Shown: positions 1 through 31,949 of the stretch, piece after piece | Position numbering within the stretch: the stretch's first letter is position 1 | Layout of the letters: each line of letters begins with the position of its first letter | Virus record (IMG/VR): IMGVR_UViG_3300031842_000026 | Span: 1 to 31,949 of that record | Strand: one strand, 5' to 3' | Length of the DNA: 31,949 bases | Origin: a virus | Translations under genes and position numbers: made by a program | The notes under the pieces: model-generated | The model's input: the letters and a program-made list of their open reading frames with translations, nothing else | The model's database searches: none | Told to the model about the DNA's origin: nothing

Positions 1-357
1 GACCAATCATGCTCAGAAAGCAGCGGACCCAATGGGACGGAGACGGCGCTTACGCTGTTCTTCAGCTATTGGGACAAGCTTGCCGGCACCATCGTCAATC
101 TGGCAAACAGGATCCAGTGGCGCGATCTGGACGGCAATCCACTTGGTGACCCCATCTTTGTCGGTGGAGCAACGCTACCACCGAATTTCTCGCCCACCTC
201 GATCTCAACCAAATTCAATACGGCAGAGCGAGATTGGACGCTGCAGCGTGCAGTCGCTCAGGTACCTATTGGGGCATACTCGGCGCTGATACAGGTCAGG
301 ATCGATCCGAATTCGCCGGGCAGCTACTACGTGTCCGAGGCGCAAGCTTATCTGTAA
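1..357 (+). CDS. C-terminal part of a probable phage virion protein (5' end outside window)
   Basis: The frame starting at base 1 is open from the window edge to a TAA at 355-357, giving 118 residues with no stop. No start codon fits, so this is the end of a longer gene. The piece is rich in aromatic, Asn, Gly and Pro residues with alternating hydrophobics and ends in a beta-strand-like segment (SYYVSEAQAYL), as in C-terminal beta domains of tail or fibre proteins. I recognise no named family. Its last 62 bases overlap the end of the convergent glycosyltransferase gene on the other strand. A non-virion beta-rich protein is possible. The frame is clear; the function is a guess from composition and position. 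Confidence 0.6.
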   Translation, partial: DQSCSESSGPNGTETALTLFFSYWDKLAGTIVNLANRIQWRDLDGNPLGDPIFVGGATLPPNFSPTSISTKFNTAERDWTLQRAVAQVPIGAYSALIQVRIDPNSPGSYYVSEAQAYL

Positions 358-1402
358 AGGTCCGCTCGTATTGCTCTAGCAAATAGCGCTTTACGAGCGG
401 ACGCCAAAAAAACATATACGACCGCAACTTGCTCTTTTGCCACTGCTTCAGGAGTTCTGCAGACCGATCAGCGGCCAATCGTCTTCTGTGTGAAGCAATG
501 ACCGGGAAGCGGTTGTCGAACTCATTGTACGCTGCAGTGTATTTCGCGGTTGGTCCCTCGGCCATGAGCCATGGCTTGAAGGGGCCGGTGAAGTGAACGA
601 TGGCGGGTGGTCTACTCAACTTTGGCCCGAGAGCATCGTAGGTTCCGTGAAAATTGTAACCGGGCCAGAAAAGCTCGACTTTGCCCCGAGTGACGGCGTT
701 CAGAGCGCTCTGGTCATGTTGTCGGCATGCTTTGGAGTGTTCGAAAAAATAGCTCAGTGCTAGCGGGCCCAGTGTTGCGAGAGTTTGTCGCTGAAAGGCT
801 AAGACGCCGGCGTTGAAATACTCATCGACATTCGTCCCGATCGACTGCACGTAGGTGCGATCCGCCCTTGCGCCGGGGCCATGCTCGTACTTTGAGAGCC
901 AAAGCCCGCCCCTGCCGGCGCCCAAATGACCTACAGGCACGTCTTTAAGCAGCAGACCTGAGACGTCACCAAGGATCTGAGTGTCGCCGTCAACATAAAT
1001 GATGTGGTCATATTGTTCGGGAATATGCTCGAATAGCACCAGCCTTCCCAACGTGGCTACGGCAACGTGGTCTTTTTTGAACGTAACTCCCGCCGGCAGT
1101 ACGAACTGCTGATCGCTCAGACTAAAAATGCGGAACTTGGGGAAAGTGGCAGCTACTTCGGCTATGAGCGCGTCATCTATATTGATGAGATAAATAAGAA
1201 TGTCGCACTTATTTGCCTCTGCTTGTGGCAAAATCTGATCAGCCGAAACCAAGGTCGGGTATAGAAACCCAATATCTGTCACGTAAATTATTGCGCGATT
1301 ATGCACTTCGCTACCCGTAATTAGAAAAATATCATTTGCCTCTACTGGCGGAGAGAGAGGCCTATCTCCTGGAATTTTGTCACACCATAAAAGGGCTGGC
1401 AA
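296..1402 (-). CDS. GT8-family glycosyltransferase, likely lysogenic-conversion gene
   Basis: Residues about 37-300 look like a glycosyltransferase family 8 (GT-A fold) domain. The segment IIYVTDIGFLYPT resembles the family's first strand. A metal-binding DxD motif is at D138-G139-D140 (IIYVDGD), FNAGV at 196-200 and DQSALN at 230-235. H270, G273 and K276 in HFTGPFKPW match the HxGxxKPW motif that closes the active site. GT8 enzymes move a sugar from a nucleotide-sugar to an acceptor, often lipopolysaccharide. The open frame begins at a TTG with no clear Shine-Dalgarno; GTG 1306 (residue 33), just before the domain, is a credible alternative. It lies behind the small gene at 1438-1638 on the same strand, against the direction of its virion neighbours, as phage morons often do. 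Family assignment is firm; the acceptor and the surface-change role are inferred. Confidence 0.83.
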   Translation of the reverse strand: MPALLWCDKIPGDRPLSPPVEANDIFLITGSEVHNRAIIYVTDIGFLYPTLVSADQILPQAEANKCDILIYLINIDDALIAEVAATFPKFRIFSLSDQQFVLPAGVTFKKDHVAVATLGRLVLFEHIPEQYDHIIYVDGDTQILGDVSGLLLKDVPVGHLGAGRGGLWLSKYEHGPGARADRTYVQSIGTNVDEYFNAGVLAFQRQTLATLGPLALSYFFEHSKACRQHDQSALNAVTRGKVELFWPGYNFHGTYDALGPKLSRPPAIVHFTGPFKPWLMAEGPTAKYTAAYNEFDNRFPVIASHRRRLAADRSAELLKQWQKSKLRSYMFFWRPLVKRYLLEQYERTFTDKLAPRTRSSCPANSDRS

Positions 1403-1437
1403 TTGATGTTTCGATTGTGACAGAAGTAATTTTCACG

Positions 1438-1638
1438 TTATGGGCGAGATCGCAGGCTTTTGCGCCAGTCGCCAGTATAGCCGAACGTTGGCGCTGGTAT
1501 CGGCTCGCTGAACCAGAAGCGGGTGAAAGGCTTCACATCCGGCGCGCAGAACCAGTGGGCCTCTCCGTTCTCGTCGATGGCCCACCATTGCGCGTTCTTC
1601 GGAGCTTTCTTCCAGTCGATTTCGAACATCGTTTCCAT
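1438..1638 (-). CDS. Small Trp-rich phage hypothetical protein
   Basis: Sixty-six residues with unusually many aromatics (WWAIDENGEAHWFCAP, RFWFSEP, FGYTGDW), acidic and probably cytosolic. I recognise no family, although short phage proteins of this look are common. The frame is open up to ATG 1695, but that codon lies inside the regulatory 12-mer at 1690-1701 that serves the opposite gene. Better starts are ATG 1638, preceded by GGAAG at 8 nt, or TTG 1653, preceded by GGAGG at 9 nt. It precedes the glycosyltransferase on the same strand and is probably transcribed with it. The composition argues for a real gene; no function can be given. Confidence 0.55.
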   Translation of the reverse strand: METMFEIDWKKAPKNAQWWAIDENGEAHWFCAPDVKPFTRFWFSEPIPAPTFGYTGDWRKSLRSRP

Positions 1639-1689
1639 CTCGTCAGCTTCCAATTTCTCACGCCTCCAATTATAACCGAATAACAGCCA

Positions 1690-1701
1690 GCGCATGAGTG
1701 C
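1690..1701 (+). promoter_or_regulatory. Late-gene motif copy A (GCGCATGAGTGC), giant virion gene
   Basis: This is one of four exact copies of a 12-mer in the window. With its flanks it matches copy D over 16 bases (AGCGCATGAGTGCGGC). It points toward the giant gene and ends 29 nt before its ATG, with AGGAG between. TATAAC lies 13 nt upstream of the motif block. No good -35 box is seen, so it is either a phage-specific promoter or a regulator site in the leader. Confidence 0.7.
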
Positions 1702-1730
1702 GGCATCCTTGATCTTTCAGGAGCCCACGC

Positions 1731-4700
1731 ATGCCCGAGAACCGTTTGATTGACGCAGGCTCAGAATGGGCCGATCCTTTCAATCTCTATAGCGGTAACA
1801 AAACTGCGCTTGGTGGCGAAGCGCCTGGGCTTTCACCCAAGACCGATACGTCCAGCTCTCTGCCAGCAGGCATGTCTCAGCGCGATTGGGACGACACGGT
1901 AAACACTGTCATTGCCGAGGCGGCAGGCGAGGGTGACGACGGCATGGCCGGTGTGGCGCATGTCATCCGCAACCGTTCCAATATCCGTGGGAAGTCCATT
2001 GGCGACGTCGTGCGCGAGCCGGATCAGTTCACCGGCTATGCCAGCCCGGGTGCAAAGACCGTTGAGGCGATGCGCGATCCTGCCATGCGCGCCCGCGCCG
2101 AAGGCATTCTGCGTAACGCGCTGACCAGCGATGGTCCCGATCCGACCGGCGGCGCTGACCACTATCATGCGACGTCGGTAAGCCCCGGCTGGGCGGGTGC
2201 CATGCCAGAGACGACACGCATCGGCCAGCACATCTATTACAATTCGAAGGGCGAGAAGAAGTCCGCTCCGTCGTCGGCGAGCGCCTTTGTGCCCGAAGAG
2301 GACCCGCTGGGCCTGTATGGTCCGAAAGGTCAGTTCCGCGACGTCTTGCAGGGCGATGAAGGCAAACCGGCAACGCAAAAGCAGCGCGACAACTCCATCT
2401 TGCTAACCAAATTGCAGGCCGGGAAGCCAGAAACCTATGTCACAGCTATGTCGGATGGCCTGCATGGCGGACTCACTGCGATGTTCAACGAGGCCCCCGA
2501 TTTCGTCCGCAACGGTCTAGACGTCTTGTCCGGTGCGCGCACACCAGAGCGTCAGGCGCAAATCATCGCTGATCATGCAGGAAAGTACGGCTTCGACCGC
2601 AAAGCGTGGGTGGCTGATGTTGAGCGCCTCGGCCCGGTAGAAGCTGGTAAGCAATGGCGTCCGACATTCCGCAAGCTGGGGCTTACGAAGAATATCGGCA
2701 TGCCTGGCGGATCGAAACACCAGCATGGCGAGGCAGCTGACCTTGGATGGAATGGAGGCGCATTCTCTAAGGCTCCTAAAGAAGTCGTCGAGTGGGTGCA
2801 TTCGAACGCTGGCCGATACGGGTTGGCGTTCCCGATGGCGCACGAAAATTGGCATATTGAGACTGCGGATGCTCGGAGCGGGGGGAATGCGAACCAGCCT
2901 GCAAAGCCGAAAGGCGTTGAGGTCAGCGATAACTTCAAGGCCAATGACCCGTTCGGCATGTACACCGGCCAGCCCAATCCATTCGAGCAGGACGCAGCGA
3001 ACGCGGCGGAGGATCGCCGCGCGGCAGAGACGCAGGCAGCGGTCGAAAAGGAGCGTCAGCGCGTGGTGGCCGATGTTGCCGCCAATAACGACGCGGTTGC
3101 CAGCCAGTTGGCAGGCCTCGAGGCAAAGACGCCTGGACGATATCAGGAGGTTCCCGAAAGCCAGCTCGCTACATGGCAGGAGCAGTGGGACAAGGATAAC
3201 CGATCGTCCGGTACGCCGGGCGATCTGGTGCGCCGTTGGGGTGCGGGCGCGGCGAACACCAGCCAGTCACTCGACAATCTCGGCAATCTGCTGCTGAACA
3301 AAATCCCGGGAGGATCGTACATCAACGATGCCCTGGACGGCATCGATCGCTGGATGGGCGGCGGCAGCACGGTTGCCGAGAAGCGGCAGGAGAGCATTGA
3401 CCGAGAGAACGCCACGCTTTCGCCAGAGGGTGCAGCGGCGCGCGACAAAAAATGGTGGGACGACGAGAACAAGACGCTGGGCCCGGCATGGACCGATCCG
3501 CGCAGTTATCTCGGCGTCATCGCTGAAAGCGGTCCTTCCACGGTTGCCAGCATGCTGCCATCCGGCATCATCGCCCGCGGTGCGTTCGTCACGACGTTGG
3601 CAGGCGGCGCATCGAGGGAGGTGGCAGCCGCAACCGCAGCAAAGACGGCCACGTTGGCAGGCGGCATCACCGAGGGCTTGCTGGGTGGTGCTGACGCGGC
3701 AAACTCTGTCCGCCAGAAGATCACCGAAATGCCGCGCGAGCAGCTCGTACAGTCCGACGCGGTCAAGCAGCTCATTGAGAGCGGCATGTCTGAGCAACAG
3801 GCTATCGACGCGGTCAGCAATGATGCGCAGACGCAGGCCCTCATCACCGCCGGCGTCGTCACCGGTGCTTTCGGCGGCATGGGCGACCGTGCATTGGCGA
3901 AGATCATTGCCGAGGGTGTCGAGGGTGGTGTTGCTCGTCGCGTCGCCACAGGCATGGCGCGTGGTGCTGTCGCTGAAGGCATCTTCGAAGAAGCGCCGCA
4001 GAGCGCAGGCCAGACCATTGCAGAGAACGCAGCGATGCGCCGCGTCAATCCAGATCAGGAGTTGACCGAAGGTCTCGGCGAATCCGTCGCATCTGGCATT
4101 GCAGCCGGTGGCGCCATGGGTGGCGGCATGGGTGGTGCTGGCGGTTTGGCTCGCCCTGCAGCTGGCCGTGCTGGCGTGGAACTCCCTCCGGCACAGCCCG
4201 AGCCAGACAATCGCGGGCCGCTTCGTCGTGCCGCCGATCACGGGCAGCAGCGCGAGACGGAGCGCGCCACCGCTGCGGATGCGGGTGCGCCGATCGATGG
4301 CAGGCCTGCCGCCAAGTCCACGGTGCGTGTTGAGGCCGAAGGCATTGAGCCTTTCATGGGCACGGTTGAAGGCTATGAGGGCGATGAAGCCGTCATCGTC
4401 GATTCCAGCAGCGGCGAAATGTTTCAGGTGCCGCTCGCGAACATAACCGAGATTGCACCGCCCGTTGGTGATTACCGATTCCCGGAAAAGGCCGACGACG
4501 GCATGCCGGAGCTGTCCGCAGATCCTGCGCTTGAACCGCTCCCTCCGATGGGGAGCGAAACCACGTCGGAGATGCCTCCGCGCAGCGAGGACATGGCAGC
4601 GACGGACAAGCGGCCAACGAGGCCGCAGCCAGGTCATCGCGTCATCGTCGATAGCCCCGAGGTGGGCAGGTTCCCGGCTCGCATCGAACGTTATGAGAAC

Positions 4701-7700
4701 GAAGGCGCCGAGGCTCTTGTTGTTGACGACAAGGGCAATCCGTTTCAGGTCCCGACGACGGCGCTCAAGGTCAGCAGCCTTACCCCGGCGCAGATCGAGG
4801 CGCAGGACCTCGAGCGCAATCCGCCGATCGAACGCGAGATTGGTGATGCCGGTCCTAACAGCCGAAAGATCGGCGACGCCACCGTTATCCTGCCCGACGA
4901 CAATCACGCTGCGCTATACGACCTCGCCCGCGAGCAGGTCATGGCAAAGCGGCTTGGCGGCACGTCTCAGGTCGATATCGATAGTGTTCTGCCCGCAGAG
5001 CGTAAGCGCCTTGCCGATGCGTTCGGCATAAAGGTGGCGGACCTCGCATCAATGGCGGACGATTACCGGTACCGCGCCGAGCGTGCAGCAAAGCAGGCAA
5101 AGTCGAAGCTGCCATTCAAGATGAACGCGGTTAACGACCGGCTGTTGAAGCAGAGGCAATCGGCCCGGGCGAAAGAGGCTGGCGAGCCTCTGGTGGAGCC
5201 CGCCGACGACGGCGCGGCGTGGTGGGACGTCGATCTGACAGCGCAGGACCGCAAGCGCGTGCTGGAACAAGCTGGCGTGAAACGCTCTGAGCGCTTGATG
5301 TGGCAGGGCATGACGCCTGGCATCAAGAAGAAGCTATTGGATGTGAGGGACGCGCAGCGCGCGGCAGCGGATGATGTTGCCACGCTGGCCGGCAAGGACG
5401 AAGTCTCCGCCAAGATGCGTGCGATCGCCGATGAGATTGGTCAAGACGACGGTGCTGTGTATCCCGACCACGCGGAAGCTGCCCAAGCGGATGCAGCGGC
5501 CAACGAGGCGGCCACGTCGCCCACCAATGACCTGCCTGAGCCCACAGCCGCGCAGAAGGAGGCCGGAAACTACAAGGTTGGCCGGTTGAAGCTGGGCGGC
5601 CTCGATATCTCGATCGAGAACCCGGCAGGCTCGCAGCGCAAGGGCGTGTCATCGTCGGGCAAGGCATGGTCCGTCGATATGAAGAGCCATTACGGCTACA
5701 TCCGCGGCACCGTCGGCCGGGATAAGGACCATATCGACGTATTCGTGCGGCCCGGTACCGAGACGCTTGACGATTCCTCGCCCGTCTTTGTCGTTGACCA
5801 GAAGGACCCGGCACGCGGTCGTTTTGATGAACACAAGGTTATGGCCGGTTTCGACAATGAGGCGCAGGCCCGCGCCGCCTATCTCGAAAACTACACCGCG
5901 GACTGGAAGGGGCTGGGTGATATCAGCCAGACCACACTCGGCGACTTCAAGACCTGGCTGAAATCCGGCAAAACGTCGGAGCCTTTCGCGCCGAAGTGGT
6001 TTGCATCACAGGACAAGGCCGACGGCTATATTGCCAGGAACAACATGGGCGAGACCCATGAGGTTGTGCAGCGTGGCAAACGCTTCGAGATATTGGAGCG
6101 TCGGCGAGACGTGCAGGATCGTCCATCCTCGCCGGCGAATGAGGGGCCGACCGTCACAGATCGTAATGGGCGTCGCTACCAGACCAAGGGCGAGAAACTG
6201 CCAGAGAAGGGCTTGGCTCCAGCAAATGTCGGCTCCGACGGCTTGGTCTATGTCGGCGAGATCGGCAGCCAGCATTTCGTCATCGCCGATAAGCATCACG
6301 ACGCTGCACCATTCGATAGCGTGGGCTTTGTCACGCCTGACGGTGATTTCCTTGATCGCAAGCAGGCGTTGGAATGGGTGAACACAAACGAGAGGCCTGT
6401 TCGCACTGGCTCCAATATGGGCGAGGAGCTGGATGCTCTCGATTACAGAGACCAAGTTCCGTCCGCTGTGAAGGCAGCGAAAGGTGGGACGAAAGCGGCA
6501 AAGGCGAAACCAGCCGTCAGCACCAACACCATTTTCACCGACGATGCCGCGGCGAAAGCGCGTGAGTTGCTTCGCAAGAAGCTTTCGGGCAATACGCTGA
6601 ATAGCGGCATCGACCCGGAGCTGTTGCAGGCCGGGATCACACTTGCAGGCTATCACATCGAGAAAGGCGCGCGCACCTTCGCTGCATATGCTTCGGCAAT
6701 GCTGGCGGACCTTGGCGAAGGCGCGCGCCCTTACCTCAAATCGTGGTATGCGGCCACCATCCTAGATCCTCGTTTCAGCGATATCGAAGGAATGACGCCG
6801 CTTGCGGAACTAACCGACATTGATATTGATGCCATCACTGCCCGACAGGCCGAGGCACTGGACGGTGCCGTTGATGGACGCGAAACGAGCGAAGGGCCGT
6901 TCGGCCCGATCCTGCGCGGATATGAGGGTAAATGGCGGGAGGCCGCGCTCGAGCTTGAGCGCCGGCAAACTGGCGATGCTATTGCTGCACTTTCGCATCC
7001 CGATGTGGGACCCATTGATCTGGTTTGGGGCACGGCCGGCAGTAACCAGAATAACGGTGCCGGTCTCGCAAAACTGATTGCATGGCACCCCGAGGTGCTG
7101 GATGACCTGCAAGGTTTCATCAATCGCCTTTCGGTTGACGAGAGGCGATCGACAAACCGGCGCATCCAGTTGTCGGATGCAAGCGGGAATGCGGGTGTGC
7201 GCCTCGATTTTGACGGAACGGCAAAGACGTGGTTGCTGACAGCTTATGAAACTGGGCAGCGGCGCACCGAGAGAAGTTCACGCCGTCTCGGTGACTTGTG
7301 GGGAGGCCGGGAAACTGCGCCATCCTCGCCGCTGGAAGAAAGTGCTGGTAAAAGCGCCAGGTCAGACACCGCTTCTACGGACCTGTCGGATGCCATCGCT
7401 AGCCGACAGACCAACACACAGGGAAATGTAGCACCGGGCTCAACCGATGTCCAATCCATCCCGCAGGCAGATGCGGCGAGGGCGGACCCCGATGAATATG
7501 ACCGCCCAAAGGCGAATAAGAGGCGAGACGAGGCCGTTGAAGGCACGCGCAACGATCTGGTGCACGTTGGGCTCCCGACCGCGCCGGAAGGCCCCGCCAT
7601 ATTTGATTGGGCCAGAGACACGATCAGCCGTTTCGGCAAAAAGGGTCACGAGTATCTGATGGCCGTCGATGACGATGGCGCAGTCGTCGAATTTGGCTCG

Positions 7701-10700
7701 GCGAACAGGAAAGCATCGACCGGCATCAACAACAAGCTACTCGGCGCGATGCTCAATCCTGACCGGCGTTTGGTCGTTTTTCATAACCATCCTCGCGGCG
7801 GCCCACTCAGTGCAGATGATATCGCCATGTTGGCTCTCCCCGGCATGCACTCAGTATGGTCGTTCACGCCGGCGGGTACTGACATGCGCGCGGCTCTAAC
7901 GCCCGAAGCAGAAGCCGCGCTATTCTCGACAACGGATCACTTCGCGAAAATGCGTGAGATTTCGACTGCAATAGCGGATGCCCGGAACGATGTAAGTGAT
8001 TTCCTCGCGGACAAAGTGAGAGAAGGAGCCGCTACGCCGCAACAGGCGGAGGAGGCGCACAATTTCGCGTCTGTCATGGTGGCCCATAGGGCCGGTCTGA
8101 TCGACATAACCTCAGAGAAGAATTACAATGTGGCCGCTATCGACGGCTTGAACAGCAGGCTGGACAGCGCGGCTGCTGCAATAAGGGAAAGCATCGACGA
8201 TGGTAAAGCCAACTATTCCGGTGAGAGGGTTTCACGACGATCCGCCCGCGACTTTCGCCACGTTGCAGAAGTGGCGGGACTGGCACGACGCGGTGAGCGA
8301 GTGGCCAGCGGACGATCCGGACCGGAAGGCCTCTCTGAAGCAGGCCCGTCAAATTATCAGGGAGAAGTCGGCGAGTGGCGCAAGCTCGTCCAGGACTTCT
8401 CAGACGTAAAAGCCACCAGAGAGAATATCGTTTCCCGGTTGCGCGGGGTCATCGCTGACAACAAATCCAGCATCCTCGCCACCGTGCCGCTGAATTACTT
8501 CCCGGAATTGGCCGGCGATAAAATCCCTGCGATCAACGATTATCTGCTCATCAAACGCAAGATGGACGCCTACAGGAGCGGCAGGCACGACGCCGCGGCC
8601 GAGGTAATGGACCGGTGGCGGAAATATATCAGCACCGGGTTCTTGGCCGTAGACAAGTCGAAGTCGCAAGCACTGGCAGACCTGATGCATGACGCAACGC
8701 TCGCCGGCATCGATCCTTCGTTGACGACAGAAGAAGAGCGAGCAAAACCCGGCTATGACAGGCTCCGTAAGAGATTTACGGCGATAGCCCCGATCGGGCA
8801 GAAACTCTTCACTGATGTGAGAGACGCTTATCGTGAGCAAGCCGACGAGCTGGATCGTCTGCTCCTCGACAACGTTCGCAAAGCGCAGGAGATGGCGAAA
8901 CAGCAGGCTGAGCGGGAATTCAAAGCCCGCCTCGCTGACATCGAGGCCAGTGATCTGAACCCGATCGACCGCCGCCGGCGCGTCGAGGACGCGCAAAACA
9001 AGCATAAGGCGGCGATGACGAAAAGTACGTGGGCATCCAAGGCGCGAATGACCCAGCTCCGCGTAATGTTTGAGAGTAACAGGGTTCCCGATCCGTATTT
9101 CCCGCTCGCACGTTTCGGCGATTATTTCGTTTCGGTTAAAACACCACGTAAGGACGAGGCGGGCGACATCGTCGGATATGACGTCTTGCACTTTTCGCGA
9201 CACGAGAAGGCAAGGGAGATGGAACAGGCGCTGGCGGAGCTGAGAAGCGAGTTTCCGGATGCCATGGTCACCAGTGGCATGCTGAGCAAGGGCGGCGAAC
9301 TCAAAAGCGCGATGGACCCTCGAGTCGTCGGAGAACTGGATAAACTGCTGGCATCCGCCAACGTCGGAGACGACATCCGAGATGCTTTGTATCAGCGCTG
9401 GCTGCAGACGATGCCGGACCTCTCTATGCGGAAACGTGCGATACACCGAAAAGGCATCGCCGGATACAATACTGACGCGTTCCGGGTATTCGCAAGCACT
9501 ACGTTTCACGCTGCCCATCAGATGGCACGATTGAAGTACGGGCTTGAGCTGCAGGAAAATGTCAACCTGGCAGAAGAACAGGCCAAGGCCGTCGACCATA
9601 ACCAAAAAGAAATGGCGCTGGTAAACGAGCTGTTCAAGCGCCACCAGTGGACGCTGAACCCCACCACCAAGCCGCTCACCAACTGGATCACCGGTGCAGC
9701 CTTTGTTTACTTCCTTGGCGCCACGCCGGCCGCAGCGCTGGTCAATGCCTCACAAACCATAATGGTGGGTGTGCCTGTGCTTTCGGCCAAGTTCGGATTC
9801 GCCAGATCCTCTTCCGAATTGGTGAAAGCGACCCGCGAATTCACCAACGCCGTGATCAAGGAGACGAAAACCGCGGAGGGACTTGGAGATTTCTTCAAGA
9901 ATGCGGGCGATCTGCGCAACGCATCCTCGCTAACCGGTGACGAGCGAGCCGCGATGGAGGCATTCTACGAATCTGGTCTGATTGATCGCACGCAAAGTCA
10001 TGATCTTGCGGCTGTGGGGGAGACCGGCACCAAGTATAACCCCGTGCGTGAGAAGGTAATGAACGTCGTCAGCTATGGCTTCCACAAGGTCGAGGTGTTC
10101 AACCGGACCGTGACTGCCATCGCCGCCTACAGGTTGGCCCGGGAGGCGGGGCAGTCGCACCTTGACGCTATCAACAGTGCTCATGATCTGACCTATAAGA
10201 CCCACTTCGATATGAGCAACAGCTCGCGTCCGCGTGTCACGCAAGGTGACATACCGCGACTTGCAACTATGTTTAGATCATTTCAAATCAACATGTTGTA
10301 CAGGCTTTTTAGAGATATACATCAATCTCTGAAAGGGGAGAGCAAACAGGTTCGCCGTGAGGCCCGGCTTCAATTGGCGGGCGTCACGGGTATGATGGCG
10401 TTGAACGCCGGTCTCACCGGCACCGTCGGTTACGGTCTGGCGATGGCGGCCGGCGGCATTCTCAAGTCAATGTTCGGGGATGATGATGACCCGCTGGATT
10501 TTGAAGAGCGGTTCCGCTCGGATATCCTAGAGTTACTCGGGCCCGAGCTGGGCGGGATCGTCCTAAAAGGTGTGCCGGGCCATTATCTCGGGATTGACCT
10601 CACCAGCCGTATCGGCATGCCCGATCTGTGGTGGCGAAGTGAATCGAGGGAGCTTAACAGCGACGATGCACTGAAGGAGTTCGTCTATCAGAACCTCGGC

Positions 10701-11297
10701 GCCGGTTTTGGCATTGTGCGTAACACGTATAACGGCGTCGACCTTGCGCTGCAGGGCAATGTCGAGCGGGGCTTTGAGACCGCGGCACCGAAATTTATTC
10801 GCGATGCGTTGCGAACCATACGATACACCAGAGACGGTGTGGAGAGCATCAGGGGCGATCAGGTCATAGCGCCTGATGACCTAAGCGCATGGAACCTCGC
10901 CAGTCAGGCAATGGGCTTCACACCTGCCAAGATCGCTGATGCCTACGAGGTGAACACAATCCTGCGGAACGCCGAGCAGCGGATCAAGGATCGCAAAAAA
11001 TCGATCGTCAATCGCTTCGCCAAGGCCGTGGAAGATGGGGATGACGAGGCACGCCAGAAGGCGTTGGATGACATCGGGGAGTACAATGCAGGGGCAGCCA
11101 CGCGTCTCGATCCCATCACAGCAAAAGGCTTGAAGCAGTCGCTTCGAATGCGCGTTCGGAACCGGCAGCGCTCCGTTGGCGGCGTGCTCATTCGGAATGA
11201 AGCTTTAAACCAGTATCTCCGCGGAGAGGTGGCCGGGGCGAGGGCGGCCGGTGACGACGACGATGATGACGATGTAGAAGAGAGCGGCGGCGAGTGA
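1731..11297 (+). CDS. Giant polyvalent virion protein (SleB-like, M15, InPase-like, JAB and PLxRFG domains)
   Basis: The protein has 3188 residues; ATG follows AGGAG at 7 nt. Domains in order: SleB-like cell-wall hydrolase (about 48-170, E63 in IAEAAGEGDDG); M15/VanY-type peptidase (about 245-385, SKHQHGEAAD at 328-337 and ENWH at 372-375); Ala/Gly-rich hydrophobic region (600-800); two similar modules of about 50 residues ending FQVP (864-911, 969-1017); inorganic-pyrophosphatase-like polyvalent domain (1280-1420, IENPAGSQRKG, DHIDVFV); a GYHIEKGARTFAAYA module (1614-1674); PBECR-like nuclease fold (1720-1837); JAB/MPN domain (1957-2067, H2018, H2020, S2027, D2030); PLxRFG motif at 2458-2463; helical C-terminus with hydrophobic segments near 2650-2690 and 2881-2918; acidic tail. 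Polyvalent proteins of this type are packaged in the head and ejected with DNA. The two hydrolases suggest local peptidoglycan opening and the later domains suggest effectors. No RNA polymerase motifs are seen. SleB, M15, JAB and PLxRFG are firm; InPase is good; PBECR is tentative. Confidence 0.88.
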   Translation: MPENRLIDAGSEWADPFNLYSGNKTALGGEAPGLSPKTDTSSSLPAGMSQRDWDDTVNTVIAEAAGEGDDGMAGVAHVIRNRSNIRGKSIGDVVREPDQFTGYASPGAKTVEAMRDPAMRARAEGILRNALTSDGPDPTGGADHYHATSVSPGWAGAMPETTRIGQHIYYNSKGEKKSAPSSASAFVPEEDPLGLYGPKGQFRDVLQGDEGKPATQKQRDNSILLTKLQAGKPETYVTAMSDGLHGGLTAMFNEAPDFVRNGLDVLSGARTPERQAQIIADHAGKYGFDRKAWVADVERLGPVEAGKQWRPTFRKLGLTKNIGMPGGSKHQHGEAADLGWNGGAFSKAPKEVVEWVHSNAGRYGLAFPMAHENWHIETADARSGGNANQPAKPKGVEVSDNFKANDPFGMYTGQPNPFEQDAANAAEDRRAAETQAAVEKERQRVVADVAANNDAVASQLAGLEAKTPGRYQEVPESQLATWQEQWDKDNRSSGTPGDLVRRWGAGAANTSQSLDNLGNLLLNKIPGGSYINDALDGIDRWMGGGSTVAEKRQESIDRENATLSPEGAAARDKKWWDDENKTLGPAWTDPRSYLGVIAESGPSTVASMLPSGIIARGAFVTTLAGGASREVAAATAAKTATLAGGITEGLLGGADAANSVRQKITEMPREQLVQSDAVKQLIESGMSEQQAIDAVSNDAQTQALITAGVVTGAFGGMGDRALAKIIAEGVEGGVARRVATGMARGAVAEGIFEEAPQSAGQTIAENAAMRRVNPDQELTEGLGESVASGIAAGGAMGGGMGGAGGLARPAAGRAGVELPPAQPEPDNRGPLRRAADHGQQRETERATAADAGAPIDGRPAAKSTVRVEAEGIEPFMGTVEGYEGDEAVIVDSSSGEMFQVPLANITEIAPPVGDYRFPEKADDGMPELSADPALEPLPPMGSETTSEMPPRSEDMAATDKRPTRPQPGHRVIVDSPEVGRFPARIERYENEGAEALVVDDKGNPFQVPTTALKVSSLTPAQIEAQDLERNPPIEREIGDAGPNSRKIGDATVILPDDNHAALYDLAREQVMAKRLGGTSQVDIDSVLPAERKRLADAFGIKVADLASMADDYRYRAERAAKQAKSKLPFKMNAVNDRLLKQRQSARAKEAGEPLVEPADDGAAWWDVDLTAQDRKRVLEQAGVKRSERLMWQGMTPGIKKKLLDVRDAQRAAADDVATLAGKDEVSAKMRAIADEIGQDDGAVYPDHAEAAQADAAANEAATSPTNDLPEPTAAQKEAGNYKVGRLKLGGLDISIENPAGSQRKGVSSSGKAWSVDMKSHYGYIRGTVGRDKDHIDVFVRPGTETLDDSSPVFVVDQKDPARGRFDEHKVMAGFDNEAQARAAYLENYTADWKGLGDISQTTLGDFKTWLKSGKTSEPFAPKWFASQDKADGYIARNNMGETHEVVQRGKRFEILERRRDVQDRPSSPANEGPTVTDRNGRRYQTKGEKLPEKGLAPANVGSDGLVYVGEIGSQHFVIADKHHDAAPFDSVGFVTPDGDFLDRKQALEWVNTNERPVRTGSNMGEELDALDYRDQVPSAVKAAKGGTKAAKAKPAVSTNTIFTDDAAAKARELLRKKLSGNTLNSGIDPELLQAGITLAGYHIEKGARTFAAYASAMLADLGEGARPYLKSWYAATILDPRFSDIEGMTPLAELTDIDIDAITARQAEALDGAVDGRETSEGPFGPILRGYEGKWREAALELERRQTGDAIAALSHPDVGPIDLVWGTAGSNQNNGAGLAKLIAWHPEVLDDLQGFINRLSVDERRSTNRRIQLSDASGNAGVRLDFDGTAKTWLLTAYETGQRRTERSSRRLGDLWGGRETAPSSPLEESAGKSARSDTASTDLSDAIASRQTNTQGNVAPGSTDVQSIPQADAARADPDEYDRPKANKRRDEAVEGTRNDLVHVGLPTAPEGPAIFDWARDTISRFGKKGHEYLMAVDDDGAVVEFGSANRKASTGINNKLLGAMLNPDRRLVVFHNHPRGGPLSADDIAMLALPGMHSVWSFTPAGTDMRAALTPEAEAALFSTTDHFAKMREISTAIADARNDVSDFLADKVREGAATPQQAEEAHNFASVMVAHRAGLIDITSEKNYNVAAIDGLNSRLDSAAAAIRESIDDGKANYSGERVSRRSARDFRHVAEVAGLARRGERVASGRSGPEGLSEAGPSNYQGEVGEWRKLVQDFSDVKATRENIVSRLRGVIADNKSSILATVPLNYFPELAGDKIPAINDYLLIKRKMDAYRSGRHDAAAEVMDRWRKYISTGFLAVDKSKSQALADLMHDATLAGIDPSLTTEEERAKPGYDRLRKRFTAIAPIGQKLFTDVRDAYREQADELDRLLLDNVRKAQEMAKQQAEREFKARLADIEASDLNPIDRRRRVEDAQNKHKAAMTKSTWASKARMTQLRVMFESNRVPDPYFPLARFGDYFVSVKTPRKDEAGDIVGYDVLHFSRHEKAREMEQALAELRSEFPDAMVTSGMLSKGGELKSAMDPRVVGELDKLLASANVGDDIRDALYQRWLQTMPDLSMRKRAIHRKGIAGYNTDAFRVFASTTFHAAHQMARLKYGLELQENVNLAEEQAKAVDHNQKEMALVNELFKRHQWTLNPTTKPLTNWITGAAFVYFLGATPAAALVNASQTIMVGVPVLSAKFGFARSSSELVKATREFTNAVIKETKTAEGLGDFFKNAGDLRNASSLTGDERAAMEAFYESGLIDRTQSHDLAAVGETGTKYNPVREKVMNVVSYGFHKVEVFNRTVTAIAAYRLAREAGQSHLDAINSAHDLTYKTHFDMSNSSRPRVTQGDIPRLATMFRSFQINMLYRLFRDIHQSLKGESKQVRREARLQLAGVTGMMALNAGLTGTVGYGLAMAAGGILKSMFGDDDDPLDFEERFRSDILELLGPELGGIVLKGVPGHYLGIDLTSRIGMPDLWWRSESRELNSDDALKEFVYQNLGAGFGIVRNTYNGVDLALQGNVERGFETAAPKFIRDALRTIRYTRDGVESIRGDQVIAPDDLSAWNLASQAMGFTPAKIADAYEVNTILRNAEQRIKDRKKSIVNRFAKAVEDGDDEARQKALDDIGEYNAGAATRLDPITAKGLKQSLRMRVRNRQRSVGGVLIRNEALNQYLRGEVAGARAAGDDDDDDDVEESGGE
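8200..8409 (+). CDS. Possible nested small gene inside the giant gene (+1 frame)
   Basis: Sixty-nine codons run from ATG 8200, with GGGAAAG about 8 nt upstream, to TAA 8407-8409. They lie one base out of phase with the giant gene. The product is protein-like: acidic, helical and Trp-containing (LQKWRDWHDAVSEWPADD, RKASLKQARQII). Third positions in this frame are mostly G or C, whereas the giant frame over the same bases drops to about half GC3 and reads as an Arg/Ser/Gly-rich linker. It may be a true overlapping gene, a relic absorbed into the giant gene, or a chance frame. I know no homologue. Confidence 0.3.
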   Translation: MVKPTIPVRGFHDDPPATFATLQKWRDWHDAVSEWPADDPDRKASLKQARQIIREKSASGASSSRTSQT

Positions 11298-11577
11298 TTA
11301 TTTGCGCTCTGTCTAGCGGCTCTCAAAGATTTCATCAGGTAGGAAATTAGAGAAGACATCCCGCAAAAATGTCGATAAGTTCGCGTCGTGGGTTATGCTG
11401 GGGCATGCAGGGGACACGATGGAGCATATTGGCGGCTGCGCTCGAGGGCGCGGGCTGAATTTGGCCACAACCTTCACTATATGTGCTGTAGGAACCTCTG
11501 CAGGGCTTTCGGCGTTAACGATAGCTCTACGCAAGGCAGTTACTCTATTCTCGTGTTCAAACGGGAAAGGTGCGCAC

Positions 11578-11856
11578 ATGAACCAGAAGAAAAAACTTCG
11601 GTCTGTCCTTTCGGAAGCGATGGGACGGCCAGCCCCATACAAACGATATCTTACCCTCGATAATGGAGACATGCTTCATGTTTCTTTCTTCGACAGTCTA
11701 GCAACCGTCACCTTAGGGTCTCAGGTCAGGCCGTTGCCGCGAATTCACAATTGTCATGGCATGCGTGGCGATTGGGAGGCCTTGGGGTACGATCTCGCCA
11801 AAGTCATGGACGAACGCCTGAAGGATTTACCACCGCGTAAGGAAATCGCCCCTTAA
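11578..11856 (+). CDS. Small hypothetical protein
   Basis: Ninety-two residues, with a basic N-terminus (MNQKKKLRSVLSEAMG), a compact middle with beta-like segments (YKRYLTLDNGDMLHVSFFDS, ATVTLGSQV) and a helical end. No signal peptide, membrane segment or family motif is recognised. The frame is open further upstream, but ATG 11578 has GGGAAAGG at a suitable distance and the upstream part is unlike coding sequence. The 280 bases between the giant gene and this start hold no convincing promoter or gene. Its TAA shares a base with the ATG of the next gene, so the two are translationally coupled. It may be cargo or an accessory phage gene. Confidence 0.6.
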   Translation: MNQKKKLRSVLSEAMGRPAPYKRYLTLDNGDMLHVSFFDSLATVTLGSQVRPLPRIHNCHGMRGDWEALGYDLAKVMDERLKDLPPRKEIAP

Positions 11857-12497
11857 TGTCGTCCGAAGAAAATAAGCAATTCGATGACGGCATGAAAAAT
11901 GTTGTCGATATGGGCGTAAAAGAGATTTTACCCCTCGTTCAAGGGGCGATCGAGAGAAAAACCGGCAACAAGGTTACCGAGGTTGAACTCGCTAATCTCG
12001 TGCCGGCGATCGAAGAGGTTGTTACAGAGGTAACGACCATGTCCATGGGCTACGCCTATGCCGGCCCGATGCCTCATCCAGCGATGATGCGTGCCTATGT
12101 AGATCTGTATCCTGACGCAGCAAAACAACTGTTTCGGCAGATGGAGGATGAGCAGAAGCATCGTCACGGTTGGGAAAACAAGGCGATCGATGAGACTTCA
12201 GACGAGCGTAAGCGGCGAGATTTCGGTGCGTACGGCTTGGTTATCGTCGGAATTCTCGCTGCTTGCTATCTCGGTTTTCTCGGCGCCACTACTGTCGCGG
12301 GTGCCGTTATCGCTGCTTTGGTACTGGGCGGTGGGGCTCTTGTTCTTGGTCGGCAGCTTCTGGCAAAACATGGCGAAGACGGCACGATGGTCCATGTCAA
12401 TTCTGATGACCAGAAGCCACATCAAAACACAGCTCAGTCGTCGGCGCGGAAACAGCGTACCAAAGCAGCCAAGAAGCCTGGCGGACGTTCTAGATAA
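11856..12497 (+). CDS. DUF2335-type membrane protein
   Basis: The protein has 213 residues. The segment from about 72 to 105 (MMRAYVDLYPDAAKQL, then RQMEDEQKHRHGWE) matches the pattern of DUF2335 predicted membrane proteins: a short helix ending in a charged EQxHRH stretch before paired membrane helices. Two transmembrane helices follow at about 125-142 and 145-163 (LVIVGILAACYLGFLG; VAGAVIAALVLGG), with a basic cytoplasmic tail (KQRTKAAKKPGGRSR). ATG overlaps the preceding stop by one base. DUF2335 proteins occur in phages and mobile elements without a known role; superinfection exclusion or a membrane-stress function would be guesses. It converges with the HNH gene, leaving a 29 nt gap. Confidence 0.72.
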   Translation: MSSEENKQFDDGMKNVVDMGVKEILPLVQGAIERKTGNKVTEVELANLVPAIEEVVTEVTTMSMGYAYAGPMPHPAMMRAYVDLYPDAAKQLFRQMEDEQKHRHGWENKAIDETSDERKRRDFGAYGLVIVGILAACYLGFLGATTVAGAVIAALVLGGGALVLGRQLLAKHGEDGTMVHVNSDDQKPHQNTAQSSARKQRTKAAKKPGGRSR

Positions 12498-12526
12498 TTC
12501 CGAGCCCACACGCCTCCTATCCAGCG

Positions 12527-13144
12527 TTACTCAAGCCAAGCCCATTTGCGGAGATGAAGGATGTCGGCGACCGCAGCGTTGCTGACGCCGAAAAGCCTGG
12601 CGATGCCTCTTTGGCTCATTGAGCCAGAGAGGACACGTATCTTCCTAACGTCTTCTTCGCTCAGCTTCGCGTGTGCGTTTCGCTCGCCTCTGTTCGAAGT
12701 ACCGTGCAGCACGCGATCCTTCTGGTTGCCGGAAGCGGTGTCCCAGCGCAAATGCGACTTGGTTACACAACCGAGGTGGCCGTTACCGCACGAATGCGCG
12801 GCTTCGAGGTCAGGCGAAGGGGGAGCACCGTGTACGTCCTCGCAAACCATACGTGGCACAATGGACGTAGAGCCGTCGCCCTTGTCCCAAATCGCTCGCC
12901 CGTTTTTTTGCCCTCGGCTAAACGGCCAGATCAGGCAACTATCGCCGTCATACGTCAGCACTCTCTCTCGATAAAACCGCTCCCGAGAGCCAAAGTTGTC
13001 GCCGGTCGGAACAGGGCCGGATAACGGGTCTCCGAAACGCTTCGCCCTTCGATAATGAAACCGGCAATACCCCAAAGCGTGATGATCGCCGTCGCAGCCG
13101 GCGACACAGCATTTGCGGTCGTTGCGTCGCTGCTGTTGGCTCAT
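12527..13144 (-). CDS. HNH endonuclease with one zinc finger and a C-terminal HTH (paralogue of 13141-13848)
   Basis: The product has 205 residues. An N-terminal zinc-finger-like motif C-x4-C-x9-C-x2-H (ending GYCRFH) is followed by an HNH_3-type nuclease core (EAAHSCGNGHLGCVTKSHLR) and a helix-turn-helix (MSQRGIARLFGVSNAAVADI), the usual arrangement of free-standing phage homing endonucleases. The domain pattern predicts sequence-specific DNA cleavage. ATG 13144 forms an ATGA overlap with the upstream stop; the open frame extends three codons to a GTG at 13153, which is less likely. The HNH and HTH parts closely resemble the upstream neighbour, including the WAWL ending, so this is a tandem duplicate. 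Catalytic histidine and the zinc-binding cysteines are intact, so it is probably active. Confidence 0.82.
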   Translation of the reverse strand: MSQQQRRNDRKCCVAGCDGDHHALGYCRFHYRRAKRFGDPLSGPVPTGDNFGSRERFYRERVLTYDGDSCLIWPFSRGQKNGRAIWDKGDGSTSIVPRMVCEDVHGAPPSPDLEAAHSCGNGHLGCVTKSHLRWDTASGNQKDRVLHGTSNRGERNAHAKLSEEDVRKIRVLSGSMSQRGIARLFGVSNAAVADILHLRKWAWLE

Positions 13145-13848
13145 TTCAGCCACGCCCAGTTGCGACGGTTGACTATCCCATGGACGAGCCCGGTGCTCAC
13201 ATTAAACCTTCGAGCAAGTTCGGCGTGTGAAAGGGTCTGCGCCAGTCGGCGTATTTCCTTAACTTCCGTGCTCGTCAGCTTCGCCCTTGGGCTTTTCTCA
13301 CCTCGGTTATCAGTCCCGTGGCGCACTCGATCTTTCTGATTGCCTGATGCGGTAGCCCACCGGAGATGTTTTTTCGTGACGCAGCCTAGGTGTCCGCACC
13401 CGCAACTGTGTGCCGCCTCGGCATCGTGGAATGGCGGCGGGCCGTGTGCATCAATGCAAAGCTGGCGGTGCACCCTTATTGGGCCACCGCGCGTCTCACC
13501 TCTACCCCACTTTGCATAACCCTTTTCGTCGCGGTAAAACGGCCATATCAGGCACTCATCGTCGCGCTCATATTTCAGAACCACGTTTTTATAGAAGCTC
13601 GCTCGCTCTCCTCGTGTAAAAACACCGCCGATCGGTGATCCGTGTTTGCGCAATTTTTGATAGTGGTTCGTGCAATAGCCTCCTGCCAGGACAGGAAATG
13701 AACATCCTTCGACGGAACAAATTGGCAAATTTGCTTGCAGGGGAGCGACGTGGCCGAGCCGGCGCGCCTTCCCATAGTGCATGTTGCACATTCCGCGGGT
13801 GCGAACCTTGCGATCGCACCCGTCGACCAAACATGTCTTCTCGGACAT
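13141..13848 (-). CDS. HNH endonuclease with two zinc fingers and a C-terminal HTH
   Basis: The product has 235 residues. Two tandem zinc-finger-like motifs, each C-x4-C-x9-C-x2-H (CLVDGC...GMCNMH; CSVEGC...GYCTNH), occupy residues 5-70. They are followed by an HNH_3 core (EAAHSCGCGHLGCVTKKHLR) and an HTH (LSHAELARRFNVSTGLVHGI). It is the paralogue of the next gene downstream, which has only one finger. ATG 13848 is one base after the stop of the Tat-signal gene, with GAGG 9 nt upstream. The role should be site-specific DNA cleavage, either selfish homing or attack on a competing phage. The pair sits at the end of the antirepressor operon and may have invaded it. Confidence 0.83.
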   Translation of the reverse strand: MSEKTCLVDGCDRKVRTRGMCNMHYGKARRLGHVAPLQANLPICSVEGCSFPVLAGGYCTNHYQKLRKHGSPIGGVFTRGERASFYKNVVLKYERDDECLIWPFYRDEKGYAKWGRGETRGGPIRVHRQLCIDAHGPPPFHDAEAAHSCGCGHLGCVTKKHLRWATASGNQKDRVRHGTDNRGEKSPRAKLTSTEVKEIRRLAQTLSHAELARRFNVSTGLVHGIVNRRNWAWLK

Positions 13849-13849
13849 C

Positions 13850-14431
13850 TCAGTGCGCCTCGATGAAGCGGATCGCAGCGCCGATCATCGCCTCGGCCGT
13901 CGGCGAGGTTGAACAATCCCGATACTCGTCCCGCGCCAGCTCTAGCGCGGCCAGTGCGCCGGCTCGGCTTGGCGCTGGGCCAGTCCACGCATTGAGAGCC
14001 TGCGTCGTGGCTGAGAATTCCTCTTCGCAGAAATCAACGCTCTCTGGATCTGAGCCGCGACGGTAAGCCGAAATGAGGGCGAGGAGGGCATCCTCAGTTT
14101 CACGGGGCGCGGGCGACGTTTGCCAGGCGGTGGAGGGCAGGGACGTGCGATCCGCGCCGACCATTCGCATCACGGCGTTGGCACGCGTCGACGGTGGCTT
14201 GACGAGGTGCCCGCGCAGCGCGGCGGAATCGCCGTTCATATCCGCGATCGACCGGTCGCACATTCCAACGCCCATCTCTTTCGACAGGCGGACGGATTCA
14301 GACCAGAGGAAGGCGTAGTAACGGGTCAGGTCCTCATATGCCGGTGGGGCGGGCTGGGCGTTGCCAGCGGCCGCAGCAGGAACGGCGAGGGATGACGCAG
14401 CTGCGCCGGCAAGGAAGGTTCGGCGCTTCAT
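13850..14431 (-). CDS. Tat-signal exported protein of unknown function
   Basis: The product has 193 residues and begins with a twin-arginine signal: R3-R4 in KRRTFLAG, a hydrophobic Ala-rich core and an AAA-type cleavage region near residues 20-23. The mature part is mostly helical, with a few cysteines (GMCDRS, DFCEEE, RDCSTS), and shows no domain I recognise. A strong GGGAGG lies 7 nt before the ATG, and the ATG overlaps the antirepressor stop as ATGA, so it is read with the antirepressor. Export of a phage protein through Tat suggests a periplasmic role in the lysogen or early infection, such as altering the envelope; this is inference. The cysteines could form a disulphide or bind a metal. 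Confidence 0.65.
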   Translation of the reverse strand: MKRRTFLAGAAASSLAVPAAAAGNAQPAPPAYEDLTRYYAFLWSESVRLSKEMGVGMCDRSIADMNGDSAALRGHLVKPPSTRANAVMRMVGADRTSLPSTAWQTSPAPRETEDALLALISAYRRGSDPESVDFCEEEFSATTQALNAWTGPAPSRAGALAALELARDEYRDCSTSPTAEAMIGAAIRFIEAH

Positions 14432-15252
14432 CGTGCCACCTCCCTGAACATGTCGCCCTGATCGAGTGCGACATTCAAAGCCTTGGCGAGTTTTACCAGA
14501 CCGGCACCGGTGAATTTCAGCGTTTCGCTGATCGCCGGAGTGCCGTCGCCCTTTTTGTAGGATTTTCCGACGTTACGGCACAGGCCGGATCGGTCTTTGT
14601 CGGCGTAGCAGAGTAAGGTGGATGTGCCTGGCTGGCGGTACGCCCACTTATTGCGCCGCAGCCAGTCCACGAACTTGCGCTCCTGCATATGAAGCATTTT
14701 GGCAGTTTCGCGGACGCCGAAGAGATCATCGGCGCCAGCGATGCGCTCGAGCGCCTGGACATCGTCCTGCATCGTCGTGATTTCGCGACGCATCTCCTCG
14801 ACTTGCAGAGCATAACCTTGCGTGATGGCGAGGAGGTGTTGGGGGTTGGCGATAAAATCCGCCACGGTGAGCGCCGGCACCGCTGACGCTCCCTCGATTG
14901 CGAAGTATCGGGAGATCATCTCGTCGAAAACTTCCCACGCCTTGTCGTCGTTCAGAGATTTGACAATCTTGAGATAGCCGCGGCGGGTCAGGAGTATCCC
15001 ACGGGCGGTTCTCTCTGGAAAAACGCCGGTAGATGACATCCGACGGATTTCGTCGGATGTCAGTTCCGCATAGTCATGGCCGTTGATGAAACGGTTCCGG
15101 TTCTCGCGAAAGCTACGGCCAGCCGTGCCATCGACGCGACCATGAAGTCGGTCGATCATGGCGAACGTGACGACGTGTTGGTTGCAATAGGTGATTTTCT
15201 GAATCGCAGTTCCGGCAACTTGCACGCATGCGACAGCGCTGCTATGTTCCAT
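14428..15252 (-). CDS. ant: Phage antirepressor (ORF6N and KilAC/ANT domains)
   Basis: The product has 274 residues. Residues about 12-105 fit ORF6N (NQHVVTFAMIDRLHGR, FRENRNRFINGHDYAELT), the N-terminal domain of many phage antirepressors. After a coiled linker (EEMRREITTMQDDVQALERI), residues about 170-265 fit the KilAC/ANT DNA-binding domain (LFGVRETAKMLHMQERKF, WLRRNKWAYR, LKFTGAGLVKLAKAL). Such proteins bind and disable a phage repressor, pushing the prophage to lytic growth. ATG 15252 follows AAAGG at 9 nt. It lies directly behind the Arc-like gene, separated by an intrinsic terminator, as ant lies behind arc in P22, although P22 Ant has different domains. The target repressor is not in the window. 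Confidence 0.85.
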   Translation of the reverse strand: MEHSSAVACVQVAGTAIQKITYCNQHVVTFAMIDRLHGRVDGTAGRSFRENRNRFINGHDYAELTSDEIRRMSSTGVFPERTARGILLTRRGYLKIVKSLNDDKAWEVFDEMISRYFAIEGASAVPALTVADFIANPQHLLAITQGYALQVEEMRREITTMQDDVQALERIAGADDLFGVRETAKMLHMQERKFVDWLRRNKWAYRQPGTSTLLCYADKDRSGLCRNVGKSYKKGDGTPAISETLKFTGAGLVKLAKALNVALDQGDMFREVAR

Positions 15253-15285
15253 AGCGCAATACCTTTCTGGATGATTGGGTTGAAG

Positions 15286-15328
15286 AAAAAGCCGACGCGG
15301 GTTTACGAGGCCGTTGCGTCGGCTTTTT
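15286..15328 (-). terminator. Intrinsic terminator overlapping the arc-like stop codon
   Basis: A 12-base inverted repeat (AAAAAGCCGACG at 15286-15297, CGTCGGCTTTTT at 15317-15328) gives a GC-rich stem with flanking A and T runs. Read on the minus strand it ends in TTTTTCTT. The Arc-like stop codon (15303-15305) lies in its loop, so the hairpin forms from the end of the coding sequence. It stands between the arc promoter and the antirepressor. The symmetric A/T flanks could also stop plus-strand transcription. Confidence 0.75.
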
Positions 15329-15479
15329 CGTTTGCTTGCACGCCGTAAGCGCGTCGGAGGTGATAGATAACCTCCGCATTCATAGTTCTCTCATTTTCCG
15401 CTGCGGACACCTTAATCTTTTTTCTTAGACCATCGGGTAGCCGGATCATGAGTTTATCTGCATCCTGAGGCTTTTCCAT
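15303..15479 (-). CDS. arc: Arc-like ribbon-helix-helix repressor
   Basis: The product has 58 residues; P22 Arc has 53. Residues 7-45 are a typical Arc/MetJ ribbon-helix-helix: a strand (KLMIRLPDGL) that would enter the DNA major groove as a dimer, helix A (RKKIKVSAAENER) and helix B (MNAEVIYHLRRAYG). The ENxRxxNxE pattern of Arc is visible. ATG 15479 has AGGAG just upstream; the open frame extends further, but only through the promoter. It is driven by TTGACT-17-TATAAA in the divergent region, and that promoter is covered by repeat boxes, so it probably represses itself, the antirepressor and perhaps the divergent gene. It is predicted to bind DNA as a dimer of dimers. Confidence 0.83.
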   Translation of the reverse strand: MEKPQDADKLMIRLPDGLRKKIKVSAAENERTMNAEVIYHLRRAYGVQANEKADATAS

Positions 15480-15494
15480 TTCTGCTCCTATATG

Positions 15495-15542
15495 GCTATC
15501 ATAATGCTTTATAGCTATATGCTTTATTGCAGTCAATAGCAT
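15495..15542. promoter_or_regulatory. Operator-like repeat array between the arc-like and mnt-like genes
   Basis: Two direct 12-base boxes, ATGCTTTATAGC (15504-15515) and ATGCTTTATTGC (15519-15530), repeat with a 15 bp period and differ at one base. Shorter inverted copies flank them: GCTATCAT (15495-15502) and CAATAGCAT (15534-15542). The boxes cover the -10, spacer and -35 of the minus-strand promoter. This is the arrangement expected for cooperative ribbon-helix-helix binding. Which of the two repressors binds cannot be told. Confidence 0.6.
15508..15536 (-). promoter_or_regulatory. Sigma-70-type promoter of the arc-like/antirepressor operon
   Basis: On the minus strand TTGACT (15536-15531), a 17 nt spacer and TATAAA (15513-15508) give a near-consensus sigma-70 promoter, with AGGAG and the arc-like ATG close downstream. 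It overlaps the operator-like boxes. No equally good promoter is seen for the divergent plus-strand gene. Confidence 0.75.
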
Positions 15543-15562
15543 TTTGCTTTACCGGTTTCGAC

Positions 15563-15817
15563 ATGGCTAAAAACGACGTACAGGTAAATTTTAGAATGCC
15601 TTTGGAGCTCAAGTCTCGCCTTGAAAAGGCTGCGACTGACAACAACAGGTCATTGACGGCCGAAATCGTTTCGCGTCTCGAGCTGACGCTCGACCAGTCC
15701 ATCAGTCCAGTAGCTCTATCAATTACGGAAGACATCGTAGAACGGGTTGTTCGGAAGATTAGAGAGGAAGAGCGGCTGAGCACATCTCAGCCAAAAGGCA
15801 GCTCGACTAAAGGTTGA
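15563..15817 (+). CDS. mnt: Mnt-like ribbon-helix-helix repressor
   Basis: The product has 84 residues; P22 Mnt has 82. The start MAKNDVQVNFRMPLEL parallels the Mnt N-terminus (MA-x-D, then NFRMP and E-hydrophobic). Residues 3-45 form a ribbon-helix-helix (NNRSLTAEIVSRLE for helix B). As in Mnt, a second charged helix follows (ITEDIVERVVRKIREEERL), probably a coiled coil for tetramer formation. The open frame starts earlier at 15527, but that codon lies inside the operator boxes; ATG 15563 gives the Mnt-like N-terminus, though its Shine-Dalgarno is weak. It is divergent from the Arc-like gene. The likely role is to repress the arc-antirepressor promoter in the lysogen, as Mnt does in P22; this is inference from layout and family. 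Confidence 0.82.
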   Translation: MAKNDVQVNFRMPLELKSRLEKAATDNNRSLTAEIVSRLELTLDQSISPVALSITEDIVERVVRKIREEERLSTSQPKGSSTKG

Positions 15818-15864
15818 TCGCGTGTATTAATGCGCGAAATTAGGGGCGTGTAAGTGGGGCAAAC

Positions 15865-16473
15865 GTGGGCAGTACGTCGGGTCATCAATTGCTGAGTGTT
15901 ATGGCAGGAGGCGGACCGTCTGCCGTCATAAGCTTCGCAATAACTTACGGGCTTTGGGTGGCGTATACGCGACGCCGGCCCAGCATCGCAGTTGTTGTTT
16001 TAGCTTTTTTTGTCAGCGTTTGCGCCTATTCATTTGGAGCGCAACTTGTAAGTTCTTCCCCAGCGGCGTTTCGAGCAGGCCCGCTGGAATGGTTCGTTCC
16101 GTTGACAGTTTGTGCGGTCACAGTGCTGATCTTCACTTTCTACAAGCGTGAATCGAAAGTTGTTGAAACTAATCAGCGATTAGAAATGATTCCGACACCC
16201 GACGTAGCATCGACCCCAGTGGTCAATAAGGCTGGCGCCAAGACAACCGAGGCGTCAACGCCGATCGATCTAAACAATTTCAGCAAACACTGGCTCAAAT
16301 ACGCGGGTGCGCTTATTTTACTGGTCTTTACATTGTTCCGGTATGACATAGTCGGCACTGGTGCGCCTGCGGACGGACGGGCGGCATCAGCCTTCGTCCT
16401 TGATCGATGGACGGGCAGCGTAACATTTTACTATGGAACGAATTATCGTGAGACCGTCGAATCAAAAGAATGA
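15865..16473 (+). CDS. Four-helix membrane protein, candidate superinfection-exclusion protein
   Basis: The product has 202 residues. Predicted membrane helices lie near 16-34 (SAVISFAITYGLWVAYT), 40-60, 74-93 (WFVPLTVCAVTVLIFTFY) and 145-163 (YAGALILLVFTLF), with a loop of about 50 residues between the third and fourth. The start is a GTG with a weak GGGG upstream; ATG 15901 is an alternative but would cut close to the first helix. No family is recognised. It lies 47 nt behind the Mnt-like gene on the same strand, the position of sieA in P22, which encodes an inner-membrane protein that blocks DNA entry of related phages. That parallel is by position and topology only. It converges with the structural block. 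Confidence 0.65.
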   Translation: MGSTSGHQLLSVMAGGGPSAVISFAITYGLWVAYTRRRPSIAVVVLAFFVSVCAYSFGAQLVSSSPAAFRAGPLEWFVPLTVCAVTVLIFTFYKRESKVVETNQRLEMIPTPDVASTPVVNKAGAKTTEASTPIDLNNFSKHWLKYAGALILLVFTLFRYDIVGTGAPADGRAASAFVLDRWTGSVTFYYGTNYRETVESKE

Positions 16474-16519
16474 GTTGGCTCGGCTTTCCTGAAGCGAAGC
16501 AAGCGTCGTTCCATATTGC

Positions 16520-17827
16520 TCACGGATTGAGGCCATAAGCCCTCTGGCGTGCGCGCAATTGCTCCTGAACGACCTTTGGCCACTGCCATTCGGGCACGCC
16601 GGCTTGATTTAAACCGTTAGCGACGTCTTCGACGGACGCGCCGTTCTCCAAGGCGGCGTTTGCCTGTGCCAAAGCTTGATCGGTAGATGCGGCCGATATG
16701 CCGGGGGCATCCTTCGCGGCGGCGCGTTGCAGGTCCTCGATACGGCGTCTTACGCCCTCCTGTGCCCGAGCCGGGACGCCCGGGATAGGCTTTTCGCCGG
16801 ATGGTGCCGGCGTGGGCTGGGATGCTTCTTGTTTAGCTGGCGCGGATGAGGGCGCAGCGATGGCCGATGGATCGACAATTTTCCCGGTGGTATTGTCGAA
16901 CAAAACCTTTTTCTCAGCTCGCGATGGTGCTCCGCTGGGAACGCCTGGCATGGCATCGCCTCGGATCAGCGACATTCTGTCGTTGATCAGCTTTTCCTGC
17001 TGGTCACGGGGCATGTTATACAACGTCGTCTTGCCCAGCTCGTCGACATGCTCTTTTTCGAGCGACTTGATCGCAGCCGCCCGATCCTTTGTGGGGCCAA
17101 CGCCGAACTGCTGGTCAATTTTCTTTTTCTTTTCGTATGTGTCCAGTTCGGTGGCCTGTTTGCGGGCCTCCTCCTGCTGTTTCGCCCATGCATTCGCTGC
17201 GTCGGGATTGAAGTTGCCTGCAACGAACCCCGGGATGTCTTTAACGTCGAATGTCTGTGTGATGGGTTCCCCATCGGCCCGATTGATTTGTATCGTGACG
17301 CCCGGGTTGCCGGTATACGGATTGGTGCCCTGCGCTACCTTTTTGAAGTTGTAGCCTTCTCCGAAGTAACCAGGAGTTTGAGCACCCTTGTTCAACCACT
17401 CAAGCCCACCGTCAACGTCCCCCATCGTAAACAGGCGAAGCGAGTTCATGAATGCACGTGAGCCAGTTTTTGTGTTCTCGTCATCGGCCCACTTTTGGAA
17501 TTTTGTTGCTCCTTCGATGTCACCATTCAACTGAAGCTGTTTGATGCGGGGCTGGACGAAGCCTTTGTTGTAGGCGTTGCCGAAATCATCGTCGGTGAGT
17601 ATTCCTGATTTCACCTTTTGGTCGAAGTCGGCCTGAAAGTCCTTCGCCAGCTTGTCGGAAGCGTTCCGCTGTTCCAGCGCACGGTTATATTCGACGTCCT
17701 CGCGTTGCTGCAGAACCTTCTTCCGCTCGGCGTCATCCCGCGCAAGATCTGCGTCGGCCCAATCCTGCTTGACCTTTTGGGCCTTCTCGAATCCGTCCAT
17801 AAATCCACCGAGACCAATTCCCAACAT
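16520..17827 (-). CDS. Probable internal virion (core or ejection) protein
   Basis: The product has 435 residues. The N-terminal 100 residues are strongly charged and helical (FEKAQKVKQDWADADLARDD, AERKKVLQQRED), a middle part (150-210) is beta-like, a second charged helix follows (WAKQQEEARKQATELDTYEK), and a Pro/Ala-rich linker (about 315-355) leads to a helical C-terminus. It is soluble, without signal or membrane segments. AAGGAG before ATG 17827 overlaps the end of the upstream gene, so the two are coupled. Being last in the minus-strand structural unit, behind the nozzle-like and S74 genes, fits an inner-core or ejection protein as in podoviruses. No named family is recognised. Confidence 0.6.
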   Translation of the reverse strand: MLGIGLGGFMDGFEKAQKVKQDWADADLARDDAERKKVLQQREDVEYNRALEQRNASDKLAKDFQADFDQKVKSGILTDDDFGNAYNKGFVQPRIKQLQLNGDIEGATKFQKWADDENTKTGSRAFMNSLRLFTMGDVDGGLEWLNKGAQTPGYFGEGYNFKKVAQGTNPYTGNPGVTIQINRADGEPITQTFDVKDIPGFVAGNFNPDAANAWAKQQEEARKQATELDTYEKKKKIDQQFGVGPTKDRAAAIKSLEKEHVDELGKTTLYNMPRDQQEKLINDRMSLIRGDAMPGVPSGAPSRAEKKVLFDNTTGKIVDPSAIAAPSSAPAKQEASQPTPAPSGEKPIPGVPARAQEGVRRRIEDLQRAAAKDAPGISAASTDQALAQANAALENGASVEDVANGLNQAGVPEWQWPKVVQEQLRARQRAYGLNP

Positions 17828-17831
17828 GGCG

Positions 17832-18992
17832 TTACTCCTTCACGGGTTTGCGTTTGACGGACGGTACAGACGCTTTCGGGGTGGCAGGTCCGACGCCGCC
17901 AAGCCCAATCGCCTCGATTGTTGCGTCCAGCTTCTTGTCGAGGTCCTGCACCGCCTTCATGGTGATGCCGATGGCATCCTGCGCAGCGATGTTTTTCCCA
18001 TCGCCCAGCCCCGTCTGTTCGGTGAAATCCTGAGCGTAGGTGCCGATATGCCGACCTTCATCGGCGACACCCTGTTTGTAGTCCCAAGCCTCGACAGGCA
18101 TCTCGCGCACAGCTTCGAGCGCGGTGCCGTCGTCGATCGGCTCCTTATTCTCTTTCGCTTCCTCGTCGGACTTGAAGATCAAACCTGCGATTCCTCCGAG
18201 GGCGCCGCCAATGCCCTTGGCGTTCTGCGCATTGAGATCTTGCTGGGCCTTCCATGCCTGAATTTGGAGCCCGTACTGCTGGTTCAAACTCGATGCCTGT
18301 CCGGCATAACCTTGCATCGCCCCACTATACCCTGAGTTCATGATATTGGATGCAGCGAGTGCCTGGCTATTCGATGCTTGTGACCCTGATAAAGCGGTAC
18401 CACTCGCCGCGACGCTGCCACCGGCACCCGCGGCGGCTTGGGCCGGGAGACCCTTGCCGAGATTGACCACGTCGGCTTTGAGCGCGAGGCCTTTGTCACG
18501 CACCGCCTGCCGCGATGTATTGGCCGCGCCAGCCTCCGCCAGCGTCGTTCCGAGGTCGGATGCGGCCTGCACCCCGGCAAAGCGTCCGCTGCCCGGTGTG
18601 ACGCCCATGGATGCGTTTGCGCGCTCCGTTGCGGCCCGGTTGTTTGCCGCTGCGGTCTGGACATCGGCGCGCGCCTCTGCCGCTGCCTCGGCCTGCCGCT
18701 CCTCAGTTGCGTAATTGGAAGCCTCGTCAATAAACTGATCTTCGATGGGCTTATAGACAGAGTTATATCGCTCCCGATCCTCGCGCGACCACTTGGCCTG
18801 ATCCGTGGCTAGACCCAGCTGCTGCTCCGTCACGCGATTGGTAAGATCGTCGAGAACTTTTTGACGCTCTTCAGACGTAGCAAACGCATCTTTGGCAAAA
18901 CTCAGCCAATCCTCGCCGGTCTGCGCCTGTTTAAGTGCCGCTGCGCCGATCTGTGGATCGGGAGCCGGTGCAGAAGTGCTGCCTTTGCCCAT
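17832..18992 (-). CDS. Virion protein with C-terminal S74-type chaperone domain
   Basis: The product has 386 residues. The first 270 or so are Ala/Gln/Gly/Ser-rich and helical (TAAANNRAATERANASMG, AASNIMNSGYSGAMQGYAG). Residues about 273-360 look like the S74 intramolecular chaperone: KSDEEAKENKEPI with the Ser and Lys placed as in self-cleaving domains, then ALEAVREMPVEAWDYK, RHIGTYAQDF and a final helix (AIGITMKAVQDLDKKLDA). S74 domains assemble trimeric fibres and then cut themselves off. ATG 18992 has AGAGG at 7 nt; a longer start at 19031 would swallow the late-gene motif at 19018-19029. It begins its own late unit and is followed by the core-protein gene. The body is not typical of a beta-helical fibre. 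Confidence 0.72.
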   Translation of the reverse strand: MGKGSTSAPAPDPQIGAAALKQAQTGEDWLSFAKDAFATSEERQKVLDDLTNRVTEQQLGLATDQAKWSREDRERYNSVYKPIEDQFIDEASNYATEERQAEAAAEARADVQTAAANNRAATERANASMGVTPGSGRFAGVQAASDLGTTLAEAGAANTSRQAVRDKGLALKADVVNLGKGLPAQAAAGAGGSVAASGTALSGSQASNSQALAASNIMNSGYSGAMQGYAGQASSLNQQYGLQIQAWKAQQDLNAQNAKGIGGALGGIAGLIFKSDEEAKENKEPIDDGTALEAVREMPVEAWDYKQGVADEGRHIGTYAQDFTEQTGLGDGKNIAAQDAIGITMKAVQDLDKKLDATIEAIGLGGVGPATPKASVPSVKRKPVKE

Positions 18993-19017
18993 GATGCTAC
19001 CTCTTTGATGACGAGAT

Positions 19018-19029
19018 GCACTCATGCGC
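19018..19029 (-). promoter_or_regulatory. Late-gene motif copy B, S74/core-protein unit
   Basis: GCGCATGAGTGC on the minus strand, ending 25 nt before ATG 18992. It shares AACACAT at the same spacing (five bases before the core) with copy D. TATAAC is just upstream. It lies in the 47 nt gap behind the GNAT gene, which suggests a fresh transcription start inside the structural block. Confidence 0.7.
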
Positions 19030-19039
19030 AATGCATGTG

Positions 19040-19489
19040 TTATAGGGTCTTTTTGCTAACTTTTCCAGCGAAGCGTTCCGGCAGCCAGCGGCATTCGCGC
19101 CGGAGCATGCCATAGACGATCAAATCCTCGCCTTGTTCGCCGGCCTCGCGCAAAATGCCCTCTCGCTGGAACCCAAAATGCTCGTTAAAGCGGATCGCAT
19201 CGGCGTTGTTGACCGAGACGAATGAGTTGAGGCGGGGATAGTCGAGCTGAATAAAAGGGTAAGCGAAAACCCTGATGATGAGTTCCCGTGTGATCCATTT
19301 CCGGCCGCCGTCGGAAACAACCGACACCCAGCACCCCGTTGTGGTGAAACTGTCGAATACTATAACGCCGTGCAGCCCTTCATCGGATTGAACGCCGATC
19401 GCTGCGGCGTCGTCGCGGAACTTGAGGCCTCCGCGGTCCGTCGCCCATGCGAGCATTTCGTCGGTAGGGCTGTAGACGACTTGTTTCAA
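19040..19489 (-). CDS. GNAT-family N-acetyltransferase
   Basis: The product has 149 residues. The C-terminal half carries GNAT features: SFVSVNNADAIRFNEHFGFQ, with the N-x-x-A-x-x-x-x-E-x-x-G-F motif near acetyl-CoA, then REGILREAGEQGEDLIVYGM. Enzymes of this type move acetyl groups to amines; similar small acetyltransferases occur among the structural genes of many podoviruses, where their target is unknown. It starts with TTG 19489, whose bases overlap the previous stop as TTGA, giving coupling; no ATG lies before the conserved N-terminus. Its stop is followed by a late-gene motif for the next unit. Confidence 0.8.
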   Translation of the reverse strand: MKQVVYSPTDEMLAWATDRGGLKFRDDAAAIGVQSDEGLHGVIVFDSFTTTGCWVSVVSDGGRKWITRELIIRVFAYPFIQLDYPRLNSFVSVNNADAIRFNEHFGFQREGILREAGEQGEDLIVYGMLRRECRWLPERFAGKVSKKTL

Positions 19490-19731
19490 CGGATCATCCG
19501 TTTCTGGATCGCCATGGCGACGCCGTTGAGGCGCTTCGAAATGTCTTCGAGGTCTTTTTGAAGGGCGTTGAAGTCGGCCATGGTAGGGGCGGCGGTGAGC
19601 TGCGCCGACTTGAGTTTGGCGCTGATCTGTAGCAGCTCGCGCACGTCCTCGATGCGGACAGCGGCCTTGTCGCGGTTGCCTCGCCGCGAACCGTCCAACA
19701 CCTCGAGCTTTTCAAGCTGTTCATTGTTCAT
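19486..19731 (-). CDS. Small coiled-coil phage protein
   Basis: The product has 81 residues, charged and helical throughout (IEDVRELLQISAKLKSAQ; MADFNALQKDLEDISKRLNG), with heptad-like spacing of Leu and Ile and no signal or membrane segment. It is linked by ATGA to the nozzle-like gene upstream and by TTGA to the GNAT gene downstream, so the three are translated as a coupled set. No family is recognised; a chaperone or structural linker in tail assembly is possible from position only. Confidence 0.6.
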   Translation of the reverse strand: MNNEQLEKLEVLDGSRRGNRDKAAVRIEDVRELLQISAKLKSAQLTAAPTMADFNALQKDLEDISKRLNGVAMAIQKRMIR

Positions 19732-21467
19732 GCGAGGGTCCTCAATTCGTCTACAGAAGAGGCCATCGCAATACGGCTGATCGCCACGTTGGAAGACACT
19801 GCAATTTCCCAGATACGGGCCATGCTCTTCGCGGGGAGGCGTTGGACAACGTCGGTCCTGTCAATGACCCGAACCAACTGGCCGTCGCCAAACACGCCGA
19901 CAGAAATGCTTAGATATTCTGGCAGCGCGAGCATCGTGTCGCCATTTACCGGGTACTCGTTCCAGCAATGCTCATTTATAGCCGAGTTCAGCTGGCCGCT
20001 GGCGAAGATAGCCGCGTTCTCCTCCGCGATGCGCTCACGGTCTGCAATGATGCTGGGGTCAACCGTGGCAGAGCCGAGTTTCCCGCGATCGACGAGGATT
20101 GCGCCAAAATTCATCGGCCGAGGAAGCCACCATTCTTTCGAGCGCCAGACCATCGTTTCGGGTGGCCCTTCGGGCGGGTCGAACTGATAGATGCTCGTCT
20201 CTCCCGGGCGAGTGAAATAGAGCGATGAATCAGTTACATCAAAAAAGCACGCCGTCAAAATTTCGGCGGACCGCATCAAAAATGGCGTTGCGCCCACCGT
20301 AACAAACACGCAACCTGCGACGCGCTGATTATCAGCCTCTGTGTCGTAGAACAGGGCATATGCGCCCGAATACTGTGCGCCTATCGCTGTCGCCGGGGAC
20401 AACTTAAGCCAGTCGTGTGGGCGGAAAATTTCCCGGGTGACGAGATTGACCGCTCCGTCGCCACCTACTGCGACAAGACCATCGTTGCTCGGATAGCAGA
20501 TTGCATATCCGAGATCGGCAACGCCTCGCGCGTTGATGCAGGGAAAATTCGACTCGAGCTTCTGAGATTGCATCGAATCCGGATGGCTGCCGGTCATGAC
20601 GTAGGGATTCGCCTTTGTCATGACGACGAGCACGCTCCCTATCGATCCGAGCGCAACCACGTCGCTGTCGCAGTTCAATATGTATTTTTCCGGCCAGGCG
20701 TGCGGTCGCCATGGCTCGCAGAAGTACACGCTGCGTCCCACGAACGCTGCCATCATCCCATTTGGCATCACGGTCAGGCCTGTGAGGGCCGCTGGCGGCT
20801 CGTCCCAGCCGGCGGAGGGAAGGGCTTCCTGAAATGCGTCAACCGCAACGCCGTCCACATAGTCATCAGCCGCAGCAGGGCGCTCGGCGATAAAATACAA
20901 ATAGGTTCCGGTGGAACCAGTCTGGCTGCGGTAGATGCGCTGCTTGGTAATTCTTCGTCCGGCGAGAGGCATGGCAAAGCCAGAGAGCGTGACGTCCTGC
21001 CCGGGCTTCCAGTCAATTATATTCGAAGCAGGCGAGGGCGCCGTCTCCTCGCCGAAGTCAGTGACATAGGTGTAGACGTAAGTTCGGCTTTGCGTATCTC
21101 CGGTGCCCGTGCCGGTAGCTGTCGCGGTGAGCGCGTCGAGGGGACGTGGCACCGCGAGATTGAAGATATCATCGTCTATGCGCATTTTCGGTGGACCGTC
21201 GCCGGTGTAATAAAGCCGCTCTTGCGCAACCGGCCCGGGGGCGGCGTCAACGACGACAGGCCAAGAAAGCCAGGTGCCGTTGTGACGATAGATTGTTTTG
21301 GCTCCAGCCTCTGCAAAGGCTCCAGATTTTAGGGATTTTCGCAGAGGTGTCAGGCCACCATCATCGAGACGTGCATTGACGGCCTCCTGCGCTGCCGTTT
21401 CCGGCAGAAGACGAGGGAGGATAAGCGGGCGCTCTCCGATAAAGGCTGAGATGTTAATGGCTGGCAT
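19728..21467 (-). CDS. Probable tail nozzle or DNA-stabilisation protein (beta-propeller-like)
   Basis: The product has 579 residues. The N-terminal segment (NARLDDGGLTPLRKS, then a TIYRHNGTWLSW strand) resembles openings of podoviral tail nozzle or packaged-DNA stabilisation proteins. Repeated short beta-strand units follow (RIYRSQTGSTGTYLYFIAE, MMAAFVGRSVYFCEPWRPH, GLVAVGGDGAVNLVTREIF, YALFYDTEADNQRVAG), as in blades of a propeller. ATG follows GGGAGG at 6 nt. In podoviruses this position, near adaptor and fibre genes, is where the tail-closing protein is found. The family is not certain; a general tail structural protein is the safer call. Confidence 0.72.
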   Translation of the reverse strand: MPAINISAFIGERPLILPRLLPETAAQEAVNARLDDGGLTPLRKSLKSGAFAEAGAKTIYRHNGTWLSWPVVVDAAPGPVAQERLYYTGDGPPKMRIDDDIFNLAVPRPLDALTATATGTGTGDTQSRTYVYTYVTDFGEETAPSPASNIIDWKPGQDVTLSGFAMPLAGRRITKQRIYRSQTGSTGTYLYFIAERPAAADDYVDGVAVDAFQEALPSAGWDEPPAALTGLTVMPNGMMAAFVGRSVYFCEPWRPHAWPEKYILNCDSDVVALGSIGSVLVVMTKANPYVMTGSHPDSMQSQKLESNFPCINARGVADLGYAICYPSNDGLVAVGGDGAVNLVTREIFRPHDWLKLSPATAIGAQYSGAYALFYDTEADNQRVAGCVFVTVGATPFLMRSAEILTACFFDVTDSSLYFTRPGETSIYQFDPPEGPPETMVWRSKEWWLPRPMNFGAILVDRGKLGSATVDPSIIADRERIAEENAAIFASGQLNSAINEHCWNEYPVNGDTMLALPEYLSISVGVFGDGQLVRVIDRTDVVQRLPAKSMARIWEIAVSSNVAISRIAMASSVDELRTLA

Positions 21468-21485
21468 CGGCCGCCACCTCCCGAT

Positions 21486-22055
21486 TTACGCGACTTCGGC
21501 CTGCCGCCACATGGTATCAACCTGCAACTCCGTCAGACTGAGCGCGGATGCGATCAATACCAGTGTCGGATGAGAGCGTTCGAAATTGCCCGTAGAAGCC
21601 CACTCAATCTTCGCTTCCTCCTTGGCAATACCTTCCGGCATTGCGGCGATTTTGGCTTCTACGGACTCGATGGTTATGCCATTCCGGAGGAGGGTGAGCC
21701 GCAGTTGACGGGCTGAGATGTTCTTGAAAACTGCCTGTTCCGGTGGAGCGGCAACAAGCACACCGCCGTGATAGAGCATTCCCTCCGCAATATCGTCCGG
21801 GTCCGCGTCGATGCCCAAAACAATCCTGTCGTTTGGCACCATGCGTGAGGGGTCTTGCTCAACGTTTGTAACCTTGAGCGTCACCGGATCGACCATCGCC
21901 CATGCCCCATAGATAGCCGTCAGGAAATTACCCTGTTCGTCCCATGTCGTGAGACCGCGCCGCGTTTCGTACCAGTCGTGGCCGTCCTCATTGGTAAAGA
22001 ACTGGATGCCGGTTGTACTGGTGAGCTTGAAGTGTCCAAAATTGATGATTTCCAT
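21486..22055 (-). CDS. Tail-fibre-associated phage protein
   Basis: The product has 189 residues. An N-terminal beta-like part (MEIINFGHFKLTSTTGIQFF) reads like a small fibre or assembly domain. The C-terminal part (QLRLTLLRNGITIESVEAKI, KIEWASTGNFERSHPTLVLI) matches the helical tail often seen at the end of phage tail-fibre or assembly proteins, where a WE/WA segment and QLRxxL motif recur. GAGGTG precedes the ATG at 5 nt. It lies directly after the fibre gene, the usual place of a fibre-assembly chaperone. Whether it is part of the virion or only a chaperone cannot be told. Confidence 0.65.
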   Translation of the reverse strand: MEIINFGHFKLTSTTGIQFFTNEDGHDWYETRRGLTTWDEQGNFLTAIYGAWAMVDPVTLKVTNVEQDPSRMVPNDRIVLGIDADPDDIAEGMLYHGGVLVAAPPEQAVFKNISARQLRLTLLRNGITIESVEAKIAAMPEGIAKEEAKIEWASTGNFERSHPTLVLIASALSLTELQVDTMWRQAEVA

Positions 22056-22064
22056 GGGTTCACC

Positions 22065-23066
22065 TCAAGCGTTATGTGCCGTGATCCAGCCGCGCACCGG
22101 ATCGAAGAGTTGGAAGTAGCGATAGCAGAAATGTTTCATCCAATTGTTGCTCTCAATATAAAAGCCGGTCACTGCGCTTCCTGCCGGAGCTTCTTGCCAC
22201 ATCATGTAATTCACACTGAATTCGCCACGGGACACCCACCGGGAATTGATGTTAGCCACGCGGTCGTTCGCCCAAGCCTGACCACGTTCATTTGCATGAG
22301 CGTAGGCACGGTCTTCAATCCGGCTGTTGATGTCTCCAATCGAGCGCGACCACATCGCCCCATCATCAGATACCCGGAATGCCCAATTCCCATCACTTGC
22401 GACAAAGCCGATGTTGCCATCGTTATGGTGCAAGTTTCGGGTCTGGTTGTTGTCGGTATCCCGCAGATGGACTGTGGGACCGTTGTTACTAATCTGGAGG
22501 TTGCCCGTTAAGGTGCCGCCAATCAGTTTCAAGTATCGCCCGTCAAAGAGGGTGGTAAGCGCAGCCTTGATGTTGCCCCATGTCGTTTTGAACATGGTGG
22601 ACGCACCGGCTGCGACGCCAGCAAAGAAGTCGCCGTCGTCGGGTGTCGTTTTCCCGTTCGCGGCCGCAACCGCTGCCCCGACGGTTGCCGTGGTGACACC
22701 CGGCGGCTTATCGATGAGATCGTTATAGGATCCGGTATACGCGACCTCTTTAAGACCATCCCGGTCCGCAAGGGCCGCGAACGCTCCGGCTGTGATGCGA
22801 ACATCAATACGAGCGCCTGCGGCGAATGATTTGGCAGTAGTGCCCTCCTGTGCGCGTTCGACCGTCAGAACAGCGCCTGCTCGGGCAGTGATCTTGACGA
22901 TTTCCATATTATTGGCAGCGTCAATAATAGTCGCAGGTGTCCAGTCGCCCTCGGCAAGTGCCGGAAATTTCCCTGCGTCAGCGCCTTGGATCGAAATTGT
23001 CGTAGCGTCGTCCATAATGGACGCTGCTAAAAGCGAGACGGCGTTATTTCCGAGCTTCACACCCAT
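22065..23066 (-). CDS. Tail fibre protein
   Basis: The product has 333 residues. Residues 1-80 form a virion-attachment-like beta region (SIQGADAGKFPALAEGDWTP, VLTVERAQEGTTAKSFAAG, GARIDVRITAGAFAAL), typical of the base of podoviral fibres. A LKEVAYTGSYNDLIDKPP segment, common in fibre shafts, leads to LIGGTLTGNLQISNNGPTVH-type strands and a C-terminal region rich in Asn, Trp and aromatics that may bind the receptor. ATG 23066 has AAGGAG at 8 nt and shares one base with the previous stop; the GTG nine bases earlier is less likely. It should set host range by binding surface sugar or protein. Confidence 0.82.
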   Translation of the reverse strand: MGVKLGNNAVSLLAASIMDDATTISIQGADAGKFPALAEGDWTPATIIDAANNMEIVKITARAGAVLTVERAQEGTTAKSFAAGARIDVRITAGAFAALADRDGLKEVAYTGSYNDLIDKPPGVTTATVGAAVAAANGKTTPDDGDFFAGVAAGASTMFKTTWGNIKAALTTLFDGRYLKLIGGTLTGNLQISNNGPTVHLRDTDNNQTRNLHHNDGNIGFVASDGNWAFRVSDDGAMWSRSIGDINSRIEDRAYAHANERGQAWANDRVANINSRWVSRGEFSVNYMMWQEAPAGSAVTGFYIESNNWMKHFCYRYFQLFDPVRGWITAHNA

Positions 23067-23344
23067 CAATGGCACTCCTTGATTTTAAGATTAAAGGCGA
23101 ACTGTTTCGTTCTGCCTTCCTGTGTCGTGACCGTCACCGTGACATTGGCTGTTTCGCCCAGCACCCCTCCGGATATCCAGACCTTCGCATTGGTGTCCGT
23201 ATATTCAGTGCGATCGACGAGAGCGGTGGAGTTCACAATCTCCGTCGAAGCACCGGAAAGCCGGTCGGGAGCTGGCAGCCACCGCGCAAAATCGACGTCA
23301 TAGTCGAGAACGTCGGCAGGCTTTTTCACCATCACATCGGTCAT
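23066..23344 (-). CDS. Small Ig-like virion protein
   Basis: The product has 92 residues. After a short helix-like start (KKPADVLDYDVDFARWLPAP) it forms alternating strands (AKVWISGGVLGETANVTVTV, then TTQEGRTKQFAFNLKIKE), the pattern of a single immunoglobulin-like domain. Small proteins with this DYDVDFxRWL beginning recur near capsid and fibre genes of phages and are thought to be structural. GAGGAG lies 7 nt before the ATG, which overlaps the previous stop as ATGA; its own stop shares a base with the fibre start. Function: probable decoration or fibre accessory; not certain. Confidence 0.65.
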   Translation of the reverse strand: MTDVMVKKPADVLDYDVDFARWLPAPDRLSGASTEIVNSTALVDRTEYTDTNAKVWISGGVLGETANVTVTVTTQEGRTKQFAFNLKIKECH

Positions 23345-23853
23345 GGCATCACTCCTCGTTCTCGAGGTAGGCGCATCACCGTGTTTTCACGCGGCACGAT
23401 GAACCGGCGCAGCTCGGGCGCAACGACCAGCGCGCGCGCGGGCTGAACCCGCATGATCCGGTTCGGCGTGGCGCGGCGAAGGTATCGCCAGGACAAAAAC
23501 GCCGCGCCATTGATCGTGATCGTTGCCGACGACAATGCCGTGATACGGCGCACGAGCTTCGTGCTGGCGGCGGCTGTGATGATTGTGGCGGCTTCGGGAG
23601 CGACACGGCGGGCAACAAACGCAGAGCCAGCGATGGTGAGCTGCGCGGCAGCCACGGCCCGCCGTCGCGCCGTCAGCAGCATCGAACCAGATATCGCAAC
23701 GACAGCAGCGCAGCGCGCCACGATGCGGCGAGTAAGAGAAAGCGTGGACGCAATTTCTGTCTGCGCCGTGCCCGGGGCGGAAACGACGAAATTCCCTTCG
23801 TTGACCCCGAAGGCGTTCACCTCTGCTCCATTGGTCGTGCCGCGGCTTTCCAT
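23341..23853 (-). CDS. Virion-block protein built of 20-residue repeats
   Basis: The product has 170 residues. Residues 38-137 form five tandem units of exactly 20 residues. Units 1-4 follow the pattern aliphatic-x-x-R-R-x-x-A-x-x-A-x-x-x-I-x-G-S (for example LSLTRRIVARCAAVVAISGS, AFVARRVAPEAATIITAAAS, TKLVRRITALSSATITINGA); the fifth is worn. The short N-terminus is polar (GVNEGNFVVSAPG), and the C-terminus is Arg-rich and basic (RRFIVPRENTVMRLPRERG). The ATG shares a base with the previous stop; a longer frame exists but would overlap that gene. The repeats suggest a solenoid or beta-stack, perhaps a spacer or DNA-contacting element in the particle. No family is recognised. Confidence 0.6.
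   Translation of the reverse strand: MESRGTTNGAEVNAFGVNEGNFVVSAPGTAQTEIASTLSLTRRIVARCAAVVAISGSMLLTARRRAVAAAQLTIAGSAFVARRVAPEAATIITAAASTKLVRRITALSSATITINGAAFLSWRYLRRATPNRIMRVQPARALVVAPELRRFIVPRENTVMRLPRERGVMP
23443..23742 (-). repeat. Five tandem 60-bp coding repeats (20 residues each)
   Basis: These bases encode residues 38-137 of the 170-residue protein. The register is exactly 20 residues without gaps. Arg pairs fall at positions 5-6 of units 1, 3 and 4 and 6-7 of unit 2, with Gly/Ala-Ser/Ala at positions 19-20. The fifth unit keeps little. DNA identity between units is low, so they are old repeats kept at the protein level. Confidence 0.6.
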
Positions 23854-24269
23854 CAGGTCACCGCAATATCGAGGTCGCCGGCATGGATGATGCACTCGTC
23901 GGTGGGGTTGAGTGTCTTCGGTGCGGTGAGGGCGCCCTGAAAAATCATCTCGCCAGCGAGCGGGTCAGTCCAGATCGCAAAGTGCGTCACGGTGATAGGG
24001 TCTGCGCCGTTGTGTGGCGCGTAGAGCAGCTCTTTGGCGTTCTCGCTCGCCTTGCCCGCGGCAGCCGAAAAGCCTGATGCGACGGCCCCGCCCAGCGTCG
24101 CATCGAGGCGGGTGTACGCGGGCCATGCCGCCGTGGTCACTTCCGACGCGCCACCGTTACCCGGATCAGCGGTGTGAAGCGAGACGTATAGCCGCGCAGG
24201 CGCCACCGCAGCAACTCCGCGCAGGAAATGGTTCAGAATGGCATTTGCGGCATAGGTGCTTGCTGGCAT
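23853..24269 (-). CDS. Phage tail-fibre-like beta protein
   Basis: The product has 138 residues. The segments LYVSLHTADPGNGGASEV, AYTRLDATLGG, ITVTHFAIWTDPLAGEMIF and QGALTAPKTLNPTDECIIHA follow a pattern common in a family of small phage proteins usually labelled tail fibre: a Leu-Tyr-x-Ser-Leu-His-Thr strand, an x-V-T-H-F-x-I-W strand and a GAL strand before a basic hairpin. It is soluble and without signal. It is joined by one-base stop/start overlaps to both neighbours, which suggests fixed stoichiometry with the adaptor-like and repeat proteins. Likely structural; exact site unknown. Confidence 0.7.
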   Translation of the reverse strand: MPASTYAANAILNHFLRGVAAVAPARLYVSLHTADPGNGGASEVTTAAWPAYTRLDATLGGAVASGFSAAAGKASENAKELLYAPHNGADPITVTHFAIWTDPLAGEMIFQGALTAPKTLNPTDECIIHAGDLDIAVT

Positions 24270-24895
24270 CAGTAAAAGCTCGCTTTCGTTCTCGGGCGCG
24301 TGCCCTGCTGGCCCTTGGCAACGATCATGGGCAGGCGGTCGAGGAACTGGCTGAATTCGGTGAGGAGGGCTGTTGCCATGGCAGGGTTCGGGCCGCCGTC
24401 ATCGTTCGGTAGCATCAAGGCTAACCCGGCCGCGCCTTTGCCGATTTCCGTCGCATACTTGTCCAGCATGAAATCAGGGAGCGTCATTGCCCGAATGGAT
24501 GGTTTCAGGACGAGGCGGACAGACAGCGTGCCGGTGGCGCGCGGCGAGACCATGATTTTGCCTGGCGTGATTTGCGTGACGAACCGCGCCGGCGCTTCGT
24601 TCTCGTTGTCGTTGTCCCAGCCCGGATAATTGGTGTCGAGCCACGCCGCTGACTGCGGGGTGAGGGGGACACCATTGAGAGCGGCGGCCTGTATTTTCTT
24701 CACCTCGGCATCGCCGAAGGTGCTCAGGCACTCGCCGTCGAGATCGGTGATGACGATCGTGTCTTTCTCGCGCCAAATATCCGCTTTCTCGCAAACCTCG
24801 CGTGCAGCCTCGCGGATGCAGCGGTACGCGGTCAGATCGGCGCAGTTCGGCGCGTAGGGCAGGACGTGAGGCAGCATGTCGTCGATGTCGCGCAT
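24269..24895 (-). CDS. Probable tail tube or adaptor-type phage protein
   Basis: The product has 208 residues. A helical N-terminus (DIDDMLPHVLPYAPNCADLT, then CIREAAREVCEKADIW) and a beta-rich middle (ITPGKIMVSPRATGTLSVRL) lead to a helical end (LPDFMLDKYATEIGKGAAG). The combination REAAREVCE with a following strand pair is typical of podoviral proteins that sit between portal and tail. ATG 24895 shares a base with the stop of the adaptor-like gene; a GTG one codon earlier is also open. No exact family is recognised. Position and features make a head-tail joining or tail-tube role the best reading. Confidence 0.65.
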   Translation of the reverse strand: MRDIDDMLPHVLPYAPNCADLTAYRCIREAAREVCEKADIWREKDTIVITDLDGECLSTFGDAEVKKIQAAALNGVPLTPQSAAWLDTNYPGWDNDNENEAPARFVTQITPGKIMVSPRATGTLSVRLVLKPSIRAMTLPDFMLDKYATEIGKGAAGLALMLPNDDGGPNPAMATALLTEFSQFLDRLPMIVAKGQQGTRPRTKASFY

Positions 24896-25596
24896 CACCG
24901 CCTCCTGTTCGGATTGGACGCGGCCTCGCCCTGCACCTTGATGCCAAGGGCGGTGGCAAAGGTCTGGTAATAGGTCATCGCTTTGGTGGGGTCGCCGGCG
25001 ATGTCATCCTTGGAAAAGGCCTTGAACAGCACATAGTCGATCAGCGGCACGGTGTAGGGTTCGGGAATGCCGATCTCCACGTCCCATGCCTCGAGCTTTT
25101 CGACGTCCTTGTTCGGGGTCGGCGTGACCTTGGCAGGCAGATAGGAAATCGCGATCTCGACGACGCCGTACCCATCATTGCCGGGATAGCAATTGAATTC
25201 CAGCGGCACGTTCTCGTCGAAAACGACCTGGCGCACTTCCTTGCTGAAAGGGACGTAGGCCGGATTGTGCCAGTTTGGCTCGTGCGAATCGAGCATGGCG
25301 CGCGCAGCGGTGCGGATCGCCCTACCGCCGAGGTTCTTCACCGTGTCGATGATGTTCCGGTTCACGCCAAGGAGCTGGAGCGGGGTGACGCTGTCGAGCG
25401 TTTCGGGGATCTTCTGGTACGTGCCTTGCTCGAGGGGGAGCTGAGCCGTTTTCGCCGATGCCGATGGCTTGGCGAGGATGATGGCCTTGACCGCATCATT
25501 GATGCAGTCGGCAAGCTCGGAAAGCGGCCAACGAATGTTGTCTTCGTCCAACAGCAGGACGCTGGCGCGCTTCATCACTTCACTTGCCTTCGGCAT
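24895..25596 (-). CDS. Phage adaptor-like protein (DUF6682-like)
   Basis: The product has 233 residues. The beginning (ASEVMKRASVLLLDEDNIRW, PLSELADCINDAVKAIIL) fits the phage adaptor pattern in which a first helix and a Leu-Leu-Asp-Glu/Asp-x-x-x-x-Arg-Trp motif precede an I-N-D-A helix. A beta-rich centre (VPLEFNCYPGNDGYGVVEIA) and a helical end (YYQTFATALGIKV) complete it. Such proteins make the ring beneath the portal. The start lies three bases behind the acidic gene's stop. The family match comes from memory of the motif. Confidence 0.7.
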   Translation of the reverse strand: MPKASEVMKRASVLLLDEDNIRWPLSELADCINDAVKAIILAKPSASAKTAQLPLEQGTYQKIPETLDSVTPLQLLGVNRNIIDTVKNLGGRAIRTAARAMLDSHEPNWHNPAYVPFSKEVRQVVFDENVPLEFNCYPGNDGYGVVEIAISYLPAKVTPTPNKDVEKLEAWDVEIGIPEPYTVPLIDYVLFKAFSKDDIAGDPTKAMTYYQTFATALGIKVQGEAASNPNRRR

Positions 25597-25599
25597 GGC

Positions 25600-26070
25600 T
25601 TACTTGCTCTTGCTGGTTGCCTTTTTGGCGGGAGCGGCTACGGGTGCCTGCTCGGGCTGCTGGTTCGTTTCAGCATTTCCTTGAGCAGCATCTGCCGCAC
25701 CGGATGCGCTTTCTTCGCCGGTGGGCTGCTCGCCGCCGGTCTGTTCACTGACATTGACGGCAGTGGTTTCGTCTCCAGTGTTGGAACCGTCATCATCGTC
25801 TGCGTCGTCGCCAGTGCCTTCACCGGAGCCAGTGCCTTCACTTTCGCCGCTGCCGCCCTGTGCGGACAGAAATGCGGGGATTTCGTCGTCGGGCGGAGGC
25901 GGATCGAGAGGCACTTCGCGGTAATGCTGAACGTTGAGGAAGAGCGAGCGATGCAGAACGCTGTTCACCTCGTTGACGAAACGGCCATGGGCGTCTCGGT
26001 CGAAGCTATAGGTGATGCCACCGATCGTCTGTTCCGTCGCACCCAGCGTGCATTCAATGACAGTCTTCAT
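25600..26070 (-). CDS. Acidic phage protein with disordered tail
   Basis: The product has 156 residues. Residues 1-65 form a small folded region (VIECTLGATEQTIGGITYSF, RFVNEVNSVLHRSLFLNV). The rest is a low-complexity acidic stretch (GTGDDADDDDGSNTGDE) rich in Gly, Ser, Glu, Gln and Ala, closing with a basic PAKKATSKSK. AAGGAG precedes the ATG. Between the cement-like and adaptor-like genes such proteins are usually minor structural or assembly proteins; the acidic part could act as a DNA mimic or scaffold-like spacer. No family is recognised. It starts behind a strong terminator, so its expression depends on read-through or an undetected promoter. Confidence 0.6.
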   Translation of the reverse strand: MKTVIECTLGATEQTIGGITYSFDRDAHGRFVNEVNSVLHRSLFLNVQHYREVPLDPPPPDDEIPAFLSAQGGSGESEGTGSGEGTGDDADDDDGSNTGDETTAVNVSEQTGGEQPTGEESASGAADAAQGNAETNQQPEQAPVAAPAKKATSKSK

Positions 26071-26082
26071 AATCCACTCCTT

Positions 26083-26110
26083 GAAAGAAAAAGGGGCTTG
26101 GCAGCCCCTT
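26083..26110 (-). terminator. Intrinsic terminator after the cement-like gene
   Basis: On the minus strand AAGGGGCT-gcca-AGCCCCTT (26110-26091) forms an 8 bp stem followed by a T-rich run (TTTTTCTTTC). It lies just after the stop at 26133 and before the acidic gene, so it should lower expression of the genes behind it. Confidence 0.85.
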
Positions 26111-26132
26111 GTCGTAGCCAGCCTTGAGGGGC

Positions 26133-26594
26133 CTACTCGCTGGTGAGGAAGACGGTGAGACCGATCACGCCGGCTTGGAAGGTTGCTGCCGCCGTGGTGA
26201 ATTTCACGCCGATGCCGCGATCGATGCTCGACTGCGTTGTGCGGTACGCAGTCTTGAGCGTCGGACGCGCGACACCGCCTGCCTGAGCCAGATTGGAGCC
26301 GGAGAAGAATTCAGCGCCGCAGGTGCGGGCGTTGTCTTCAAGGCCAAATGCCGCGCTCATGATGCCGACGTCGAAAAGAACGGCGGGAGCGCCGTTGCTG
26401 TCGAGGTCATCCATGTCGAGGATAATTTCCGCAACGCGGCAGTTGGACGGGATGCAGGCCAGCTCAAGGATATCGCCAACGGCAGGTACGCTGGTGAGCT
26501 GGTGGGAGAAGCGGATGGCAACAGCTTCGCCAGCCGTGGACGGATAGGAAAGGGGTTCGGTCCCTTTGGCATATTTGCTCAGAATGAGCGTCAT
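26133..26594 (-). CDS. Probable capsid decoration (cement) protein
   Basis: The product has 153 residues. It is beta-rich and Gly/Ala-rich (SHQLTSVPAVGDILELACIP, VAEIILDMDDLDSNGAPAVL, FDVGIMSAAFGLEDN, TFQAGVIGLTVFLTSE), with no charged helices, signal or membrane segment. This size and composition, directly after the major capsid gene and flanked by its own terminators, is the hallmark of a capsid-stabilising or head-decoration protein in phages with N4-gp56-type heads. AAAGGA lies upstream of the ATG. Its separation by terminators on both sides suggests a high, independently set level. The family name cannot be given with certainty. Confidence 0.7.
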   Translation of the reverse strand: MTLILSKYAKGTEPLSYPSTAGEAVAIRFSHQLTSVPAVGDILELACIPSNCRVAEIILDMDDLDSNGAPAVLFDVGIMSAAFGLEDNARTCGAEFFSGSNLAQAGGVARPTLKTAYRTTQSSIDRGIGVKFTTAAATFQAGVIGLTVFLTSE

Positions 26595-26635
26595 GAGCGT
26601 GTTCCTTTGGAGTTCTGGTCGCGATGGCGAAGCTG

Positions 26636-26660
26636 GAAAAGCCCGGGGCGAGCCCCGGGC
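26636..26660 (-). terminator. Intrinsic terminator after the major capsid gene
   Basis: On the minus strand GCCCGGGGC-tc-GCCCCGGGC (26660-26641) is followed by TTTTCC. It lies 6 nt behind the capsid stop codon. The very GC-rich stem should stop or slow polymerase between the capsid and cement genes. Confidence 0.8.
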
Positions 26661-26666
26661 AGGTCA

Positions 26667-27764
26667 TCAGGCGTTGGGGTCTTTCGATGCGGTGTCGATC
26701 GAAATCACGCCGTAGTCGCGGTTGTTGAAGCGCGTCTTCTTGACGCCAGCGATCACACCGGAAGCAACCACAGGCTCGTTGCCATGGTCCTTGGTCTCTT
26801 CGGTCCAAGTGTAGCGGAAGCCGCCAGCCGAACCGAAGGCGATCACGCCGCCCTGACGTCCCAAGAACAGGGCGCGGCCTGCAGCGACGTTACCGCCGGC
26901 GCCATAGTCGCCGAAGCGGATTGCCCATTCGTGGCTGTGAAGGACCGTGTTGCCAATCATGCCGAGACCGCCCTTGAAGATCGGGCTTGCCCGTCCTTCG
27001 GCTGCTGCTGCGGCCTTCTGGATTTCCAGCCAGCCGCCCTGATCCTTGTTGCGCAGGTCGAATTCCTGGAACGGGTTCATGACGCAAACGTAGTGCGCTT
27101 CGCCGTTGATCATGATCGGCATCATGTTGGCGTTCTTGGGGTCCTTGGCCGACATCATGCGGGCCTTGGTCTGAGCGCGCTCGATCACGCCGCGGGACAT
27201 GATATCCGCAGAGTCGAGGTCTGCTTTTCCGGTAGCATCGCCGCCGTAGAGGATGTGATCCGCGTCGGGAGCTTCGATCGGGTTCTCGGCGTGACCCGCC
27301 CAGGCCGTCGTCTCGATGAAGTCTTCATTGATGCCGCGTGCGCCGGACATGTAGATGAAAATCATCTGGTCGTTGAATTTCGACCAATAGTCGGAGAGAC
27401 GGTTTTTGCCGATTTGGCGCATGTTGTGAGCGGTGCGCTTGCGGCTCATCTTGCCACCGGCAGAGACGCCGTGACGCATCTGATCAATCTTGATCTGGTC
27501 AGACGCAAAGCGAAGGTTTTCTTCTTTGCCTTCGAGGCGGTTATCACCGTAGGTGGGCCGATTGCGAAGCTGCACCGACAAATCGAAGCTGATCTGGTCG
27601 CCTGCTTCCGACTCGAGGTCGGTAAGACGCTGAATCGCGTATTCATCGGACGTGCCGATAAACTTACGGTCCCAATAGCTTTTCTTGGTGATGTCGATGA
27701 AGAGCGCGCCAGACCACTTTTTCTGCGCTTTCGGATCGCCAAAGGCAACCACAGTCTTGGTCAT
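26667..27764 (-). CDS. N4-gp56 family major capsid protein
   Basis: The product has 365 residues. Visible family features are the N-terminal WSGALFIDITKKSYWDRKFI, then SEAGDQISFDLSVQLRNRP, YGDNRLEGKEENLRFASDQI, MRHGVSAGGKMSRKRTAHNM and IGKNRLSDYWSKFNDQM: the order of an HK97-fold N4-gp56-type shell protein. It builds the icosahedral head. ATG 27764 has GGAG at 9 nt; the longer frame from 27797 would start inside the late motif at 27794-27805. It is first in the long minus-strand structural unit, preceded by that motif and followed by a GC-rich terminator. The expected portal and scaffold genes upstream are missing here; lysis genes on the other strand stand in their place. Confidence 0.9.
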   Translation of the reverse strand: MTKTVVAFGDPKAQKKWSGALFIDITKKSYWDRKFIGTSDEYAIQRLTDLESEAGDQISFDLSVQLRNRPTYGDNRLEGKEENLRFASDQIKIDQMRHGVSAGGKMSRKRTAHNMRQIGKNRLSDYWSKFNDQMIFIYMSGARGINEDFIETTAWAGHAENPIEAPDADHILYGGDATGKADLDSADIMSRGVIERAQTKARMMSAKDPKNANMMPIMINGEAHYVCVMNPFQEFDLRNKDQGGWLEIQKAAAAAEGRASPIFKGGLGMIGNTVLHSHEWAIRFGDYGAGGNVAAGRALFLGRQGGVIAFGSAGGFRYTWTEETKDHGNEPVVASGVIAGVKKTRFNNRDYGVISIDTASKDPNA

Positions 27765-27793
27765 GAGTGATGTCTCCGGTTCAGGATCAAACA

Positions 27794-27805
27794 GCACTCA
27801 TGCGC
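27794..27805 (-). promoter_or_regulatory. Late-gene motif copy C, major capsid unit
   Basis: GCGCATGAGTGC on the minus strand, ending 29 nt before the capsid ATG. TATTTA lies a few bases upstream. It stands back-to-back with copy D in the 148 bp gap between the capsid and endolysin genes, so the gap looks like a divergent late control region. Confidence 0.72.
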
Positions 27806-27876
27806 ATCTGCTCTCTAAATACTGGATTTGGCGGATTGTTGCAACAACTGGCGCATGATATTGAAACACATCGCTA

Positions 27877-27888
27877 GCGCATGAGTGC
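27877..27888 (+). promoter_or_regulatory. Late-gene motif copy D, lysis unit
   Basis: GCGCATGAGTGC ends 24 nt before the endolysin ATG. It matches copy A over 16 bases and copy B in the upstream AACACAT at identical spacing. A shorter relative, GCGCATGA, is at 27851-27858. Confidence 0.72.
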
Positions 27889-27912
27889 GGCCCATGATTT
27901 TGGAGCGCACCC

Positions 27913-28665
27913 ATGACTGACAGATTCGAGATTTGCCAAGCCGTGACCGGCAAATGGGAGGGCGGATGGAGCGACCATCCAGCCGATCCCGGCGGCAAGA
28001 CGATGTACGGCATCACCGAAGTCCGCTGGCACGAATATCAAGACAAGATGGGCCTGAAACGGACGCCGGTGCGCAACATCACCATGGCGCAGGCGCTCAA
28101 GTTCTATCGTAGCGAGTTCTGGCTCGCCTGCGGTGCCGATAAGCTGTTCCCCGGCGTTGATCTGGCTGTCTACGATGCTTCGGTCAATTCCGGCGTTTCC
28201 CGCGGCCGCAAGTGGCTGCTCGCTTCCGCCGGCAGCAATGACCACAGCGAGACAGTGAAGAAAATCTGCCGTGCGCGCCTGTCCTTCATGCAGTCGCTCA
28301 AGATCTGGAAAACCTTCGGCAAGGGCTGGGGGCGTCGTGTCGCTGACATCGAGGCGCGGGGCGTCGCCATGGCGCTTGAAGCTATGGGGCTTTCGGCAGC
28401 CCAGGTTCGTGAGAAAGCGCAGTATGAAGCTGTGACGTCAGCGAAGCAGGCCAATACGGCGAAAAAGGCGGCTACCACCACCGCGACCGCCACATCTGCG
28501 CCAGCAGCTGCGCCAGTCGTCGAGCCGTCCACCGTGGCAGACGCAACAACAGTTTGGCTCCTCGTTGCGATCGTGGCCGCCGGTGCCGTCGCAACCATAA
28601 TCTTCATCGCCAAGAAGCGCGCCGCCGATGCCCGCGTAGAAGCCTACAATGAGGTGTCTGCATGA
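27913..28665 (+). CDS. GH108 endolysin with C-terminal membrane anchor
   Basis: The product has 250 residues. Residues 5-100 carry the glycoside hydrolase 108 (secretion-activator-like) signature: KWEGGWSDHPADPGGKTMYG, with E16 as predicted catalytic acid in the EGG motif. Residues about 80-165 fit the peptidoglycan-binding part (DASVNSGVSRGRKWL). It should cut muramyl links in the cell wall. After an Ala/Thr-rich linker, a transmembrane helix lies at about 214-233 (VWLLVAIVAAGAVATIIFIA) with basic KKR after it. TGGAG precedes the ATG. It heads the lysis cassette and overlaps the holin gene by ATGA. The C-terminal anchor is uncommon in this family. Confidence 0.87.
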   Translation: MTDRFEICQAVTGKWEGGWSDHPADPGGKTMYGITEVRWHEYQDKMGLKRTPVRNITMAQALKFYRSEFWLACGADKLFPGVDLAVYDASVNSGVSRGRKWLLASAGSNDHSETVKKICRARLSFMQSLKIWKTFGKGWGRRVADIEARGVAMALEAMGLSAAQVREKAQYEAVTSAKQANTAKKAATTTATATSAPAAAPVVEPSTVADATTVWLLVAIVAAGAVATIIFIAKKRAADARVEAYNEVSA

Positions 28666-29186
28666 GTGCACTTGCATCTATCCTGATCGGGGCTGCGCTG
28701 CGCGTCGGCGCTTCCACCGTCAAAACTATCCTCGAGCAGCAGGTGGGTGGCGTCGCCGGTGAGATCGGCGGCACTGTCATTGATGCGATAGCGAAGCAAG
28801 CCGGCGTCACGGTCGATGAACTGCCGACGGTGCCACAATCCACGCTGGACGAGGCGGTAAGCCAGATCGAACCCATCGCGCCGGCGCTGATCCTTGCCGA
28901 AGTCGAGCAGCAGAAAGAGGCGAACCGCCTCATGCTGGCCGAGATGAACAAGGATACGTCTTTCGGCTGGCTGTGGCGGCCAGCAGGCATGTGGCTCATG
29001 CTGGTCTGCATCGCGTGGTTCGTGATCGTCCGGCCGCTGCTCAACGCGCTGCTGTGGGCAACCGGTACCGGCATCCAGATCGAGGTCGGTCTTGACCTCG
29101 CCACCTTCCTTGGAATTTTCACGATCTATACCGGCCTGTACATGGGCGGAAACACGGTCATTCGCGCTGTGAAGAAAGAAGGCTGA
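28662..29186 (+). CDS. Holin of the GTA/3TM type
   Basis: The product has 174 residues. A helical start (LASILIGAALRVGASTVKTI) is followed by an amphipathic middle and transmembrane helices at about 108-124 (AGMWLMLVCIAWFVIV) and 147-164 (ATFLGIFTIYTGLYMG), with WLWRPAG just before the first. This is the pattern of the 3TM holin family found in gene-transfer agents and alphaproteobacterial phages. It should open the inner membrane so the endolysin can work. ATG overlaps the endolysin stop (ATGA), and the stop shares a base with the next start. Confidence 0.82.
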   Translation: MSALASILIGAALRVGASTVKTILEQQVGGVAGEIGGTVIDAIAKQAGVTVDELPTVPQSTLDEAVSQIEPIAPALILAEVEQQKEANRLMLAEMNKDTSFGWLWRPAGMWLMLVCIAWFVIVRPLLNALLWATGTGIQIEVGLDLATFLGIFTIYTGLYMGGNTVIRAVKKEG

Positions 29187-29518
29187 TGTCTTTTTGGGAC
29201 TGGTGGGGTTCGGCAGAAGGTAAGATCGCGCTTGCGGGCATTGCTGGCTCGGCCGTGTCCGTCGCGATGGAATGGACCGGCTGGGCTCCCAGCGCTCGAA
29301 AGTTCTTGGTCGGTGCCGCTGCCGCCTACTTTCTCAGCCCCGTCGGCATGAAGTTCTTTCACTTCATTTTTGGCGCGATGAGCATTGCGGAGGAACAGTC
29401 CGCGAGTGTTGGAGGTTTCATTACCGGTATCGGCGGTGTTATCATCGTCGAAATTATCCTGAAGGCATTTCGCCTCCGTCACGCGGAGATCGGGAGACGC
29501 CGACATGACGAGACCTAG
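29186..29518 (+). CDS. Second small membrane protein of the lysis cassette
   Basis: The product has 110 residues. Three hydrophobic segments lie at about 14-30 (IALAGIAGSAVSVAMEWTG), 38-56 (KFLVGAAAAYFLSPVGMKFF) and 73-92 (FITGIGGVIIVEIILKAF), with a basic tail (RLRHAEIGRRRHDE). The start overlaps the holin stop by one base and the 3' end overlaps the next small gene. Likely a second holin, antiholin or pinholin-like partner. No named family is recognised; the role is inferred from topology and position. Confidence 0.68.
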   Translation: MSFWDWWGSAEGKIALAGIAGSAVSVAMEWTGWAPSARKFLVGAAAAYFLSPVGMKFFHFIFGAMSIAEEQSASVGGFITGIGGVIIVEIILKAFRLRHAEIGRRRHDET

Positions 29519-29615
29519 AGTAAGGCATATTCGAGAAGCGGCGAAGCCGCAGGGCAGGGTAGTGGCCGTCGCGACGGTAATACTCGTCGTGTGGCTGATT
29601 TTCCTGCAAGCCTAG
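29505..29615 (+). CDS. 36-residue single-helix membrane peptide in the lysis cassette
   Basis: ATG 29505 has GGGAG at 8 nt and overlaps the end of the preceding gene. The 36 residues hold a basic N-terminus (MTRPRVRHIREAAKPQGR) and one membrane helix (VVAVATVILVVWLIFLQA), N-in by the positive-inside rule. It ends at TAG 29613-29615. It has no lipobox and no long periplasmic part, so it is not a usual spanin. The good ribosome site and operon overlap argue that it is translated. Possible roles are a lysis-timing peptide or small accessory of the holin. Confidence 0.5.
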   Translation: MTRPRVRHIREAAKPQGRVVAVATVILVVWLIFLQA

Positions 29616-29625
29616 TTCCCACCGC

Positions 29626-29655
29626 TTGACATAACACCCCATATGTTCCCATATT
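29626..29655 (+). promoter_or_regulatory. Promoter of the AlpA-like gene
   Basis: A consensus TTGACA at 29626-29631, an 18 nt spacer and CATATT at 29650-29655 form a plausible sigma-70 promoter. It lies 11 nt behind the last lysis gene and about 70 nt before the AlpA-like ATG. The -10 box is inside a direct repeat, which would allow repression. Confidence 0.55.
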
Positions 29656-29660
29656 GTTCC
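29640..29660. repeat. Direct repeat across the AlpA-like promoter -10 box
   Basis: CATATGTTCC (29640-29649) is followed at once by CATATTGTTCC (29650-29660), and ATAGTTCC recurs at 29666-29673. Tight repeats over a -10 box usually mark a regulator site; the AlpA-like protein itself is a candidate. Confidence 0.45.
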
Positions 29661-29677
29661 TGCGGATAGTTCCAACG

Positions 29678-29695
29678 CGGCGAGGTAGCTCGCCG
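29678..29695 (+). promoter_or_regulatory. Leader hairpin before the AlpA-like gene
   Basis: CGGCGAG-gtag-CTCGCCG forms a perfect 7 bp GC-rich stem with a four-base loop, ending 27 nt before the ATG. No U run follows, so it is not a simple terminator. It may protect or tune the short leader. Confidence 0.4.
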
Positions 29696-29722
29696 TCATG
29701 TGTGTATGTTTGGAGCCCGCTC

Positions 29723-29947
29723 ATGTCTGTCTCGCCCAATTTGATTTCTCTCGATGCCTACCTGTCGCTCAAAGAAGTAACCGATATGGTCAAGGTAGGA
29801 TCTTCAACGCTCTATCGCTGGATGGATAAGGGTGATTTCCCTCGCCCACGCCAACTGGGCGAACGTTGTGTTCGTTGGACAGTGGCCGACATCAAGGAGT
29901 GGCAGGAAAGTCGCCAAGTGGTGGGAGCGTTGAAAAAGGCGTCGTAA
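29723..29947 (+). CDS. AlpA-family winged-helix regulator or excisionase
   Basis: The product has 74 residues. The pattern YLSLKEVTDMVKVGSSTLYR, W-M-D-K-G-D-F-P-R-P and VRWTVADIKEWQESR is the AlpA fold: a MerR-like helix-turn-helix followed by a wing with F-P-x-P and a final helix with D-I-x-x-W. Members act as phage activators or excisionases near attachment sites. ATG 29723 has GGAG at 7 nt; the longer open frame upstream runs through the promoter. It is the last phage gene before host DNA, which favours a recombination-directionality role, though the integrase is not in view. Confidence 0.85.
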   Translation: MSVSPNLISLDAYLSLKEVTDMVKVGSSTLYRWMDKGDFPRPRQLGERCVRWTVADIKEWQESRQVVGALKKAS

Positions 29948-30161
29948 AAAACGGAAATTAATTTCCGGGTATAAAACCGGGTACAATTCAAATTTAAGGA
30001 ATAATTTCTGAGCCGATTTCAACGCAGTAGGGGTCTAAACGTGACAGACACCCCATCTGCCATTCAGCTCAAAAATGACCATTTAAAAAACGCGGAACGA
30101 TTACCGATCCGGGCCACGTCGTTTGGTCAGGGCTGCGTTGATATTACCCACAACGACGAAA
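29948..30161. other. Phage-host junction region without a gene
   Basis: No open frame here looks coding. It contains a perfect 14 bp palindrome GGAAATTAATTTCC (29953-29966), a direct repeat CCGGGTA at 29965-29971 and 29977-29983, and an imperfect hairpin around GGGGTCT/AGACACCCC (about 30029-30052). An attachment site should lie in this stretch if the element is a prophage, but no tRNA is present and its partner sequence would be outside the window, so no core can be named. Confidence 0.4.
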
Positions 30162-30177
30162 CCCGCCTTTCGGCGGG
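30162..30177 (-). terminator. Terminator of the host exported-protein gene
   Basis: On the minus strand CCCGCC-gaaa-GGCGGG is followed by TTTCGTCGTTG. The GAAA loop and position about 20 nt after the stop at 30197 fit an intrinsic terminator, though the T run is short. Confidence 0.65.
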
Positions 30178-30196
30178 CTCCAGATTTCACATTTGA

Positions 30197-30541
30197 TCAG
30201 ATTTCGGGGCAACCCCGTTCGTTGGCGAAGGTGATGCGATCCGGCCCTCGGCGGGTGAAGCCTTGAACGACGACGCGGCCGGGGGTGACGCGCACGACTT
30301 CAGGATCTCGCAGGCCAGCCTCACGGGCGGCGGCGCGAGCTTCGCGTTCGCTGCAGCCGCGCATACGGGGCGGACCACGGCGGTCAACGTCTCTGTCGCG
30401 ATCTCGATCGCGGATGACCGGGCGCACGCCGTCCGGACCGATCCTTAATTCCATGTCCTGCGCTCCTGCCGGGATCGGCGCGGCGATGGATACCAAGGCG
30501 ATGCCAAGCGCCAGACCTGTAGCTTTTATTGACTTGATCAT
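30197..30541 (-). CDS. Small Sec-exported host protein
   Basis: The product has 114 residues. A clear Sec signal (SIKATGLALGIALVSIAAPI, cleavage near AGA-Q at 27-28) leads to a mature part of about 87 residues. It has an Arg/Asp-rich linker (VIRDRDRDRDVDRRGPP), two cysteines (GCSEREA, RGCPEI) that could pair, and a helix-strand unit (AREAGLRDPEVVRVTPGRVV). It is probably periplasmic. GGGAGG lies 5 nt before the ATG. Proteins of this make-up are common, uncharacterised exported proteins in rhizobia and brucellae. It converges with the phage end and diverges from rlpA. Confidence 0.75.
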   Translation of the reverse strand: MIKSIKATGLALGIALVSIAAPIPAGAQDMELRIGPDGVRPVIRDRDRDRDVDRRGPPRMRGCSEREARAAAREAGLRDPEVVRVTPGRVVVQGFTRRGPDRITFANERGCPEI

Positions 30542-30860
30542 GGTTTCCTCCCTCAGCCGAAAAACCGGCGGAAGCTTGTTTGTTTGCGGGGAAGAAACGC
30601 GGCCACACTGCCTTTGTTCCGTTATTTCGAATGTGGGAGAAGGCGCGGACGAGCGTCAACAGTCGATTTCAAGCGCCCAAAAAGAGATAAATCATTAACC
30701 ACGTTCATTACAATTTTATCGAATTTGCAGAAGTCGTTCGCATTTTCGCCACGTTATGCACAAGATTAAGCGACTGTTAGGTGCTTCGATGGCAGGGGCA
30801 ATTCATCGAGGCAAGTGAGGGTGCGGTTCTCCGAGCCAATAGCAGCGTGGGGCAGACGAT
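30542..30860. other. Divergent intergenic region before rlpA
   Basis: About 320 bases lie between the exported-protein gene and rlpA. No gene is seen. The 3' half is AT-rich (30670-30740). TTAACCACGTTCATTAC near 30695-30711 loosely resembles a CtrA box (TTAA-N7-TTAA with one half imperfect). On the minus strand TTGACG at 30659-30654 is a possible -35 for the exported-protein gene, with a weak -10. No rlpA promoter can be placed with confidence. Confidence 0.4.
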
Positions 30861-31949
30861 TTGAATTCTACGGTCAAGAAACTCGGCATCAGCACCAGAT
30901 CGGGTGCGAAGTGGCTTGCAATTTCCGTGCTTTGCGCTGCGACAGCGTCGTGTTCCACCACGACCGAGACCAAGCCTAAGCCCAAGCGCAGCAAGGAATA
31001 TTTCTCTGAATCGGAATATGGCGTCAAAGCCAGCCCGCGCGTTGCCGATGGCAAGAGCATTCCCAAGGGCGGCGGGCGCGAGCTGATCGGTAATGCCTAT
31101 ACCGTCAAAGGCCGTCGTTATTTTCCGAAAGAAGAGCCGGGTTATAACAAGACCGGTCTTGCCTCCTGGTACGGTTCCGCCTTCCATGGCCGCCTGACGG
31201 CGAATGGTGAGGTGTACGACAAAGAACATCTTTCTGCCGCACATCCGACATTTCCCCTGCCGAGCTATGCGCGCATCACCAACACGGAAAATGGCGCGTC
31301 GGTTCTGGTGCGCGTCAACGATCGCGGACCTTTCCACGAAGGCCGCCTGATCGACGTTTCCAGCAAGACGGCCGATCTTCTCGACATGAAGGCGACAGGT
31401 ACGGCGAATGTGCGGGTGCAATATGCCGGCCGCGCCCCGCTTGACGGTCACGACATGCCCTATCTGATGGCGTCCTATATTCCGAAGGGCTCGCGCTCGC
31501 CGGGTGTTGCGCCGGAAGGGCAGATCGCAACGGGCGTGATGGTGGCTTCGGCCTCTCCGAACTTCGTGCCGGCTCCTGCCTCCAATCCGAACTATAGCGG
31601 TTCGACGCAGACGGCGCTGGTCGGTTCCAGGAAGAATGCGGCTCTGCAGGCCATGCCGCTGGTCAATGGTCCCGCGCCAGCGTTCGAACAATTTGCGATC
31701 CTGCCGGAAATCGGTCCGTTCCTGGCTGAACGTCCCGAAGGAAACTTCATGCGAGAGCCGGCGGCGCCCGGCGGCAATTATCTGCGCGTGCCGACACCAT
31801 CGTCCAAATATGCGGCGGCTTATTCGCAAGAATCTGCTACGGTTTCCCGGACCACACGTGCCTTCGACAGCGTGCTGGTCGATCGTGGCGCGCTCAACGA
31901 GCAATCGATACTCGCCCATGTGAAGCGTCAGCAGGCGAAGTCCCGCTGA
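30861..31949 (+). CDS. rlpA: RlpA, septal-ring lytic transglycosylase lipoprotein
   Basis: The product has 362 residues and ends at the last base of the window. It starts with a lipoprotein signal (WLAISVLCAATASC, lipobox TASC). Residues about 97-193 form the double-psi beta-barrel: GLASWYGSAFHGRLTANGEV, SAAHPTFPLP and VRVNDRGPF. E117, H128 and D154 have the same spacing as the catalytic triad of Pseudomonas aeruginosa RlpA (120, 131, 157). The enzyme cuts naked glycan strands during cell division. TTG 30861 is the only start that keeps the signal, because an in-frame TAG lies at 30840. The C-terminal third is Pro/Ala/Ser-rich and lacks a recognisable SPOR domain. This is a host gene, marking the end of the phage. 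Confidence 0.9.
   Translation: MNSTVKKLGISTRSGAKWLAISVLCAATASCSTTTETKPKPKRSKEYFSESEYGVKASPRVADGKSIPKGGGRELIGNAYTVKGRRYFPKEEPGYNKTGLASWYGSAFHGRLTANGEVYDKEHLSAAHPTFPLPSYARITNTENGASVLVRVNDRGPFHEGRLIDVSSKTADLLDMKATGTANVRVQYAGRAPLDGHDMPYLMASYIPKGSRSPGVAPEGQIATGVMVASASPNFVPAPASNPNYSGSTQTALVGSRKNAALQAMPLVNGPAPAFEQFAILPEIGPFLAERPEGNFMREPAAPGGNYLRVPTPSSKYAAAYSQESATVSRTTRAFDSVLVDRGALNEQSILAHVKRQQAKSR

Follow-up and report, generated by a model that had tools for sequence, protein, structure and literature searches.

The 12-mer that is repeated ahead of late genes in this viral DNA is most likely a small RNA hairpin that opens the late messages and forms part of a two-state RNA switch, and not a promoter. 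Conservation of the hairpin, partial covariation of its stem, its sense-only placement and -10-like boxes upstream of it across the family were found by computation. A co-varying long-range complementarity, a CsrA-family gene in the relatives and an association between GGA in the loop and Arg44 in the protein were computed as well. The reading that we consider reasonably probable is a post-transcriptional late-gene switch run by the phage's own CsrA-like protein, which would probably be a translational activator. Each late unit would be transcribed from a host-type promoter, with a presumed start a few bases upstream of the element, and the message would open with GCGC-AUGA-GUGC. In the default fold of the late message, the loop and the 3' arm would pair with the Shine-Dalgarno (SD) and start-codon region, and the start would be hidden. 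A CsrA/RsmA-family protein, encoded after the portal genes and presumably carried by the window's own phage too, would recognize the loop of the short 5' hairpin as the RNA emerges. The bound hairpin would block the long helix and most likely free the start codon, which would be activation and not repression. Translation of the giant protein, the S74 protein, the capsid protein and the endolysin would thus be turned on only after the upstream portal operon has been expressed.

The window, meaning the whole stretch of DNA analysed, is an IMG/VR record of 31,949 bases. It is related to Agrobacterium phage Atu_ph08 (Roslyckyvirus), which covers 39% of its first 25 kb (at 80.9%), and its capsid is related to those of Sinorhizobium phage PBC5 and the Bcep22-like phages. 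The initial annotation had reported four exact copies of GCGCATGAGTGC, ending 29, 25, 29 and 24 nt 5' of an ATG at copies A to D. Both the copies and the distances were confirmed; the window holds no other exact copy, and none of 100 dinucleotide shuffles contained any. The 16-base match of copies A and D and the AACACAT common to B and D are likewise visible. A scan of the window with up to two mismatches found 10 sites vs 7.07 expected, which is no excess. With up to one mismatch, the 12-mer was present in 28 of 36 related records, and a reversed control pattern gave 3 matches in total. The closest near-complete relatives carry 4-5 copies at equivalent places; the fifth copy, outside the window, lies ahead of a gene of about 104 aa. 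The proposal that four late units, those of the giant protein, the S74 protein, the capsid and lysis, form one set holds, and the set is conserved in the relatives. The sites and their genes are as follows.

1690-1701 (+): site A, ahead of the giant DarB-like gene (ATG 1731); the leader is predicted to carry the 12-nt hairpin GCGC-AUGA-GUGC
1731-11297 (+): giant DarB-like protein, 3188 aa (PHROG 10089 and others; Pfam domains)
19018-19029 (-): site B, ahead of the S74 virion protein gene (ATG 18992), with the same predicted leader hairpin
17832-18992 (-): S74 (chaperone of endosialidase) virion structural protein (PHROG 8003, PF13884)
27794-27805 (-): site C, ahead of the major capsid gene (ATG 27764), with the same predicted leader hairpin
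26667-27764 (-): N4-gp56-type major capsid protein, 365 aa (PHROG 334, PF13252; the queries started two codons earlier than ATG 27764)
27877-27888 (+): site D, ahead of the endolysin gene (ATG 27913), with the same predicted leader hairpin
27913-28665 (+): endolysin, glycosyl hydrolase 108, GH108 (PHROG 315, PF05838)

The giant protein of the window (1731-11297), with 3188 aa, begins MPENRL, and the Atu_ph08 counterpart of 4877 aa begins MPIVIGLG. An exact 12-mer, read as GCGC-ATG-AGTGC, also spans what looks like the start codon of an integrase-like gene, recognized by eye, in PBC5 (G019, 961-972, +), and likewise in G016 and G017 (285-296, +). The loop AUGA would include the start codon at these sites, and direct control by the CsrA-like protein is possible there.

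The hairpin forms in the capsid leaders of the relatives as GCGC-ANGA-GYGC or GCGC-ANGAN-GYGC, and as GGUGC-AUGGAY-GCGCC in loci L072 and L073. Of 78 related loci, 72 carry a relaxed form ahead of the capsid gene, and it was absent from the capsid loci L058, L059, L069, L071, L078 and L081. The relaxed form also occurs by chance in 82 of 1309 windows taken elsewhere in the loci (about 6%), so that chance may account for a few of the 72. The strict hairpin is present in 56 of 69 distinct capsid leaders, in 3 of the 1309 windows elsewhere and in 2 of 1380 shuffles; on the antisense strand it occurs in none of the 69 capsid leaders. The hairpin-locus sets comprised 64 of 80 loci of one set, 12 of 15 of a second, POI1126 and DC1. 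Loci L008-L013, L016, L019-L021, L026, L027, L034, L040, L042 and L076 were left out of the 80-locus set, mostly as near-duplicates or for having little upstream DNA.

The relaxed-form scan needs at least three pairs and two of the CGC bases and so biases pair counts; covariation was therefore measured with anchors that ignore the outer stem. In this test, pair 4 (p 0.0015) and pair 6 (28 of 41 vs 16.3 expected) covaried, pair 3 did so weakly (0.03) and pair 5 showed no covariation. The stem is kept despite base changes as ACGC/GUGU in L047, CCGC/GUGG in L044 and GGUGC/GCGCC in L072 and L073. A conserved G-U wobble and a loop length of 4-6 are further properties of the family. The loop in the window is AUGA, without GGA, and does not match the CsrA-type pattern of ANGGAX on a stem; GGA is found in other members of the family. 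At the sites the Rfam covariance models gave no relevant match, with one weak unrelated match in the window at E<=5.

A genome-wide scan of 24 sequences returned 128 hairpin sites, 91 of them followed by an ORF. Ten control loops in the same scan returned 31-129 sites each, 9-27 of them followed by an ORF. Position is diagnostic here, and the total by itself is not. Atu_ph08-like phages and POI1126 carry the hairpin ahead of several late units, each with a separate leader, and in the Bcep22-like records it is mainly found at the capsid leader among the matches listed. In POI1126, the annotated start of the S74 gene (gp26, 18530) lies inside the hairpin; the ATG at 18563, which follows an SD, agrees better with the relatives.

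Boxes resembling a bacterial -10 element lie upstream of all four copies in the window.

1671-1676 (+): -10-like box TATAAC (5/6 bases), unit A, 13 nt before the element; a start would be expected near 1683
19039-19044 (-): -10-like box TATAAC (5/6 bases), unit B, 9 nt before the element
27816-27821 (-): weak -10-like box TATTTA (3/6), unit C, 10 nt before the element and 17 nt after TTGCAA (27839-27844)
27859-27864 (+): weak -10-like box TATTGA (3/6), unit D, 12 nt before the element, 17 nt after TTGTTG (27836-27841) and with TG one base upstream

The context of every copy in the relatives shows TATAA-like boxes 5' of many of them, at variable distance. Boxes that agree with TATAAT at 5 or more of its 6 positions occur in 54 of 127 leader clusters, vs a mean of 14.75 and a largest value of 26 in 200 shuffles, and vs 5 in the next stretch upstream of the same clusters. 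The first base of these boxes peaks 19-21 nt 5' of the hairpin. With the usual -10 geometry, transcription would start about 8 nt before the element. With the boxes upstream of it, the element is expected within the 5' leader RNA of presumed transcripts; the boxes argue well for this in the family and less so at units C and D taken alone.

The initial annotation had instead suggested a promoter for a phage polymerase or a DNA site for a late activator, and this part of it found no support. As DNA, the 12-mer would be bound by a phage polymerase, an activator or a repressor. The exact repetition before late genes, the half-palindromic sequence and the weak boxes at C and D fit such a site. It is nevertheless very improbable, since the boxes lie upstream of the element with variable spacing across the family, the strict form is never antisense, and a partly covarying stem with a conserved G-U wobble and a loop of 4-6 bases is maintained. 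The complementarity of the loop and 3' arm to the gene's own ribosome-binding site and start codon, described below, makes sense in RNA. A search for a T7-type polymerase (PF00940) was negative in all 18 records and equally silent in its control, and hence uninformative. An antitermination site of the nut/boxB type, close to the 5' end of the late transcripts, is less probable still and hardly to be expected: a small hairpin with a conserved loop near the expected start of late messages would suit it, but the start-codon complementarity would be left unexplained and the protein family that co-occurs is CsrA. As a separate observation, TTGTTGCAACAA at 27836-27847 of the window is a perfect palindrome, located where the -35 elements of the two divergent promoters, C and D, would be. 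GTTTGC...GCAAAC-like palindromes lie at the same region in other relatives, and the palindrome is perhaps a transcriptional operator.

The two-state RNA switch is suggested by pairing between the hairpin and the start of its own gene. Bases of the loop and 3' arm are complements of bases in the SD/start region, as in CAUGAGUG/CACUCAUG of window unit C, CAUGACGUGCU/AGCACGUCAUG of L032 and GGAAGUGCUC/GAGCACUUCC of L067. In the window, the partner segments are the following.

1720-1734 (+): SD/start segment of unit A, complementary to site A and buried at an MFE of -22.8 kcal/mol; duplex p 0.035 vs shuffles
18989-19003 (-): complement of site B in the SD/start segment of unit B; MFE -24.6; duplex p 0.01
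27762-27769 (-): CACTCATG around the capsid start codon, a perfect 8-bp complement of CATGAGTG in site C
27902-27915 (+): complement of site D in unit D, the SD/start segment GGAGCGCACCCATG; MFE -19.3; duplex better than 200 of 200 shuffles

Leader L005, which is identical to the capsid leader of the window, has a long-pairing p of 0.005. For 53 distinct capsid leaders, the cognate duplex had a mean of -15.1 kcal/mol vs -10.2 (sd 3.6) for non-cognate partners, and the lowest mean among 5000 partner permutations was -11.8. Compared with shuffled partners individually, 35 of the 53 reached p<=0.05 and 25 reached p<=0.01, while 18 missed p<=0.05. The pairing is shared by the other units at p<=0.05: giant protein 13/16, endolysin 12/13 and S74 11/14. 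The 104-aa unit of the relatives has the hairpin, and long pairing was found in 0 of 4. All five leaders of POI1126 paired (p<=0.027). LKA5 carries three exact GCGCAGGAGTGC, with long pairing at the first only and none at the other two. The leaders of Skulduggery and LASTA pair well, and those of Itty13 (0.10) and Mwe-JY25 (0.17) are above 0.05. The S74 site of PBC5 has GUGU and its partner has ACAC.

In the predicted MFE folds of window leaders A-D, only 1, 3, 1 and 4 of the 16 SD-AUG bases are unpaired, so the start would be buried. When the short hairpin is kept, 10, 7, 10 and 11 of the 16 are unpaired, the least at B. Leader stability vs shuffles gave z values of -2.4, -4.6, -2.5 and -1.6 for A-D. 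The short hairpin and the long helix share strands, and each leader therefore has two mutually exclusive predicted states.

The same hairpin and the same CsrA-like protein could also repress. A dimer would then bridge the hairpin and the SD and delay or limit late translation, in the manner of E. coli CsrA at glgC. We regard this as unlikely, though it is the foremost of the alternatives. Repression is the prevalent CsrA mode as described in PMC7652899, and the hairpin-to-SD distances in the window fall within the bridging range of 10-63 nt given there. The long-range helix, on the other hand, would hide the start without any protein and would compete with protein binding, which favours activation, and many loops lack GGA.

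The candidate for the trans-acting component of the activating switch is a divergent CsrA/RsmA-family gene, which the relatives encode after the portal gene or before the capsid gene. It is seen in close relatives and lies outside the window, a 31.9-kb fragment. Among 50 related records, PF02599 had a match at E<=0.001 in 29, and 11 exceeded the curated cut-off. An iterated profile collected 79 ORFs in the loci searched, with overlapping loci counted apart; Atu_ph08 gp17, annotated as hypothetical and located after the portal gene, is among the matches. Of 20 members, 15 matched Pfam CsrA at E<=0.1 and 18 matched PHROG 8397 (CsrA-like). The Atu-type protein alone scores 20.8 bits, below the Pfam cut-off of 27 bits, and a profile of the CsrA-like proteins matches RsmE 2jpp at 4.8e-11. 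The AlphaFold model of the protein has a pLDDT of 79.8. The best 15 Foldseek matches are all of the CsrA family (prob 0.85-1.00), with a best E of 0.011 and none <=0.001. The first eight VIA structure matches are all CsrA (Z 6.2 to 2.7), and the next, unrelated one is at 2.7. The sequence-model matches together with the modelled CsrA fold place the putative trans-acting protein of the relatives in the CsrA/RsmA family. LKA5 (KC900378, a Pseudomonas Hollowayvirus) has a second CsrA-like match at 17099-17233 (-) besides LKA5_047.

The gene and the hairpin occur together. A profile search of 16 named records found the csrA-like gene in six, and Mwe-JY25 gave a weak match (18 bits). Counting Mwe-JY25, seven named phages carry the gene; six of them show the hairpin at the capsid leader, including a UGGAU loop read by eye in Skulduggery, and LKA5 shows it at other places. 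In nine distant relatives that lack the gene, the capsid leader has no hairpin; in several of the gene-less phages the capsid gene follows close behind its neighbour, so the missing leader hairpin is less telling there. Three pattern matches elsewhere in the gene-less RHph_Y1_10 and phiR18 were taken as chance.

The loop sequence is further associated with the protein. The test covered 54 of 72 hairpin loci, those with a paired csrA-like ORF, and the gene scan did not include loci L213-L227. In these 54 phages, a loop with GGA goes with Arg at the RsmE Arg44 position in 18 of 21 cases, and a loop without GGA in 2 of 33. The review PMC7652899 names L4 and R44 as critical in CsrA. Arg44 occurs in 20 of the 54 proteins, 18 of them with GGA loops, and the closest relatives of the window have Ile. 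Parsimony on the capsid tree gave 7 changes of GGA and 6 of Arg44. The phi of 0.80 was reached in none of 2000 independent tree simulations (95th percentile 0.45), and Arg44 has the highest phi among 230 residue states, the runner-up being 0.64. Related phages are not independent, and the tree was used in this test only. Phages with an AUGA loop have neither GGA in the loop nor Arg44 in the protein, and binding by that pair is suggested only by association.

These results also bear on a switch that needs no CsrA-like protein, in which co-transcriptional folding, ribosome traffic or host factors would decide and the csrA-like gene would target host messages, e.g. CRISPR-Cas. According to PMC8450108, phage RsmA is highly similar to the bacterial protein, correlates with csrA-bearing hosts and is proposed to exploit host CRISPR regulation. 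The association of the loop with residue 44 and the co-occurrence of gene and hairpin speak against this, and we hold it to be improbable. Moreover, an ordinary CsrA match (E<=0.001) was present in none of 8 host genomes, in a search that also missed the divergent phage genes and speaks of ordinary CsrA only; a host Csr network is therefore unlikely in those hosts.

The proposed activation resembles E. coli ymdA and P. aeruginosa phz2, where binding of CsrA/RsmA to the leader exposes a sequestered Shine-Dalgarno sequence (PMC7652899, which gives phz2 as a hypothesis). In contrast to these, the proposed regulator and all of its targets are phage genes, the same element stands in 4-5 late leaders, the hairpin to be bound itself provides the start-hiding strand, and many phage loops are ANGA(N) without GGA. 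Com of phage Mu is similar in that a phage protein binds a short hairpin beside a translation inhibition structure and activates translation of the phage gene mom (PMC6483171). Com is a zinc-finger protein with mom as the described target, whereas the candidate here is of the CsrA family and would control several operons including capsid and endolysin. The loops AUGGAU of L072 and AUGGAC of L073 sit directly on the stem like the ANGGAX hexaloops of RsmE, the high-affinity form described in PMC4005645; unlike them, most phage loops are ANGA tetraloops or ANGAN pentaloops, with AUGA in the window.

The gene itself has been seen before. The Bcep22-like phages JC1 (gp47; PMC9144972), CSP3 (orf23) and DC1 (gp46 of the record) and also LASTA have this same gene, in each case immediately ahead of the capsid gene. 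It was called a moron in JC1 (PMC9144972) and noted only as an RNA-binding homologue in CSP3, with no phage mRNA target proposed in the portions of these accounts consulted. Phage csrA genes have been described even in phages whose hosts have no csrA of their own (PMC7366521), and they have been proposed as a tool against CRISPR-Cas (PMC8450108). Among the matches listed in the literature search, no report ties phage CsrA to phage leaders or messages.

If the switch is real, phage csrA genes would gain a direct function through cognate sites in late messages of the phage itself. The timing of phage late genes is known to rely on antitermination, activators, phage polymerases and sigma factors; a translational master switch would join these modes. 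We give a slightly better than even chance to the broader claim that in a whole clade of tailed phages, with hosts among the Alpha-, Beta- and Gammaproteobacteria, a CsrA-family protein of the phage is the master post-transcriptional switch of late expression, acting through bistable leaders. Loop and protein specificity would have co-evolved in this clade, including a recoded pair of ANGA loop and a residue 44 other than Arg, unlike the published CsrA consensus. The natural variants of loop and residue 44 would be a data set for shifts in CsrA RNA specificity. JC1 gp47 is reported from purified virions on the basis of one peptide (PMC9144972), and if packaged, the protein could act at once in a new infection.

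Follow-up and report, generated by a model that had tools for sequence, protein, structure and literature searches.

The immI switch of phage P22 is a textbook regulatory circuit, studied mainly in P22 and known to form a variable moron in P22-like phages. Its sar antisense RNA comprises 70 nt and runs from the start of ant to the stop codon of arc, with the sar promoter within the first ant codons and the terminator at the end of arc (annotation NC_002371). The P22 sieA gene has its own promoter, and orf59a and a terminator lie between sieA and mnt. The c4 antisense RNA of phages P1 and P7 is a different RNA, encoded upstream in the same transcript, in a system that has no pair of ribbon-helix-helix (RHH) repressors. 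It also places an antirepressor under antisense control (PMC12197685), as is predicted for the locus described here. The 'ant moron' of P22-like phages was described in 2008, the region between two late genes being variable, with ten types across sixteen P22-like genomes (PMC2629481).

The DNA analysed here (the window) is the 31,949-base virus record IMGVR_UViG_3300031842_000026. In a profile search of the window proteins the major capsid protein falls into the N4-gp56 family (TIGR04387, E 2.4e-71), in agreement with the phage type given in a preliminary description of this DNA. Based upon the capsid family and the identity of the capsid protein to those of Agrobacterium phage Atu_ph08 (94%) and Sinorhizobium phage PBC5 (84%), the phage is assigned as a Bcep22-like podovirus, short-tailed and kin to phages of these hosts. 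The typing uses direct capsid protein searches; a PF13252 search, which matched nothing including the controls, was set aside.

The window contains a block that fits the ant moron known from P22-like phages. Its neighbours are two convergent genes, one for a giant polyvalent protein and the other for a virion protein (phrog_9667). Only 3 bp separate these genes in Atu_ph08, and they are close together or nearly adjacent in the contigs L047 and L048. Since they are adjacent or nearly so in relatives without the block, the block is a 5.2 kb moron insertion. The gene-order comparison with related phages that was proposed in the preliminary description thus delimits the insertion at 11298–16519, and finds it absent from Atu_ph08, L047, L048 and PBC5, the last having small ORFs only at the site. 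The placing of the module among virion genes is upheld, in that the block lies between late genes and is missing in relatives. The interval first proposed (12527–16473) contains the immI-like genes where they had been placed; its extent did not stand, as 12527–13848 comprises HNH-like genes and the inserted unit is larger. The block and the first of its genes, in window coordinates, are:

11298–16519, no strand: the inserted block (moron), between two convergent genes, the site being empty in relatives
11395–11856, plus strand: uncharacterised ORF at the block edge, no family match
11856–12497, plus strand: DUF2335 membrane protein at the block edge, from a family of phage morons (PF10097 2.6e-9, phrog_3996 2e-22)
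12527–13153, minus strand: second HNH-endonuclease-like gene, a passenger (phrog_59 1e-14)
13141–13848, minus strand: HNH-endonuclease-like gene, a passenger (phrog_5351 7e-18, phrog_59 4e-15)

The two HNH-like genes are arranged in tandem and are related to each other. They look like passengers and not members of immI; a role as parts of the circuit was considered and rejected, a related HNH gene being located elsewhere in L003 and L047. In L003 (14136–14846) it lies between other virion genes, and this suggests that HNH genes are mobile in this virion-gene region. The giant gene (1731–11297) encodes 3188 aa, and its counterpart in Atu_ph08 is 14.6 kb. Near codon 1910, between the parts that match residues 1909 and 1915, ∼5.0 kb present in the relatives is absent. 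This gap is close in size to the 5.2 kb block, and could reflect a packaging limit.

At 15303–15817 there is a divergent pair of Arc-family repressor genes, separated by a short control region:

15303–15479, minus strand: arc-like RHH repressor, 58 aa (PF03869 3.2e-8, AmrZ 2.3e-5), Shine-Dalgarno AGGAG
15480–15562, no strand: shared control region of 83 bp, conserved in comparison with L015
15505–15551, minus strand: three operator-like TAAAGCA repeats (15551–15545, 15526–15520 and 15511–15505)
15508–15536, minus strand: predicted arc-ant promoter, TTGACT (15536–15531), 17 nt spacer, TATAAA (15513–15508)
15563–15817, plus strand: mnt-like repressor, 84 aa (PF03869 2.2e-7, 1mnt 6e-4)

The profile searches against Arc and Mnt that had been suggested thus confirm the divergent Arc-like/Mnt-like pair by PF03869 on both sides, and the genes lie where the preliminary description put them, with coordinate corrections. 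The arc-like gene is likely to start at the ATG at 15479, following AGGAG, and not at the ORF start at 15542. Among solved structures the Mnt-like protein is matched best by P22 Mnt (1mnt, E 6e-4); the alignment begins at the first residues and includes NFRMP in both proteins, as had been noticed from the sequence. An AlphaFold model of the Mnt-like protein has a separate C-terminal helix (residues 49–74) with a local pLDDT of 75–86, although the pTM is only 0.27. The Arc family is too sparse for sampling across 367 Alphaproteobacteria genomes. In another contig (L013, 9328–9663) the mnt-side repressor seems to comprise two tandem RHH domains, with Arc and ParD-like matches.

The three TAAAGCA repeats are placed upstream of the −35 element, in the spacer and overlapping the −10 element of the predicted arc-ant promoter. 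The closest repressor pair is that of L015 (IMGVR_UViG_2833692911_000004), with 75 and 56% protein identity for the arc-like and mnt-like proteins respectively. The same promoter elements with the same spacing are present there, and a run of 34 nt (15518–15551) is identical between the two, compared with only 72% (arc) and 60% (mnt) identity in coding DNA. New in this module is the predicted arc-ant promoter, together with its three operator-like repeats, the control DNA being kept beyond the coding DNA. In L099 (arc 69%) three GGCTATGAGCCA repeats occupy the equivalent positions, and BRO- and Rha-like antirepressors (identified by eye) follow further downstream; the three-repeat scheme recurs with other sequences in several modules. 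Repeat enrichment is modest in single regions; the level of the window is reached by 0–2 of 60 shuffles. A degenerate operator pattern run over viral contigs returned only L015 as a true relative; the other five matches fall inside coding genes and arise by chance. As regards the overlapping, face-to-face Pant and Pmnt of P22, the window has a conserved Pant candidate; neither a convincing mnt promoter nor an mnt Shine-Dalgarno was found.

The block might also be a decaying relic that travels with HNH elements, since it includes two HNH genes and a membrane protein gene that lacks detectable relatives. All of its reading frames are intact, however, ribosome sites and gene spacing are in good order, and conservation is higher in the control DNA than in the coding DNA; decay is thus very improbable.

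On the minus strand the arc-like gene is followed directly by the antirepressor gene, and the predicted signals of an antisense unit lie at the junction:

14428–15252, minus strand: antirepressor with ORF6N and KilAC domains (PF10543 2e-11, PF03374 2e-20, phrog_4608 3.5e-25)
15220–15248, plus strand: predicted Psar-like extended −10 promoter, TTGCAC (15220–15225), 17 nt spacer, TGC-TATGTT (−10 at 15243–15248)
15255–15329, plus strand: predicted sar-type antisense RNA of ∼75 nt, covering the ant Shine-Dalgarno, at the position of P22 sar
15285–15329, no strand: perfect 14-bp terminator hairpin overlapping the end of arc, with an A-run and T-run on each strand (z-score −3.1)

Pfam gives only the ORF6N and KilAC domains in this protein, with no P22 Ant family domain, consistent with the earlier assignment of the antirepressor to a different class from P22 Ant. 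A scan of genome contigs with the antirepressor returned one close Rhizobiaceae relative (of the prophage type of L012) together with weak Lactobacillus matches.

The promoter candidate sits just inside the start of ant. Judged by position and signals, the window is thus predicted to carry a sar-type antisense unit as in P22, a further new feature of the module. The Rfam sar model (RF00262) matches P22, CUS-3 and Emek, and gave no match in the block or in the other modules searched. The unit was scored by its signals, using a fixed score; since the thresholds were set after about eight examples had been seen, held-out sets were used. In the first control set promoter and hairpin are both present in 5 of 258 genes, and four of these five are antirepressor genes. 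At loci outside the pattern definition both signals occur in 7/34 antirepressors versus 12/970 other genes (p = 1e-6). An independent set of 71 viral loci was fetched by the repressor RHH motif only, of which 61 have a divergent RHH partner. Here both signals are found in 7/25 antirepressors versus 8/396 other genes (p = 5e-6), and no module has them on both sides. The strict threshold is missed by 18 of the 25 antirepressor modules of this set; recall is low because the known P22 sar itself fails the terminator criterion of the strict score. A sar-like unit is also present in modules of named phages and viral contigs with other classes of antirepressor.

The hairpin has T-runs on both strands of its stem and could stop arc-ant transcription. 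It might thus do no more than terminate the arc message intrinsically or attenuate it, with the extended −10 element incidental and control exerted by the two RHH repressors alone. This is somewhat unlikely, given that next to antirepressors and post-arc genes the antisense promoter and the hairpin co-occur much more often than in the background, and that both signals sit at the annotated positions of the P22 sar and its terminator.

In L015 the place where the antirepressor would be is taken by two genes, one for a Tat-signal protein and one for a ParB-like protein. The ParB-like protein (3381–4310) was identified by eye, with no Pfam match over the cut-off, and lies behind the near-identical control region. 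The control part has thus been kept and the cargo changed; L015 resembles the window in repressor pair and control region, but differs in cargo and phage type. A pair and control region that occur there with no antirepressor, and the use of RHH families as antitoxins too, would fit a self-regulated moron that has no effect on the prophage. The RHH repressors would then control genes for conversion or against competitors, and a different target would be that of the ORF6N/KilAC protein. However, ORF6N and KilAC are phage antirepressor domains, and 25 recognised antirepressor genes lie directly behind an RHH gene among the 61 divergent pairs, making this reading distinctly unlikely compared with one in which the moron acts through antirepression.

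Each arm of the module encodes a further protein:

13850–14431, minus strand: Tat-signal (RRTFLAG) protein of the antirepressor operon, with an ATGA overlap with ant
15865–16473, plus strand: membrane protein behind mnt, with two clear transmembrane segments by hydropathy

The Tat-signal protein has homologues in L012, L023 and L084. Such ORFs lie on the antirepressor side in 10/51 modules versus 1/51 on the other side (p = 0.004), and a Tat-signal protein is thus a new, recurrent component of the antirepressor operon. The small proteins of the window (13850–14431), L012 (11097–11453), L084 (8671–9018) and L126 (3900–4172) mostly have a Tat-type signal, although the L084 homologue has no clear one. 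The Tat-type small proteins beside antirepressors of alphaproteobacterial phages gave no family match. Profile and phage searches gave no match for the membrane protein, and an AlphaFold model of it alone is of low confidence (53). Homology to SieA was rejected, as the protein shows no detectable similarity to P22 SieA (E 3.2). The immI-like layout proposed from the sequence, a divergent pair with an antirepressor behind arc and a membrane protein behind mnt, is confirmed, except that the label sieA has to be dropped. PADLOC found nothing among the accessory proteins.

P22 immI and the window have in common the divergent RHH pair, the antirepressor behind arc, the promoter between the repressors, the sar-like unit at the start of ant and the insertion among late genes. 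The window differs in its ORF6N/KilAC antirepressor, its three repeated operator-like sites, the lack of SieA, the added Tat-signal protein and the lack of an Rfam sar sequence match.

Comparable arrangements are found in other phages. In Acinetobacter phage Ab105-2phi, Paracoccus phages Pyei1 and Pkon1 and Pseudomonas phage UFJF_PfDIW6 a divergent Arc-family pair has an antirepressor on one side, as in the window, and the modules adjoin tail or tail-spike genes. They differ from the window in virion type and in antirepressor (BRO, Rha+KilAC, KilA-N and P22-type respectively). By record annotation the layout occurs with BRO in Ab105-2phi and qsb1, KilA-N in Pkon1 and phiAX1, Rha+KilAC in Pyei1, an antirepressor N-terminal domain in UFJF_PfDIW6 and a P22-like antirepressor in Emek; L085 has AntA+KilAC and L036 has Rha. 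L126 (IMGVR_UViG_3300011485_000011) has an RHH gene and a membrane protein divergent from arc, a sar-like unit, a Rha-like antirepressor and a Tat-signal protein. Its capsid is of N4-gp56 type like that of the window, but distant (34%), and its antirepressor is of the Rha class. L014, also of N4-gp56 type, has an ORF6N antirepressor, sar-like signals and two small proteins that look like RHH proteins by eye, with no Pfam hit. The view that no immI had been described in this type of phage holds for the searched literature, but comparable modules exist in L014 and L126, and the ant moron as a kind was already described in 2008 (PMC2629481).

The suggestion that the layout was kept while the effector was exchanged is borne out by Arc pairs that precede ORF6N, ORF6N+KilAC, BRO, KilA-N, Rha, AntA+KilAC and P22-type antirepressors. 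Independent origins of this layout and that of P22, each assembled out of widespread phage parts, could be proposed, as RHH genes are short and common, neither the antirepressor nor the membrane protein is related to its P22 counterpart, and the Rfam sar is without a match. Convergence is nonetheless unlikely: the layout, the ∼80–155 bp spacing of the pair, the promoter-repeat scheme and the sar position recur jointly in many phages, and no solved structure matches the Mnt-like protein better than P22 Mnt.

We consider it quite probable that the block represents an ant moron whose control circuit is of the P22 immI type and operates in full as follows. The Mnt-like repressor, expressed divergently along with the membrane protein, would hold the arc-ant promoter closed in the prophage. 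Upon infection or derepression the arc-ant promoter would fire, and the Arc-like repressor would then damp both promoters. The short antisense RNA, running from inside ant to the hairpin at the end of arc, would mask the ribosome site of ant and thereby limit antirepressor production to a controlled pulse. The ORF6N/KilAC antirepressor would inactivate a prophage repressor, either its own or that of a resident phage. The Tat-signal protein would be co-expressed with ant, and the membrane protein is likely to be a product for lysogenic conversion or exclusion. The window is likely to be a fragment of a virus genome, so that the targeted prophage repressor lies outside view. The gene identities, layout, insertion, conserved promoter and repeat block, hairpin and comparative enrichment are read directly from the sequences; activity of the promoter, operators and RNA in the window is predicted. 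From P22 (PMC11016777, PMC2629481, PMC12197685) and the comparative signals we infer all of the regulatory steps, including binding, antisense action, antirepression and the roles of the membrane and Tat-signal proteins.

The comparison adds evidence that the repressor pair forms a portable control cassette together with the sar-type antisense unit. The chances are about even that immI is one case of a widespread cassette that comprises divergent RHH repressors, a promoter with repeated sites, a sar-type RNA conserved in position but not in sequence and exchangeable antirepressors (ORF6N, BRO, KilA-N, Rha and P22-type), often with an exported Tat-signal protein. If this is true, the control layout would be the conserved part and the effector the exchangeable part, with a reach over N4-gp56-type podoviruses and tailed phages of alphaproteobacteria, Acinetobacter and Pseudomonas. 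Such modules could then be recognised independently of sequence, and antisense RNAs predicted where Rfam misses them. A general need of antirepressors for antisense control would be testable in the named phages Pyei1 and UFJF_PfDIW6.
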